From Effrenium voratum (Eukaryota; Sar; Dinophyceae; Suessiales; Symbiodiniaceae), in contig CAUJNA010001472.1 in the NCBI GenBank assembly GCA_963377175.1, positions 1 through 64,000 of the forward strand: a DNA stretch of 64,000 bases, written 5' to 3'. Position numbers and translations under genes: made by a program. Below, in pieces: positions 1 through 64,000 of the stretch (within the stretch, counting starts at the first letter, position 1; every line of letters starts with the position of its first letter). The notes beneath the pieces are model-generated. The model did not search any database, was not told where the DNA came from, and was given only the letters and a program-made list of their open reading frames with translations.

Positions 1-137
1 ACAAGGAGACCCGCAGGCCAGCTCGCGCCGAGAGCTCGTCAAAGGCCCAGAGCTTTGTCGACACATCAGTGATCCACCCTGGGGGTGCCTTGAAAAGGAA
101 AAGGGTCTTGGACAATATATATATATATATATATTAA

Positions 138-170
<33 letters not shown>

Positions 171-2340
171 CCAAGCATATAGTCATGTTTTTTTTTGTTT
201 TACATTTATATATTTGTATATCATATGTTTGTATACACACATATATATATATATATGTATATGCATATATTTATACATATCTCTGTCCCCAACCCCATCC
301 AAGACACTGAGCCTCTCGATGCCTTTTTGGTTGCGGCTTTGACGGCGAATGTTTTCTGGATGGTTTTAAGCAGGAAACCAGGACAAAGCCACCTAACTGG
401 AGGAATCGGTCCCCTATTTTGAGAAAGACCCACATCGAATGTCTTCTTCATCTTTACCATTTGTCTTAAACCCGGTGTAAGCCAAGTGTCGGGTTCAAGA
501 TAGAATGCCTGGACGCCATCCACAGCTCCTCCTTGTCTTATGTTTTGCAAGATGGAGCCCTTGCCCGACACGACAAAGACATGGGCGCCTCGTCGTTTTT
601 GGAGTTGGCTCACGGGTTTTCCTTTTGGTTTACGGACAAGTCTCCCCACTGAGGGAACTCCTTGGGGTCCCGGAAGGAAATTTGACTCCATGCTCACCCG
701 CATTGGAGTCTGTTCTTTGGACGAGGCAGGGGACCTGAATGTTGCCAAATTCCTCAGAACCGGCTTGTCTCAAAGTACTTGTGTCGGCACATGAGCAGCC
801 GCGAATCCTCACAGCGGCGAATATTTCGCTGCTGCTGCACCAATTTTCCAAAAACGGCACACACACACACACACCAAATTTCAACGAAACGATCGCGTAA
901 CTCCGTCTTGCCGGATATTGGAGCAAATCCGATCGTAGGCCTGTGGGAACACATAGGGAATCCTCTCCTCAAGAATGGGTCACTTATCATGGGAACCCAA
1001 CCTCCCTCCTTTTCTAGGTGCCATGTAAAGCCCCCTCTTGGAAATATGGGCTTCCTGCCATCCGAAACACCTCGAGTTTTCTTCGGAAACCTGCCATCCA
1101 GTTTGGGTGGTTGGCTCTCACCGACGTGTCATTATTTTTTCAACAAAGACAAACTGAACCATGTCAGTTTAGGATGATTAAATGAATTGTCAGATACAAT
1201 TAGAATAGGCAGTGCCTGGCATCCGTCACCGCCTTGCAGCGCGTGTCACATTCCGCCTGGGTATTGTTAAGCCACCAGAACTCTCAACGCATCCTGTTGC
1301 AACTGTCAACTAGGTCCCCCAGTAGTGCCCTTTTACCTTTTTTTGGGGGGGAGTTCTACTAAAATAGACAAAACCGAAAAAAGGTTGGCGCCCTTATTCT
1401 AACCTCTCAAATCTGGAGGACCTAGAATTAGAGTCGGCTTTGCTCGTTTGACCTCGGGTTCACCCGCGACTCGGCGTGTTTCGTTGAAGTCGCTCGATCG
1501 ATCGATGGAGGCAGAGGTTTGGGAAGATCTCCATCGTGGACCTGGCAGGCGAGAGGTTTCTTTCTGGGTTCAACCAAGGGAAGCGTGCGGTGGGAGTTTC
1601 TTTTTTGTTTTGTTTTGTTTTCGGTTGGTTTAGTGGTTGGATTTCAGGCTTTTCGTTCTTTTTGGTTTTCGCTGGTTTGGTGGTTGGGTTTCAGGTTTTT
1701 GTTGTTGTCTTTCGTTGGTTTAGTGGTTGGGTTTCAGGTTTTTTCCCGGTTTCTGGTTGGTGAAGCGTGGGTGGGTTGCCGAATTTAACCCACGAGTTGC
1801 TCAATTCTGGCAGGAGATCGGTTTGGACAGCCCTGTTTTGAAGAGGGCATGGAGGTCGGGCGAGACACGCGCTGGTCCCCGCCCTTGGAATTGGGGGGAG
1901 GGATGTTGTTTGTGTGGATCTCGGTTTTGTGGGGACTAGACAAATGGGAATTGGGGGACCCAAGGTGACTCTCAAGGTAGGGGTAGCAGTTGCCATACGT
2001 CACCTTTTGGGCCAATGCACAGTGAGTTCCTTTTGTTGGAGTGATGCTTTTCCGGGCTGGACCGAAAAAGGGGCCCGTCTGGGGATGTCCGGATCGCTTT
2101 CCTGATGGGTCCGTTGGGTGAAGCAGATGGCGACGTACTCCGTAGCTTTCTTGGTTTGATCCCCCGTGGCTTGTTAGAAAGGGAATGGTGCCATCGTCTG
2201 CCAGCCTTACCAACTCAAACAAGAACAGAAACCAAGCGAAGTTCTTGTGTGGCTCAAGAGACCCGGGGAGCGAAGCGACGTGTTTTTGTTTGACGCGGCT
2301 TGGGAGGTTGATTTGTTAATGTTGAAACGCATGTGGAAAC
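1..2340. other. Gene-poor flank with microsatellites
   Basis: I see no convincing gene here. Alternating TA runs occupy roughly 113-175 and 238-262. A short CA run lies near 857-873. An open minus-strand frame at 221-748 runs into the TA microsatellite at its C-terminus and matches nothing I recognise, so it is not called. A T/G-rich tandem repeat is listed separately. Confidence 0.6.
1621..1765. repeat. TG-rich tandem repeat
   Basis: The phrase GGTTTAGTGGTTGGGTTTCA recurs about three times with small changes (near 1627, 1675 and 1718), separated by T/C-rich spacers. It gives an irregular repeat of about 45-50 bp. Confidence 0.7.
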
Positions 2341-2378
2341 ATGAACTGTGTTGGCAATGCTTGACCATAATGGCGCAT

Positions 2379-2394
2379 GCCATTTTGGCTCAAG
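2379..2394 (+). other. Relict dinoflagellate spliced-leader sequence
   Basis: GCCATTTTGGCTCAAG is an exact 16-nt match to the 3' part of the DinoSL that is trans-spliced onto dinoflagellate mRNAs. It lies 80 bp upstream of the ATG at 2474 and in the same orientation. In dinoflagellates such genomic relics mark genes re-inserted from processed mRNA, so the downstream coding region is probably a retroposed copy. A chance 16-mer match in 64 kb is very unlikely. Confidence 0.75.
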
Positions 2395-2473
2395 CTTTGC
2401 CCTGGGTTCTTTGAACCCAATTTGTGTGAAACAATTTGAGTTTGAACACTTCCGAACTACCCCCGAACCAGCA

Positions 2474-5400
2474 ATGGCTTCCTCGGCAACCTCGGCAACT
2501 TCCTTCGAGCTGATTGAGGACCAGAAGCTCACCGCGGAGGAGGTGGAAATGGCCAGCCAGGAGGCCCAGGAAATCCGCACACGCGAGGCGGCAGTGGCGG
2601 CCGGCCTGGTGTTGGACGAGCCCGAGGCCCCCCCGTCGGCTTCGGCTACCGACGTGATGAACGACCTCTCCAGTGCACTGGAGCGTCTTCGTGTGGCTTT
2701 CTCCACACCGACTTCCGGCTTGGGTGCCCCTGGCCCCGCCGAGGAGGAGGACAAGGACATGGAAGATGCGGACGCCACGGAGCGGGCTACTCCACCAACG
2801 AAGAGGCTGAAGGGTTTCGTGGCGGCTTCCCAGAAGACCACGGCTCAGGTGAACAAACCGGTCTCCCTTGTGCCGGTGGAGGGCCGTCCCGGCTACTTCA
2901 AGTTAGTGGACCTCCCAGACCTCTTCCCGGTCCTTCCGGCATCGGCGGCCACGGTGGAGGAGGCGGTCTCCCTGTTCCACAAGTTTGTCGGGAAGAAGCT
3001 CACGGAGGACTTGGTGATTCGCATCCTGGAGGCCTATGTTCCGATGAAGATCCAGATCCGGCAGGAGGAGGTCTGGGCCTCACAGTTCCAGAGGAACAAG
3101 GCGTGCATTGGCACCCAGCGGATGCACAGACTCGATGCCGGCCACTCAGACTACAAATTCATGTGCAAGGCATGCGGCACGGGGTGGCCGGAGGCAGCCA
3201 AGCAATGCTGGGTCTGCCCGGGCAAGGAGTTCGTCCCCTTCCAGGCACCCTCGGCTACCTACGAGGCGGACGGCGTCAAGTACAACCTGCTCATTGTGGA
3301 GGGCAAGCCGACCTGGATCCAGCAGCGGGACGGGGGAAGCCTGGGTGCCGCTGGCCCCGGTGGTACCCGGGCACAGGCAGACCGCAACCTGGTGGACGGC
3401 ACGGTCCTGGGGAGAGCTCCTCCGAAAACGGACACGGCAGAGGAGATTACCATGGCAGACGTGGTCCCGCTCAACAGGCGGGTGGACATCCGGCAGGAGA
3501 TCCTGTCCATGGAGGCGGACGATGAGGCGTTGAAGGTCCGGGAGCGCCAGGAGGTCAAGGTCAAAGTGCAGGGTCCCTGAAGGAGGCGGAGGCTCAGAGC
3601 TTCCAGCTCTACCACCCCCAGGTGGACCAGGCGATCCGGAAGAAGGAGGAGCTGCATAAGGCCTTGAGGGAGCACCGGGAACCGATTCTGGAGGAGTCCT
3701 CGGCCAGGCGGCGGCACAAGGAGTTGGTCACGGACGAGATGCTGGACAATGAGATGGCTATCCTGGCGCCTCTCCAGGAGGGCATGCAGGCCCTGCCGTC
3801 AGAGGAGGTGGCCAATGAGGGAGCCCGGGCCCTCAGGAAGGGCCAAGCTGCGAGATCAGTACCTGGAGGGGAAGGGCGTTGACGCCAGCCAGGCACTGGC
3901 TGAGGCGATGGGCTCCATCCAGGAGGCTCAGGAGGCGAACAAGCGCACCCAGGACACCAACCAGGCATGGATGCTGTCGGCGTGGCCAGATGATCTCAGG
4001 CAGGCACTGGAGAGGGGGCTGTTCTGCCCCCTGGAGCTGGATGACCCCGAGGACATCCCCAACGTGGGAGACATCAAGGAGAAGTATGTCCCCTACATGA
4101 GGAGGCTCAGAGAGGCGCAGAACCCATGGAACCAGGAGGCGCTGCTGGAGGAGATGCCCGATCCGGCCCCCCCCACTGGCCCCGGGGGGGACCAGTCAAT
4201 GCCACAGCAGGACCTGGACTCGGAGGAGGGCAAGCTGTCCCTGCTCCTCTGGGCGATGAAGAGGCACCAAGGCGAGCTACGGATGTTTGGGGGGATCTGG
4301 AAGAAGCACTCAAGCGGTGAGATCCCCAAGGGCGCGGACCAGCAATTCAAGCTCACTCCGGAGGAGCTTCTGGCCCTGGAACGCAGGACCCACCCACTCA
4401 CGTGCGAGCAGGACCACATCGACCCTGTCATCTACACGGCCTTGGAGATCCGAGCGCAGGTGAACCGGGGTGAGCGCCCGGCGCCGGAGCAGGTGGTGGG
4501 GATCTTCTGGGCGAAGGGCGATGGAGTGTTTTGGACAAGGCAGACGAGAACGTGGGACCTGCCGAGCCTGACGGGGGTGTACGCCCACCGGTTCACCTTC
4601 AAGTACATCTACTCGGCCTGGACCACCTTCCCGCTGATCGTGAAGACGCAGCGCCGGGGCCGCAATGCGGAGGGCTCGGCCTCGGACAAGTGGATGAGCA
4701 ACATCCTCCAGATGAGGAAGGAGGCGGTCCCCTTCCTGGAGAGCCTGGGAATCCCCAAGCCGCACAGCAAGGCGGAATGGAGCTACATCTTCAAGGAGAT
4801 GGGGACGTTTCTGGCGGCCAAGAATTTCATCGTTAACTGCCCGTTGCCGGTGATGGAGATCCCAGTGACCCCCGTCCACGACAGCAAGGAGGCTGCGTCT
4901 GCGACGAGCGAATCACCCTTCCGCTGTCATCGTTGAGGGCTTTCGACTCGGTGTACACCAAGCTGGTGTCGGGCCTGAGTAAGTCCTCCATGGTGGAGGT
5001 CAAGGTCAACTGGCGTTGCAACGTGGTCCATGACTGGGTGGAGCAGGTCCCGCAGGAGGCGGCGGGGGCCCTGTACGACCGGTTGGGCTACTCCCAGGAC
5101 CTTATCAGGCAGCTGGGTTGCTCCCCCCCCTTGGGTGCCTCTGGCCCCGGGGGAGGAGCGGCCAAGGAATCGGACCCCAGGGCCAAGATTCTGGGGGGGG
5201 CGGACACCACCCTCCGCACGCCGGACCAGGGCACCAGGCGGTACCCTCCTATCACCACGTCCACGGTCATGGCGGTCGCGGGCCGGAAGTACATCAACAA
5301 GCACTTCCCGAAGGAGACGAAGCACGTGTTTTGGGCCTCCGTGGAGTGCGGCCTGGTCCTGCCCAGCATCAGCGCCTGGGAAGTGGTGGGCAAGGAGAAG

Positions 5401-5779
5401 TTCAAGACCACCGGGGGCTACATGTGCAGGTTCTGCAAGGGCTTCTGGAGGGCGAGCTGCGGGGGGACCAGGCTGCTCCAGATCACGACAAGGCCACATG
5501 CCTGCAGCTGGTGATGGACGAGCCCCCGGAGCAGCTATATAATCAGTGGATCCGGGACAGGATGGAGTTCTACAAGCGGGTGGAGCCGACAGAGCCTCCC
5601 AGGGACGAGCGGCTAGTCCTTGGCGATGCGAGCACCCCGCGCATGCGCTTCAGCTCCTCGAATGGCCTGGGGGATGTCTCCACTGCCTTGTGGTCGGTCA
5701 TCTTGAGCCGGAGAAGTCAGGGCTGGCGGCCATCCACTCGGTGGCTAAGGAGGCGATCTTGAAGGGTGAGAGCCGCTAG
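2474..5779 (+). pseudogene. Broken ORF for large Cys-containing element protein
   Basis: The ATG at 2474 opens a frame (MASSATSATSF...) that reads to 3580. Coding continues in other frames: about 3570-3840 in frame 1, 3840-4900 in frame 2, 4900-5470 in frame 1, then 5490-5700 and a last piece to 5779. The joins keep sensible protein text, so I read this as one gene with at least five frame breaks (indels or unrecognised introns). Near 3160-3215 is a CxxC...CxxC pair (FMCKACGTGW, CWVCPG) that could bind zinc. Another Cys pair lies near 5420 (YMCRFCKGFW). No reverse transcriptase or nuclease motif is visible. The family is unknown to me. It sits next to a tyrosine recombinase gene, probably in the same mobile element. 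Confidence 0.5.
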
Positions 5780-6270
5780 GTCGTGTCTCACAGCCTTTTT
5801 GGATGGTCGTGAGATCTCTTCCCACCGGGACTTGGGTGCCTCTGGCCCCGTCTCGGGTGGGGGGAGGAGTAAGGGTGTCCCCTTTTTGGGTTCATCTTTC
5901 ACCTGGTTTTTCCCCTGTTCAACGCGTCACGACTGCCGGTTTGCCTCGATCTGGAGGCTGCACGCTTTGGCTGCCCCAAGGACGGGCCATATCGGCCACA
6001 GTTTGGAGAAAGTGGGAAAGTGGCTGCGGCTGACTCTGGGTTCCCTGAGGTCCCCTTGGGGGTTTTGGGGAATCCCCCGCTGGGTTGGTCTTCCCCCCTC
6101 CGTGGTCCTTTTTTGGGGATTTCCGGGGGTTGACTTTTGGGTCCTGTTGGGCCGCATGTGGCCTGCCTGCCCCATTTGCACTCGGCATCCTGTGGGGTTG
6201 GAACATGCGTGCAGTGTGCCGCGGTTGGGTCCCGGCCGTTCAATAGGAGGCTCGAACCCCCGCTTTCATC
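5780..6270. other. Spacer between the two element genes
   Basis: G/T-rich sequence that includes one copy of the dispersed motif (5832). No protein text continuous with either neighbour was recognised. Confidence 0.5.
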
Positions 6271-8497
6271 ATGGCTAGGGTCTCTGCAAAGTTTCTTTTG
6301 CGCCCGCCTTACACTCGTCTTTGGGACCGCATTCCAAGGGTCCTGTGGGACACGTTGGCGGATGAGTCCTTCTCCCCGAGACAGACGGACGGGGAGCTGC
6401 TGGTTCTGATGTGCCTGCGCCATGGCACGGCAGAGGAAGGGAGGCAGCTGGGCGGGGAGCCGGCCATCCGCTTCGCTCAGCTCCTGGAACTCTCGGGCAT
6501 TCCGGTGGGCCAAGATGACAAAGTGGTACCAACGGACTACTTCAACGGCCTGGTGGCGTCGGCGGCGGGCAGGCTTCCCCAGCCCGTGTCCGCGGCGGAC
6601 CTATGGTTCCTCCTCATGGCGGCTGCGGACGGTAAGCTGAGCAAGAACTTTTCCCCGCTGGAGAATGAATGGGACTGCCAGGACCAACTGAGGTGGTTCG
6701 CGCGAGATGACCCACCCCCACTCCAACAGCCGGAGCTTCTGAAGTGGAGGCACTGGAGGCCGGGAAGATCAGGGAAATGGAGCCCACGACCCAGCGAGCG
6801 CTGGAACTCCACACGTGCGGGAAATGGGCGGAACGGCTCCTTGCCCACTTCGCCCCCTTTGCGGAGCACATTGCATACATGCAGGACATCCTGGGGGAGG
6901 ACTTCCGCAAGGAAGCATTGGACCTCTTGGGGGACAGCAGGTTCCGGACGCTCAGGCAACATTGCCTGGTTTACGAGAGTCTCCGCAAGAGAGGCTTCGC
7001 CGTGATTCCATGGCAGGAACGACATGTCCGCTCTCTCCTCAACCAGCTCGCCGAGGAGGAGGTCACCCCGTGCAAGTTGCGGCAGGTGTGGAACACCCTC
7101 AAGTGGTTCTCAAAGACCTTCGGATTGCTGAAGATAGACGAACTCCATCGCCTCAAGTCCAAGAAGAGCTCATTGGAGGAGGCGCTCACGGACACGGTCA
7201 CCAGGCCGCAGCGTAAGGCGGTGGTCCCCAGCAAAGAGGTCATATGGGCTCTGGAGGAGGGGGCCGGCTACGATTGCCTGGGTGCCACCGGCCCCGGCGC
7301 GCAGGAGGCCCCGGGAAAGAGCAGACACGAGGTGCTGGACGCTTTCATCCTGGGGTTCGCCCGGTTCCAGGTTGGTTGCAGCGCTCGCTTCAATGACCTC
7401 CAGCACGTTCACCCCAAGGCACCAGCAACACTGTGGAGCTGAAGGCCTGGCAGACCAAGACGGTCTCTGCAGCACGAATCAACCGCAACCCGGTCCCCTT
7501 GATTGCTCCGAAGTACAGCTTCACCCCTGGTGGACTACCTGGGTGGCCTCGGTAAGGCGGTTGGTGTCCGAGGAGGCATTCCAGGACATGGATTACCTGC
7601 TCCCGACGGTGAGCAAGGACTTTGCAGGGCTGATCCCACGGCCTTCCACACCGGAAAGGGCTCTGAGATGGCTCAAGGATGCTATTCTCCGTCGGGGTGT
7701 CACCCCGAGTTTGGTGAAGCCGCTGTCGTGGCACTCGTTCCGGGTGTTCATCCCGGACTGCGCCTTCCAGATGGGGATCCCCCCGGGAGCGCCGCATGTA
7801 CCTTGGCAACTGGCTCACGGAGAGCACGGCAGATGTCTACGTGCGGGAGAAGCGCAACGTGGTTGTGGAGATCTGGGGCCAGGTAGCGCAGAAGGTCCCC
7901 AACCTGAACCTCGGGCCAGGCAGGGAACGCAGGGAGGACTTGAATCACCCGGACTGGGCGGACCCGCTCCCGCCGCCAGCAGTGGACATCACGGACGCAG
8001 GACCGGAGGGCCGCGAGGACCAAACTGAAAGGGAAGGGGAGGCATCCCCTTCGGTACCCTCAGGCAACGCGCCATCGACTCGCTCATGGTCAGTGGTGGA
8101 ACACGGACCCGAGGACACACCAGTGAAGGCTAAGGACCTGTTTCCCGCCACCCCGGACCTCCCCCTTCGGGTGGTGGCGGCGGTCAAACGCACAGGCAAC
8201 GCCGGCCAGTCCAGAATCCACCGGCTGAATGTCGAAGGCACGGCTGTGGGGTGTGGTTGGCGACCGGCGGCTTCTAAGGTCCAGGAGCTCTCGGTGCTGG
8301 ACTACATGACGGAGCAGGAGGCCTATGGCAAGTGCGAACGTTGCTTCAAGAGGCATGGCTTCCCGGCGGACTGGGCACTGGAACCTGCGGAGGCACGCTG
8401 CAGGAGGACTCGGACTCCTCGGCGGACTTGGGCTCTGAAACGGATGACTCGGTGGACACCCAGTCGGAGACCGAGGTGGTGGCCCTACCGTTGGTAG
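6271..8497 (+). pseudogene. Tyrosine recombinase-like element protein, frame-broken
   Basis: Coding starts at MARVSAKFLL (6271). It continues in a second frame from about 6740, a third from about 7430 and a fourth from about 7790, with a further possible switch near 8390. The C-terminal half carries the tyrosine recombinase signature: an Arg in CSARFNDL (7386), HSFRV giving the H-x-x-R pair (7731-7742), and LGNWLTESTADVY with the putative nucleophile Tyr at 7838. Enzymes of this kind (Crypton, DIRS and phage-integrase superfamily) cut and join DNA through a 3'-phosphotyrosine. No RT was found, so Crypton-like or a decayed DIRS-like element are both possible. A Cys pair (CERCFKRHG) follows near 8335. 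The frame breaks suggest it is inactive unless there are undetected introns. Confidence 0.6.
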
Positions 8498-9069
8498 CCT
8501 AGGTGCCCCCGGCCCTGGCGACCAAGGGGATGGGAGGCCCGGAGTGCTCTGGCCAGGGCCCTCAGCACAGACCTTGGATGTTCGGCGGTGTTGCTATCTA
8601 GATGGCTTACTTGATGGACTTACTACATTGTTTGGCAAGCATAGCTAAGTTTGCCGCAGAGAGTATGTTGGAGCACATAGCGATGTGCGCTTGGCGAAGT
8701 TAGCGCAAGCTCGCTAAGTTAGACGGAGGACTCACTAAGTGTGCCTGGCGAACTTACTAACATCGCCCTGGCGAACTTAGCCCGCCTCATTTTTGTAAGT
8801 TTTTCACCACATACCTTCGCACAAAAAAAATATATCACGAACTTGCAGGCCACGCGGTGTCCTGCATTTTGAAAAAAACACATGACATAGCGCGTCGTAG
8901 AGAAGAACGAATGCTATTTTGTTTCTGCAGGGAGCTGGCGATATATTCGCATATTGTTGCGAATATGCGCACATCGATTGCATACTTGTATTTTTGCATT
9001 TACGAGTTCATTTTCAAGGGTTGAAGGAGGTTGGATACAAAATGGACTTGTTGACGTTTTCACAGAAGC

Positions 9070-9134
9070 GTATTCGTGCAAACCGAGCCAACCACAACTT
9101 TTCATTTTGATTCGTGCAAACCGAGCCAACCACA
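9070..9134. repeat. Direct repeat, 24-25 bp, two copies
   Basis: ATTCGTGCAAACCGAGCC followed by AACCACA occurs twice, about 40 bp apart. Confidence 0.85.
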
Positions 9135-9836
9135 TGCCAGTTTTTTAAAGGCTTCTTTGGGCTGGCGTGAGCTAATCCCCCAAGCGTTGATGTGTGGTAC
9201 ACCTTTGCAAACACATACGGGGTGGACTATATATATTACGCCAAAAGCTGTCTGAAGCAAGCAATCCCCCGGTTATATAGACGCGCCCATTTTATAAAAG
9301 CATAGGAGGGAGGGGGGCTTTGGCATAACGGTGGGGCGGTGCAGTTGCAGCATGCATGTGTTCGGAACCTCGGACGTCAACTGCGGGCATGTTCAAAAAA
9401 GGGAAACCAAGAGGAATCCCGTTTGGGAGTGTTGCCTATAAATTTGAAACAACTTCGATATGTGTTTTTACACATGCAATTGTATCATAGATGAACCAGC
9501 TCCAACTAGCATCTTTGCCATGGGAGTTTGCCCTTGCTGAAGGCATGTTTATAGCGTGGCCCACATATTCGTGCATCAGGTCAAACAGTTCCCCTCGACT
9601 TGAATCTTGATTGCAAACATTATAGACGCAATGGGGCTTCCCCGTAGATATAAAGCATTGACATTTAGAAAACACGCATGGAACGATTAATAAGCTCGAC
9701 CAAGGAGAAATAGACAACTATAACTGTTTTCCTTTATCATCGCGTTGTCCGCCTCATTGTCTTGACCACCATGCACCACCACCACCCCAAAACAAACAAG
9801 CAAACACTCACGCACGCATTTAAGCAACCTCATGCA

Positions 9837-9995
9837 GGCACATATAAGGCCCACACACACACAAACGCAAAACTGAAACACTCAACGCGCAATCGCACAC
9901 ACACAATCAGATGTGCCAACATGGATCCGTACAAAAACGCAGCCACACATTCACACGTGCAAGCAACACGAAGATGGGCACACACACAAACGCAC
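9837..9995. repeat. CA-rich microsatellite
   Basis: Several ACACAC runs and CACACACAAACGCA-type phrases lie in a 160-bp A/C-rich stretch. Confidence 0.8.
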
Positions 9996-11087
9996 ACATA
10001 AGCACAAACCAATGCCTCAGCCGGCGAGCCGACCATGCCTTGCATGGCTGCCACCGGGCCGCCTGTGCGCAGAAACGCAGAGGGGCGGCAGCTGGGGGAA
10101 GGGTGCAGGGCCAGTGGGAAACACGTCATGCAGGGTTAATGTTTAAACTAGAAAAAGACAGGAACACACATGACCATCATTCTTATATCTATATAGGAGG
10201 TTCTGGACAACATGTTGGGTATTTGCGGGAAACGCGCTGTTCAAATATTGGATTGCTGCTGGGCATTGAGGTTTGGCTGTTGATCGGGAACAACAAGTGC
10301 ATAAAAAATCCTAGACAAGTGTCACACATTTCCAACAACACCATCCGTCTCAATCCCCACGAGCCCAACTCCTCAATAGACAGGGGCAGGGTCGAATGGT
10401 CCATGTCTGCTATGCTATTTTATTCTGGTCTAATTCAAGGATGTCCTTCGTTGTTTGTGCTTCGCTCAATAGTATGACAACTATGTTCTGGCATGTTGCA
10501 CGTCCTTCCTGCATGGGCCAGGGGGCCTTAAACAGGGTTGATTTTGGGCTTGGCATTATCGTGTAACAGCGCTTACTCCTCCACTGCTTGAATGACCTGG
10601 GGCAAAACTTTTGGTTCGTGGATGAACGTGTCTTCATTGATTTGGCCACAAGGGAAATGAATACTATGCAGCGTTTTGAACACCTGCTAAGTTCAATAGA
10701 TAACATTTTCAACGTTTAGAATTGATATGGCTGTGGCTCAAGCAACCGGTGCCAAAATGCAATAGTAAGTGGAAACATGGACCACGACCTGCGTATAACC
10801 CCTCCTGGTTAAGCCACACACATATTGCGCGTGTCGGAAACCGATGTGTACGTGCACATCTTTTTCAATGTGTGCAACTGCAACGAGAGCTCAGAAAACA
10901 CTGCCCAATGAGCTTTCAGAACCTCTTGTTCCCAACCGTGTTCCTTATATAAATACTGGCTTTGAGTGATCCCAGCATCAAGCCTAAACAGATTTATGTG
11001 TCAGTGAACACCTTCAATATGTTCTGAACCCGGGCTCATCCAGACCATGTTTGCAGGGTTTAAACGCACAGCCGCTCAAACCTTTGT

Positions 11088-13396
11088 CTAGGCAGCCCAG
11101 CAAGAGTTAGGCGCTACGGCCAGGCAAGTTTCGCGGCTGGTATACACACAGGTGTCCTGTATGCAGGGGAGTTCACAAAGAATAGGGTCTTCGTTCGACA
11201 CTTTGAATTGATTGTGGCCCAAGCTTGTCCACTTTTGGATGCAAGCCACAGGCTGGCCTTTTTCAATTTGGGCAAAAAAACGAACTTGCCCCAAATGTTG
11301 CTTCCCTTCGAGAGACAGCAAACACGCATCACCAATGGAGCTTGCAGCTCCGGGGGCATAATTCGCCGTGCGAGAAACCACAACGTTGCTTTCGCTACCT
11401 AACGCTCCTTGTAAAGCGGCCGTCATGGCCTCACTTGGGATGGTTGGGTTCCTCAATCCTGGCTTCCAAGGGTCGCCCTCGCACTCGTTCAGCTCTTGAA
11501 TCTGCATGTTGATGACGTCGGTGAGTACGTTCTTTTCCCAGCCGCGCACAGTGTTTGTGGTCCCACTTGCATAGCGCTTAATCTCTTTATGTTCTCTCTC
11601 CATGGTGAAGCACGCGCAAAGCATTTTGTGCTGGCTGAGCTGGCGCCCTAGGTGGCAAGCGAAATGATGCTTTGGCAGGAATCGCTGATGGCCGTAGGCC
11701 AGGATGTAGGAGCGCAGGTGGGTCAGGATTGCATTTTCCAGGACCGACGCTTGGGTGGACTGCCTCTTAATGTTTTGAATCAGGTCAAGGACCCTGGAAA
11801 GATTCAAGTAAGAGCTAATGCATGGCTGCACCCCAGCCAACTCACCTGCGCGAACCTTTCCAACAGGATGAATCGCAACACACTATAAAGCGACAATGCT
11901 TCAGACGCGCTACAAGATACATCTCCCTCCTGGTCCTTGCTGAAAACCTTTTTTCCTGTTGCAGACCGGCTGGCCGATGCGAAGGGCCATGTGAATTTTT
12001 GCAGCTCGTCATGCAAATCCCTTTGTGTGAAGCCCACTGCCCTTAATTTGCCCAGTAGCAATCCCACTTCTGCATTCCAGATTCCTCCGGACACAAATGT
12101 GTGCATCCAATCGAACATAAGGGTAGAAACCGGCTTGAGCGCAAGCTCTTGGGACATGAGTGCCCCGTGTTCATTGTAGTTGAAGCCTGTGAACTGTTGC
12201 ATTCGCTTGAATGCCGATTTGGTGCCATGCTGGTTTTCCTTGAGGAACCTCATGATGTCCCGGATCGATGCATCACTGTGAAATTCAAAAAGCGACAGGT
12301 CTAAATTTGTTGTAGGAACCATGGTGCCACTATGGTCATGCGATGCCAGATCACTCTTATGATCGACCACATTCCGGCACAGGGGGCATGGAAGACTCCC
12401 AGCGGCTCCCTTGCAATCCAGCACCTCTTTGATTGCCACTTCATCAGCAAGAATGATCCCAAGATCCCCAAATAAGACCTTGCGCTCAGACAATGGAAAA
12501 TGGAGGAGTATGCCTTGCCTGATGTCAATGGGAGTGAAGAATTTGAGCATCGCCAATTTGAAGAACTCTGACATCTTTCCTGGGAGCCTCTTGACGGTGT
12601 CCGAGCGCGCCATCCCCAAAACAAACCAAAATCGTTCATTGGAAAGTCGTTGTACTCCGTGTTGCTTCCATGCCCAATATATGCATTGAACCTTGCGCTG
12701 GTTGTCGTGCTTTAGGGCGTTCCCCGGTGTAATTTCATCGGCGTAGGCAATGATCTCAAAAGGGGATTGCGATGAGGGCTCTTGGGATTGGAACATCTCC
12801 TTCACAAGATCAGCATATTGGGAGCATGTTGCGCACAAGTGGTACATCAGGGCCAATGGGTTCACAAACGTCAGCTGGCCAGACTCCGCCTTTCCACTAG
12901 TCGATGGAACCAATGGAGCATCGTGTGTAAGTAGTAGCTGGCCATACGGTGTCTCAATGTCTATAGCCTGGTCTCTCGAACGTTTGATGCTGGATCGGGA
13001 GTTGGCCGTCGGCGGCTCCGGCAAAGCAGCCACTTCATGCAGCACCGTCGCCAGGGCGCTGCGCGAGATGTACTTGGTTCGCCCCCAGGCATGCAACATG
13101 GTTGGCGAGCAGAACGCCCAGCCTAAAGCGAGCGCTCCAGCGCCCAGCTTGTCTGTGTTATCTATGCAGCTATGCTTGCTTGATTGTGCTTCAACCTGTG
13201 TAAATTTTCTCATGCACCCTTCGCACACAAATGCATGTGTTGCAATTGAAATGCTAGGATCTATCAATGATTCCGCTGGGAAACTTGCTTGATAAGTTGA
13301 AGCAGCCGGCAGATCTAACATGTCTTGCAACATGCTGCCCACCTCTTGTCGCACCAGGTCACGCACACACTCTGTGCAACATGCGGTTGCCTGCAT
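11088..13396 (-). CDS. DDE transposase-like protein (Transposase_21/CACTA-like), two segments
   Basis: Two consecutive minus frames form one protein: 13396-11804 (530 aa) and 11840-11088 (250 aa). The first part has a Cys pair near the N-terminus (TECV...CEGCMRKF), then text like the tnp2/Transposase_21 core: LLLHFPLSERK, FGDLGIILADE, and a CPLC zinc-like pair, with FDWMHTF further on. The second part has HHFACHLGRQLSQH and a late acidic residue in FTMEREHKEIKR, as expected for the catalytic Glu and its surroundings. The switch lies at 11800-11857, where a GT...TTTCCAG stretch would allow a short intron of 50-65 nt joining the frames (for example LLER/VLDL). A frameshift is the alternative. 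The family assignment is by pattern only. Confidence 0.5.
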
Positions 13397-13637
13397 CTTT
13401 TTTCATTGCCTCAATGCGCGTGCGTGCCTAAATGAATGATCGATACCCGCCCCAATAGAGCAGCTGATGCAAAGATCTAACAATGTTCAAGGATGCATTA
13501 TGGTCGTCATTTCATAAGGTGTTTGGGAATGACTGGAGCAACAAACTAGTTTATATAGCACAGTTGGAAGTAACAACTGCTCATGCGCATCTTTGAAACA
13601 GCTGCTACACCCCAAACGATCTATAGGCAAGTTTGCA

Positions 13638-14600
13638 TCACTGGCCTTCCTCGATGAGGCGCAACGCGCGGCGGAACGAGGCAACCTCGTTTCCCTGCCA
13701 CGGGACACGCTTGTCCACGCGATCTCCCTTCCTAATGAACACGCGCCAAGACATGGTGCGATCGCTGCGGTGAACTTTCCCGCCTTTGTAAAAAAAGGTG
13801 CCCTCCCCTTCTTTGGGAGGGGTGAGCTTTGCCACAAGCGGCTTGGCCGCCTTTTTCGGCGCGGTTTTGGCCACAGCCTTTTTGGGGGAAGCCTTTTTGG
13901 GGGAAGCCTTTTTGGGCAAAGCCTTTTTGGGGGAAGCCTTTTTGGGGGAAGCCTTTTTGGGCAAAGCCTTTGCTTTCCCTTTCGCTTTGGCCTTGGCTTT
14001 AGCCTTGGCCTTCGCCTTGGCCTTTGGCGCTTCAGACTCCGGAGCACCCTCCTTGCAAGCGGCCCTTTCCTCAAAGGCAGCCTTCATCGTGCGGAACTGG
14101 TGCTCCGCCGTGGTGTTCTCCGGATTTGCTGCAGGCGCACTCAAGTCGAACAAGTGGTGCTCCGCAGGGCTGCCCACAGTGCTCGGCAGAGACGCCGCTT
14201 GCAGCTCAGGGGTAGGCTGTCTGCGGACTTGGTCTGTCAGGGCAGGCGCGGCCTGGGTCTGGCTCCCTGAATCCGGGATCTCCAGGCCCTGCACGGCCTT
14301 GTTCTGCCTCTGGTTCTTGAATACCTGCAAGTTGGATAGGCCATGTGGATCTGCAGGGCGCCCCTGCTGCATGAACATGGCCTGCATCATGCCCATGAAC
14401 TGCTGCATTACAGGCATGGTCGCCTCCAAACTTGTGCTGTTGCCCCTGACCAGCTTGGATGTTTTGCGTGCTGCGATAGCTCCGGTGGCCATGCCAGTGT
14501 CACCGCCCATGTTGCTCGGCTTCTCACCCTCTCCTTGTTTGGAAACAGTCTCCAAGAAGTGGGCGTTGATGAAAGGGGTGTCCACGCGTGCTGAGTGCAC
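13638..14600 (-). CDS. Basic KASPK-repeat protein
   Basis: A 320-aa frame. Residues 1-190 are low-complexity, with a Met/Gln-rich patch (MPVMQQFMGMMQAMFMQQG). Then comes a Lys/Ala block (KAKAKAKAKAK) and six tandem KASPK/KALPK pentads, resembling the SPKK-type minor-groove DNA-binding repeats of H1-like proteins. The C-terminus (WRVFIRKGDRVDKRVPWQG to LIEEGQ) looks globular. The antisense strand is also open, but its product is a low-complexity mirror of the repeat. It lies between other minus-strand fragments and could be an exon of a larger gene. The start is uncertain and may be an exon boundary. A nucleic-acid-binding role is inferred from the repeats only. Confidence 0.5.
   Translation of the reverse strand: MHSARVDTPFINAHFLETVSKQGEGEKPSNMGGDTGMATGAIAARKTSKLVRGNSTSLEATMPVMQQFMGMMQAMFMQQGRPADPHGLSNLQVFKNQRQNKAVQGLEIPDSGSQTQAAPALTDQVRRQPTPELQAASLPSTVGSPAEHHLFDLSAPAANPENTTAEHQFRTMKAAFEERAACKEGAPESEAPKAKAKAKAKAKAKAKGKAKALPKKASPKKASPKKALPKKASPKKASPKKAVAKTAPKKAAKPLVAKLTPPKEGEGTFFYKGGKVHRSDRTMSWRVFIRKGDRVDKRVPWQGNEVASFRRALRLIEEGQ
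13876..13970. repeat. 15-bp coding tandem repeat
   Basis: About six copies of GCCTTTTTGGGGGAA, with GGCAAA variants, encode the minus-strand KASPK/KALPK pentads. Confidence 0.9.
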
Positions 14601-14777
14601 ACATCATGGATGTGTGGGCACAAATATAATGTGTCTGCGCGCGCGCGTATGAATGCATATGTAGACACAGACTATCTATGTATGTGCTTGTACACTTTCC
14701 AGATAATGGGACTTGAGTTGTCCTGCACGTGGGTTTGTGCACAGCATAGACAAATGTGACAACACATTCCCTGTGGG

Positions 14778-15469
14778 TCAAACAAATGCCAGGTGACCAT
14801 AAGCAGCGGAGTACAGCTCCTGAGGCAAGTCGTTTGGATCAGCAGGGTACTTCGCCAAGTGGAGGTCCATGGGAAGTCTCTGCATGTGCTTGATGCGGGC
14901 CTTGAGCTGGACCTTGAACTCTTGGAGCGCACGAAACTTGGCGTCAGCATTTGCGGCTGACAGCCCCTGCAGATCGCACGCGCTGGCTATGATGTGCTTC
15001 ACCGTGCCTTCTGCAGGAAGGTGCAGCCCCAGCGCCACGCACCTATTGACAAGGCATTGTAGCTTCACGCTATCATGTGTTGTCTGATCTTGCAAGATGC
15101 CAATCTCAGCCTCCGTCAAGTAGTTGGCAAAGCCATGCAGGCATTGCAGCGGACGGCGTGCGGGCGTTTGCGCCGCAGAGCCTCCCGCCAGCGAGCCAGA
15201 CAGCTTGTTACCCAACATCTGCTGCTGGATAGGGCTCCACGGGCCCTCCGCCACGGTGGAGGCAATGGCCGCAGCCTCCTCTGTTCTCATCGGCCGCTCA
15301 GGGTATCCAAGCGCTTGCCAAACGACATAGCCTGAGCCTCCAGCATGTTGGTGAAGCATTCAGCTGACAAGATGCGCTTCTGAGCGGCCAGGAAGCTGTG
15401 CATGTGCACCATGTCTTTCACGAACTCCCCACCGCGAGACATGGCCATGCAAAAGAACCTAATACACAA
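14778..15469 (-). CDS. Hypothetical minus-strand coding fragment
   Basis: Two overlapping minus frames look coding: 15469-15287 (MAMSRGGEFVKDMVHMHSFL...) and 15359-14778 (...MRTEEAAAIASTV to HLAFV). They probably form one product with an intron or frame switch near 15290-15350. The text is helical and soluble, with no recognised motif. Whether it joins the fragment at 13638-14600 downstream or 15773-16330 upstream cannot be decided from sequence alone. Confidence 0.35.
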
Positions 15470-15772
15470 AACACAGCTTGAACCTGTGCGAGCGAGCCGT
15501 ATTAGCGGCCCAGCTCTGGCGAGCTCAGAGCCCAGCCAGACGGCCCCTTTGTGGAAAGGTGGTCATATTTCCAAAATGGAACATGCAAATAGCAATTTGG
15601 GATTGGTTCACTGCAAGGTCTGATTGGCTGTGCTGCTACATGTGGAGCATTCACCAACCGAGCTTATTGCACACCATAGGTATAGACAGCGTTCTTTTAT
15701 CCCAATTGCGGTTCGCCATGTGTTTCAAGAATCCAGGCCGCCTATATAGGCAGCTGAGCAACTTGCTTCACC

Positions 15773-16330
15773 TCAGTTCATCCGGCGCCTCTTGACGGCA
15801 AACCCGTCAATCGTGTCGACCGGCATGAAGAGATAGGCGCTGAACCCCACATCATTCATGTAGGACAGCTTCACTTGGCGCGAGTACATGTTCATGTCAG
15901 CAAGGAGCTCCCGGAGGTCCTGCAAAGCGGATGACTTTGTGGGGGCATTGTTGGCGAAGTAAATCTTGGAGCACAGGTGTTTCCCTGTCAGCGCCAATCG
16001 CCATTTGAGCGCCACGAAGCGGGAATCCTCCGAACGGATGATGTCGCAAATCACCACGAGACCTCCCTCACCCACAGCTTTGATCAGCAGGTCATCCCAG
16101 CGGCCGGTGCAGCTGCTGTACTGCATCACCTCCTTGTCCCCCACAGTGAGGGTCCTGACAAAAGCAAATGGTGTCGCGCTCATTTGCTTTCCGGTCATGT
16201 TGATATGCACCTTCTGCTGGTTCAGGACCTTGTTGGTGTGCCAGCGGCCCACAGGCTCCCACTTGTCCGCGTGCGGCAGCGAATCACCATTCCAGTCATG
16301 AGGTACGGACGCACGCTCGAAGCGAGGCAT
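15773..16330 (-). CDS. Hypothetical minus-strand coding fragment
   Basis: The frame is open to 16687, but only its last 180 or so residues look like real protein (MPRFERASVPHDW...GRWHTNKVLNQQ...DGFAVKRRRMN). The upstream part translates the GCTGGGCA-type repeat. It ends in a basic KRRRMN tail that could act as a nuclear signal. No family was recognised. It could be an exon of the same transcription unit as its minus-strand neighbours. Confidence 0.4.
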   Translation of the reverse strand: MPRFERASVPHDWNGDSLPHADKWEPVGRWHTNKVLNQQKVHINMTGKQMSATPFAFVRTLTVGDKEVMQYSSCTGRWDDLLIKAVGEGGLVVICDIIRSEDSRFVALKWRLALTGKHLCSKIYFANNAPTKSSALQDLRELLADMNMYSRQVKLSYMNDVGFSAYLFMPVDTIDGFAVKRRRMN

Positions 16331-16559
16331 GCTTTCGCGACACTTCAAGCCAACACAACTGCATGCCACGCAGCAACTCTTTGAACCAGGCGAGGCACGC
16401 GCCCCAGCCCGAGCGAGCAATGTGTTTGCCCAGCAAAATGGTTGGAGGAGGCAGCCTGAAAGAACACATAATTTTGGGAACATCGCCATCCATACAACAG
16501 CTGGACAAATTGGACAAAGAGCGGGGCTGGCATGAGAATAGCAATCAGCAATGGCGGTG

Positions 16560-16765
16560 GGACTGGGCAGGCAATTGGTGCTGCTGGCTGGGCAAAATGC
16601 TCGCCGCATATGTGCTTGCATGGCTGGGCCACGGTGCTCGCCACATGTGTGCCAATGGCTGGGCATGATGCTTGCCGAAGGTAACACTGGCTGGGCACGA
16701 TGCTCGCCGAGGGTACATCACTGGCTGGGCATGATGCTCGCTGCATTTACTTTATACTGGCTGGG
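16560..16765. repeat. GGCTGGGCATGATGCTCGCC repeat cluster
   Basis: Four to five diverged copies of GGCTGGGCANNATGCTCGCC are spaced by 30-50 bp. A related motif (GGCTGGGCAGTTTGCTCGCC) occurs at 39746 and 39883, 23 kb away. Confidence 0.8.
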
Positions 16766-17713
16766 GCTGGGCGCGCATCGCAGCAATGCAGAACACTTGA
16801 CAGAGCTTGAACATGATATATACCGCCAATCACAGGGTCAGCTCAATAAGGAAAATGATGCGACGGGTGATCAAAACATTTGACGGCACTTTGACACCAA
16901 ATGCCACGATCGAGGAATGGATTCAATGTCTTATAAGGGACACAAACCAAGTTTCTCAAAAACATTAGCAGGTGCGGAAGGGGTACAATGTCAAACACTG
17001 CCCCAAACAACACAACACATGACGGTTGCATGATTGGTACATGTGCTGACTAACCTCCAGCCTCATGACAGACCTCACACACGTGCTCATTGGCTCATTC
17101 ATGCTTAACTGAGTTGGGCCTATCAAAAAGGCATTACTATACATATCATGTAGTTGATGGTGGTCCCTCATTAGCATCAGCTGACCTACACCCCACATGC
17201 ACGACTCGAAGTCCATCAGGGCAAACATGAAACCTCATGCCTCAGCCTAACGCCTTCCACCTGCCACATGGTTCACCTCGCCGTCACACAAATGCCAGTG
17301 CTGGCCACTCGAGCAAACAGTTTTTTTTCGCACCGTGCGGGCGAGATATCCTGCCGCGGCCAAGCCCAGCTCCCACAGAAGGGATGAGACCAAATGTTTG
17401 GGAAAACACATTTTATATAGATCTATAAAAAAACAAACTGTGCACGCACCGTTTTTTATCAATCTAGAATGGTCCGTGTACAAGCAAGCCATTACGTGAA
17501 CAAACTGTTATAGATTGATAAAAAAAACGTATCTCCCAGACCAGTTTTTTTATAGATTGATAAACTTCTGTGTTTCCCCATTTCCAGCGTATGTTCACTC
17601 ACTCCGATTTCCGTGGTCACTCCACCTGGCTGCAACCATGTCAAACAGGTCGTTGCCATGGGTCATTGCTGTTGTTTGGAGCATGGTACCGTACCGATCA
17701 CTGTTTCCGGGGG

Positions 17714-18126
<413 letters not shown>

Positions 18127-18379
18127 GTCCTTCGCGGGGGTTGAAATGGCTGTCAGCCAGGCGCCCGGTGCACACCTATGCATAAAACCGCTCGCAGCAA
18201 AACCAAAAGCGAAAACTAGCGACCACACATGGTGGCTGTACACCTGCACGGATGGAGCGCCTGTAGTGCCATTCAGCAAACCATGCAAACCATGCAGTGA
18301 GTCCAACCACTAGCCCAGTCATTCTATGACATCCCAGCGCACTTGGCGTCATCCGCGCCCCAAAATGCCTCTTTGAGGC

Positions 18380-18540
18380 TCACTGCGCAGGCCTCGGCGC
18401 AGCCATGGCCGTGACAGCCCCAGCCAACGCCATCACCGCATCGAGAGCCTTGTCGACTCGGTTCTCCTGCGCGATCTGGCTGCCTCCGCGTGTCCGTCCT
18501 CTGGTGCGGCCCTGTTGGATCCTGGGCGTGTGCGCAGGCC
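18380..18540 (-). CDS. Possible small exon
   Basis: A minus frame with plausible text (TRGRTRGGSQIAQENRVDKA...AAPRPAQ) lies downstream of the Gly-rich gene on the same strand. There is no motif and no defined ends. It is recorded only as a candidate exon. Confidence 0.2.
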
Positions 18541-18999
18541 ATGCAGATACAGCACGGACACCAGACACACATCCAGATGCCACGCAAATACTCAACACAA
18601 CACAACAATGTATGAATCAAGACGTCATCTACAATTGATGCACCAGATCATCATGGGTAACAACCAAACACATATGATCCTGGTCACGTTGCCCCGGCAC
18701 AAACACGGCTGAACACACTAGCATGAGAGCCGCCAATGACAGCATCCGTGAATGACAGCATCCAGTTAGACCTCACCACACCGAAAAACTAAGTGAACAT
18801 GCGTTCGACACTCAAAGCACATGCATAGACACACACATAAATGACAAATTACTTGTGAGGCAAAATGGCTTTAGGTATCATTTGCAAGCAACACTACTGA
18901 AGAGAGCACATGCAAGTGTGTATACTACTAATTATACACGTATGATGATGTTTAAGTACAGCACCAACGCAAACAGACCACTGAACAAAAAACAACACC

Positions 19000-19640
19000 T
19001 TACAATTGAGTAATGTCGAGTGTCGGCTGCACTCGCCCCCAGGAGTCCATGTAGCCAGACCCATCCGGGAGATAGTAGCCGTGCCCCTTCCTCCCCTTCT
19101 TGCCGAAGGACTTGCCGCGGCCGAAGGACTTGCCGCCGCCGCCACCACCGCCCCCGCCGCGCCCGCCATAGGACTTGCCCTTGTTGATCGTGGTGGATTT
19201 GCCCGTGGACGTGCCCTTGCCGCTGCTGCCATGGCCTGTCTCCTCCCACCAGCCACTCCTGCTCTGATTCCAGCCTCCGCCTCCTCCTCCGCTAGACCAG
19301 CTGCTTCCGCGCCAGTCGTCGTCACGCCATGCGCGGTGCCTCTGGTCCCATGCCCACTTGTTCGCAGGGTCCTCTGTCTCCGGCAGATCGGCAGCCTTCT
19401 CCATGGTGTCCGGGCCACTGTCCTTCGTCTCGGTGATCCCGGCCTCGTTCTCCACCTCTTCCTCCTGCTCATCCTTCACCGCCCACCAGCTATAGTGGTC
19501 CTCGCCGTCGTCCGGCTCGGTCTTCACTGCCCAGCTGTCCCACTCGTCCCAGCCGGCTTGGTTTGCATGGCCAGCACTGCCCATGGGCTTTGCGCCCTCT
19601 TCATCATCTCCACCTCCATCTCCACCTCCATCTTCACCTC
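19000..19640 (-). pseudogene. 3' part of Gly/RGG-rich host gene split by retrotransposon
   Basis: The frame reads GEDGGGDGGGDDEEGAKPMG... into acidic and Trp-rich text (WDEWDSWAVKTEPDDGEDHY), then Gly-rich and basic repeats (SSGGGGGGW, GGRGGGGGGGGGKSFGRGK), and ends at 19000. RGG/FGRGK-type tails commonly bind RNA. The frame runs straight to the LTR boundary and resumes beyond the element at 37669-37782. Removing the element and one ACCTC copy joins the pieces in phase, giving about 249 aa. An ATG at 19584 could still start a shorter protein. Confidence 0.7.
19636..19640. other. Target-site duplication, left copy
   Basis: ACCTC lies directly before the 5' LTR and is repeated at 37669-37673 after the 3' LTR. 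A 5-bp duplication is typical of Ty1/copia integration. Confidence 0.95.
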
Positions 19641-19989
19641 TGTTAAAACCCTCTAGGCCCCGTGCCTAAATTGGGAAGCTGTTCTGAGGTCTGTGTTGGT
19701 GTTGCTTTCCAAGTTCCATTGATCGCCATTTGGCTCAAGACACAATTGAGGTTCAAGATCTGATGTGTGACTGCATACATACGTGATCGGCATTGAGAGC
19801 GAAAACACTTCGCTTGCGCTGCATTCGTCAGGACCACTGTTGTAACTATCATTCCTTCCCCCTTACAACGTTTACACGGGTTCGGCTATAACGGCATCGT
19901 CCGTATACACCTTTCTACGTGGTTGGTATTACAGCTTGAGGGTTCGGTGCACAGCGTCCCACGGGACGTCACCTTGCCGTCTCTTGACA
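19641..19989 (+). repeat. 5' LTR
   Basis: Starts TGTTAAAACCCTCTAGG and ends GTCTCTTGACA. It matches 37319-37668 nearly base for base. Confidence 0.97.
19725..19739 (+). other. DinoSL-like sequence inside 5' LTR
   Basis: GCCATTTGGCTCAAG equals the last 16 nt of DinoSL with one T missing, 85 bp into the LTR and in sense orientation. It is preserved in the 3' LTR (37403-37417). Confidence 0.7.
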
Positions 19990-20003
19990 GGTTATCAGCC
20001 GTA
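19990..20003 (+). other. Possible primer-binding site
   Basis: GGTTATCAGCCGTA directly follows the LTR and partly resembles the initiator-Met-tRNA-complementary sites of copia elements (TGGTATCAGAGC type). The match is imperfect. Confidence 0.35.
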
Positions 20004-20087
20004 TCTACAAGCTCTACACTGGACAGAGAGACAGCTGGTTTATTGCGGGTACAAGGACAATAAAGGAACGATAACCTACACAGTACA

Positions 20088-23000
20088 ATGGCATCTTCAG
20101 CGAGCCCAAGTACTGCAACTTTTGGGAACAGCAGCTCAGAGGGATCCAATGGGTTGATGGCTCTTCCTGCGGTGATGGATATGATCGCGGATTCACAGGA
20201 TGAACCTGGGAGCGGAGGTTCCGCGCTATTCAGCGACATATCCACTCCCACAAGATCATGGAAGCAGATCGATGTTCATCAGGAGTCGAAGAAAAGAGAA
20301 TCCCCACCGAGAAGATCATCATCTTCGCCTGCGACACCACGGACGTCGCAGAAGGGCGTGAGATCGACATCGAAGGGTGGGAGATCAAAACCACCCATCA
20401 GTGCGGAGTTTCGCGCCGCGATCAGGGAAAAGAACAAGATGGAGGTGGAGATCGGGGAATACCAGAAGACGCTTGATGAGATGTCGGCAGCAATGGCGAA
20501 TCTTCATCAAGAAGACTATGGAAGCACCATCCGGATCCAGGAGCTGGAAAGACGATGCGAGATTGCCAGCAAGCAGTCGGGGCATCTAGTGAGTCACCAC
20601 CAACACCACATGGCTGAGGCATGGCGCAAGTTTGAGGAGGAAGCCCAACAGATGCGCAAGGTGGAAATGAACGCATTTCAATACGGGGAAAAGAAAGACA
20701 TGGAGTCGAATATTATAATGCAACAGATGAGACAAGCTGAAGGAACTATCATGGAGCAGAAGCGGGAAATTGCAGTGATGAAATCCTACATGGCAAGCGA
20801 GAAGTCGGCCGCGCAGGAGTCAGCTATACGTGCAAATCAGATACACAGTGAAGCTTCACAACAGATATCAGTTTATCAGCAACAAATCAGAGGCATCGAA
20901 TCATCTACATCTATCGAGAAGTTCAACGAGGAGGAGATGGTCCAAAGTCTGAAGTCACAGTTGGAACACGCACTTGTCAAGCGCCCCGAGACGTACTCTA
21001 TGGAGGACTCCAGGGAACAGCTGATGGCGAGACTGAACGACGTTACAGTATTCGCGGAACAGGAATCAAAGAGAGCAGATTGCTTGCTTCGCGAGAAGGA
21101 AGAGATCGTCAAACAGTATGAATCCGACGTGTCGATGAAGGACCAGATGATTGCTGTCGAAGGCGGTCATCGTCAAGATGCGATCTTGGAGTTAGCCCAG
21201 GTCAAAGAAGCAAAGCAAGAAGAACGGTACACGATGGATGAGAAGTCGAAGGAGGCTGAGTACTGGAGATTGACAGCTAAGGGGATGTACGATGAGTACC
21301 TCGAAGAGATGCATGAGCTTCAGGGACAACTGAAGGAGAGGGAGACGACGCTCAAGCAAGAAGAGAGTTTTGTTCGTCAACTCGACGCTGACAACGAGGA
21401 ACTGCGTGCACATAAGAAGCTGGAGACACAGGAAGCCTCCAGCAGCAAAGATGGACATCGTGAACGAGCAGTAGTGAAACGCGCTGAGGGAGGATCCCAA
21501 GCTAATTCAAATAGGGTAGACAAGAAGGTGGCTGGGTTAGTCCCGTCATCGTCTTCGAATCTGAACCCTAATTCGTCACTAATGCCAGGTTCGATTCTCT
21601 TTCCGTCTTTCGGTGATCCAATGATCGATGTACACCTATCCCAGATGCAAGGGGTTGTTGGGCATGTCCCACAATCCACTACTACGACTGGTGGTGGTGA
21701 TGGAGGGGGAAACAACGGTACTACGCCCCCATTGGATTACGGTGGATTCTCGCCTAATGGAAATAGGCAGGGAGCAAATCGACGTCAGTTGAGCCTCACA
21801 GGTGGCGGAGGAGGACCTCCGGATGACCCACCCGACGATGAAGAAGGGGACGACGACGACGAAGAGGACGAAGAAGACGAGGAAGAAGAAGAGGAAGAAG
21901 ATGACAATCGGACACGGAGGAGACGAAGAAGATCGAGAGATGATCGGGAAATCAAGAACGATAGACCGAGGATCTCGAGGAAAGAGGCTGAGAGGGTATC
22001 CATTCCGGCTTGGCCAAAGATCCACCAACTTGATAACTGGAAGATGCAACTGCTGATGAATGTTCTGAGCGCATGTGCAGATCCAGATACCGATGCATGG
22101 ACAAAATGGTTGGAACAGGCTCTTGGGTTGAACCCAGACCTGAATGCGCTTAGCGATTCAGGTGGCGACAGATTTGCTACGATAGATATTAAGATGGCCA
22201 TGGGCATGCAGAACATGTTGAAACAAGCACCTGACGAAGCCAAGGACGTGTACCTCGACGCAACGCGGCACTCGGAACTACGACATCAACAAGGGGTGAT
22301 CGTGAAGGGACGAGAGCTGGTGGCATTGGTTATGCAATCATTCAGAACATCCGATAGAACGGATCTTGTCTACCACATCGAGCACCTATTCAACCTTGAC
22401 TTTCCTGGAGACAAGAACTTGGTTATGTTCAGGAACAAATGGTATGATTTGCTGCTGAAGATGAGGAGCGAGGACAGACCCAGTAAGCTGGCTCTCAGAG
22501 ACATCCTTTACAGGAAGATCAAAGGGAGCAAGAAGATGGAGTTCGGCCTCAATGCCTACCATAGATTACCGGACAAGCATCCTCAGAAGACGTATGAATT
22601 CTTATTGGCGTTGATCGACCATCAGATCAAGGCGGATCGGGAGGACCTGATGCTTGACATGAAGGAGAGATCGGTCAAGTCGATGATGAAGTCAGGCGGC
22701 AAAGATGCGGCTCCAGCCACTGGCAAACAGGAGAACCAGGGTGGCAAGGGCAGGAAGGGGAAACCCGGAGGACCTGATGCTGCTCCTGTACTCCCAAAAG
22801 CCAAGGCAAAGGGCCACGCTGGCAAGAACGGCAAGTCCGACGGTGCCAGCGACAGAGGCAAGAGTCCGGGCGGAGGCAAAGATAATCCCTGTTGGTATCA
22901 CTTCAAATCGGCGAAGGGATGCGTGAAGGGAAACGAGTGCACATTTTGCCACAGCAAGAAGACGGAGCACAAGCTGGAGAACATGCCCAAGGGGAAAGGA

Positions 23001-24365
23001 AAGGGTAAGTCCAAGTCCAGGTCGTCATCACCAAAGAGGGAGGATGGAGCATGCTTCGCGTTTCAGAAGGGGAAGTGCGACAGGGGGAGTGCTTGCAAGT
23101 ACAAGCATGAGCTCATCAAGAACAATTCAGCTCCGGCAACGTCAAGCGACAAGGCGCAAGCCAAGTCGAAGGCTGCCTCCAAGGCCGCAGCACCAGCTAT
23201 TGCAAGGAGGGCCATCGCGATGCCTGCGATAGTCCTGAAGCAATCGGCTCCTGCGGGAAAGGTCAGCTTTAAGAAGGACGTTGACCATGTAGAACCGGAT
23301 GAAGCTGAGACTGTCTACCACGAACATGATGATGACGCGATGAGCGAATCGTCGAGATGGTCAGGCGAGTCCGAGATCCCCGAGAAGATGGTATGGTTCA
23401 AAGAAGTACTCGACGTCGACGAGAATGGAGAGATCACCTACCTCGAAGACGAGAGAAGGCAATGGGAACGAAAGGGGGAATGGTACGGTTATGAGGACAA
23501 CGAGAATGAGCCTTATCAATACGTATACGTTGACGAGAAGAAGTTCAAAAGCAGTGATCATCGAGAATTATCAGCCTATCAAGCCCAACGATCGTTGATA
23601 AGGGCGAAAATACTGAGAGAGGTGGTGGATGATATATACAAGAAGCACTACTTCCCGGTGACCAAGGAGAGCAGCATAATGTTCGAATACGATCAGAGCA
23701 AGGACGAAATCAGGGAATCGGCTGTTGACTGGAAGAAGCAGCACGGTTTGCCGAAGAACGTCTTCGCCATGTCAACGTGCATCAGCAAACGGGTGAAATG
23801 GTTGATGGACACCGGATGTGGTCATGATCTCATTGGAAGAGCCAAGGCGAAGAGCCTGGGTGTCGACATCGTGAAAGATGATGACGAGATCGTATTCCAG
23901 ACCGCGAATGGTTCCACTTCCACATCTGATGTGGCCAAGATAGTCGTGGACGAGTTGGACGAGACTGTCGAGCCGCATGTATTGGATGAGACACCCGCGG
24001 TATTGTCAGTGGGGAGGAGATGCATGAAGATGGGTTATGCATTTCACTGGATGCCTGGTAAGCTACCTTTCATGGTTACGCCAAAGCAGGGATTCGTGCA
24101 CTTGCAGGTCAAGGACGACATCCCATACCTCGTGAGTGATGGTAAGCTTCGGAGTAACAGGCATCGCCCCACGATAGACGATCTCAAAGAGCACTTTTCG
24201 GATGTACTGGCGATGGTAACGAACGACGAGGCAGATCAGGGAGGTGACGATGACAACGAAGTCACACCCGCCGCTGTCGGTGAGTCCGCAGAGGCCGAGG
24301 GCGAACACCATGATGGGGCATTCGACTTCGGGCCACCGGCCGGTACGTCCGCCTCCCGTAGCTGA
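20088..24365 (+). CDS. Gag-protease polyprotein of copia-type element
   Basis: 1425 aa, starting 98 bp after the LTR. Residues about 95-460 are strongly helical and coiled-coil-like (repeated Glu/Lys/Gln heptads). Then come a Gly/Asn/Thr-rich linker, a long acidic run (near 590-610) and an Arg-rich patch. A capsid-like helical domain covers about 650-870 (RISRKEAERVSIPAWPKIHQ to DMKERSV). Two CCCH zinc fingers lie near 933 (CWYHFKSAKGCVKGNECTFC) and 988 (CFAFQKGKCDRGSACKYKH), in place of the usual CCHC knuckle. The aspartic protease motif WLMDTGCGHD has Asp at 1241. The last 122 nt overlap pol in the +1 frame. The long N-terminal coiled coil is unusual for Gag. Confidence 0.85.
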   Translation: MASSASPSTATFGNSSSEGSNGLMALPAVMDMIADSQDEPGSGGSALFSDISTPTRSWKQIDVHQESKKRESPPRRSSSSPATPRTSQKGVRSTSKGGRSKPPISAEFRAAIREKNKMEVEIGEYQKTLDEMSAAMANLHQEDYGSTIRIQELERRCEIASKQSGHLVSHHQHHMAEAWRKFEEEAQQMRKVEMNAFQYGEKKDMESNIIMQQMRQAEGTIMEQKREIAVMKSYMASEKSAAQESAIRANQIHSEASQQISVYQQQIRGIESSTSIEKFNEEEMVQSLKSQLEHALVKRPETYSMEDSREQLMARLNDVTVFAEQESKRADCLLREKEEIVKQYESDVSMKDQMIAVEGGHRQDAILELAQVKEAKQEERYTMDEKSKEAEYWRLTAKGMYDEYLEEMHELQGQLKERETTLKQEESFVRQLDADNEELRAHKKLETQEASSSKDGHRERAVVKRAEGGSQANSNRVDKKVAGLVPSSSSNLNPNSSLMPGSILFPSFGDPMIDVHLSQMQGVVGHVPQSTTTTGGGDGGGNNGTTPPLDYGGFSPNGNRQGANRRQLSLTGGGGGPPDDPPDDEEGDDDDEEDEEDEEEEEEEDDNRTRRRRRRSRDDREIKNDRPRISRKEAERVSIPAWPKIHQLDNWKMQLLMNVLSACADPDTDAWTKWLEQALGLNPDLNALSDSGGDRFATIDIKMAMGMQNMLKQAPDEAKDVYLDATRHSELRHQQGVIVKGRELVALVMQSFRTSDRTDLVYHIEHLFNLDFPGDKNLVMFRNKWYDLLLKMRSEDRPSKLALRDILYRKIKGSKKMEFGLNAYHRLPDKHPQKTYEFLLALIDHQIKADREDLMLDMKERSVKSMMKSGGKDAAPATGKQENQGGKGRKGKPGGPDAAPVLPKAKAKGHAGKNGKSDGASDRGKSPGGGKDNPCWYHFKSAKGCVKGNECTFCHSKKTEHKLENMPKGKGKGKSKSRSSSPKREDGACFAFQKGKCDRGSACKYKHELIKNNSAPATSSDKAQAKSKAASKAAAPAIARRAIAMPAIVLKQSAPAGKVSFKKDVDHVEPDEAETVYHEHDDDAMSESSRWSGESEIPEKMVWFKEVLDVDENGEITYLEDERRQWERKGEWYGYEDNENEPYQYVYVDEKKFKSSDHRELSAYQAQRSLIRAKILREVVDDIYKKHYFPVTKESSIMFEYDQSKDEIRESAVDWKKQHGLPKNVFAMSTCISKRVKWLMDTGCGHDLIGRAKAKSLGVDIVKDDDEIVFQTANGSTSTSDVAKIVVDELDETVEPHVLDETPAVLSVGRRCMKMGYAFHWMPGKLPFMVTPKQGFVHLQVKDDIPYLVSDGKLRSNRHRPTIDDLKEHFSDVLAMVTNDEADQGGDDDNEVTPAAVGESAEAEGEHHDGAFDFGPPAGTSASRS

Positions 24366-27300
24366 GGAAATACCTGTAGATGTTGGGTCAGTCCCACATC
24401 GACATGGTGATGCCGAAGCTCACGAGGAAGAGGTTGATGAAGATGATCCAGATGCCGGAATCGAAGTTGATGTGTACGAAGGATCATCGATAAAGAGGAA
24501 AGTGGGGGTTCTCAAGAAGGACGCCAACTCCATTGCTCATTTGCTTACTCACAGGTACCGAAATCCTTTCTGCGAATCATGCGTCAAGGCAAAGATGAGA
24601 CACTTCAGATCGCGAACGGGAGCCTTCAAGAGGGAGGTAAAGACGTTCGGAGACCTGGTGACGTTCGACTTCGTGACGGCATCAGGAGATCACGAAGTGG
24701 AAGGCAGGTATGCGCTCATCATCCGGGACATATATACCGGAATTATCATGGCCTATCCAACCGCGAGAAGAGATACTGACTCCGTTGTCAGGGCCATCAA
24801 GCACTTCTGCGGGAGGAGGAAAATCAAGCAGGTATATTCGGATGATGGCCCAGAACTGATCAATGCGTGCGTGGAGCTGAAGCTGAACCACGTCCTATCG
24901 CTGCCTGGACGACCGCAGAATAATTCCCTTGCTGAAAGGACAAATCAATTCATCATTGACCAGACTTCGGCTTGTCTTGTACATGCCGGTCTGCCCACGT
25001 GCTACTGGGTGCAGGCCATCACCACTCTGTGCCATCTCATGAACATCGAAGAGGTGCATGGATCGAGTGCGTGGATGAGGCTGCATGGCGAGGAGTTCAA
25101 GGGCGAGAAGATACCTTTTGGTGCGCTAGTAGACTTCAAGCCGAGTGAAGCACGAGGGGGGAAGAGGGAGAAGTTCGAACCGAGAGGGGAAACTGGTATA
25201 TTTGCAGGATACGTGTTGAGCACCGGGATGCATTGGGCAAACAAGTATCGTGCTTGGGCACTCACCGCATTTGCGGGTGCAGAGTTGAACATCAAGAAGG
25301 CAAAGGTTCCACCTCGGTTGAGAATGCCACACCAGACGGAGAGGATGATTCTAAAATCTCCTCTGACATTCCCAATACAACAGAAGTACAAGGTTGCCAA
25401 CGAGACCTTGGAAGGGATAGAGATGTCCGTCGATGCGATCGGTCTGGATGCGCGTGACCGCCTGATCGAAGATGAGGACTACGAGCCTGAATTGTTGCAG
25501 AGTGACGAGAAGCGACTGCTTGACGATGAGGTCGATCAGATCGCTGGTCTACTGCTTGACGATGGCCCGGAGGTACTTGTCGGAGATCGGGGGGATCATG
25601 CAGGAGAGGAAGACGCTAGACCAAGCTCATCAAAAGGGAAAGGAGATGGACATGCCAAGGGCGACGAGAAGGTCACGAAGTCCGACCTTCCACACGTGTC
25701 AGTTGGACTACCTGGGGATGGCATCACGTACGTCAACGACGATGGCAAGGAGGTGAAGATCGACAAGGCCGGGAGACCGTATCCCGTCGGGAAGGATGGA
25801 TTCAGGCTAATGAAGACGTCGAGACCTCCAGAGTACACCCCTGAAGAATGGAAAATGATGAGTAAATATTACACCAAAGAAGAAAAGGCCGAGGTGAAGG
25901 GCGGTGGCAAAAAGAAGGACGAAGATCCCAAGAGTAAAGAATCTGAGATTTCTGCGCCGGCAGAGGCACGGACATTGCAGATGCCCGGTGGTAAGAGAAT
26001 TCGAGCAATGCTTCGAAACCGCTGGGGTGGAGTAGAATGGCAGTACAGTTGGGGGTTGCGGAAGAACATATCAAAGATCAAGAACCCAATGGATGGGAAG
26101 CACTTGGCTGAACTTGAATGGGTCAGGATTGTTGTAAATCCTGTCGACGGAGTGGTTGTTCTCATGGATTCCAAGCAGTCCCAAGACGTCTTGAGACGGA
26201 ACGTTCAGCTTGAGAAAGAATTTGAGTGTCTGGTAGTAATTTATGCCTGGAAGTTCAAGTCTGAGGAGCGGTCAAAGTCGACTCCAAACTGGACGAAGGC
26301 AGTTGCATCAGTCATGGAGAGTCATAATGACGAAGCTGAGACGACATCGGGGACAGATCCAACGGTCGACGAATCGACGGATCTTACCTGGTATGAATGG
26401 GAGGAGTCCGCTGAGGTAGTTTCTGGAAAAGTACCACTCGCGATGCCTGCGATAGGCGAAGACGGTGAAGCCAAGAAATACCCATCGATGCCGTGCGTGA
26501 CTTCTGAGCGAATACAGCACAGAGAGAAAGCTGTGAAAGTTGTGCGATTCTTCGACGCTTTAGTATCCAGGCCGGTTGGCCGGAAAGAGATGTTGACCAA
26601 CCCTGATGCGTTGGCATCGATGAAGAAAGAATGGTCGGGATTAATCGACCAGGGCGTCTTCGATCTTGGCGCGGGGCGTGAATATGACGCTGTAGCCAAG
26701 GAGGCAAAAGCGAAAGGGGAAGAGATACACATGGCTCGCGCACATGGCATTTGCGTTGAAAAGCACTCACAGTTGCCTGTTGGTGATCCTAAGAGGAAGT
26801 TCAAGGGTAGAGGCGTGCTGCTGGGGAACCAAGTGAAGAACCAAAGTTTTGAGGCTGCAATGTTTCAAGATTTGGGGAACTCTCCTGCTTCATTCGAGGC
26901 CTCGCGTTGGGCGGATTTTTTGGGTTGTCATGATGGCTGGGATGCGCAGATGGCCGACGCTGTTCAAGCGTACATACAGGCCACCTTGAGAGGCACGCCG
27001 TGTTGGATTGAACTGCCACCGGAGGCTGTGCCAAGTGAATGCAAATGGGATAAGTACAGAAGACCAGTCGTCCCGTTGAGGAAGGCGCTGTACGGACACC
27101 CAGATGCGGGAACATTCTGGGAGCAGCACTGCGATGAGTCGGTGCGCGCCGTTGGTTTTGAACCCATCGGCGAAGAATGGCCTTCAGTGTACATTCATGA
27201 GAAGCTCCAGCTTGTTCTGGTTGTGTACGTCGATGACTTCAAAATGGCAGGGCCGCAGAAGAACCTTGCCCAAGGATGGAGCATGTTGCGTACGCGTTTG

Positions 27301-28326
27301 AAGATTGAGCCTAAAACTGGACTTGACATGTACCTTGGTTGTAATCAAAGCAAGGGAAACGTCACTCTCGGGAACGGACACCGAGTAACAACGGTGACCT
27401 ATGACATGGAACAGTTCCTACGTTCCTGTGTCGACCGCTATCTTGAGGTGGCGGGCGACGTGAAGTTGAATAAGGTTGTCACTCCTGAGTTGCATGAAGA
27501 AACAAAGACTCACGTCTCGCGGAAGCCTGCCAGAGAGGGGCCGTCAGTCGTGTGCAATTGGTGTAACAATCTTGTGCCCACCGATGGTTCTGCCACAGTG
27601 CCGGACCAACGGGGAGGGACTCCTGAGTTGGCCATGAAGGAGCCCGTGCGTGGACACCTTGCTCCGCATGCCGCTAGCGTACTGATGAAGTTGCTGTACG
27701 GCGCGCGGATTGCTCGCTTCGATTTGTTGCGGCAAGTGAATCGCCTAGCACGGAATGTGCACAGGTGGACCGACTCCGATGATCGGGGTTTGCATCATTT
27801 GATGTGCTATGTGCATCATACTAAACATTGGCGCATGGTCGGTTGGGTTGGAGACCCTATGGATGATGTGCACTTGGCCTTGTATGCGGACGCTGACTTT
27901 GCGGGATGCGTTGACTCGCTACGTTCCACCTCGGGTGGACACTTGAATATACAAGGGCCTAATACCCGGTTTCCGTTGTCTGGCAGCTCCAAAAGACAGG
28001 GTTGTGTGAGTCATTCCACTCCCGAGGCCGAAATAGTTGCGGCCGATGTTGCCATGAGATCGATGGGTATGCCCGCTCTAAAGTTGTTAGAGCGGATTCT
28101 CAAGAAGTCACCGAACTTTGTGTTCTATGACGATAACAAGGCTATGATCGGTGTTGTGCGATCGGGGAGAAACCCCACGATGCGCCACCTTGAGAGAAGC
28201 CATGGTGTTAGCATTTCGTGGATGCACGAGATGTTTACACGTGATTACATGTATTTGGCGTATGAGGTCACCGACAGGATGGCGGCTGACATATACACCA
28301 AGGCGTTCAATGATGGGCGCAAGTGA
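24244..28326 (+). CDS. Pol: integrase, reverse transcriptase, RNase H (copia type)
   Basis: 1360 aa. The HHCC zinc site is HLLTHRYRNPFCESCVKAK (about 99-113). The integrase core has D142 (TFDFV), D200 (YSDDGPE) and E231 (NNSLAERTNQ). The RT contains ADAVQAYIQATLRG, KALYGHPDAGTFWEQH and the catalytic YVDD at 995-998. RNase H begins at YADADFAG (about 1214) and includes STPEAEIVAAD and the late copia signature TDRMAADIYTKAF. The frame is +1 to gag with a 122-nt overlap, so it is probably made as a Gag-Pol fusion by +1 frameshifting (inferred). It stops at TGA (28324), where the frame simply continues. Related pol proteins usually have Trp here, so a TGG-to-TGA change or readthrough is possible. 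Confidence 0.93.
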   Translation: MTMTTKSHPPLSVSPQRPRANTMMGHSTSGHRPVRPPPVAEEIPVDVGSVPHRHGDAEAHEEEVDEDDPDAGIEVDVYEGSSIKRKVGVLKKDANSIAHLLTHRYRNPFCESCVKAKMRHFRSRTGAFKREVKTFGDLVTFDFVTASGDHEVEGRYALIIRDIYTGIIMAYPTARRDTDSVVRAIKHFCGRRKIKQVYSDDGPELINACVELKLNHVLSLPGRPQNNSLAERTNQFIIDQTSACLVHAGLPTCYWVQAITTLCHLMNIEEVHGSSAWMRLHGEEFKGEKIPFGALVDFKPSEARGGKREKFEPRGETGIFAGYVLSTGMHWANKYRAWALTAFAGAELNIKKAKVPPRLRMPHQTERMILKSPLTFPIQQKYKVANETLEGIEMSVDAIGLDARDRLIEDEDYEPELLQSDEKRLLDDEVDQIAGLLLDDGPEVLVGDRGDHAGEEDARPSSSKGKGDGHAKGDEKVTKSDLPHVSVGLPGDGITYVNDDGKEVKIDKAGRPYPVGKDGFRLMKTSRPPEYTPEEWKMMSKYYTKEEKAEVKGGGKKKDEDPKSKESEISAPAEARTLQMPGGKRIRAMLRNRWGGVEWQYSWGLRKNISKIKNPMDGKHLAELEWVRIVVNPVDGVVVLMDSKQSQDVLRRNVQLEKEFECLVVIYAWKFKSEERSKSTPNWTKAVASVMESHNDEAETTSGTDPTVDESTDLTWYEWEESAEVVSGKVPLAMPAIGEDGEAKKYPSMPCVTSERIQHREKAVKVVRFFDALVSRPVGRKEMLTNPDALASMKKEWSGLIDQGVFDLGAGREYDAVAKEAKAKGEEIHMARAHGICVEKHSQLPVGDPKRKFKGRGVLLGNQVKNQSFEAAMFQDLGNSPASFEASRWADFLGCHDGWDAQMADAVQAYIQATLRGTPCWIELPPEAVPSECKWDKYRRPVVPLRKALYGHPDAGTFWEQHCDESVRAVGFEPIGEEWPSVYIHEKLQLVLVVYVDDFKMAGPQKNLAQGWSMLRTRLKIEPKTGLDMYLGCNQSKGNVTLGNGHRVTTVTYDMEQFLRSCVDRYLEVAGDVKLNKVVTPELHEETKTHVSRKPAREGPSVVCNWCNNLVPTDGSATVPDQRGGTPELAMKEPVRGHLAPHAASVLMKLLYGARIARFDLLRQVNRLARNVHRWTDSDDRGLHHLMCYVHHTKHWRMVGWVGDPMDDVHLALYADADFAGCVDSLRSTSGGHLNIQGPNTRFPLSGSSKRQGCVSHSTPEAEIVAADVAMRSMGMPALKLLERILKKSPNFVFYDDNKAMIGVVRSGRNPTMRHLERSHGVSISWMHEMFTRDYMYLAYEVTDRMAADIYTKAFNDGRK

Positions 28327-28338
28327 AAACATGCATGT

Positions 28339-31300
28339 TTGCAGATCGGTCTACTTGACCCGAGCTTGCTGTCTGACCCGGATACCCTCAAGGCGCTCAC
28401 ACCTACGTGTGATCCCATAAAAGGGACCATGCAGACTGCTTCGGGGACAGTTGACGGAGTTCCAACATTTCCGTACACACACATTCCGATCATGCCCCCG
28501 GACCTATGGTGGTCTGGATTAACATCTAAAGAGGGATTGCATGAGCATGAGGGACATGATCCGGTTGTTGTTGCCAAGGGACCCAGATTGATGCGTGTGA
28601 AACCTCCACTCGCGGTTATGACACCGTTTGGGAGCAAGTGGCTTCGTTCCACTTGGTTTCTGAAGAACGGGTCATGGCTCAAGGTCGAGGATAGGGTTGA
28701 CCCAGGGTTGCAATGTGTGCGGATTGATGGATGGGTTGAACGCGCAGTTTGGCAGTTTCATCCCGTACCGGTTGCTGTACCGGCGCGGGAAAGACCTCCA
28801 CGACCACGACCAATTCACGTCGGGTCCGGGGATGTTGACATGCAGTCCGTGCTGGCCGCATTTGTTGAAGAACTGTCGAACGAGCGCATAGAATTAAAAT
28901 GTGTCAACGACCTTGCCTTGGAAACTTTGCTCCGATTGAAGTTGCTTATGCGTTGTCTGCATATCAATCACGAGCAGCTTGTCCCTGGTCGTTGTTTTGT
29001 TCCGTATCGCATTGCGGTGAAGAACAAACCACAGTTAGCGCCGGGTATTGAACTCGCGATGGTTAAACATGACGGTGGTGTGCTTCGCGCTCCTGTGCAT
29101 GTCTCGCTTCCTGGTATGAGAACTCGCACAGTCGTCACTCTTTACAGTGTCGACTTGGCTCGGCCCATTGTGCTGATGGCATGTTCCGAACCGCGTAACT
29201 GGTTCACTGCCCTTGCCCGCCATAACGGGCCGCAGGTCGTCACCATAACTCTGGTTGATGACTTACTGAGCGAGTACGGGGGGAGAATCGCCAGACATGT
29301 GCTTACCAAACCTTCCGAGTTGTTGTTCTTCGCCGGGCCTTGCGCGGGGGGATCATCATGGGCACGCCTCAACAAGACTCGCGGAATTGACACCGCAGAG
29401 AAAATCGAGGCCAAACAAAGGGAATTTTGGAGATTGTTTGAACGGTTCGTTGAAATCAAACGGCATGCCATGACAAAACGAGCTGCGAGTTTGTTTGAGT
29501 TGCCTGGAAGTTGCGATTATTGGAAAGACGAGAGACTGCATGAGGTTGTTCATGATGGAACTAGTCACGAGTTTGATGGGTGTCGCTATGGCTTGAAGCA
29601 AAGGTACGCCAAGAAACCCATGCCAATCAAGAAACCTTGGAGAGTTGTTTCATGGAACTTTGATCTTGGTAGCTCGTTATCTAAGAAATGCAATGGAAAC
29701 CATGAGCATGGACCTTGTGCCGGTCGTGAAGCCAAAGAAACCCAGTTGTACACGTCGATAATTGTAGGTGTGATCCTTCGCCGTTTTCGTGCTCGAGCAA
29801 AGTGCCTCAAGCCGGCACCATTGACACTCGCTCTTGCTTGCATTACGCGAGGGAGACCGCGGAAGCATCAAGCTACTGCGTGTGAAAGTTACACCACCCC
29901 AACTGCGTTACCGAGGTGCTGGGTTAGTCCCGAACCTCTGGTGCCTGCGGGGAGCTGGGTCAGTCCCGAACCCCAAGTTTCGAGGAGGAGTTGGGCTTGT
30001 TCATCACCTCAATCAGAAACTGGATTAGTGTTGGGACAATTCCGTGGCATTATTTGCAGCTGCCTATTCTGGTTTTTCCTGGTACTGGAGAATATCATCA
30101 AGATGACTGCCAATCCGACCGTCGTCAACACGAATGAATTCTTCTGCGTGCCTGTCCGGAAATCCAGACAAGCGGCGATATTCTTGGGGAACTTAGTGAA
30201 GAACGCCATCGAGGAAGGCAAGAGGATACCCAAGAGGATGGAAATGGGCAGCGACCTGGGCATGTGCATAAAGTGGATCGAGGAAATCGGTGTCCCTGCT
30301 ATTTATGCCTACTCAGCGTATTATTCTGCCAAAGGCCGCGGGATGATGAAAGGTGAAGCGCAGTCTATGAGGGTTGCCTTAGAGTTCATCAGCAAAGTCT
30401 TCGGACAGCTTTCTGCCGACGAATGTATGCTTGGATGGAGGGAATTTTGCAGCAAGGGAAAGAAGATTGTGTCGGCGCTGAACCAACTTTGCGGTGAGGC
30501 AACGATGCTAGCGAAGAACCCCGAGTTGCTCGACGTAACCAAGTATTGCATAGAAGGGGCGGATATGTTGAGATCAATTGCAAACATCTGGGATCTCGCA
30601 TTGGGCGTGGCCGAGGACAACGATGAACGGTCGTTCAAAGCTGCATTCCACCAGGACACCCCGGTCGGGGAGGTGTACAAAGAGTTCATCAGCGACGAGT
30701 CGACGAGGGCATCGTCATCGAGAAGGTGGAGGAGCTCCGAGGAGTTCCAGACGACTGCAGAGTTTGAGAGGCACGATCGGAGAATATCGAAATTCAGAGA
30801 TCGAAACTGGGGGAAAGTATTCACGTTGGGCGTGATCAAGGCTCCCAAGATCGACTCCTACGGTCGTGGTGCCAAGGACGACTATCAGAAGAATTGGGAC
30901 CTTGGGTTGGTCTACCAGAATGAGCTGCATGCTTCGATGAAGAACCTCGCGTATGCGCTGAGGAGAGATGAGAATGCCAGCCAGCACAATCTCCTGCGCT
31001 GGATGATCTGTGGGTCAACCCCCAGTGACATCTCTGACGCATGCATCGGGGCGATCAACTCGCTCATGTGCGTTTCCTTCATCATGAGGAGACTGCAGCC
31101 ATTGCTCGGAGAAAAGAACGTTAAAGATCAGTCGTACACAGCTTATTTCCGTCCGGACAAGAGAGAGCTGAACGAACTCTACCGGGAGATTGAGATCGCC
31201 AGGAACTTCCTGTGGTGCATCGACATGATCTACGAGTCAAAGCTGCCTGCGATGAACATCAACTCCATCAGTTTGGCACCGCACGCGGCTGACAGGGCCG

Positions 31301-32142
31301 CCGAGAACCAAGATCGGCGCAAGTGGGTAAGCTGGTTGAAGGAGATCGAAAAGAAAGCCGAGAAGGACGTCATGATCGAATTCTACCAGAATAACTACTG
31401 CACGATGCACGAAGTCGAGAGGGAACTGGAGAAGTATCCCGAGGATTTTGTGATTGGGGAGGAGCCGGCGTGGTGGGTGATGGGATCATCGAAGACGGAG
31501 CCGCCACGGAAGACGGAGCGACAGCAGAAGTCAGCGTCAAGCTCCGGGCAAAGGAGCCCAACCTCTGGTGGGTCAGTCCCCCAGCAGGGAGCTTCAAGTG
31601 GGGGGTCGCATGCTAGCAATGCTGTCAAGAACTCCATTTTGCGCATGAACTCCGGTGGAGATGACGACAGGTGGGTAATCATCAACCCAACTGCTGGACA
31701 TGATACCTACACTTCATTTGAAGGGGGTATTGCTTTGAGCGGCGCGACTGTCAATGTGAAGTTCAACATAGACAACAATACAGGGTACCCGATCATACAA
31801 ACTGTATTTGGGCCGTGTCTTGCAGAAGGTAAGAACGCAACATACTGGGAGTGTATGCTAAGATGCCTGACCTCTTCGCTATTGCACTTCGAGGAGAAGA
31901 CCAGCGCGGCCTATGTTGGGAAGGGGAACGCGGCATGGCTACAGCTGTATGCTTTCTTGTGTGCCCAAACAGGATGCTTGTTTACTGGACGCCTTCCGGG
32001 CGCCAAAGCCATCAACGCGTTGATCCAGGCGGAGAAGAACCCGGACAACGCACCTGGACAGTTGAACCGGATTATCAGGAGCCCCATTGGTGAGGCAACG
32101 ATTCGCGATATGATGATCCAGTGGTCCTGGACTGGCCCCTGA
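28339..32142 (+). CDS. Accessory ORF: methyltransferase-like module plus unknown downstream protein
   Basis: 1267-aa frame in the same phase as pol, beyond its TGA. Residues 1-170 have the text GSKWLRSTWFLKNGSWLKVE. Residues about 328-500 hold LLFFAGPCAGGSSWARLN, SLFELPGSCDYWKDERL, EFDGCRYGLKQ and CNGNHEHGPCAG. The Pro-Cys in a Gly-rich loop and the later Cys/His motifs recall DNA-methyltransferase-like folds and occur widely beside dinoflagellate copia elements, but I cannot assign an activity. Around 29910-30010 the frame crosses a tandem array of GGGTYAGTCCC-type repeats that looks non-coding. An ATG at 30103 (MTANPTVVNTNEFF) probably starts a separate, mostly helical 679-aa protein of unknown function ending at 32142. 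Confidence 0.6.
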   Translation: MQIGLLDPSLLSDPDTLKALTPTCDPIKGTMQTASGTVDGVPTFPYTHIPIMPPDLWWSGLTSKEGLHEHEGHDPVVVAKGPRLMRVKPPLAVMTPFGSKWLRSTWFLKNGSWLKVEDRVDPGLQCVRIDGWVERAVWQFHPVPVAVPARERPPRPRPIHVGSGDVDMQSVLAAFVEELSNERIELKCVNDLALETLLRLKLLMRCLHINHEQLVPGRCFVPYRIAVKNKPQLAPGIELAMVKHDGGVLRAPVHVSLPGMRTRTVVTLYSVDLARPIVLMACSEPRNWFTALARHNGPQVVTITLVDDLLSEYGGRIARHVLTKPSELLFFAGPCAGGSSWARLNKTRGIDTAEKIEAKQREFWRLFERFVEIKRHAMTKRAASLFELPGSCDYWKDERLHEVVHDGTSHEFDGCRYGLKQRYAKKPMPIKKPWRVVSWNFDLGSSLSKKCNGNHEHGPCAGREAKETQLYTSIIVGVILRRFRARAKCLKPAPLTLALACITRGRPRKHQATACESYTTPTALPRCWVSPEPLVPAGSWVSPEPQVSRRSWACSSPQSETGLVLGQFRGIICSCLFWFFLVLENIIKMTANPTVVNTNEFFCVPVRKSRQAAIFLGNLVKNAIEEGKRIPKRMEMGSDLGMCIKWIEEIGVPAIYAYSAYYSAKGRGMMKGEAQSMRVALEFISKVFGQLSADECMLGWREFCSKGKKIVSALNQLCGEATMLAKNPELLDVTKYCIEGADMLRSIANIWDLALGVAEDNDERSFKAAFHQDTPVGEVYKEFISDESTRASSSRRWRSSEEFQTTAEFERHDRRISKFRDRNWGKVFTLGVIKAPKIDSYGRGAKDDYQKNWDLGLVYQNELHASMKNLAYALRRDENASQHNLLRWMICGSTPSDISDACIGAINSLMCVSFIMRRLQPLLGEKNVKDQSYTAYFRPDKRELNELYREIEIARNFLWCIDMIYESKLPAMNINSISLAPHAADRAAENQDRRKWVSWLKEIEKKAEKDVMIEFYQNNYCTMHEVERELEKYPEDFVIGEEPAWWVMGSSKTEPPRKTERQQKSASSSGQRSPTSGGSVPQQGASSGGSHASNAVKNSILRMNSGGDDDRWVIINPTAGHDTYTSFEGGIALSGATVNVKFNIDNNTGYPIIQTVFGPCLAEGKNATYWECMLRCLTSSLLHFEEKTSAAYVGKGNAAWLQLYAFLCAQTGCLFTGRLPGAKAINALIQAEKNPDNAPGQLNRIIRSPIGEATIRDMMIQWSWTGP
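29911..30005 (+). repeat. Three-copy array containing GGGTYAGTCCC
   Basis: Units of about 36 bp begin GCTGGGTTAGTCCCGAACC, GCTGGGTCAGTCCCGAACC and a degenerate GTTGGGCTTGTTC. They sit between the methyltransferase-like part and the ATG at 30103. Confidence 0.75.
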
Positions 32143-32211
32143 GGGCCGTCAACTCGAAAGGGAGCACGAAGACCTTCCAGATGATGGTCAACGAACAGGG
32201 GTGGACAAATA

Positions 32212-34074
32212 TTGAAGAGAGATCATACTATGGGTCGTGAGCAAGTCTCCTCGCCCAATGACACATTGAGTATTATCTCCAGATTGCAGAAACTGGATAA
32301 GCTCATCATCGAACGACGGAGGCGAGACATAGATGACTCACCTGTGTCGGTGCACATTTGGATGTCGCTCTATGATTGGGTGTGCGTGAGAGGATGTGGG
32401 TGGCAGGTGACCGCCAATCCCATCATTGACTCCCTGCAAAAGGCGGTATCTGACCTCGTCAACATATGCAAGGGCCTGGTCGTGGTGTGCGTGAATCGCG
32501 ATGTTGCTTTCCATGGAGGAAGAGGGGACTTGGGGACGATCGCCAACAAGGTCAGCGAGATCTGCAAGGCGGCAGGCGCGCTGGTGACCGAGAACGACCG
32601 CCTGTGGCGCGTGGTCCATGCGCTCACAGGAAAGAACTACAAGATCCCTGGGAGCTCGAACCTGCAACATTTCCTCCTGAAACGATTGCTGGTGGAGAAA
32701 TCCATCGATGTGGTCGCACCAAGCAACGCGGTTGTGCGTGAGCTGGAGGAGACGTGCATTAACGAGCCCGACCTTCGATTCAACATCCCGAAGAATATGG
32801 AGGAGTCGAAGGTGAAGTTTGAGTACAAGCCGACCTTCACTGCGCAGTCAAAGAGAAAACAAGAACAGCAAGATGAAGGGCACGGCGAACAGGATGCGTT
32901 TGGGAAAGCCGATGTCGGTGATCAACGTCTTCGATGGTATTTGGTCACTGAGCTCAGCAAGTTTATCTGTGAACTTTGCGCTAGAGAGATGCAGGTGAGC
33001 AAGTCGAAGGTGCTCGGACCAAACTCGAAGTTCAATCCCACTTCTTGCGTGAACTGTTGCGCGAACTGGAATGCGGACACGAACGGTATTGCGAGGTCTA
33101 TCGAAGGGAAGAAGCTGTACACGCGCCTCTTCGCAGAATGCGTGGTTGCAATCCCTGACCTTCAAAACCTCATGGTGGACGTCAACAACATCCAGGCCAT
33201 GATCACGATTATACGGGAGCTCGCGTATTCTAAGCTGAAGAAGGAGCTCTCCCACGTGGGCTTCGTGAGCATGACAGTGGATCAAGCAGCACAGTTCTAC
33301 AACAACGGTCACGGGAAGCAATTGTGTGCATCCCGGGATGTGATCGTGTGCAAGAATTCCGAGGGAGTCGAGGAGAGAATGTCCATCTTCATGATAGACA
33401 AGGATCTCGGCAACGTGGCCTATTCCTCATGGATCAAGAGCGTGCTCGACCAAGGGACGATGTATGAACTCCTGGGACAAACCTCAAACGAGGAATCCTT
33501 GGGAGACGTCGTCGAGATGGTATTGGGGTTCTTTGAGGTGATGTCGTACTTTCAGCACGAACTGCCACTGTGGAAGGACGTGTGGAAGATCAAGAGGGAG
33601 TTCGAGCAGTCAATCGTACGACACCTCGCCGGGAACGTGACCCACACGACGGGCCAGAACCGAAAGCGGAACAAACCTTCCGCACAACTCGGGGCGCCCA
33701 CGAAAGAAGTGCTGGACATCATGAACAAGGCTAAGCCCAGACACCCGCGATCCCTGATAACCGAGCCTGCTGCCCAAGGGTCCAAGAGAAAGGCAACGGA
33801 GGGCGAAGGTAACGGTCTTGGTCAAGCACCAGACCCGAGCCGAAGCTCTCAGCCCAACGCTGAGAAGGAAGAAAAGAAGCAGCGAGTGATCGACGGGCGG
33901 AGGGCGGCACTAGGATTCCTGGAGTCAATGGAGAAGTGCATGGGAGAAATGGGAATCTGCAAGAAGTGCGCGAACCTGGCCCACGACGGCGACTGCAAAG
34001 ACATTGAGGAGGCTGCTGGCAACGAGAAAGCGATGAAGATGCTCCGTAAGCTACTCAGCAGTGATCCCGTGTGA
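32212..34074 (+). CDS. Retrotransposon accessory ORF, unknown
   Basis: 620 aa in the same phase as pol. The text is largely helical, with two Cys pairs (FICELCAREM and TSCVNCCANW, separated by about 30 residues) that could form a zinc site. A third pair near the C-terminus (ICKKCANLAHDGDC) has CxxC-x6-H-x3-C spacing, like a small zinc knuckle. The C-terminal third is basic and low-complexity (KRNKPSAQLG, GSKRKATEGEG). No enzyme motif was recognised. Its place downstream of pol, where classical copia elements carry nothing, makes it an accessory gene. A structural or nucleic-acid-binding role is only a guess. Confidence 0.6.
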   Translation: MKRDHTMGREQVSSPNDTLSIISRLQKLDKLIIERRRRDIDDSPVSVHIWMSLYDWVCVRGCGWQVTANPIIDSLQKAVSDLVNICKGLVVVCVNRDVAFHGGRGDLGTIANKVSEICKAAGALVTENDRLWRVVHALTGKNYKIPGSSNLQHFLLKRLLVEKSIDVVAPSNAVVRELEETCINEPDLRFNIPKNMEESKVKFEYKPTFTAQSKRKQEQQDEGHGEQDAFGKADVGDQRLRWYLVTELSKFICELCAREMQVSKSKVLGPNSKFNPTSCVNCCANWNADTNGIARSIEGKKLYTRLFAECVVAIPDLQNLMVDVNNIQAMITIIRELAYSKLKKELSHVGFVSMTVDQAAQFYNNGHGKQLCASRDVIVCKNSEGVEERMSIFMIDKDLGNVAYSSWIKSVLDQGTMYELLGQTSNEESLGDVVEMVLGFFEVMSYFQHELPLWKDVWKIKREFEQSIVRHLAGNVTHTTGQNRKRNKPSAQLGAPTKEVLDIMNKAKPRHPRSLITEPAAQGSKRKATEGEGNGLGQAPDPSRSSQPNAEKEEKKQRVIDGRRAALGFLESMEKCMGEMGICKKCANLAHDGDCKDIEEAAGNEKAMKMLRKLLSSDPV

Positions 34075-34086
34075 TCGGATGAAGAT

Positions 34087-35742
34087 ATGGGGGATACGGA
34101 GGAACCGCCCTCATCAACGTCCAAAGAGAGAAAGAGAGGAGGACAAGCAGGGAAAGAAACAATTGAGATGTATAGCTATACCATCAACTTGGTGGAGATG
34201 GCTGACACGGCTGAGGGAGGAGAGCTACAATGTGGTGGCGTGGACCTCACCTACAACCCGTGTGGGGACAACAGGACATTCAAGAAGACGCTTGAGATGG
34301 GATGCGACACCATCCCGTGCTACATCCCGAAGTATGGCGATGTGAGTGATGTGCACTTGCTATGGGCGTATGCGTCCATCGTTGACCCCAAATACTTTCC
34401 CAAAGGTGCAATCCTTGAGCAAGTGGACGTGATGCAACTTGGCAAGAGTGTCAACTTCTGCATTGCTCCTTTCGACGGTGCTCCACTATGCAGGATTGGT
34501 GATGATCGCTCGGTATTTACTACAAGGGACCAAGCAAACCAGCTTTCTCACGACCTATGCAGAGTCCTTCGACACAAGATCGGCAATTGCCGAGGAAGTG
34601 CTTTCAGGTGCGACGAGGGTGGATGGGTCGACATTGATGCTGTCATTGACGACCGAAACAACGACATATTCCCACCTAACACCTCGAGAGCGAAACGATA
34701 CATGGGTATCATGGAGGTGATCAAGTGGCAGGAATCTGGACACAGGAAATCGAGATTTCAGGTCCTGGCAGCAAGGTTTCCGAGCATCATGAACCCGAAC
34801 GACACCAGGGCGGCCAGGGAGGAAATGACCAAAGCTGGCATGGATCGGGACGACATCGACAGGATGTTCAACAGATGCGATGGATGGTACAGACCTGGGT
34901 GCATCCGAGTCACAACTGGTCACAGTGATTTTGGATTCATGAGCTCATCCGCACTGGCAAATAGGTATTCCGCAAGGATGGGTGATTCTCTCGGAGGAGC
35001 ATTCCATGTGACGTATGTGGACAATCTGCCAAGCATCGTACGCTGTGGGTTAGTCCCCGGCGGAATCGATGGCGGTAACAGGCTAGCACTGCACTTCGGA
35101 GCGTTCGCTCCATGGGATGAGATGAACGTGGCAACGAAGGTGACGCTGCGGACCGTAAGGAAGGGGGACCCGATTGCGATCATCTACATTCCCAGTGCAA
35201 CCCTCGCGCGGTATGGAGCTGGAGTCGCGGCAAATGGGACTTTCATGGTCTTTGACGTGGTCCCGTTCTATGAGGTCAAGTCCATTTGGATTGGCAAAAG
35301 CAACGGAGGGAAACGCCTGGAGTACGTTGATGTCAAGAGAGCGTACTCGAAGTGTGTGGAGAACGAAATCTGCCCTGGCTTCGTCAACTCATCCCAAGAG
35401 TCGGCTGCGATGTTCCTCCAGAACGTCACAAAGATCAGCGAGAGGATGCCCGAGACCGAGACAGGTGCCGATAATCTGCACTACATCAGGGACATGGTTG
35501 ATCGTGCATGCGGACTCTATCGGAACAACAAGATGGAGGAGTTCAACGCGCAGGTCAACGAGGTCAGGGACGAAATCAGCAAAGTCGTCATCCTGAATGA
35601 TGAGACATGGGAGGGACTGAGATGCCGGATATGTCCATCGTGTGCGACCGCGATCCCCACATGCTTCTGCTTATGCCTGGAATGTGAGGCGCAACTGATC
35701 TCCACCAGAAAAATACTACATCCACGTCAACTCCGACGATGA
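34087..35742 (+). CDS. Retrotransposon ORF with Tpt1/KptA-like RNA 2'-phosphotransferase domain
   Basis: 551 aa. From about 155 to 400 it follows the Tpt1/KptA order: LCRVLRHKIGN (R162, H163) and DEGGWVDID (176-184) in the N-lobe, a winged-helix-like stretch, IRVTTGHS (273-280), then an ADP-ribosyltransferase-like lobe with FHVTYVDNLPSIVRCGLVPG (H307) and RLALHF. Tpt1 removes an internal 2'-phosphate from RNA using NAD+, transferring it to make ADP-ribose 1'',2''-cyclic phosphate. The usual Arg-His-Arg-Arg set seems largely present. The C-terminus holds three Cys pairs (RCRICPSCATAIPTCFCLC) suggesting zinc. A 140-residue N-terminal extension is unknown. It overlaps the next ORF in the +1 frame. 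Confidence 0.7.
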   Translation: MGDTEEPPSSTSKERKRGGQAGKETIEMYSYTINLVEMADTAEGGELQCGGVDLTYNPCGDNRTFKKTLEMGCDTIPCYIPKYGDVSDVHLLWAYASIVDPKYFPKGAILEQVDVMQLGKSVNFCIAPFDGAPLCRIGDDRSVFTTRDQANQLSHDLCRVLRHKIGNCRGSAFRCDEGGWVDIDAVIDDRNNDIFPPNTSRAKRYMGIMEVIKWQESGHRKSRFQVLAARFPSIMNPNDTRAAREEMTKAGMDRDDIDRMFNRCDGWYRPGCIRVTTGHSDFGFMSSSALANRYSARMGDSLGGAFHVTYVDNLPSIVRCGLVPGGIDGGNRLALHFGAFAPWDEMNVATKVTLRTVRKGDPIAIIYIPSATLARYGAGVAANGTFMVFDVVPFYEVKSIWIGKSNGGKRLEYVDVKRAYSKCVENEICPGFVNSSQESAAMFLQNVTKISERMPETETGADNLHYIRDMVDRACGLYRNNKMEEFNAQVNEVRDEISKVVILNDETWEGLRCRICPSCATAIPTCFCLCLECEAQLISTRKILHPRQLRR

Positions 35743-36688
35743 GGAGGACAATCAAAACCCCAACGTCTCGGGAGATGCCAAGCGCGCACAGGAAGAAGCT
35801 AACCACGGTGCGGCGGCACAGGAGGATGATGACGACGCGGAGGAAGTTCCGGGAGAAGAAGACGACATGGACACGCAAGGATATACATCCGGATATGCGT
35901 CAGAAGAGGATGACAGCGGTTGGTATTACCGCGACACTGATCTGACGTCACGGGATATCATAAATTCCCAGCGGATGGCGATCTGCCTTGACGAGCCGCG
36001 TGAGGCTCAGTACATGGCAGGGTTTATCGCACTCCAGATGTCCAAGATGTGGGGGATGTTCGAGGGTGGTGAGGAGAGAACGATGAATGCCCAACTCGAG
36101 GGGAGACAGGGCTGCCCTTACCACAATGACTTCAAGAGATACCCCAACATGACTGAGCATGATCAGGAAGGTATACTTTTGCCATCAACAATAACGAAGA
36201 TTTCTCAATCGGAGAATGTTCGGACAAGAGCCTTCCGATCGGTTGAGGAGCGTGACGAATATATTCGTATGACGGTGTGCAAATGCGAGGGACTATACAC
36301 ATTCTACAAGCTGTGGATTGCAGCGAGAATCCTCGATGTCACCAAGGACGAAATGAAGCTCCTGGTCAAGGACCGAGTGCGCCCGGTAGGTGATATTATT
36401 TTCAGATGCTTTGCACTGGCTTTCAACTGTAAGTATATATCATTCGTGAGGGATGGCCTGAACCTTGGCAAATATGGTTACGCGGTCAACGTGAGCGCCA
36501 TCATCTCGGCCGTCGACCCGAACAAGTGTGACACGCCTCTGCTGGATTGGTGCCTTCGGAAAGGGCACTGGCTACCAGAGGATTACAGCAAGAAGTGTGT
36601 CCGGGCACGAGAAGCCCAGAAGAACTTGGACGAGGAGTTCCGTCGACGCACTCACAGACTGTCCATTGGGGACAGGTATGCGCAGTGA
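35699..36688 (+). CDS. Retrotransposon 3'-terminal ORF, unknown
   Basis: The first ATG is at 35867 (273 aa, MDTQGYTSGYASEEDDSGW), but the same frame is open from 35699 with coherent acidic text (NSDDEEDNQNPNVSGDAKR). It overlaps the end of the Tpt1-like ORF by about 40 nt in the +1 frame. Translation as a +1-frameshifted extension of that ORF is therefore as likely as independent initiation. The body is helical with scattered Cys (VCKCEGLYTFYKLW) and a basic tail (EEFRRRTHRLSIGDRYAQ). No family was recognised. Confidence 0.55.
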   Translation, partial: SPPEKYYIHVNSDDEEDNQNPNVSGDAKRAQEEANHGAAAQEDDDDAEEVPGEEDDMDTQGYTSGYASEEDDSGWYYRDTDLTSRDIINSQRMAICLDEPREAQYMAGFIALQMSKMWGMFEGGEERTMNAQLEGRQGCPYHNDFKRYPNMTEHDQEGILLPSTITKISQSENVRTRAFRSVEERDEYIRMTVCKCEGLYTFYKLWIAARILDVTKDEMKLLVKDRVRPVGDIIFRCFALAFNCKYISFVRDGLNLGKYGYAVNVSAIISAVDPNKCDTPLLDWCLRKGHWLPEDYSKKCVRAREAQKNLDEEFRRRTHRLSIGDRYAQ

Positions 36689-37318
36689 AGATGATGATTG
36701 CGGCACGATGTGGGTTAGTCCCCATCCGTTGCTTGCGTCTCATCAACACTATTGCGACGGAACGACTTTACATCATGATATGATTTCATGTATCCAAGTT
36801 GAATGGATGTGTATATGGTTACATATTCCGACGACTATGACATTCTGGATATTCATGGATGGAACTATTACCTCATGGATGATTTCCTTTTCATTATATA
36901 TATACTGTTCATGGTATCTGGAACGGCTATGATTTGCATTGATTGCTCACCGATATTTCTGTGCCGGAGATATGCAGATTGCTTACGAGCAGGCGCCTCT
37001 GGTGGACTCTTATGGCCAACCCATTTTCTATGGATGACGGCTGCGCGATGCGCAAATGCGGCAGCTGGGATGTTCACTGGTGGTCAAATGACGTGACGAT
37101 TGTGTATTATATACACCTGCATATGGGAGTGCGCTTCGATTGATGGATGAATGTTTCACTTTGCATACAATCGAACCCGGCATGTTTCACAACGAATGAA
37201 CGGTGTAGCGATAGCAAGTAAAAGAATGCACGACACGATTTCGTAGCTGAAGCCGTGGCCAGTGGAACGTTTTGTGGTGTTTGGACCGCATGATGAACAA
37301 TGCGACCCAAATGGGGGA
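36689..37318 (+). other. Retrotransposon 3' non-coding region with purine tract
   Basis: No frame of note. Ends in AAATGGGGGA directly before the 3' LTR, a plausible polypurine tract for plus-strand priming. One GGGTTAGTCCC motif lies at 36712. Confidence 0.7.
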
Positions 37319-37668
37319 TGTTAAAACCCTCTAGGCCCCGTGCCTAAATTGGGAAGCTGTTCTGAGGTCTGTGTTGGTGTTGCTTTCCAAGTTCCATTGA
37401 TCGCCATTTGGCTCAAGACACAATTGAGGTTCAAGATCTGATGTGTAGCTGCATTCATACGTGATCGGCATTGAGAGCGGAAAACACTTCGCTTGCGCTG
37501 CATTTGTCAGGACCACTGCTGTAACTATCATTCCTTCCCCCTTACAACGTTTACACGGGTTCGGCTATAACGGCATCGTCCGTATACACCTTTCTACGTG
37601 GTTGGTATTACAGCTGGAGGGTTCGGTGCATAGCGTCCCACGGGACGTCACCTTGCCGTCTCTTGACA
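37319..37668 (+). repeat. 3' LTR
   Basis: 350 bp, TG...CA, nearly identical to 19641-19989. It holds the DinoSL-like GCCATTTGGCTCAAG at 37403-37417. Confidence 0.97.
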
Positions 37669-37673
37669 ACCTC
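37669..37673. other. Target-site duplication, right copy
   Basis: ACCTC, matching 19636-19640. Confidence 0.95.
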
Positions 37674-37782
37674 CATCATCCACCCTAGCTCGCTTCGGTG
37701 TTGGAGACCGATCCACCGTGTAGGGGTCCACCGTGACCTTGGTCTCCGGCTCCTCAGTGTCCAGATCCTCGCGGTGCTCCAT
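37669..37782 (-). pseudogene. 5' part of the split Gly/RGG-rich host gene
   Basis: The minus frame begins at ATG (37782): MEHREDLDTEEPETK, then a proline-directed and basic patch (RSPTPKRARVD), then DDGG up to the retrotransposon edge. With one ACCTC copy removed, the last codon GGT (glycine) is followed in phase by GAA GAT GGA at 19635. The same Gly/Asp-rich text continues across the old junction, which shows that the element interrupted an open exon. The PKRARV patch resembles a nuclear signal. The start could instead be an exon edge. Confidence 0.7.
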
Positions 37783-38958
37783 GGCAGGCGTGTGCTCCTA
37801 TATAGGTGCACGGCTACACAGACAAACCAGAACTTGTGATAAGATGTTTCACCTTGAAGCTTGCTATAGTATACTATTATACTCAGTGCTAGTTGCGCCA
37901 GCCTGTATGAAGCTGTATGTGTAATTTCTTTGTGCATGTCCCTATACAACCATATATGTGTGTAGATATATGTGCACTTCTATATGCATTGCCGCACGGC
38001 GCGGCATGGAGCCATGCATTGCCTGCAGAGCACACTCTCAAGTTGCACACGAGGCCCCACGACCGACGCATCCTGAACCCTTAAGCACCTGCATGCAATT
38101 GCGTGTCATGAACAAGTCACTACATTGATCTCGAAAGGCGCTGCCCTATCCCTGGAGTGGATGCTCAGGGAGCCGAAATGAACATGTTACAACACACGGG
38201 GTCCGTTGGTAGTTCCTCAATTGCCAGTTGACTGGAATCGCGACCAACACTTGACACAATGGTGTCCTATATAGGTTTCCCCAACAAACAAACACGCACG
38301 GACGCACGCACACACACACACAACTGAGACATCATGGTCACAACAGCTTAGTTTAAGCGTAAGTGTAGCCATCACGCAGCCAGCAGCGATCGCACTTGAA
38401 GCCAATTCGGAAGCCATGTGGTAACAATAACCCCACCTACAGCCGTGAGTGTGCAGCGTGTCTTCTCGTTTCGGTCACATTGATTCATAGGCCGTCTCGC
38501 AAGATGTAGAAGCGTGTAATCTAAAACAATGCAGTTGATGATGCGCCACCCTCACTGACAAACTATTGTGGAATCCTCTGCAAAAACAACCCATGAAGTG
38601 AGGAAGCCAGGAGCAATCTCAAAGCGGGTTTCAACTTGACCAGGCATGCTTTTCCACGTCTCACTGACTGCTACATTGTTCTGCGCCCCCCACTGCAAAT
38701 TATGTGATGTACTGAGCTGTGGGTTTGCGCAATGAAGAGCACTGCGCACACAGCCTTGCACTTGCAAGTGTGCCCCCGCGTGCGAAAAGTTCTATATGAA
38801 GGCTTCCTTGCAATCACGGCATCCCAGACAGTGGCCACACATACCAAGCAAACACAGCAAACAAAACAATCAGCCCAAACAGCGTATCTACACATGATTC
38901 AAATTGAATGTCATGGCTCTTGCACACACCTATCACAATGCTTTCCTCACACAGGGCC
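37783..38958. other. Non-coding interval
   Basis: No supported gene. CTATATAGG phrases at 37797 and 38268 and a CA run near 38305 are the only notable features. CCTATATAGG-like phrases also occur near 10190 and 15742, but I draw no conclusion from that. Confidence 0.5.
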
Positions 38959-39487
38959 CTAGGATTGCGTGCCTGATTCGGAAGCATCCCCTTCAGCCTC
39001 AGGCAAAGGCTCTGCTCTGCTAGGCTTGCGCTTCTTAGCGTTGCGCTCGTGCTCAGGAATGCCCTGCATGATTCCGGCCTTGAGGTGCACCATGATGTCT
39101 TCGCTCATTTCAAGCCAAAGGTGAGGCGACTTAACGGACCATAAGCATTGGACCTCCCTCTCCGGATGCCAATCAGCGGCAGGCATCCTGATCGACACCA
39201 CTGCAGGTGCGACTGCCGAGTCAGATTGCCTGACTGTGCGCCTGCGGCTTGGCTGAGGCGGCTCTTCGCCTTCTTGCGTTGACCGCATGGCTTCCTGGTA
39301 TGCCTCTCGGCTGTTCTTGTTCCTCTCCGTGACCAGGTGCTCCATGTAGTCGCCGCTCAGGCAGTGCCCTACGATGCAGTTTGATGAAGTCGGTCCCCTG
39401 GACGGTCACAACTTCTGGCTTCCACTGGTGCTTCCCAAGGGTCTCCGATGTGATGACACAGACCTTACTGATCTTCGTGTCAGCCAT
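38959..39487 (-). CDS. Hypothetical host protein, frame switch inside
   Basis: MADTKISKVCVITSETLGKH begins at 39487 and leads to VQGTDFIKLH. Near 39380 the reading switches to a frame giving GHCLSGDYMEHLVTERNKN and continues to the stop at 38959 (about 170 aa in total). The switch could be an intron or an indel. The text contains a basic RRRTVRQSD patch and a C-terminal KKRKPSR patch, suggesting a nuclear protein. No family was recognised. It is probably the upstream exon of the same minus-strand transcription unit as the split Gly-rich gene. Confidence 0.4.
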
Positions 39488-39745
39488 GCTTCAGCAAGCG
39501 AGCAAGATTGCCCAGCTTGTGGCGAGAAAGTCCCAGCCACCTGCACCACCTTTGAGCCTGCTCGAGGAATGTCAGGCAAACACATTGTTTTCAAGCGCTA
39601 ATGCAATGAGTTGTTTCATTGGTTTCATGTCAAGAATCATGAACTCTGTACTGACGTGCTTGGAAATGTGGTCTGGTGCTTTGAAAGGGGTTGGAAACAC
39701 TGCAGGGCAATGGCTCGCTAATTGTCAACTGGAGCTGGGCTCTGT

Positions 39746-39944
39746 GGCTGGGCAGTTTGCTCGCCGTATGCAACTGAAGCTGGGCTTAGCTCGCTTCTGC
39801 GGCTGGGGCTACGATTTGTATTGCTGGGCATTTTGCCTCCGTTTGCTCCAACTGAAGATGCCCGGCCTTAGCTCGCTTCTGCGGCTGGGCAGTTTGCTCG
39901 CCATATGCAACTGAAGCTGGGCTTAGCTCGCTTCTGCGGCTGGG
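39746..39944. repeat. 62-bp direct repeat, two copies plus a partial
   Basis: GGCTGGGCAGTTTGCTCGCC...TATGCAACTGAAGC...TTAGCTCGCTTCTGC occurs at 39746-39807 and 39883-39944, with a partial copy between them. It relates to the cluster at 16560-16765. Confidence 0.85.
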
Positions 39945-39981
39945 CAGGTTGCTCGTTAGTTAGGACAGGCCATGCGCAACT

Positions 39982-40453
39982 TTTTTCGGACTCAAAAGTC
40001 TAGGGTCTACCCTAGGTTTTTTTGCATTTTTTGAATAAGCGCACCAAAACAGCCATTTTAAAACATTTTTTGAAACAGTCTAAACACATTTTGATAAATA
40101 TTTTTTTAGTACTGCATACCAAAACAAAAATTGAATTATTTTTTTAAAAATTCAATACACCTAAACATTGTCATTTTCAAAAACATATATTTTCCAAAAT
40201 ATTTTAGAAAATATATTTTTTTCAAAAGAGATAAATATATATATCATTTTAAGAAGAATTATTCAATAAGAAACAACATTTTCAATAATTCAATGAGAAG
40301 ACTAATAATTAATCAGTTTTTCGAAATTTTGATATTCCGGAGTTGCGCATGGCCCGCCTTGTAGGATTTTATCTTCAATATATAAAACGCTATACTTACA
40401 TTATAATTATAACATATAAGGGTATAAATGTTATTATTATAGTATGGTTATAA
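39982..40453. repeat. Left terminal inverted repeat of the PLV
   Basis: Begins TTTTCGGACTCAAAAGTC and is about 95% identical (by eye) to the reverse complement of 60178-60647. The outermost 35 bp contain an imperfect palindrome (CCTAGGGTAGACCCTAG on the minus strand). The inner end overlaps the stop of the first gene. Confidence 0.95.
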
Positions 40454-40972
40454 TTTAAATTCAGGATAACTATTTAATTGATATATCTTTCCTCTTTCAT
40501 ACATCATTTTAATAATACTATTAATATCTCTCACTGTATTTTTAACATTAAACTTTTCACTTTCAATAAATAATTTAATGATTTTTTTTACATCAACCCC
40601 TTCCATTTTATGATAAATCAATGCCCATAATATGTAGTCAATAATTTCATACTTTTTCTTACTGATTTTAAGAAATGCTTCAACATAATCATAAGGCGGT
40701 ATTTCATACACAGTTAAAAATATCAAAATGTCATCTTCAACATTTCTTTCATTAAACCTTTTAATATCTAAATTATATTCGATTGCGTCTTGGTAATATC
40801 TCCATTTTTTACATGTTCTGCATATATTTTCTTTACCCAAAGAATAATCAATAATATTATTAACTATTCCATTAGGTAAATTTAATTTATATAATTCCAT
40901 ATTTTCCTTTTTGAAGTGGCAACAGTTGTAGCATTTCTTATTGATATAATTATTGATTTCGGTTTCCACCAT
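40448..40972 (-). CDS. PLV zinc/F-box-like protein, left terminal
   Basis: 174 aa. The N-terminus has a Cys pair (KKCYNCCHF), then LYKLNLPNGIVNNIIDYSLG, which resembles the Leu-Pro...Ile core of an F-box, then a second Cys pair (ICRTCKKW). The rest is helical. The same Cys-F-box-Cys layout recurs in the 316-aa protein at 46002-46952, and an F-box-like start occurs at 59591. The gene lies next to the TIR and has the TTCTTGTAAAAAAGTATT-type promoter 30 nt upstream. F-box proteins link targets to ubiquitin ligases, so a role in host interaction is an inference. Confidence 0.7.
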   Translation of the reverse strand: MVETEINNYINKKCYNCCHFKKENMELYKLNLPNGIVNNIIDYSLGKENICRTCKKWRYYQDAIEYNLDIKRFNERNVEDDILIFLTVYEIPPYDYVEAFLKISKKKYEIIDYILWALIYHKMEGVDVKKIIKLFIESEKFNVKNTVRDINSIIKMMYERGKIYQLNSYPEFKL

Positions 40973-41000
40973 TTCTATTATAATATATATAGTTGTTTAT

Positions 41001-41027
41001 TTCTTTAAATACTTTTTTACAAGAAAT
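41001..41027 (-). promoter_or_regulatory. Early-type promoter box
   Basis: Minus-strand TTCTTGTAAAAAAGTATT followed by TAAAGAA, 29 nt before the ATG at 40972. One of five copies in the element. Confidence 0.75.
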
Positions 41028-41051
41028 ATTAAAATATTATTTAAATTATTA

Positions 41052-41458
41052 TCATTTACAACTACAATTGCATCTAACACAGTAAGGAATAATATTATTC
41101 AGTTCGTGTGACAACTCGTTTGATTTACGTTGCGCTGTCAGATTGTCATTATATTACCGTTTTTAATATCCATAGAAAAACCGCATCCGCAGTAATTACA
41201 TTGATTAGTGATATTATTTAAAAACCATTGCGCATTTACATAACCTTCTTTAGGTATTGTTCTTTTGGCTTTCCTGTCTTGTTCTTTGTAATTTAATATT
41301 TTCCTTTCAAAATAACTCATAATACATTTTTGATTAAATACATCATCAATATCTTTCGTATATTTATAAAATTTGACTTTGTTTAAATCTCTACACCTTG
41401 TAATTGCAGTCCATATCCATTCTGGATAATTCTTTACCAAAAAAATGGTTATAATCAA
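41052..41458 (-). CDS. PLV helicase C-terminus and HNH-like Cys tail (frame-shifted parts)
   Basis: Continues the helicase beyond its frame break. PEWIWTAITRCRDLNKVKFY is SF1 motif VI, with TRCRD in place of the usual T-R-A/T-R. The frame reaches ITNQCNYCGCGFSMDI and stops at 41147, but an overlapping frame then gives LTAQRKSNELSHELNN and a final Cys pair (CVRCNCSCK) ending at 41052. Together the C-x2-C, the LTAQR strand and the last C-x2-C-N resemble an HNH/treble-clef zinc module. The second break (41140-41150) is not in a homopolymer. Likely part of the same protein as 41391-44967. Confidence 0.6.
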
Positions 41459-43076
41459 AAATTGTTATGGTGTCATCAATGCTACTGCCTTGGGCAGAAT
41501 GACAAGTCGAGCAATATGCAAATATAAAATTACTTCTTATTTTACCAAGTGGCAAAGACTGTAGAATTTCAGTTTTAACATTTTTCAACGTAAATATTCC
41601 ATCGCTTCCAATATGAACAATTTTATATTTGAAATTTACATTAAAAACTGATGTTTTAGTTGTTGTATATTCTCTACAAATTAAAAATTCTCCTACTTCA
41701 TATTCATCTTTTCTATTTTCTAATTTTCTAATTTCATTTGATACATTTTTACAAGTTGTATTTAAAAATGCTATGTTGTTGATTGATTTGCTTATGTCAG
41801 TTGTATATTCAAAGTATTTTTCAATAACTTTCATAATAGGTAATTTATTTTCAAAAATATCAATTTTAATATTTCTTAGTTTATCTTTATCTTCCTGTGT
41901 GTTAAGTCGCTTACATTCTTTTAACAAAATATTATATTCAAAAATGTTATCTATAATGTTATCAGTATATACTTCATAGTCTCGAGTATTTGTTATCTCT
42001 TGAACTGGTTTTAACTGCTTGGTGTCTCCTGTTGCTATTATAATTTTGTTGTGCTTATTCTGTTCTACAAATTGTTTTATTCTCCAATATATATTTAAAT
42101 TACTAAAATAAACTTCGTCAAATACTATAACATCAAAATCTGTAAAATCAAATGGTTCTAATTTAGCATCTCCATAATTAATACCGAAAAATTTATTTAT
42201 TGTCATTGCTTCGCCTTCGAATGCCTGTAATAGTTTATTAGTAGGACAAATAAAAATTACATTATAATTTTTATCAACCATTTTTTGACATATATATGAT
42301 TTTCCTGTGCCCGGTAGTGCTCCACGAATCATAATAGGATTATTTTGTTCAATAATTTCTATAATATTATCTGTGTCATATTCATCTATTATATCAATAG
42401 TTTTACTTTCATAAATTGGTATTTGTATTAATTCGTTTTGTGTAATTTCATAATCTACAGTAGGAAATTTAATATATTCGTCGTTTGAAATTCTCCATCC
42501 TCCTATTTCATTATTAAAGATTAAAAGCTCTCTTGCTTTTGTTATATCCGATCGCGCTATTGTAAACGCATCTGTTTTGACACTGAACACATTAATACCA
42601 TTTTGATATAACTTAGAATAATCTTGATACATTCTAAAATTATGGTATTGAAGCAGTAGCTCTTTTACATACCTAAAACCATTCCTTAAGCGTGATGTGT
42701 CCTTTAAATTAAGTATATAATATGACGCCTGTTCTTCTTCTGCTGTATATTGTTCTTCATCTACTGTAATTTGTTCTGTCGTGAAATGTGTTAATTTATG
42801 TATTTTACCTCCATACTCTGCCTGATAGTTTAAAGCTTCCTTAAGATTTTTAAACACTGTGCTCTTCTGGTCAGTTGCTCCCCCCTTTTCTAAAAGTCCA
42901 TAATTAACATTTGCGACCAGTTTTTTAATACATTTATCTTCCTCATTGTCTTCGCTAATGTTTGTGTTCCAAAGTTCATTAACAATATTTTTATGTTCAA
43001 CTTTGTGAATAAATGAAGGTTGTTTAAAGTATAAAATATTAATTCGTTCTCTTGTCATGTTATCTAGTTGTTTCAA
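41391..43076 (-). CDS. PLV polymerase C-part fused to SF1 helicase
   Basis: 561 aa. Residues 50-60 (IKKLVANVNYG) match motif B of family B polymerases (K-x3-N-x2-YG). INVFSVKTDAFTI (161-173) fits motif C, with TD in place of DTD. The helicase follows: Walker A GALPGTGKS (252-260), Walker B VIVFDE (D320, E321), motif III ATGDTKQL (Q354), and a Pif1/RecD-type motif near the end (CSTCHSAQGSSIDD). The frame ends after DYNHFFGKEL. One T fewer in the T7 run (plus coordinates 41439-41445, read as A) restores motif VI. It overlaps the upstream frame by 17 nt. One A fewer in the A7 run at 43101-43107 would fuse it to the 635-aa part. Confidence 0.75.
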   Translation of the reverse strand: MKQLDNMTRERINILYFKQPSFIHKVEHKNIVNELWNTNISEDNEEDKCIKKLVANVNYGLLEKGGATDQKSTVFKNLKEALNYQAEYGGKIHKLTHFTTEQITVDEEQYTAEEEQASYYILNLKDTSRLRNGFRYVKELLLQYHNFRMYQDYSKLYQNGINVFSVKTDAFTIARSDITKARELLIFNNEIGGWRISNDEYIKFPTVDYEITQNELIQIPIYESKTIDIIDEYDTDNIIEIIEQNNPIMIRGALPGTGKSYICQKMVDKNYNVIFICPTNKLLQAFEGEAMTINKFFGINYGDAKLEPFDFTDFDVIVFDEVYFSNLNIYWRIKQFVEQNKHNKIIIATGDTKQLKPVQEITNTRDYEVYTDNIIDNIFEYNILLKECKRLNTQEDKDKLRNIKIDIFENKLPIMKVIEKYFEYTTDISKSINNIAFLNTTCKNVSNEIRKLENRKDEYEVGEFLICREYTTTKTSVFNVNFKYKIVHIGSDGIFTLKNVKTEILQSLPLGKIRSNFIFAYCSTCHSAQGSSIDDTITIFDYNHFFGKELSRMDMDCNYKV

Positions 43077-44967
43077 AAATACACCATATATTAAGCAATA
43101 TTTTTTTATTAAATAGCATTCTTCCTGTCCGTTTTAGTATAGTAGTTTTCTTTTCTATATAATATAACGTTAAGTCGTGTAGGTCATAAATATCAGTTGT
43201 ATCATCAAACGCTCGCCATATGTCGAATTGATTAAATACTGGTATTTCTGATATAGTAATAAACGCATGAGTAAATGCTTTTGATATATCGATTTCGATT
43301 TCATTTTTGATATCGCCATCGCACAATAAGCCAGATGGAACAACTGTTCTGGCTTCGTCTAAAATTTGAATATCAATGTCATTATAAAACGATTTATGAG
43401 ATAAGTTAAACAATGACTTATTAAAATTAAACATTGCTTTATTCATATTGTTATATGTAGTTTCATTACATACTGCAATGCATCCATCTGCAGAAGTTTT
43501 TATTAAATTTTGTGTTTTTATTATATATATTGTTTTGTTAAATTTCATTTTTATTTCTGATATAATACCAGCTTGAAATCTAATTCTTGGTTCGTAGCCA
43601 CTATTAACTAAATTGAAAAATAATTCAGATAACTTATTGTCTTCGGATACTAAATATATCTCTTTTGTTTTTTCATCAACTTTGGTATTTAGTATATCGT
43701 CAATATTTTTTATCATTCTATAAAGCGGTGGTTCCTCTCTTTCATTAATATAGTAGTCGGTTGAAGCTTTGACAGTTGGTATCTTGGTTATTAATTGTTT
43801 CTGTTGAATGCTTTTTAAGTCGTGATTCATTGCGTAAATATGACTGTTTTTGACCATTGCATAAAATGGTTTGATGTGCCTACTATTTATATCGGGGTCG
43901 CATTTATAAATTAATTTATTGCAACAATCATAAATTCTGCATGGAATTTTAAACTGTTTAAATACAGCCTCCATCTCCTGAATGGTTGACCCCGTTTCGC
44001 CAAAGTTATCTCTACCTATAATTTCAATTACTTTTTCTCTAGTTAGTCTATTACGGGTTCTTTCGTTCATAATTGTATCACTGTAAAAATCAGTTAATGC
44101 ATTAATCCAGCATTCATTATCGATATAATTACCCTTGCTAATTGCTTTATGTATGGTGTCTTCGTTCATCCTTAAAGGTGTATGTATATACCTATTAAAA
44201 ATTGAAACATTAGTAGCATCCCTTAAATTTTCTGTAAGAATGTCAAATTTTTCGCCGTCTTTATTTACCATATCTACTGATAATATTTTAATACATTCTA
44301 TATCGTCATAAAATGCCGTCATCTGTTCATAATCTTTTTTAAAATCTTTGTCAGTTCGTAATAGTTCTAGTGTATTAGAAAACTCATTATTTTTTGTATC
44401 GCCTCTTATTCCATAGTCTGTATTGGGGTCGCCTATCATTTTAAATATTCTTTTACCTATGATATCTTTAGAAAATGCAGTGGCTTTAATTGTAGCAGTA
44501 AAATTATCGTATCGTTTCACAAAAAATAAATTTTGTCTGTGTTTAAATGCATATTTGGACTTTATGGTTCTCTTGTCTTTGTGCTCTGCTATGTATAACA
44601 TAAATTGAACAAAATATTTATTTTTCCCTTCCCTTGCTCTTGGTCCTGGGTCGTTATCTATCTTCAGTTTCCCTCCCGTCTCCTTCTTTGTCCTTGCTTC
44701 TGCCATTCTTTGATTTAAGGGTTTATTTTCCTTGAATTTCGTAATATTATCCTTGTATTTTTGATATGCTTTATCATAAACTTTTGTATCTGTAGAAGTT
44801 AAACCCTTGATTAAATTTTCCGCTGTTGTAACATTTGAAATCTTCCTTTCGGTATATAAATTAACTACTCTATCTATTTTTCTAAGGTCTGATGGTTTTG
44901 CTGTCCGCGATGACTTCCGCCTTAGCACTGTTAAATATCCAATGTTTCGTTCCAAAGCCTTAGACAT
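43060..44967 (-). CDS. PLV replication protein N-part (PolB-like)
   Basis: 635 aa. Residues 1-130 are basic. A central region contains NYIDNECWINALTDFYSD and NFGETGSTIQEMEAVFKQF, typical text of viral replication proteins that precede a polymerase core. Near the end, EIEIDISKAFTHAF fits family B motif A (D-x2-x2-F/Y). Motifs B and C lie in the next, overlapping frame (41391-43076), so the natural product is probably one protein of about 1.3 thousand residues: polymerase, SF1 helicase and Cys-rich tail. Exonuclease motifs were not recognised. The early-type promoter box is 34 nt upstream. Polymerase assignment rests on three short motifs in order. Confidence 0.6.
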   Translation of the reverse strand: MSKALERNIGYLTVLRRKSSRTAKPSDLRKIDRVVNLYTERKISNVTTAENLIKGLTSTDTKVYDKAYQKYKDNITKFKENKPLNQRMAEARTKKETGGKLKIDNDPGPRAREGKNKYFVQFMLYIAEHKDKRTIKSKYAFKHRQNLFFVKRYDNFTATIKATAFSKDIIGKRIFKMIGDPNTDYGIRGDTKNNEFSNTLELLRTDKDFKKDYEQMTAFYDDIECIKILSVDMVNKDGEKFDILTENLRDATNVSIFNRYIHTPLRMNEDTIHKAISKGNYIDNECWINALTDFYSDTIMNERTRNRLTREKVIEIIGRDNFGETGSTIQEMEAVFKQFKIPCRIYDCCNKLIYKCDPDINSRHIKPFYAMVKNSHIYAMNHDLKSIQQKQLITKIPTVKASTDYYINEREEPPLYRMIKNIDDILNTKVDEKTKEIYLVSEDNKLSELFFNLVNSGYEPRIRFQAGIISEIKMKFNKTIYIIKTQNLIKTSADGCIAVCNETTYNNMNKAMFNFNKSLFNLSHKSFYNDIDIQILDEARTVVPSGLLCDGDIKNEIEIDISKAFTHAFITISEIPVFNQFDIWRAFDDTTDIYDLHDLTLYYIEKKTTILKRTGRMLFNKKILLNIWCIFETTR

Positions 44968-45000
44968 AATTATACTATATATAATAATAATATAATAATA

Positions 45001-45029
45001 TTTCTTTAACTATTTTTTTTACAAGAACT
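45001..45029 (-). promoter_or_regulatory. Early-type promoter box (replication gene)
   Basis: Minus-strand CTTGTAAAAAAAATAGTTA with AAGAAA, 34 nt before the ATG at 44967. A slightly diverged copy. Confidence 0.7.
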
Positions 45030-45055
45030 TTATTTTTACAAAAACTATATATTTT

Positions 45056-46021
45056 TTAAACTTTTAAAATTTCAAATCTTAAGAATGGTCGCGTGTTACG
45101 TTCTAAATAAAAATATGTTTGTCCTAACTTTTGTTCAATCCTTTCAACTTTATATTTTGTAGGCAACCAATTACTACTCCTTTCCTTTTCAGTTATTGCT
45201 TTCTTTCTGTAAATCTTCACTTCGTCACCTATGTTAATTTCAGGATATTTACGGGTTCTAGTTGCTTCGGTTGCCATTTTCATTTTTACTTTATAATTGT
45301 TTTTCGCCTTCAATGCTTCCGCTGGTGTCATTCCTATACTTGAATGTTCCATTTTATTATTGTAAGTTAATAATATTTCAAAATTATAATCTATCCATTG
45401 TATATTGTCCTTTCCTTCTTTTTCATCTTTTTCAACCCTTTTATATAACATATCTTTGTAGGTGCGTATAAAACGTTCTGCAAAATTAGGATGTCCTCTT
45501 GTGCGGTATAATTCTATTCCTTCTTCTTTGAAGTAATCTTCAACTGTTTTATTATATAAACTGCCTTCCTCGTCGCTATAAATAATTTCTGGTTTGCCTT
45601 TCATTTTCTGCATCCCTTCCATTACTCCCGCTAATATGTCAGGCGGTTGTTTTGATTTAATAGGTATTACTGTAGAATATCTGGTAAATATATCAATTAA
45701 AACCATCCCCACTTTAAATTTTTGATTGGGTATGTCATTAATAAAAAATAAATCTAATTGAAATTCAAAGTATGGATGTGGAGCAATAAATGAATTTTTG
45801 CCTCTTAATTGCTTCTTCTGTTCTATGTTCTTTTGAAACCATTCTTTAACATCGTTTAAGGTTATGCTTTGTTCCCTTTGCTTAGCATCCTTATAGGTTG
45901 TCGCAATGCTTCCATACCCGCTTTTGTCATGATAGATTTTTCTAATTATATCATTTTTATTAATATTTGCCATATTAATAAAGGTGATATTTTTTAACAT
46001 TTTATTCAAAATCTTCAGCAC
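45056..46021 (-). CDS. PLV rve-family integrase
   Basis: The frame allows 321 aa from 46021, but the internal ATG at 45973 (MANINKNDIIRK) is the more likely start because the first 16 residues overlap the upstream gene. DDE triad, in 321-aa numbering: D90 (EFQLDLFF), D150 (IIYSDEEGS) and E182 (NFAERFIRT). Upstream text IYHDKSGYGSIATTYKDAK is the usual Polinton/virophage N-terminal region. The C-terminal KYPEINIGDEVKIYRKK and FLRFEIL suggest an SH3-like DNA-binding barrel. It inserts linear viral DNA into the host chromosome, joining the TIR ends. The gene overlaps 46002-46952 by 20 nt, so the two are probably co-expressed. Confidence 0.93.
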   Translation of the reverse strand: MLKILNKMLKNITFINMANINKNDIIRKIYHDKSGYGSIATTYKDAKQREQSITLNDVKEWFQKNIEQKKQLRGKNSFIAPHPYFEFQLDLFFINDIPNQKFKVGMVLIDIFTRYSTVIPIKSKQPPDILAGVMEGMQKMKGKPEIIYSDEEGSLYNKTVEDYFKEEGIELYRTRGHPNFAERFIRTYKDMLYKRVEKDEKEGKDNIQWIDYNFEILLTYNNKMEHSSIGMTPAEALKAKNNYKVKMKMATEATRTRKYPEINIGDEVKIYRKKAITEKERSSNWLPTKYKVERIEQKLGQTYFYLERNTRPFLRFEILKV

Positions 46022-46952
46022 TATTTAAATATGCTTCGTACTGTTGTTGTTTTTGGTTACTCCTATTAGTCTGCGGTTTGATATCTTTGATACTTGGGTA
46101 TGAACTAAATATCATATTTTGTATTCTCTCGCTGATTTCTATTTCTTTTGTATAGTGCTTATAAATATTTTGTCCTACATCATTAAAAAGGATATTAGAA
46201 AGTGCATTATCCTGCTTATTGAAAATGTGTGATAATATTATTTTGAATATGTTTAACGTGTTCGAAATATTATTTTCAATATATCTAAAACAATCCCGTC
46301 TATTCTTTTGGTTTTTTGGTATGTCATCATCATTCTTATACTCATCAAACAATCTATCTACTAGACCATTTTTATATGTTTCTATGTATTTTATTTCAAC
46401 TGTTTTATAAATTGGTGTATCGCCTAAATCTACTCCAGCGCTTTCAGTTTTAATATTTCCTTTGTAGTATAATTCATAACAGTCCTTTATTCTGTCGTGT
46501 GTGTCCCTTGTGTAATTATGCCTTCCTTCGACATTCTTTAACAAAATAGATTTGATAAATTTGAATGTCGGAAATTTATATAATTTTGTAAAATAATAAT
46601 CCTTGATGTTGTTTGTTGTAACAGTTGTGTCTTCTTCCTTTTCATTTTCAATTATTTCAGTTAGTTTGATGAATTCTTTTGACTTATTACAAGTGTCAAT
46701 ATTTACAAATGTGCTCAATTGTTTTAATCTTTTGCATTTATAACATTCTTTATAATTATATTTGCATATGTGTTTAATAATATTTTCTGATAATTTAGTT
46801 CTATATAATTGAATATTATTATAATTAAATTTACATTCTTTACACATTCCAATTTTTCTATTTATCATTCTTATAGTGTCATTCATGTTGATTTTATTTA
46901 AGAACTCGTTAATTATTTCTTCCTGCTCAATCTCACTGAACATTTTCACCAT
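46002..46952 (-). CDS. PLV zinc/F-box-like protein, internal
   Basis: 316 aa. The N-terminal module IGMCKECKF, IQLYRTKLSENIIKHIC, CYKCKRLKQL parallels the 174-aa protein at 40448-40972 (Cys pair, LY-x3-L-x3-I core, second Cys pair). The remainder is helical and Lys/Glu-rich, with no enzyme motif. The C-terminus is basic (QTNRSNQKQQQ) and overlaps the integrase start. The early-type promoter box lies 20 nt upstream. A function in host modulation or DNA binding is possible but unproven. Confidence 0.65.
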   Translation of the reverse strand: MVKMFSEIEQEEIINEFLNKINMNDTIRMINRKIGMCKECKFNYNNIQLYRTKLSENIIKHICKYNYKECYKCKRLKQLSTFVNIDTCNKSKEFIKLTEIIENEKEEDTTVTTNNIKDYYFTKLYKFPTFKFIKSILLKNVEGRHNYTRDTHDRIKDCYELYYKGNIKTESAGVDLGDTPIYKTVEIKYIETYKNGLVDRLFDEYKNDDDIPKNQKNRRDCFRYIENNISNTLNIFKIILSHIFNKQDNALSNILFNDVGQNIYKHYTKEIEISERIQNMIFSSYPSIKDIKPQTNRSNQKQQQYEAYLNSAEDFE

Positions 46953-46970
46953 ATAATTAAAAATACTAAT

Positions 46971-46999
46971 ATTTCTTTAAATACTTTTTTACAAGAAAT
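46971..46999 (-). promoter_or_regulatory. Early-type promoter box
   Basis: Minus-strand TTTCTTGTAAAAAAGTATTT followed by AAAGAAA, about 20 nt before the ATG at 46952. A full-consensus copy. Confidence 0.78.
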
Positions 47000-47034
47000 A
47001 TTTATTAAAATAAATAAATTTTAATAAATATTAT

Positions 47035-47316
47035 TTATTCAACTGTTATAATTTTATATGTTTGTGCCTTATATTTTCTGGGTTTTGTATTCTGTAAATC
47101 TTCTGGTTTGTTTTCATAATCAATATATTTTAAATTGATATCTCCGTTTTCTGCTATCTTGTCTAATTTCTTTCTCCTATTATATCTGATAGCACTTGCT
47201 CTCTTGGTTTCCATAAAGTCTTTTTCTACTCGTCTCTTTTGATAATACAATCTATTATATAGTGCCAGTTGTTCCTTGATTTGTTCTAATGTCATATCTT
47301 CAGGTTTAATACTCAT
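47035..47316 (-). CDS. PLV small basic helical protein
   Basis: 93 aa: MSIKPEDMTLEQIKEQLAL, then YNRLYYQKRRVEKDF and RASAIRYNRRKKLDK. Predicted mostly coiled-coil with a strongly basic centre and no Cys. It has its own early-type promoter box about 30 nt upstream, which groups it with the replication gene and the F-box-like genes. Small basic proteins of this kind are common in PLVs, with no agreed function. DNA binding is an inference from charge. Confidence 0.65.
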   Translation of the reverse strand: MSIKPEDMTLEQIKEQLALYNRLYYQKRRVEKDFMETKRASAIRYNRRKKLDKIAENGDINLKYIDYENKPEDLQNTKPRKYKAQTYKIITVE

Positions 47317-47345
47317 TATATTATATATTATATTATATTATATAT

Positions 47346-47369
47346 TTCTTTAAATACATTTTACAAGAT
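47346..47369 (-). promoter_or_regulatory. Early-type promoter box
   Basis: Minus-strand ATCTTGTAAAATGTATTTA with AAGAA, 30 nt before the ATG at 47316. It is 2-3 nt shorter in the A run. Confidence 0.7.
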
Positions 47370-47376
47370 TTTTAAA

Positions 47377-49641
47377 CTAAATATTTTTATTTTTATTTTT
47401 CTTTTTAAAGACTTCGTTCTCCAAATATTCTACGCGATGGATTAGTTTTGATAAAGCATCCCAACTAATACAAGCCATTCTGTCATAACACATCGTTAAG
47501 TATTCTCCTGAATCATTTACAATAGTATATTTAGGATTTGTGTATTGTTGAACATCTTGAGCAATCCATCCTAATTCCGTTTTTCTGGTTTTTTGATTCT
47601 TAACAAATGTTTTAATCTTAATTTTTTTTACCATATTTACAGTATCATCTTCTACATCTTCTATATTATCTTTCAGTCTCTTATCGCTACTTAAATTAAA
47701 TCCGTTAAATGATGAAAATTGAGTATCATCCAAATGTAAATATTTAGTGCCATCAATATAACTATCAATAGTTGTTGATGCTTCTAATCTTAAAACAGCA
47801 ACACTATTTAAATGTCTCAAATTGATTTTATGAGCAATTCCAAAAGTCATATCACCGTCAATAGTCCAGTCGCCTCGTAATTCGCTATTACTTCCACTAT
47901 TCAAAATAATTTTATTATCAGCATATGTTGAAGATAATCCAACAACCAAATTAATAGAGTTTGACGTGTTGCTATTCCTAATTATTAAATCATTTGTATC
48001 GACATACATTTCAGCATTATCAATTATTAGTTTTGATGTATTGCCAAATTGAACATTGCCACTCGGTGAATTTTGTAATAATAAATTATTTCCTGATACA
48101 GACTGAACTTGGTTGACTTCAACTTTCTTACCAGAAACCATTGTTAAATCGCCGTTTGTATATACATCACCTAATACATCAACTGGTTTATTGAATATGG
48201 TTTTTGATACAGCGCCGTCGCACATAAAATACTGATTAGAAGAATTTGTAATATCGCCAATACTACAAGCAACAAAATTAGGATGATGAACATAAAAACC
48301 TTCTGTTGCCGCGGGGGTGTGTGTTTCTAAATATAAAGTTAATGCATTGTCTAAATTATCAATTTTAGTTTTAATATCTGTTGAAAAATCATTATTTGTA
48401 AATAAATTACCTTTCATATAAACAGCACCTTCGAAATATGATGTTCCGTGTGCTTGAGCAAAATTGTATGAAGTATGAACATTGCCGTTAATCGTAATTC
48501 TTGAAGCATTATTAGGTCTTCCAATAATGACATCGCCTGTATTCCATCCTAACCATAATCTATAAGGAGTAGCGCCTTCTAACCCCTGGTAAGAGTCTAA
48601 CTGACAACCTCTTTTAAATTCTAAGCGTTGGTTACTTACAGCATCTTGAATTCTAAAAATTGGATTAGTATTATCTGTTAAACTAAGTATTAATGGAGAG
48701 TTTACCGTTTGCGCAGTTGTGATTGTTTTATCTAACTTGTGTAAATCTGCTGATATTAAACTATTAATCGTATTTGAATTTTGAGTTATTAATAAATCTT
48801 GTGTCGTGTTGTCTGATACGATTGATGCAAATGTATTGCTGTACGCGGTATTTGTATTGAATAAATTAGTATCGTTTGTGTATAATGTTGACACATCTGC
48901 TTGAATAGTTGTTTTTTCTGCTGTAGTCCAAGAAGCACCTGCGCCTGCTTGTAAATCTGCTATATCTGTAAGAATGGTTGTTATTGTGTTTCCGTGTCCT
49001 GTTATATTACTAATATTTGTGTCAATTAATGATATATGAGAGGTAACAGTGTTTTGATGACTATTAACAAATGTCATATTACTGCCTACAGTGTTATTTA
49101 ATATTGCTATTCCATTTGTATTTGTTGCGATGTCGCTGTCGTGTGTTGTTAATACTGCTAAATGTGATGCTAATGTATTATTATGTCCTGTGATTAAAGA
49201 AGAATTGGAACTAATACTATTGTTAAAACCACTAATTAAAAAAGTATTGGAACTAATATCATTAGCATTTGTGTCAAGTTTAGTTGTATTTGCTGATATA
49301 GTCGGTAGTATTGAAGTTATTGTAAGTCCGTGTGCTGTTATATTATTAAGGTTGCTTGTAATTGTTGCGTTTTGATTTACTTGTTCGTCAAACATTGTTG
49401 TTGAAGTAGCATTTAATTCAGTAATATCAAGAATATTAGCATCTATCTTATTTTTTTGTGCTAATACCAGTGCATCAACTTCTTCAATTGTATAACCTCC
49501 GCCTAATGCGCCTGCGGTGTCTGATAATTCTTGTTTCGTAGCATAAACACTGCTTAAGGTTGATGGTTCTGTTGAATTTATTAATACTAATTCGCTTGCT
49601 ATAATTCTGCTTGAGCCATCCAATGATAATGTTGAAAACAT
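47377..49641 (-). CDS. PLV fibre/attachment protein with S74 intramolecular chaperone
   Basis: About 754 aa from MFSTLSLDGSSRII (49641). An early helical segment leads into a long array of NT/NTI/SNI-rich units (HGNTI, GHNNTL, TNTNGIAILNN), as in trimeric phage-like fibres. Beta-rich shaft text follows (SGNVQFGNTSKLIIDN). The C-terminal 110 residues are a Peptidase_S74-type chaperone: SDKRLKDNIEDVED with the Ser-Lys dyad, ELGWIAQDVQ, then a coiled-coil end. In this family the chaperone trimerises the fibre and cleaves itself off before the Ser. The open frame runs on upstream to 50286 only because of a homopolymer fault, and the promoter-like AT stretch before 49641 supports this start. Confidence 0.85.
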   Translation of the reverse strand: MFSTLSLDGSSRIIASELVLINSTEPSTLSSVYATKQELSDTAGALGGGYTIEEVDALVLAQKNKIDANILDITELNATSTTMFDEQVNQNATITSNLNNITAHGLTITSILPTISANTTKLDTNANDISSNTFLISGFNNSISSNSSLITGHNNTLASHLAVLTTHDSDIATNTNGIAILNNTVGSNMTFVNSHQNTVTSHISLIDTNISNITGHGNTITTILTDIADLQAGAGASWTTAEKTTIQADVSTLYTNDTNLFNTNTAYSNTFASIVSDNTTQDLLITQNSNTINSLISADLHKLDKTITTAQTVNSPLILSLTDNTNPIFRIQDAVSNQRLEFKRGCQLDSYQGLEGATPYRLWLGWNTGDVIIGRPNNASRITINGNVHTSYNFAQAHGTSYFEGAVYMKGNLFTNNDFSTDIKTKIDNLDNALTLYLETHTPAATEGFYVHHPNFVACSIGDITNSSNQYFMCDGAVSKTIFNKPVDVLGDVYTNGDLTMVSGKKVEVNQVQSVSGNNLLLQNSPSGNVQFGNTSKLIIDNAEMYVDTNDLIIRNSNTSNSINLVVGLSSTYADNKIILNSGSNSELRGDWTIDGDMTFGIAHKINLRHLNSVAVLRLEASTTIDSYIDGTKYLHLDDTQFSSFNGFNLSSDKRLKDNIEDVEDDTVNMVKKIKIKTFVKNQKTRKTELGWIAQDVQQYTNPKYTIVNDSGEYLTMCYDRMACISWDALSKLIHRVEYLENEVFKKKNKNKNI

Positions 49642-49676
49642 AATTATTATATAGTAGGTTATAAAATAATTATATT

Positions 49677-50229
49677 CTATCTTTTTTTTTCCTCTTGAGC
49701 CAAATATACCTTTATTTAATGCATTGTATTTTTCTTGCTTCTGTCTCAAATATTCATTTTGCAATAATTGGTAATGCTGTGCTATATTTTGTAGCGGGTT
49801 TGGAGGCGGTGCTGGTTGCATTCTTCTTGGGGGCGGTGTGTTCGCTATTATATTATTTTGTTGCTGTTGTTGTGGTGGAACGTATTGCTCTTCTTCTTCG
49901 CGATATTCTACCTTTTGGGGCTTTGCTATTGGAACTGCTTTTAGTTTAGGTTTTATAGGCTTAGTTTCTAATGGTCCTTGGCAATTGCGCTCGTGGCTGT
50001 ATCTATATGATTTTAATGTTAAAGTTTTGGCACATTTTGGACAGGGTATTTTCTTTTCATTGCGTGCTTGAGTTTTTGAGTTGTTTTTAAGTGGTTCTAC
50101 TGGTTTGGCTTCTGGTGTTGGTTCTATTGTTGGTTCTATTTTTTGTGCTTCTTCTTCAATTGGTGGTAATTCATTTACTGGCTCGTCTGCTTCAATTGTA
50201 TTAGTAATTTCAGGTTCAACTTCTGACAT
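49677..50229 (-). CDS. PLV Pro-rich zinc-finger protein
   Basis: Starts at MSEVEPEITNTIEAD (50229). Acidic and Pro/Glu repeats (EPTIEPTPEAKPVEP) lead to one C2HC finger, IPCPKCAKTLTL...SHERNC, then a Gln/Pro-rich stretch and a helical, basic end (FGSRGKK). As given, the frame fuses with the fibre. Removing one base from the T9 run at 49682-49690 creates a stop right after GSRGKKR, giving about 184 aa and separating the genes. I take this as the natural arrangement. A role in virion structure or host binding is unknown. Confidence 0.65.
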
Positions 50230-50342
50230 ATATAATATATTATATATTTTGTCTATATTTTTTATATATTTTGTATATATGGACAAATTGAGAAATATTC
50301 ATATTATTAATTTGATATTAATATTAATAATTAAGGGTTTAT

Positions 50343-51197
50343 TCAATTATCTAATTGAAAGAGAATGCTAAAAGAAATGGGAACGCCATGAAAATCAATT
50401 AATTCGTTTCTTGAAGTTGTTATTCTAAAGTGTAATCTTTTAATATTTTTACCGCCTACATCAATAAAATCTGCATATATGGGCGCTGTAAAATCTGTTA
50501 TAACTCCGCCAAGTTGTTGATTAATTTGAACTTTTTTAATTACTGAACTGCTGAAATTATTAGGTGCTGAATATTTATAATCGCTTAATTGTGGACAATT
50601 TATGTATATATTCTGAAAAGGAACTAAATTAAAGTATCCACTTAACCAAGATGACGCAGGTTCATAGACAATATAATTACTTAATAAATAGTTAATAGAT
50701 TTTGGTCTTAAATTGTCATATTCAAACTGTCCTCTGTTCCATTCACCATTTACATAAGTTTCTAATTCTTCATCTGTAGGTATTTTGATTTTGTAATTTA
50801 GAGGGTCATTTAATTTAAGTTCCATTTTGCGTTCGCTTTGTCCATATACTGTTAAGAATAAGTCAGGTGCAATATCATTAAATGCCGTGTTTAATTCTGA
50901 TTGTATTTTAAATGATAATTGATTGGCATAATAAATTTCACCGGATACATCAACGGCAGTGCTTCTCAATAATACATTGGAACTATTATACAACATAATA
51001 TAGAAGCGTTCGTAAAACCCTTTCTCTGTTGTATAAAACGGAGTGCTGAATGAACACTCTGTCACGAACATTTTTGTTCTTGGTGGAATTTCAAAGTTTT
51101 GGTCAAGTTCTATAATAAAGTCGCTGGTAGAATTGCTTTCTTGCAATCTGTAGGCACTATCAACATAGATTTTTTTATATGTTAATCTATCACTCAT
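50343..51197 (-). CDS. PLV minor capsid (penton-like) protein
   Basis: About 284 aa from MSDRLTYKKIYVDSAYRL (51197). The frame is open to 51212, but MSDR sits at the right distance from the TCTA box. The text IYVDSAYRLQESNSTSDFII, then PPRTKMFVTECSFSTPFY and the partner strands (FIDVGGKNIKRLHFRITTS) fit the single-jelly-roll penton protein of PLVs and Polintons, which occupies the capsid five-fold vertices. The length is usual for the family. It is transcribed divergently from the lipase gene, with only 42 bp between the start codons. Confidence 0.8.
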   Translation of the reverse strand: MSDRLTYKKIYVDSAYRLQESNSTSDFIIELDQNFEIPPRTKMFVTECSFSTPFYTTEKGFYERFYIMLYNSSNVLLRSTAVDVSGEIYYANQLSFKIQSELNTAFNDIAPDLFLTVYGQSERKMELKLNDPLNYKIKIPTDEELETYVNGEWNRGQFEYDNLRPKSINYLLSNYIVYEPASSWLSGYFNLVPFQNIYINCPQLSDYKYSAPNNFSSSVIKKVQINQQLGGVITDFTAPIYADFIDVGGKNIKRLHFRITTSRNELIDFHGVPISFSILFQLDN

Positions 51198-51212
51198 AAA
51201 TATAATATACAA

Positions 51213-51216
51213 TAGA
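51213..51216 (-). promoter_or_regulatory. Late-type TCTA box, penton gene
   Basis: Minus-strand ATTTCTATTG, 16 nt before the ATG at 51197, in an A/T-only setting. Confidence 0.6.
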
Positions 51217-51239
51217 AATTATAATATAATTATTATTAT

Positions 51240-52022
51240 ATGATTGGACGACAATTATTATTAGGTGCTATTGAAGGCAGGACGCCTACACAAATGATGG
51301 CAGGTGTAGCAAGTGATAAGGCGTATACGGCAGGTAAGGAATTAATAGAAGATGTATTTTTTAACCATAAAAAGAAATTGGAAGACAAAGTAGGAGGTTT
51401 CAATAAACATTTTGATAAGCAAATAATGAAACATAAAACACGTTATGCCGAAGAAATCAATGTTCAAAATAAAAATAAGATTGATGATGTTAAAGGTTTA
51501 GACGCCGCGTATTCAAATGTAAATGGAATAACAAGAATAGGCAACACATTATATATTGGTGGTACTGGTGCTAAAACGGGACTAAATCACAAAGTCAATG
51601 ATGTAATTGCAGATTTGTTTTTTATTCCTACTCATAATGTTCAATTAAGCGAAAGATATAAAGACGCAATGGAAGAATTAAGAAAAAATCCAGATGTCGA
51701 TAGAATTGTTGGACATAGCCTCGGTTCATCCGTTGTTCAAGAAATCAACAACAGACACGGCAACAAATATGCTAGTACTGTTTATTCATCGCCTTTTGTA
51801 TCAGGAAGTAATCAACAGAAAAACCCGCGACACTTACGATTTAGAAATCGTGGAGATCCTATAGCAATGTTTGATGACGCGGCAATAACTGGAGAAATAG
51901 AAAGCAATAATTTATTAGATAAACACAGTTTCAATAATTGGGAAGGAAATGGACTCACAAGTATAAATCCTACTACGGCAGTTTCAAACGGGTTTAATCC
52001 TAATTCAACACCAGAACAATAA
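51240..52022 (+). CDS. PLV class-3-lipase-like hydrolase
   Basis: 260 aa. Residues 1-85 are helical (capsid-associated or linker text). LDAAYSNVNGITRIGNTLY begins the hydrolase fold. DRIVGHSLGSSVVQEI carries the GxSxG nucleophile elbow with Ser160. An Asp in NRGDPIAMFDD and a His in LLDKHSFNNW complete a plausible triad. Class-3 lipases hydrolyse ester bonds in lipids. In PLVs such proteins may help membrane passage, by analogy with phospholipase domains in virions (inference). It is first in the plus-strand structural block. Confidence 0.8.
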   Translation: MIGRQLLLGAIEGRTPTQMMAGVASDKAYTAGKELIEDVFFNHKKKLEDKVGGFNKHFDKQIMKHKTRYAEEINVQNKNKIDDVKGLDAAYSNVNGITRIGNTLYIGGTGAKTGLNHKVNDVIADLFFIPTHNVQLSERYKDAMEELRKNPDVDRIVGHSLGSSVVQEINNRHGNKYASTVYSSPFVSGSNQQKNPRHLRFRNRGDPIAMFDDAAITGEIESNNLLDKHSFNNWEGNGLTSINPTTAVSNGFNPNSTPEQ

Positions 52023-52045
52023 ATAAATATATATATAACTTATAT

Positions 52046-52489
52046 ATGAGTATTGATGCTGAGAAATGGGACAACGATATTGAATATGCTTATAAGAAAA
52101 TGATAGAGCGAGAGAAAAAGAAAGAATACAACATATCAAATAGTAAATATGAATGTAATTGTGGCAAAGAAGTATTGAATAAAGATAAGGAAGAGCACGA
52201 AAGCAATGATTTAAATCATTTATACTACAGAAAAGGTAATATTGAAGGACTTATAATAGGCATGTATAGTGAAATTATTAACTATGAAAATGATTACTTA
52301 AAATTACATCCAGAAAATAACAAAATACATTATACAGATTATAGTAGAATTGATTATACCGACTTTTTAAAAGAACAAGAAGAAAAGACAATTCCATTAG
52401 ATGAAGATGATTTAAGTTATTTGTATAAGTATAGAGACAAATTAGAAGATTGTATAAAGCGTATAACTGAACTAACATTATCTCAATAA
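52046..52489 (+). CDS. PLV hypothetical with CxC/His site
   Basis: 147 aa. SKYECNCGKEVLNKDKEEHE contains C-x-C with a later His, possibly half of a zinc site with the following HL. The N- and C-termini are helical and charged. It lies 24 bp after the lipase gene and 12 bp before the next ORF, inside the capsid block. No family was recognised. Confidence 0.55.
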   Translation: MSIDAEKWDNDIEYAYKKMIEREKKKEYNISNSKYECNCGKEVLNKDKEEHESNDLNHLYYRKGNIEGLIIGMYSEIINYENDYLKLHPENNKIHYTDYSRIDYTDFLKEQEEKTIPLDEDDLSYLYKYRDKLEDCIKRITELTLSQ

Positions 52490-52500
52490 TATTAATAATA

Positions 52501-52722
52501 ATGTTTAGAAATAAAGACAAGCAAAACAAAATTCCATTAGAGAAGAAACTGACAAAAGAACCTACAAAATACGATAAACAATATAAAACATTAGATTATG
52601 ATACTTTAAAATATATAGTTGATACAAAAAATAATTATCTAATAAATACTATAAAAAATACAACTTCAAACAATTCTACTACAATGCTTCCACATAAGAA
52701 AAATATAAAAAATAAAAAATAA
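52501..52722 (+). CDS. PLV small hypothetical
   Basis: 73 aa, highly basic and Lys/Asn-rich (MFRNKDKQNKIPLEKK...HKKNIKNKK), with no motif. The ATG lies 12 bp after the previous stop and the stop 24 bp before the capsid ATG. Its codon use matches its neighbours. Confidence 0.5.
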   Translation: MFRNKDKQNKIPLEKKLTKEPTKYDKQYKTLDYDTLKYIVDTKNNYLINTIKNTTSNNSTTMLPHKKNIKNKK

Positions 52723-52728
52723 AATCTA
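52721..52728 (+). promoter_or_regulatory. Late-type TCTA box, capsid gene
   Basis: AAAATCTA, 18 nt before the capsid ATG. Confidence 0.75.
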
Positions 52729-52746
52729 TATCATCATATATAAGTA

Positions 52747-54348
52747 ATGGATAATATAATTGCAGAAAGTGAAACTACAATGATTAACTCGTTAAATTTT
52801 GGACTTCCAGAAACAGCACAATATATCACAGACAGAAGACACGTTAATTATTTTCCATCGGGTAGTAATGTCTATAATCCAAATGCAGGAAACAAGAATG
52901 TTAGATTTCATATTTCAGGTGAAGACAACACATATATTGATTTATCAAGTATTCGTTTATTTGCAAATCTTCAAAACACTGACGGAACACGAAGTCATTT
53001 TTTACGCCTGTTAGGTAATTTGTCATCCTTCTTCAGTCGTTATAGATGCACAGTAGGCGGACAACAGGTTCAGGATATTATTGAATACAATAGGCACTGT
53101 GAATTGTATAACTCCTTCAAAAGTCAAGATGCCCGAGATATGGACGATTTAGAAAGTAGCGCCAATCCTCGATGGGATGATGACTGGCGACACACATATG
53201 CTACTGGATTAGCAGAATTTCTTGATGCTAATAATGAACGAGGAACTACTGGAACAGCACCAGATGGTGCGTTAGTCACCGCGGGAGATCATAATAATTG
53301 GGGCGATTTAACAGCACGATATACCCGCCATTCAGTTGCAGGAATACCCGGCGCTAATGGTTATATGAGATTAGGACATAAACCGGTATGTGGACTGTTA
53401 GAAAGCAATTATTATCTACCTTTACGATATGCTCCGCTTGAACTGGAATTTACAATTGTATCGGATGAGCACGTACCAGTAATTACACCATTTGCTACTC
53501 GTGATGCAGCGGGGGATTTAATCAACAACACATATACTGACAAATACGGCTACTATTTCACAACAGGAGACACCTCAACGCAGTGGGAATTAAATAACGT
53601 AATTATAAGAGCCGAGGTAATTCAATTAGACAATACGGTCAATAATAACATAGTGAAACATTTGTTAGAGGGTCAAAGTTTGAAATTAGTTTTTCCAATG
53701 TATCACACTATGACACAATCATTCAACGCGGCAGGAAATGAAATTAATATGAATATTGTTAAATCCGCTTCTAAATTAAATGGTTGTTTCATTACATTGT
53801 ATCGCCCACCAAGAGCAGGAACTGACCCACAAAATACTAATTATTACAGACAAGACAACTACATTTACAAGCGATGGACTTATTTTTACAATCCGATGAT
53901 TAATTCTCGTATTTTTGATGGTCCTGATCCAGATGGAGCTGATCGCGCGACATACCAAGGAAAGGGCTTTCAAAATTCAGATTTAAACTTAACGTGGCAA
54001 TTACAAATCTACAACAAGAAATATCCAGAGTTTGAATGTCAATCAATGGCAGAAACTGCATATTATTTAAGACGAACATTACACTATTTGAACCCTGACC
54101 AAGACGCCTTTAGCATTTCATATAAACGCTACAGAGAAGACAAGTTCGTTATTGGTATATCGTTTGAGAAAATGGCAGACACTAATTTTACTGGACAGAA
54201 TACTAAAATGGGAGGTTTACTCGTTTTTAAATTGAAAGGAAGCAACAGAGCACTGACAGATAATGAAGATGTGCGAGAATTATTTGTGCATATGATTTCG
54301 GAGTCTGTTCTGGAATTACGCGAATCCGGAAGCATAATTTATGACTAA
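52747..54348 (+). CDS. PLV major capsid protein (double jelly roll)
   Basis: 533 aa, the usual length. The N-terminal anchor (ITDRRHVNYFPSGSNVYNPN) is followed by strands such as YIDLSSIRLFANLQNTDG and RYRCTVGGQQVQDIIEYN, then the second jelly roll from about residue 270, including NNVIIRAEVIQLDN and TYFYNPMINSRIF. It assembles as trimers forming the icosahedral shell. The same N-terminal pattern recurs in the GC-rich fragment at 61883. It is preceded by a clear TCTA late-type box, as expected for a structural gene. No frame fault is present, so the gene looks functional. Confidence 0.9.
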   Translation: MDNIIAESETTMINSLNFGLPETAQYITDRRHVNYFPSGSNVYNPNAGNKNVRFHISGEDNTYIDLSSIRLFANLQNTDGTRSHFLRLLGNLSSFFSRYRCTVGGQQVQDIIEYNRHCELYNSFKSQDARDMDDLESSANPRWDDDWRHTYATGLAEFLDANNERGTTGTAPDGALVTAGDHNNWGDLTARYTRHSVAGIPGANGYMRLGHKPVCGLLESNYYLPLRYAPLELEFTIVSDEHVPVITPFATRDAAGDLINNTYTDKYGYYFTTGDTSTQWELNNVIIRAEVIQLDNTVNNNIVKHLLEGQSLKLVFPMYHTMTQSFNAAGNEINMNIVKSASKLNGCFITLYRPPRAGTDPQNTNYYRQDNYIYKRWTYFYNPMINSRIFDGPDPDGADRATYQGKGFQNSDLNLTWQLQIYNKKYPEFECQSMAETAYYLRRTLHYLNPDQDAFSISYKRYREDKFVIGISFEKMADTNFTGQNTKMGGLLVFKLKGSNRALTDNEDVRELFVHMISESVLELRESGSIIYD

Positions 54349-54352
54349 AATT

Positions 54353-54360
54353 AAAATCTA
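54353..54360 (+). promoter_or_regulatory. Late-type TCTA box
   Basis: AAAATCTA, 13 nt before the ATG at 54374. Confidence 0.7.
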
Positions 54361-54373
54361 TGATTAATATATA

Positions 54374-54691
54374 ATGTATAAATTTCATAAACGAAATAAC
54401 TTAAAAAATAAAGGTAAGATATTCTTACAATCCTCGCAAATTAAATATAGTCCATTTGATTTAAAAGATAATGAATATCTAAAACACCTACACGAACAAA
54501 TGAAATTAAGAAATTCACAAGAAGCATCAGTAGCATTTAGAAAACACATTCAAGAAGGACACGCCAGAGCAAATTATCAAAATGAATTAGACAGATTAAC
54601 AATGGAACTACATCGCCCAAATCTACCACATTCGACGAAGGAGCATTTAGAAAAACGAATTAAGGAGCTGGAAAAATTAACATTTACTTAA
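54374..54691 (+). CDS. PLV small coiled-coil protein
   Basis: 105 aa: a basic start (MYKFHKRNNLKNKGK), then FDLKDNEYLKHLHEQMKLRN and a C-terminal helix (STKEHLEKRIKELEKL) with heptad spacing. It directly follows the capsid gene with its own TCTA box, which suggests a virion component or scaffold. No family was recognised. Confidence 0.6.
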   Translation: MYKFHKRNNLKNKGKIFLQSSQIKYSPFDLKDNEYLKHLHEQMKLRNSQEASVAFRKHIQEGHARANYQNELDRLTMELHRPNLPHSTKEHLEKRIKELEKLTFT

Positions 54692-54715
54692 AATTTATTA
54701 TAATAATATTAATAA

Positions 54716-54719
54716 TCTA
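54716..54719 (+). promoter_or_regulatory. Possible late-type TCTA box
   Basis: AATAATCTAACT, 18 nt before the ATG at 54738. It is weaker because the A run is interrupted. Confidence 0.45.
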
Positions 54720-54737
54720 ACTATTATTATAATAAAT

Positions 54738-55718
54738 ATGGCAACTACAGCAAGTTTAGAATTAATAAATCCATATGCAAAATTTGGATTGAAACGACGC
54801 CCCACTTATGAAGAAAGTGTAGGTCTAATTGGCGAAAATGATTTAATAACAGGAAAACTACCTAACCGAGATGCTACATTCTTCAAAGCAAGTCCTCAAG
54901 GAAGTTTTTTTGATGGAAGCGACCATTTAGAATTATTGAAAGACCAACAAATGAGAATATTAGACAGACAAATGAGAGAACTAATGATGAAACAGGAAGC
55001 GCGCAGAAACGGGCACACTTATGCAGTGCATAGGATGAATGCTGACACACCATTAACCAGAAACGCAGAAGCAATAGAAGATGAATATGATTTTTCCACA
55101 CCGCTACAAACAACAAGACAACACGAGGCAATGGTAGATACAAGGCTACAAGAACTAACCACAGCAACAAAAGAAAGAGTAAATGAAGTGAGCCAAGCAA
55201 TGGCATCAAACTTACGAGAAATGGGTGGAACAATTTTTCAAAGAATGCTAGGCAATAGACAATCAGCACCATCGGCAACAACAAGAACAGTACCGGATAA
55301 TCTCCCAGTATTAGAATACGAAGGTTCGCCAATTTCAGGCGGAGATGATGCCCAAGTAGAATATCAAGCCACAGGAGCATCAAGTTCAACGCCACAGCAA
55401 CCACCACCATTACCATTATATCCAGTATTCAAAACAACAATAGATAATAATATTAGTCCTGCTTACTGGAAAAACAACCCTAATTTAACAGTAGATGATA
55501 TTAAATTTAAATTTTATTTAAGAGGAATTCAAGTGCCACAAGAAAACGAAATACAAGAAGAATTGAAACACAAAGGCAGAGGCAAGGCGAGAACGTACAA
55601 AGAATATTTAGTAGATATGATTTTAGACACTATTGATAATGGCGGGTGGATAGTAAATTTAGGCAAAGGTAGAATAGAAGAACTCAAGGCAAGTTTTAAG
55701 GGCAAAGGTAAGAAATAA
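54738..55718 (+). CDS. PLV hypothetical structural-block protein
   Basis: 326 aa. It begins MATTASLELINPYAKFGLKR. A helical region (QQMRILDRQMRELMMKQEAR) is followed by a Ser/Pro linker (STPQQPPPLPLYP) and a C-terminal basic domain (GIQVPQENEIQEELKHKGRG to FKGKGKK). The KGRGKARTYKEYLVDMILDT segment could bind nucleic acid. Placed between capsid and packaging genes, it may be a minor virion or core protein (inference only). Confidence 0.6.
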   Translation: MATTASLELINPYAKFGLKRRPTYEESVGLIGENDLITGKLPNRDATFFKASPQGSFFDGSDHLELLKDQQMRILDRQMRELMMKQEARRNGHTYAVHRMNADTPLTRNAEAIEDEYDFSTPLQTTRQHEAMVDTRLQELTTATKERVNEVSQAMASNLREMGGTIFQRMLGNRQSAPSATTRTVPDNLPVLEYEGSPISGGDDAQVEYQATGASSSTPQQPPPLPLYPVFKTTIDNNISPAYWKNNPNLTVDDIKFKFYLRGIQVPQENEIQEELKHKGRGKARTYKEYLVDMILDTIDNGGWIVNLGKGRIEELKASFKGKGKK

Positions 55719-55733
55719 AAATAAATAATAATA

Positions 55734-56540
55734 ATGATAATATTAACGAAAAATATACTGAAAAGAAAGAAGCAGAAATTCAATGACACATATGATGACG
55801 ACAGTTTTTCAATACATAACCTAATGAAACCAAACACTTCAACAACAATACAACCACCGAAATTGATGAAAAAAGGCATACCGAGAGAATTTATTGACAT
55901 TGCAACCAACACAGATACAATCGCCACAGAAACCAGAGAGACTCAAGAAAAGTTATACAATGATGCAAATCAACCATTAAATATGACATTTGAAGCGTTT
56001 AAGGTAAAGGAAAACCAAGACAATATGTTTAAAATAATGCTTAAAAACTTTTGGCGCAACACATACAAAAGAAATGAGCCAACAAGAACACAAGCAACAC
56101 AAACACTGAAAAACCAACGCGACGCAATGGTGTCAGCCTTTACTAAAATGCTCGACAACAACAAACCGCCAGAACCACCGCCAAAGAAACCACCAGACGA
56201 GGATGACAGCGATGAAGAAGAAAAGAAGTACAAACTGACAAAAATGATAGAAATAATGCTACGCAACGGCGCTACAATAGCAGATATCATATTAAACTTA
56301 TCACACAGTGCAGTTGCAACAACTATAAATATCGCAGATTTAGTCAATCAGATAACAGCAGGAAATGCACAAGGTAGCAATAGCAATTCATCAAATGAAG
56401 CTATTAGTGTTCATAGTTCTCCACCTATTACTGTTCATAGTTCTTCATCTGAAAGTCCAACAGAAATACCAGCACCAACAGAAGACGAAGAAGAAGAAGA
56501 AAACCAACATTTCAATTTTGAAAAATTAAAATCTAAATAA
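55734..56540 (+). CDS. PLV hypothetical, Pro/acidic linker protein
   Basis: 268 aa. N-terminal basic text (MIILTKNILKRKKQKF), a central PEPPPKKPPDEDDSDEEEKK linker, then a helical and hydrophobic segment (IEIMLRNGATIADIILNLSH) that might be amphipathic, and a Ser-rich acidic C-terminus with a repeat (SVHSSPPITVHSSSSE). No family was recognised. It starts 16 bp after the preceding stop. A membrane-active or capsid-internal role is possible but not shown. Confidence 0.55.
   Translation: MIILTKNILKRKKQKFNDTYDDDSFSIHNLMKPNTSTTIQPPKLMKKGIPREFIDIATNTDTIATETRETQEKLYNDANQPLNMTFEAFKVKENQDNMFKIMLKNFWRNTYKRNEPTRTQATQTLKNQRDAMVSAFTKMLDNNKPPEPPPKKPPDEDDSDEEEKKYKLTKMIEIMLRNGATIADIILNLSHSAVATTINIADLVNQITAGNAQGSNSNSSNEAISVHSSPPITVHSSSSESPTEIPAPTEDEEEEENQHFNFEKLKSK
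56528..56535 (+). promoter_or_regulatory. Late-type TCTA box
   Basis: AAAATCTA, 16 nt before the ATG at 56552. It overlaps the end of the previous coding region. Confidence 0.7.
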
Positions 56541-56551
56541 TATTATATATA

Positions 56552-56779
56552 ATGGGTTCAAGTAAATCAAAACCAGTAGAAATTGATGATGAAGAGGCTA
56601 TTAAAGTTATAAAAGATATAGATGTAAATACGATAAGTGAAATGTCAAGAATTGATATTCTACAAATAAATTCATTGAAAGCAATAATCAATAAATTAGA
56701 AAAAGTTAATGAATGTAAAAAAGATAAAACATATTATAAATTTCCTGCCTTAAATTTATGTAGCTATTCTTTATTCTAA
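56552..56779 (+). CDS. PLV small protein with N-myristoylation-like start
   Basis: 75 aa. MGSSKSKPVEIDD has Gly2, Ser at positions 3-4 and 6 and Lys at 5 and 7, matching the eukaryotic N-myristoyltransferase consensus with adjacent basic residues. The remainder is one or two helices (INSLKAIINKLEKVNE). Lipidation would place it at membranes. Preceded by a late-type box. The function is unknown. Confidence 0.55.
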   Translation: MGSSKSKPVEIDDEEAIKVIKDIDVNTISEMSRIDILQINSLKAIINKLEKVNECKKDKTYYKFPALNLCSYSLF

Positions 56780-56808
56780 ATTGATAATATTAACATACAT
56801 TAATATTA

Positions 56809-57042
56809 TTAATTACTATCATAATCTGTCATTTCACTTTCGGGTAATTTTGTTGAGGCGTTGCTACACATATCATCTATTAAATCTTCTTCATCAACAA
56901 AATTATTTTGAAATCTTAATAATTCCTCGTCTGTTGGTCGTCTTTTTAACACTTTATAAAGTTTATGTATCCAAGAATTAGTATGAAAGTTATAATTACC
57001 TCTACGATAAAATCCACCACATCTACATAGTTTCATTGACAT
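56809..57042 (-). CDS. PLV small Cys-containing protein
   Basis: 77 aa: MSMKLCRCGGFYRRGNYNFH has C-x-C, and a His pair 11-17 residues on (NFHTNSWIHK) could complete a zinc site. The C-terminal half is acidic. A TCTA sits on its strand 20 nt upstream (57063-57066). It lies tail to tail with the previous gene and upstream of nothing on its own strand, so it is expressed from its own promoter. Confidence 0.55.
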   Translation of the reverse strand: MSMKLCRCGGFYRRGNYNFHTNSWIHKLYKVLKRRPTDEELLRFQNNFVDEEDLIDDMCSNASTKLPESEMTDYDSN

Positions 57043-57062
57043 ATTATTATATTATATTAAAT

Positions 57063-57066
57063 TAGA
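57063..57066 (-). promoter_or_regulatory. Late-type TCTA box
   Basis: Minus-strand GATATTCTAATTT, 20 nt before the ATG at 57042. Confidence 0.5.
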
Positions 57067-57072
57067 ATATCT

Positions 57073-57837
57073 TTATTCATCATTCGTAAATTGAAACGCC
57101 TGTTCAAATCTGATATGAAACATTTTGTTAATGTCTTTAGCATTCATATTCACGTAGAAGAAACTATAAGGTGCGTCATTAACGGCTTGATGATACATAT
57201 CTAATAATTGCTGTTTATCAACAATGGCGCTATTTTCTTCAATAAAACTCATTAACTCACTTGCATTTTTCAACATAAAAATATATAATGAACTGGCATT
57301 TAAACGAATGATAGGCGCTAAAACATTATATTTTTGTGTTGAACAAATTACACTTACTGCATCGTGCCTGCCTCTTGTAAATAATCCATGTAATAATTTA
57401 CTATATCTAACAAATTTAGGGTCGTCTGCGTGGTCATCAATAACGATTAATATTGAATGCAGTTTCTTTATCTTTTTAGATTTCATATAATTAATTATTT
57501 TCTTCTGTCTTTCAATTACATTTTCTAAATCACTTGGATTATAATTATCAAAATAAATTTGTTCTTTTTCATCATCTACGTGCAATTCGTCCCTGATATA
57601 TTTTTTAACTTCTGTAAATGTAGGGTCGTTATGGACACTGGGTGAAAATATAAATATTCTTGCGAATGAATTTCTATAAACATTCAATATTAAATTTTGA
57701 ATAAGGACAGTCTTCCCGCCCTTTGAACTCGCGACTATAATACTTCTAAATGGTAATTTTGGCACGTGCTCATATTTAGATTGTTTGAATTCATATTCAG
57801 TTATGTTTATTGGTTTTATTATTGGAACATCTGTCAT
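57073..57837 (-). CDS. PLV genome-packaging ATPase (A32/FtsK-HerA type)
   Basis: 254 aa. Walker A is ASSKGGKT (36-43), with Ala in place of the first Gly, as PLV enzymes often show. Walker B is ILIVIDDHADD (D134, D135). Text between them (IFIFSPSVHNDPTF) and after them (LFTRGRHDAVSVICSTQKYN, with a sensor-like Gln) matches the packaging ATPases of PLVs, virophages and giant viruses, which pump DNA into the preformed capsid. The length is typical. A late-type TCTA box lies 20 nt upstream. It is one of the four hallmark morphogenesis genes here, beside the capsid and penton proteins. Confidence 0.9.
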   Translation of the reverse strand: MTDVPIIKPINITEYEFKQSKYEHVPKLPFRSIIVASSKGGKTVLIQNLILNVYRNSFARIFIFSPSVHNDPTFTEVKKYIRDELHVDDEKEQIYFDNYNPSDLENVIERQKKIINYMKSKKIKKLHSILIVIDDHADDPKFVRYSKLLHGLFTRGRHDAVSVICSTQKYNVLAPIIRLNASSLYIFMLKNASELMSFIEENSAIVDKQQLLDMYHQAVNDAPYSFFYVNMNAKDINKMFHIRFEQAFQFTNDE

Positions 57838-57856
57838 AATTGATATTAAAGATATA

Positions 57857-57860
57857 TAGA
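57857..57860 (-). promoter_or_regulatory. Late-type TCTA box, ATPase gene
   Basis: Minus-strand AATTTTCTATATATC, 20 nt before the ATG at 57837. Confidence 0.65.
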
Positions 57861-57896
57861 AAATTATATTTAAAAATTAACTTGTAATTATTATTA

Positions 57897-58023
57897 AATG
57901 GACGTGAGGAACGAGCCTCGCGTGCTAACGCGACCATCATTTTTATGATATGCTGGTGGCGAATATCATAAAAATGGAACAGGTTGTCGCGAAGCTTCGC
58001 GAGGCATCGCCGATGCGTCCATT
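57897..58023. repeat. GC-rich compound inverted repeat
   Basis: Arms of about 55 bp face each other: AATGGACG, then CCTCGCG, then CGCGAC, then ATTTTTATGATAT on both, with an 11-bp centre (GCTGGTGGCGA). Inside the arms are smaller palindromes, including the perfect CGCGAAGCTTCGCG and CATCGCCGATG. The block is far richer in GC than the surrounding viral DNA and carries no ORF. Confidence 0.85.
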
Positions 58024-58171
58024 GCTACAATCAATAAGCATTGAAGCTAATTAGTTTGTATCTCTCTCGCGCGTGCAATGAAAACCCCAAGTGCTGTGCC
58101 CACCAATATTCTATTATGCATGAAAATAATAAAATTAAATAATTTAAATAATTATTTTATCTTATTATTAT
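58024..58171. other. Non-coding spacer after the inverted repeat
   Basis: A mixed-composition stretch (TCTCTCTCGCGCGTGC) that grades back into AT-rich viral DNA. No ORF. Confidence 0.5.
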
Positions 58172-58354
58172 ATGACTGTTATCCATTGCAATTGTTGTAA
58201 AACTTATGATAGCAAATATTTATTTAAACATCTAAATTCAAAACATCATCAGAAATTTGTAGAATATAGATGGAATAAAGACGATACAATGAAAAAACTT
58301 TACAAGAAAAGAAAGACAGAAATGAAAAATAAATTATCTTATTATTTAATATGA
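58172..58354 (+). CDS. PLV C2H2 zinc-finger peptide
   Basis: 60 aa: HCNCCKTYDSKYLFKHLNSK has the C-x2-C-x12-H-x3-4-H pattern of a single C2H2 finger, followed by a basic tail (KKLYKKRKTEMKNK). The stop overlaps the next ATG (ATGA), suggesting coupled translation or a shared transcript. A DNA- or RNA-binding role is inferred. Confidence 0.6.
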   Translation: MTVIHCNCCKTYDSKYLFKHLNSKHHQKFVEYRWNKDDTMKKLYKKRKTEMKNKLSYYLI

Positions 58355-58539
58355 AAAGGAGTTATACAGATTATATTAATATAATAGATGAAATGGAGAA
58401 TATAGAACAAGTAATAATTACTGACAATAAAATAAAAAAATGTTGTTATTATTCATTAGAAATAATTAAGTTAGGAATTCAATATCTCAAAAATAAAAAT
58501 GTAAATATTAATATAAATGGGAAAAAAGAAAAAGAGTAA
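58351..58539 (+). CDS. PLV small hypothetical
   Basis: 62 aa, MKRSYTDYINIIDEMENIEQ..., ending NININGKKEKE. It overlaps the previous gene by 4 nt and the next by 23 nt. Helical, with one CC pair (KKCCYYSLE). No motif. Confidence 0.45.
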   Translation: MKRSYTDYINIIDEMENIEQVIITDNKIKKCCYYSLEIIKLGIQYLKNKNVNININGKKEKE

Positions 58540-58835
58540 AGGCAAAGAAAGACCAACACCAGATATTGAAGCACGGAGAGAAACAGCAGAAAGTGTTAAA
58601 TCAATGGGTGAAAGTAAGACTATAAAATGTGATAAATGTAATCACATAATGAATTTTAAAAATGAATTGACAGTAGATAAGAAAGGTGGAGTTAAAGTTA
58701 GTTGTGTCCCATGTATGTTTTCTTATAAAAAAAACAGATAAAGATTTTAATATTCAGAAAAGAACAGATGGCGATATGGTTATTGAAACTAACGAACATT
58801 TGATTAATGTTAGTTTTAACAGGGACATAAGTTAG
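58517..58835 (+). CDS. PLV zinc-ribbon-like protein, probable frame fault
   Basis: The frame as given ends at 58741 (74 aa): a Lys-rich start (MGKKKKSKGKERPTP), then IKCDKCNHIMNF...VSCVPCMFSYKK, a C-x2-C...C-x2-C zinc ribbon. Removing one base from the A8 run at 58727-58734 extends it by about 32 coherent residues (KDFNIQKRTDGDMVIE...) to a stop at 58835. Zinc ribbons of this type occur in transcription factors. The role here is unknown. Confidence 0.55.
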
Positions 58836-58915
58836 TATTTAAAGAGTAGATTTAACATAAATGCACTTTATAAATATATAATTAAATAAATAATTATCTA
58901 AATAAATATATAGTA

Positions 58916-59251
58916 ATGTCTGAAAATGATAATTATACTATTAATGATTTAATGAAGAAGATAACATTAATTGGTAACAATATCAAAACCTTAAATGATA
59001 TGATTAAATCCATTGATGACAAAATGAAACCAGTTGAACGCGAACAACAAAGCAACGAAGAGAAGGAGAATATGAATAAGATTTTTGAAAAGAAAGGGAT
59101 AGGCAGACCTAGCGGTGATTATGGTACCAAGCGTAAAAAATACTGCGATATGTTAAATAAGGGACAAATCAAAAGTCCAAAAGAACAAACATTAGAATAT
59201 TATAAACTAATTAAGGGCGATGATGATAAATATGTAATGGTTGGAAATTAA
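58916..59251 (+). CDS. PLV small coiled-coil/AT-hook-like protein
   Basis: 111 aa: MSENDNYTINDLMKKITLIG, a helical stretch (NIKTLNDMIKSIDDKMK), then GIGRPSGDYGTKRKKY, where GRPSG recalls an AT-hook core (G-R-P/K). The C-terminus is LEYYKLIKGDDDK. It is expressed alone, with 75 bp before and a repeat region after. Binding of AT-rich DNA is plausible but not shown. Confidence 0.5.
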   Translation: MSENDNYTINDLMKKITLIGNNIKTLNDMIKSIDDKMKPVEREQQSNEEKENMNKIFEKKGIGRPSGDYGTKRKKYCDMLNKGQIKSPKEQTLEYYKLIKGDDDKYVMVGN

Positions 59252-59257
59252 AATCTA
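59250..59257 (+). promoter_or_regulatory. Late-type TCTA box without an intact gene
   Basis: AAAATCTA, 16 nt before the ATG of an 18-codon frame (59273). Confidence 0.6.
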
Positions 59258-59272
59258 GATAATTCTATTAAT

Positions 59273-59329
59273 ATGAATTTATTAGAATTATTTAGCAACA
59301 AGACCTATATAAAATACCTAGTAGTTTGA
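59273..59329 (+). pseudogene. 18-codon relic frame
   Basis: MNLLELFSNKTYIKYLVV. The first seven residues resemble the NLLELFSG start of viral cytosine-C5 DNA methyltransferases, but the diagnostic Gly and everything beyond are absent. With a late-type box in front, it may be the stub of a deleted gene. Only weakly supported. Confidence 0.2.
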
Positions 59330-59361
59330 TATTGGAAACTGTGATGAGTTTGACAGAAATC

Positions 59362-59467
59362 GGGGGCATGATTTTGATAAAATCGGGGAATGATTTTGAT
59401 AGAATCGGGGAATGATTTTGATAGAATCGGGGAATTATTTTGATAGAATCGGGGAATGATTTTGATT
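59362..59467. repeat. 22-bp tandem repeat, about five units
   Basis: AATCGGGGAATGATTTTGAT plus AG repeats head to tail. The first unit has GGGGGC. Iteron-like, within an otherwise empty 340-bp stretch. Confidence 0.85.
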
Positions 59468-59534
59468 ATAACCATGCTATGATTATAACATGTAAAATAT
59501 TATATGTTATAGGTATATTCCAATATTTAATTTT

Positions 59535-59563
59535 ATTTCTTGTAAAAAAGTATTTAAAGAAAT
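59535..59563 (+). promoter_or_regulatory. Early-type promoter box, right end
   Basis: ATTTCTTGTAAAAAAGTATT followed by TAAAGAAATA, 27 nt before the ATG at 59591. The only copy on the plus strand. Confidence 0.78.
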
Positions 59564-59590
59564 AAACACTATATATATATTATAATAGAA

Positions 59591-60178
59591 ATGGAGTTTC
59601 AAAAACTACCAGTTGAAGTTATTAATAATATTATGTCCTATAAATATGGCAAGCCAGAATATATGAAAATAAAGCATAATCATAATGAAACATTGAAGAG
59701 AATACAAAGAAGATATAAAATTGACAAAACTGACATAGAAAGGGAAACAAAGCACTGTAATAATTTAGATGGTGATAAAGTAAAGAGACAAATATGTCAA
59801 TATTATGTTTCTAGGAAGGTTCCATTAAGCATTGAAAGTATTGAAGATATAGTTATGAAAGAAGGGGATGAAATAGATAGCTTACTAGATAAGTATGTAG
59901 GATATGAAAGTTATAAAGCAATAATAATAGTTTATATAATTTTACGTGTAAGGTTTCATCATTTTAATTATTTTGAGGATGATGAATATAGCAGTTATGG
60001 TTTTGATTTTCATAGTGGTAGACACTTAATGGGTTATATAGACCAAGATAATATAACTGATGTAATGGAATACGCAGTTGCAACAATATGTAGAAATATT
60101 GATAATGAAAGGAATACAATGAATATTGTAGGAGTAAAACACATAAGGTTTATACTAATTATTGATGAACCTGAATAA
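59591..60178 (+). CDS. PLV F-box-like protein, right terminal
   Basis: 195 aa: MEFQKLPVEVINNIMSYKYG matches the beginning of F-box domains (Leu-Pro-x-Glu-Val/Ile at the start, then Ile). The rest (KHNHNETLKRIQRRYKIDK, then helices with VYIILRVRFHHFNYFED) has no recognised motif, and the N-terminal Cys pairs of the two other F-box-like proteins are absent. It mirrors the left-terminal gene at 40448-40972 in position next to the TIR and shares its promoter type. Possible ubiquitin-pathway adaptor (inference). Confidence 0.6.
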   Translation: MEFQKLPVEVINNIMSYKYGKPEYMKIKHNHNETLKRIQRRYKIDKTDIERETKHCNNLDGDKVKRQICQYYVSRKVPLSIESIEDIVMKEGDEIDSLLDKYVGYESYKAIIIVYIILRVRFHHFNYFEDDEYSSYGFDFHSGRHLMGYIDQDNITDVMEYAVATICRNIDNERNTMNIVGVKHIRFILIIDEPE

Positions 60179-60647
60179 TATAACCATACTATGATTATAA
60201 CATTTATACCCTTATATGTTATAATTATAATGTAAGTATAGCGTTTTATATATTGAAGATAAAATCCTACAAGGTGGGCCATGCGCAACTCCGGAATATC
60301 AAAATTTCGAAAAATTATTAATTATTAGTCTTCTCATTGAATTATTGAAAATGTTGTTTCTTATTGAATAATTCTTCTTAAAATGATATATATAATTATC
60401 TCTTTTGAAAAAAATATATTTTCTAAAATATTTTGGAAAATGTGTGTTTTTGAAAATAAACATGTTTAGGTGTATTGAATTTTTCAAAAAATAATTCAAT
60501 TTTTGTTTTGGTATGCAGTACTAAAAAAATATTTATCAAAATGTGTTTAGACTGTTTCAAAAAATGTTTTAAAATGGCTGTTTTGGTGCGCTTATTCAAA
60601 AAATGCAAAAAATCCTAGGGTGGACCCTAGACTTTTGAGTCCGAAAA
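60178..60647. repeat. Right terminal inverted repeat of the PLV
   Basis: Reverse complement of the left TIR. It ends ACTTTTGAGTCCGAAAA. Outside it, a poly-A tract begins after 11 bp. Confidence 0.95.
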
Positions 60648-60657
60648 CAAAAAGCAG

Positions 60658-60695
<38 letters not shown>

Positions 60696-60803
60696 AAAAA
60701 AACAAAAAATAAATAAAACAAAAAAAAAAAAAAAAAAAAAAAAATAAAAAAAAAAAAAAAAAAAAAAAAACAAATATAGTAAAAAACAAAAATAAAAATA
60801 AAA
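60658..60803. repeat. Poly-A-rich tract
   Basis: About 145 bp of adenosine, with sparse T and C, directly outside the right TIR. Confidence 0.9.
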
Positions 60804-60986
60804 AAGCCTGCAGCTTGCTGCGCTAACAACTTCCAGCGCTGGCGCGGCTTCAATGCCGGGCAGATGGCGCGGCCAGGAGGCTTCTGTGCCAGGCAAGTGG
60901 CGCGCAATTTTGTTGCAATATTGCGGCAACAAGAGTCAGCCATGGGGGGAAGTTCAATGCAGGGAATCCCTGCATTCCCCGTATCT

Positions 60987-61462
60987 CTCTCTTTAGAGGG
61001 GATTTTCCAAATGGCTTATATTCTACCTGAGAGGCTTCTAGCACTCGTCCGTCCAGCATTTGACCTCGTCCTGCGAAGGATTCGAAGTCTAAAACGCTGC
61101 GTGCAGGCGTGTGGCTGCAAAATAGAGACCCCTAGATATGCGCTGCAATTGCATTTCAAGCGATGTCAAGCTTGCCAAAGGAAACCCCTTTTCCCTTTTT
61201 TTCGGGGACCCCTTTTTTTGGGACCCCTTGTTTTCTTTTTTTTTGTTTTTTCTTAGCCCTGCAAAGGTTGGCTCGCTTGAAATGCAACCTGGAGCCAAAT
61301 TGCAAGCATATCTAGGGGTCTCTATGTTGCAGCCTCACGCCTCCACGCAGCGTTTTAGACTTCGAATCCTTCGCAGGACGAGGTCAAATGCTGGACGGAC
61401 GAGTGCTGGGAGCCTCTCAGGTAGAATATAAACCATTTGGGAAACTCCCTCTAAACAAAGAG
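60987..61462. repeat. Foldback element, about 200-bp arms
   Basis: 60987-61181 and 61258-61462 are inverted copies (for example CATTTGACCTCGTCCTGCGA and its complement; AGAGACCCCTAGATATGC). The 76-bp centre holds GGGACCCC and T runs. No ORF spans it convincingly. Confidence 0.9.
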
Positions 61463-61690
61463 ACGCTGCGCTCAGGCAGCAGCACGTCCGGCAGACCCGC
61501 AAGCAGCCGCGCCTCCTCCCAGTCTGGCTTCCAAGTCAACCACACGCCGCGCCCCTTCTCCTGGGGCCTGAACCCTGTAACCCTGCCCCAGTCTCAGCCG
61601 AGCTTGCGGGCGAGCTCCAGTTCCTCCACCCAGCTTTGACCAGCTGGCGCGAGACATTGAGGCTGCTTAAAAACCCTTGGGGAGAGTTTA
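61463..61690. other. GC-rich spacer
   Basis: C/G-rich, no gene. Contains Ser/Pro-type low-complexity frames only. Confidence 0.4.
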
Positions 61691-61691
61691 T

Positions 61692-61877
61692 TTTTGCACG
61701 GGTTTGCGCTGAACAAATGCTATTCTTCTAGGCCGTATATCAATATACGCTGTAAGAATAGCTCGTTTTGCACGGTTTTGCGCCACAAAACGCTATTCTT
61801 CTCGTCCGTACAGCTATGTACGCACTGGAGGAATAGCATTTTCCTTCGCCGTACGACTCAAATTGCGTGTATATAAA
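61692..61877 (+). promoter_or_regulatory. Duplicated hairpin region and TATA box before the capsid relic
   Basis: A unit of about 72 bp (TTTTGCACGG...GCTATTCTTCT) occurs twice. Each copy folds: GCTATTCTT (61719) pairs with AAGAATAGC (61754), and GCTATTCTT (61792) with GGAATAGC (61830), with inner palindromes GTATATCAATATAC and GTACAGCTATGTAC. TATATAAA at 61870-61877 lies 5 nt before the ATG. Confidence 0.6.
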
Positions 61878-61882
61878 GAAGC

Positions 61883-62309
61883 ATGGAGGTAGTCACTGCC
61901 GGAGCCCAGGATGAGCTGATGCAGAGCCTGGACTACAAGCTGAAAACAAGCAACACCAGCTACGTCACGGCGCGGCATGACGCGCAGTACTTCCCCAGCT
62001 CGCTGAGCTCGTTCTCCCCCACAACCTCTCAGGTCTGCCAGCGGCACGTCCTTCATCGACCGCGAGTTGATCAAGATCGCCTTCCGCGTCAGGAACACGG
62101 ACGGCGCCAACCCGCTGGCCCCAGCCACGCCCAACCCCGCCTGCTTCGTCCAGCGCGTCCAGGTCTTCGCCAACGGCCAGCGCTGCGACGACATCAACTA
62201 CTACGGCCGCACCGTGGCCGTGCACGACTTGTTGAAGGGCCGGGAGTACAACCGCAACAAGGCCATGGAGGGCTTCGACGAAGTCAACGACCCCCGCATC
62301 GCCCGCGCT
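61883..62309 (+). pseudogene. GC-rich major-capsid-protein fragment
   Basis: It opens MEVVTAGAQDELMQSLDY. The block VTARHDAQYFPSSLSSFSPT aligns with ITDRRHVNYFPSGSNVYNPN of the intact capsid protein at 52747. After a frame break near 62035, SFIDRELIKIAFRVRNTDG aligns with TYIDLSSIRLFANLQNTDG, and FVQRVQVFANGQRCDDINYY aligns with FFSRYRCTVGGQQVQDIIEY. It stops being recognisable after GREYNRNKAMEGF and runs into tandem repeats, so only the first quarter of the gene is left. Its codons are GC-rich, unlike the AT-rich PLV, so it is not a recent copy of that gene. It is probably the relic of a different PLV-type virus. Confidence 0.75.
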
Positions 62310-62310
62310 G

Positions 62311-62412
62311 TGGAACAGCTTGTTTTTTTGCATGACACGTGGAACAGCTTGTTTTTTGCATGACATGTGGAACAGCTTGTTTTTTGCATGACACGTGGAA
62401 CAGCTTGCACGT
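62311..62412. repeat. 28-bp tandem repeat
   Basis: TGGAACAGCTTGTTTTTTGC plus ATGACACG is repeated about three and a half times, replacing the missing rest of the capsid gene. Confidence 0.85.
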
Positions 62413-62535
62413 TTTTTCGCACGGTTTTGCATGTCATGTGCATGTGGTTCAACCCCAAAGTGCCCCCCCTGTTTTTTTCCTGTCAGGCTGCCGTAGGTCG
62501 GACATCCTGGAGAACTTGGCGGTGGGAGGCGGGGC

Positions 62536-62765
62536 GGTGCCGAGCGGGCACGGTGCCGAGCGGGCACCTAACTAAATGCGCCGAGCAGGCACAGTGCCGA
62601 GCGGGCACTTAATTAAACGTGCCGAGCAGGCACAGTGCCGAGCTGGCACAGCGCCGAGCTGGCACTTAACTAAACGTGCCGAGCAGGCACAGGCACCCCG
62701 GTGCCGAGCAGGCACTAGACGTGCCGAGCAGTTCTTTACTAGACGTGCCGAGCAGGCACTCTAGG
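62536..62765. repeat. GTGCCGAGCAGGCAC repeat array
   Basis: More than ten copies of GTGCCGAG(C/T)(A/G)GGCAC, in pairs separated by TTAACTAAAC-like spacers. Each unit is a near-palindrome. Confidence 0.85.
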
Positions 62766-62819
62766 CACCGCGCCAAGCAGGCGCAGCTTTGAAGCAGGCG
62801 TGGAGGCCGCTGTGAAAGT

Positions 62820-62955
62820 TGAGTGGCTCGCCCAACGGCCCCTTAGTACTGGCTCGCCCAACCTCGTTTGATGGCTCGCCCCAACCTCGTTTGATGGCTC
62901 GCCCAATACGGGTTCGCCCAATGAGTCCCAATGAGTACTGGCTTGCCCAACGCCT
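62820..62955. repeat. GGCTCGCCCAA repeat array
   Basis: Six copies of (G/T)GGCTCGCCC(C)AA, several followed by CCTCGTTTGAT. Confidence 0.8.
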
Positions 62956-62959
62956 AGCG

Positions 62960-63160
62960 CGCCACATTCCTGCCTGGCATAGCCTCCCGGCCGCGCCTGC
63001 CCGGCATCGGAGCCCTGCCAAGCCCGCGCCAAGGTCGGGATTCTTCCCAGGATTTTTATTTTCGAAACTGTCGTCTAATCCAACAGTTTCGGCCCTGCCT
63101 GGCATCGGAGCCCGGCCGCGCCACCTGCCCGGCATAGAAGCCTCCAGCCTGCCAAGCCCG
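62960..63160. repeat. Dispersed CCCGGCAT / GGCGCGG phrases
   Basis: Two copies of AAGCCCGCGCCAAGGTCGGG (63018, 63153) and several of GCCCGGCAT(C/A)GGAGCC lie here. Inverted copies occur at 60830-60905. Confidence 0.7.
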
Positions 63161-63184
63161 CGCCAAGGTCGGGATTCTTCCCAG

Positions 63185-63385
63185 GAAAAAAAAATCCAGT
63201 CCTCCCGTGGGGGGAGGACTGCAGCACGCTTTTTTTGCCAATGGCTGCAGGATTGCCTCCTTCAATCCTGTTGTGGCCCCAGGATTGCTCCCTTCAATCC
63301 TGTTGTCACCCCAGGATTGCTCCCTTCAGCCGACAACTGTGAAAAAAAAAATCCAGTTGTCCTGTGGGGACAACTGTCTAAAGTT
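63185..63385. repeat. Hairpin array
   Basis: AAAATCCAGTCCTCCCGTGG with GGGAGGACTG, and AAAATCCAGTTGTCCTGTGG with GACAACTG, are two related stem-loops. Between them CAGGATTGC(C/T)(T)CCCTTC plus AATCCTG is repeated three times, and each copy folds too. Confidence 0.8.
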
Positions 63386-63439
63386 TCGGCGAACCTGCCC
63401 GGCAGAGCCGCGCCAGCCCGCCGACATGGAGGCATGCAG

Positions 63440-63755
63440 CTGATGTCTCGTATCACCAACTACGAAGCAGTGACCGAGAGGCGGAAGTCCCGAAGCGGAA
63501 CCCGCAGTAGGGCATGTCCGAAAAAATCGGACATGCCTCGTTATAAATTCCACACCAAAAAGCTTACTTCGAGAACGGAAGTCCCAAAGCGGAACCCGCG
63601 GTAGGGCATGTCGGAAAAAAACAGACATGCCCCGTTACAAATTCCACGCCAACGTGGAGGCTTCGATACCTAGCGCGCCAGGCACGCAGCTGATGATGTC
63701 TCATATGTTATCACCAACTACGAAGCAGTGTCCGATTATGTGGGACACTGGCTCC
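63440..63755. repeat. Long direct repeats with a stem-loop
   Basis: GGAAGTCCCGAAGCGGAACC to ATAAATTCCACACCAA (63482-63562) recurs at 63573-63655. Each copy contains GGCATGTCCG...CGGACATGCC. ATCACCAACTACGAAGCAGT occurs at 63449 and 63710. Confidence 0.85.
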
Positions 63756-64000
63756 ATCGTGCGCATTGTCCGACGCTTTTGACCGGCGAAATCGGTCAAA
63801 TCCAGTGTCAAATCGAGTGAGTCACATTGTAGCCGCGCTACTTCCGAAAATACCCTGGCGCGCCTTAGCCTGTGAGGGGTTGTTGTGTCAAACACACCAC
63901 CCCCGAATCACGAGGATTACAAGGAAACTTCTCCGAACGGCCGCAATGCCACTCCAAGACCGAAGCCGCGGAGCCGGCGCTTTGCGGAATAGCCACTGGA
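63756..64000. other. Unassigned end of window
   Basis: No gene or repeat recognised apart from a small stem (TTTTGACCGGCGAAATCGGTCAAA) at 63777-63800. Confidence 0.5.

What the first reader, a model, noticed from the sequence alone, without database searches (positions are those of the whole stretch)
39982..60647. Complete-looking Polinton-like virus integrated in a dinoflagellate-type genome
Seen: matching TIRs of about 470 bp, more than 20 tightly packed AT-rich genes, and motifs for capsid, penton, ATPase, integrase, polymerase-helicase, fibre and lipase. Known: this set defines PLVs and virophages. Inferred: a near-intact provirus able, or recently able, to replicate. The absent protease and the fused replication protein distinguish it from classical Polintons.
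Basis: partly seen in the sequence, partly recalled or inferred. Interest (0 to 1): 0.88.

Follow-up and report, generated by a model that had tools for sequence, protein, structure and literature searches.

The report
Decaying virus genome inside dinoflagellate chromosome
A 20.7-kb DNA virus of a known dinoflagellate-associated kind appears to sit in an algal chromosome with its shell genes open but its copying gene broken, and some of its gene switches resemble those that let related small viruses exploit giant viruses.

Summary
In detail: a 20,665-bp, 29% GC element (39983-60647) with about 470-bp terminal inverted repeats (TIRs, 96.8% identical) lies between 53-57% GC flanks. Its capsid protein models as a double jelly-roll. 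An A32-type ATPase, S74 fibre, SF1 helicase and a weaker rve integrase are found. Capsid and replication proteins have close relatives; the only species-like labels are Skav gene models. It is a new copy of the published dinoflagellate polinton-like virus (PLV) kind.

Two corrections. A protease-like domain is present: the replication protein has an OTU-like region (Cys286/His376 invariant in 24 of 24 aligned). And this copy is defective: its replication gene changes frame at least three times, while 11 of 69 relatives match the pieces in one protein.

New here: a 29-bp motif precedes five ORFs (replication gene and four unknowns). TCTA, the CroV/mavirus late-promoter core, lies 17-24 nt upstream of 8 of 23 ORFs, including capsid, putative penton and ATPase (family-wise 23 of 1000 shuffles). 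This predicts a giant-virus helper, untested.

The parts
39983..40452 (+). left terminal inverted repeat (about 470 bp)
60179..60647 (-). right terminal inverted repeat
39968..39981 (-). 14-bp inverted copy of TIR interior (40341-40354) abutting the left end; possible templated filler at the junction
40448..40972 (-). 174-aa Cys-containing ORF, unknown; has the 29-bp upstream motif
40998..41026 (-). 29-bp upstream motif, copy 1
41138..41320 (-). ORF inside the broken C-terminal part of the replication gene (HNH-like by recalled motif; Pfam found nothing)
41391..43058 (-). replication gene piece 2: polymerase motif B/C-like region and SF1 helicase
43060..44967 (-). replication gene piece 1: N-terminal region, OTU-like region (about residues 257-389), motif-A-like region
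45000..45028 (-). 29-bp upstream motif, copy 2, variant (replication gene)
45056..46000 (-). rve-type integrase, D83 D143 E175
46002..46952 (-). 316-aa Cys-containing ORF, unknown
46970..46998 (-). 29-bp upstream motif, copy 3
47035..47316 (-). 93-aa ORF, unknown
47342..47370 (-). 29-bp upstream motif, copy 4, variant
47377..50229 (-). 950-aa ORF: N-terminal part whose short zinc-finger-like stretch is in a separate gene of L001, running into an S74-chaperone fibre
50343..51197 (-). putative penton (minor capsid) protein; TCTA upstream
51240..52022 (+). putative lipase
52046..52489 (+). 147-aa ORF, unknown
52501..52722 (+). 73-aa ORF, unknown
52747..54348 (+). double-jelly-roll major capsid protein; TCTA upstream
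54374..54691 (+). 105-aa ORF; TCTA upstream
54738..55718 (+). 326-aa ORF; TCTA upstream
55734..56540 (+). 268-aa ORF
56552..56779 (+). 75-aa ORF; TCTA upstream
56809..57042 (-). 77-aa Cys/His-containing ORF; TCTA upstream
57073..57837 (-). A32-type genome-packaging ATPase; TCTA upstream
58172..58741 (+). three short overlapping ORFs (60, 62, 74 aa)
58916..59251 (+). 111-aa ORF; TCTA upstream
59536..59564 (+). 29-bp upstream motif, copy 5
59591..60178 (+). 195-aa ORF ending at the right TIR

Best explanation
An integrated, now defective copy of a multi-copy Symbiodiniaceae PLV. SHOWN: viral anatomy with TIRs; open morphogenesis genes (DJR capsid, packaging ATPase, S74 fibre, putative penton and lipase); an rve-like integrase with three acidic residues; and a replication gene of the OTU-region plus SF1-helicase kind that this copy carries in pieces with at least three frame changes. 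INFERRED: a functional relative copies its linear genome by protein priming at the TIRs, with the OTU-like region releasing the priming domain. Genes with the 29-bp motif are expressed early or regulate latency. Capsid and packaging genes are switched on from TCTA promoters, plausibly by a coinfecting giant virus. This copy could move only with proteins supplied by other copies. The left junction (no target-site duplication, a 14-bp inverted piece of TIR abutting it) suggests end-joining capture, or later repair of one end, rather than a clean integrase junction.
Confidence: 0.85

Rival explanations
1. A near-intact, replication-competent provirus; the frame changes are base-call errors in AT-rich sequence.
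For: Capsid, penton, ATPase and integrase ORFs are open; relatives are open across the same places; PMC10120064 (passages seen) warns that consensus errors make EVE genes look fragmented.
Against: At least three frame changes fall in one gene; TIR arms differ by 3.2%.
Confidence: 0.15
2. A self-synthesising Maverick/Polinton transposon without a virion stage.
For: rve-like integrase and TIRs; many copies in relatives.
Against: Capsid, ATPase, fibre and putative penton are kept open; an uncultivated viral contig shares five of the element's genes plus a short zinc-finger-like stretch; an OTU plus SF1-helicase replication protein is described for PLVs rather than classical polintons (PMC11071308, passages).
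Confidence: 0.1
3. A contaminating free virus or chimeric contig joined to host by misassembly.
For: An A-rich tract of 146 bp begins 12 bp outside the right TIR, a typical assembly trouble spot; no TSD; the own-genome search did not complete.
Against: Both TIRs are complete and both flanks are host-like in GC; capsids 85% or more identical lie on ENA contigs of up to about 0.9 Mb, though what else those contigs hold was not seen.
Confidence: 0.05
4. The TCTA sites reflect base composition or a host initiator rather than giant-virus late promoters.
For: The element is 71% AT with 203 TCTA on both strands; over -12..-45 TCTA is not significant for all 23 regions (116 of 1000); family-wise 23 of 1000 for the tight window.
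Against: All eight start within an 8-nt window (-17 to -24); 0 of 600 shuffles reach this for TCTA in any window; the reverse complement TAGA is not enriched (885 of 1000); L001, 32% GC, has none there.
Confidence: 0.4

Closest known systems
Dinoflagellate ('Dino') PLVs of Bellas et al. 2023 (PMC10120064) and the S. kawagutii element shown by Haro et al. 2025 (PMC12721341); passages seen
   Same: Host group; capsid homologs in Skav gene models at up to 70% identity; that element spans about 21.2 kb
   Different: This copy's replication gene is broken; the word promoter occurs in neither main text
Tlr1-like pPolB-S1H PLVs (PMC11071308, abstract and passages seen)
   Same: OTU region and SF1 helicase in one replication protein; rve integrase as in Tlr1
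   Different: Palm not confirmed by Pfam and N-terminal priming domain not identified here
IMG/VR contig L001 (IMGVR_UViG_3300028392_002905)
   Same: integrase 36%, penton 28%, lipase 32%, capsid 28%, ATPase 52%
   Different: 1286-aa protein in place of the window's replication pieces, no significant similarity; no TCTA at -17..-24; no long TIR in the contig
Mavirus / type 4 EMALE virophages (PMC8547959, PMC10945749; passages seen)
   Same: rve integrase, TIRs, TCTA flanked by A/T upstream of genes
   Different: Capsid fold scores higher against PBCV-1 than mavirus; fused SF1 helicase; a second, 29-bp motif class
Oxyrrhis marina OmPLV (PMC12721341; passages seen)
   Same: dinoflagellate PLV with fragmented replication gene, TIRs and no TSD
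   Different: OmPLV is reported with a tyrosine recombinase, no rve integrase, and the helicase N-terminal to the polymerase

Membership tests
Polinton-like virus | double-jelly-roll major capsid protein | tested here: met
Polinton-like virus | A32/FtsK-type packaging ATPase | tested here: met
   PF04665 E 9e-12, above cut-off; 52% to L001
Polinton-like virus | single-jelly-roll penton / minor capsid protein | tested here: inconclusive
   only 28% identity to an L001 ORF; no informative Pfam hit, no NCBIfam or PHROG family; fold not predicted
Polinton-like virus | terminal inverted repeats bounding a 15-40 kb element | tested here: met
Tlr1-like pPolB-S1H replication protein | OTU-like region upstream of the palm | tested here: met
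Tlr1-like pPolB-S1H replication protein | superfamily 1 helicase in the same protein | tested here: met
   PF13245 above cut-off in piece 2; in one protein with the piece-1 region in relatives. In this copy the gene is broken
Tlr1-like pPolB-S1H replication protein | protein-primed PolB palm | tested here: inconclusive
   motif-like stretches conserved, no Pfam polymerase hit
Classical Maverick/Polinton | adenain/Ulp1-type maturation protease | tested here: inconclusive
   no such Pfam hit in 22 of 23 ORFs at E up to 0.1 (the 62-aa ORF was not scanned); distant forms not excluded
rve-integrase element | 5-6 bp target-site duplication | tested here: not met
   none at the TIR ends; the only matches lie inside the right TIR
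Mavirus-type virophage | capsid in the Maveriviricetes clade | not tested
   no reference capsid tree was built
Helper-dependent (virophage-like) PLV | late expression driven by a giant virus | not testable with these tools
   promoter motif only

The most novel reading that the evidence does not exclude
Symbiodiniaceae PLVs are virophage-like: their capsid, penton and packaging genes carry the TCTA late promoter that CroV and ChlorV share, while the replication gene and small Cys-containing genes carry a separate 29-bp motif that keeps them silent or runs them early. This implies an undescribed CroV/ChlorV-type giant virus of Symbiodiniaceae dinoflagellates whose infection wakes these elements.
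Probability: 0.25. Interest if true: 0.75.

Novelty: new member of a known kind. Interest (0 to 1): 0.45.

Why it matters
Endogenous DNA viruses are estimated at 1-2% of the Polarella glacialis genome (PMC10120064, passage seen), yet what switches dinoflagellate PLVs on is, to my knowledge, unknown. A two-class promoter layout in one element gives a concrete prediction: which kind of giant virus should wake them, and which genes should rise first. It also shows that an absent-protease reading fails once the OTU-like region inside the replication protein is seen.

Tried and rejected
Searches that led nowhere. Six viral-contig scans (capsid alone and aligned, helicase piece, ATPase alone and aligned, replication alignment) gave only L001, from the two ATPase scans. 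Two genome-contig scans found no relative. The phage collection had no capsid match. PDB sequence searches gave no capsid match and, for the replication alignment, 9 weak matches, best E 0.02, taken as chance. NCBIfam gave nothing for capsid, penton, lipase or replication piece 1, and hits far below cut-off for ATPase, integrase (IS481 E 1.4e-10) and helicase (recD E 1e-7). PHROGs: at E below 0.001 only a terminase for the ATPase; four other ORFs had weaker hits. tRNA genes: none.

Considered and rejected. A programmed frameshift in the replication gene: P0121 is open across the first break, 11 of 69 relatives span the later ones, and the window copy changes frame again. A target-site duplication ACTTTT: the right-hand copy lies inside the TIR. 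Mimivirus-type early motif AAAATTGA: 8 sites in the element, none in the 60-nt upstream regions as printed. Results against TCTA: in an all-4-mer z-score scan over 60 nt it reached 6.3, below the 95% level of shuffles (7.25), while 4-mers of the 29-bp motif ranked first; over -12..-45 it is reached by 116 of 1000 shuffles for all 23 regions, 9 of 1000 for 12 chosen regions. The count-based scan over 40 nt put it first, 23 of 1000. No gene has both motifs, but that alone has chance 0.09.

Caveat on P0121: it is 1093 aa and ends about 100 residues before the end of piece 2, so it shows only the first break; the tool's length rule kept out proteins over about 1111 aa.

Full report
OBSERVATION. 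The element runs from 39983 to 60647. Its ends are inverted repeats of about 470 bp with 457 matches, 15 mismatches and 3 gap columns (96.8%). GC is 29.2% inside against 53.1% to the left and 56.6% to the right, the right figure without the A-rich tract. I count 23 ORFs of at least 60 aa covering 87% (this includes two replication-gene pieces).

A RELATIVE IN A VIRAL COLLECTION. IMG/VR contig L001 (17,398 bp; whether free or integrated is not known) encodes relatives of integrase, penton, lipase, capsid and ATPase, and of a 42-residue zinc-finger-like stretch near the start of the window's 950-aa fibre ORF. In L001 that stretch is in a separate 212-aa gene, so the window's 950-aa ORF may be two genes run together. 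L001 has a 1286-aa protein that looks like a full protein-primed polymerase by recalled motifs (Pfam did not call it) and shows no significant similarity to the window's replication pieces. Morphogenesis and replication genes thus appear to have been exchanged independently (inference).

THIS COPY IS BROKEN. After the motif-A-like region the gene continues in another frame, and it changes frame twice more towards its C-terminal end. P0121 is one ORF across the first break, 94% identical to piece 1 and 98% to 455 residues of piece 2; it ends before the later breaks. Comparing each stretch apart, 11 of 69 relatives match piece 2 and both C-terminal stretches in a single protein; the closest, P0139, is 76%, 97% and 80% identical, and all 69 match piece 1 by construction. 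So the gene is broken here and relatives open across these places exist.

AGE AND JUNCTIONS. TIR arms of a linear genome should be identical at integration; 3.2% divergence argues against a very recent insertion (inference; no clock used). No target-site duplication was found. Directly outside the left end lies a 14-bp stretch identical, inverted, to the TIR interior. Of 861 control 50-bp host windows 2 had a match of 14 bp or more to the element (those two were not inspected). A templated filler at an end-joining junction is the simplest reading; integrase insertion followed by loss and repair of one end is another. An A-rich tract of 146 bp begins 12 bp outside the right end.

TWO UPSTREAM MOTIF CLASSES. 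(1) TTTCTTGTAAAAAAGTATTTAAAGAAATA: three perfect copies and two variants. Its two halves each occur exactly five times in the element, together, upstream of the 174-aa, replication, 316-aa, 93-aa and 195-aa ORFs. Its first half occurs nowhere else in 64 kb, and 0 of 100 shuffles have five. (2) TCTA starting 17-24 nt before the ATG of penton, capsid, ATPase and the 105-, 326-, 75-, 77- and 111-aa ORFs: 8 of 23 upstream regions (first ATG assumed). 0 of 600 shuffles reach 8 for TCTA in any such window, but I had noticed the motif in the data first. Allowing for all 256 tetramers and all windows over 40 nt, 23 of 1000 shuffles do as well. Over the wider range -12..-45 the count is not significant for all 23 regions (116 of 1000). 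L001, also AT-rich, has TCTA at -17..-24 in 0 of 14 genes. TCTA flanked by A/T is the late promoter of CroV and the promoter of mavirus and type 4 EMALEs (PMC8547959, PMC5294985, passages seen); ChlorV shares it (PMC13196603, passages seen). Of eight EMALE types only type 4, which carries it, responded to CroV (PMC10945749, passages seen). Hence the helper hypothesis.

HOST. The left flank holds an LTR retroelement whose KptA-domain ORF is over 90% identical to several ENA proteins; of 74 hits the one named is Effrenium voratum (96% over 29% of the query), a symbiodiniacean. The host is very probably a Symbiodiniaceae dinoflagellate; the species is not established. The own-genome search did not complete.

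NOVELTY. The element belongs to a published kind: dinoflagellate PLVs (PMC10120064, PMC12721341; passages seen), with a replication-protein type described in PMC11071308. Searches for PLV promoter motifs listed no paper whose title or abstract start reports promoters of dinoflagellate PLVs. The word promoter is absent from the main texts of PMC7805220, PMC12220804, PMC12721341 and PMC10120064. In PMC11071213 it occurs four times, none about PLV motifs, and in PMC12480563 once, about virophages. Other listed papers were not opened, and subscription papers were not searchable. I therefore call it a new member of a known kind, with a new and testable regulatory lead.

Noticed in passing
19641-37668: An 18-kb LTR retroelement (LTR copies of about 350 bp, 98% identical) with an aspartyl-protease-like region, a copia-type reverse transcriptase and, unusually, a KptA/Tpt1 RNA 2'-phosphotransferase domain; relatives of the KptA-bearing ORF are numerous.
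   Followed up: partly
59344-59466: Tandem array of a 22-bp unit, 5.5 copies, in the noncoding gap before the 195-aa ORF; possible origin or regulatory array.
   Followed up: no
60660-60805: 146-bp A-rich tract beginning 12 bp outside the right TIR.
   Followed up: no
40973-41032 and 59531-59590: The upstream regions of the two outermost ORFs (174 aa and 195 aa) are nearly identical over about 50 bp although blastp found no similarity between the proteins at E 0.01.
   Followed up: no
60984-61463: Inverted repeat, arms 158 nt, 93% complementary, 164 nt apart, in the right flank.
   Followed up: no
L001:15948-16885: Two adjacent genes share a 300-nt stretch, 80% identical, in the IMG/VR contig.
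   Followed up: no
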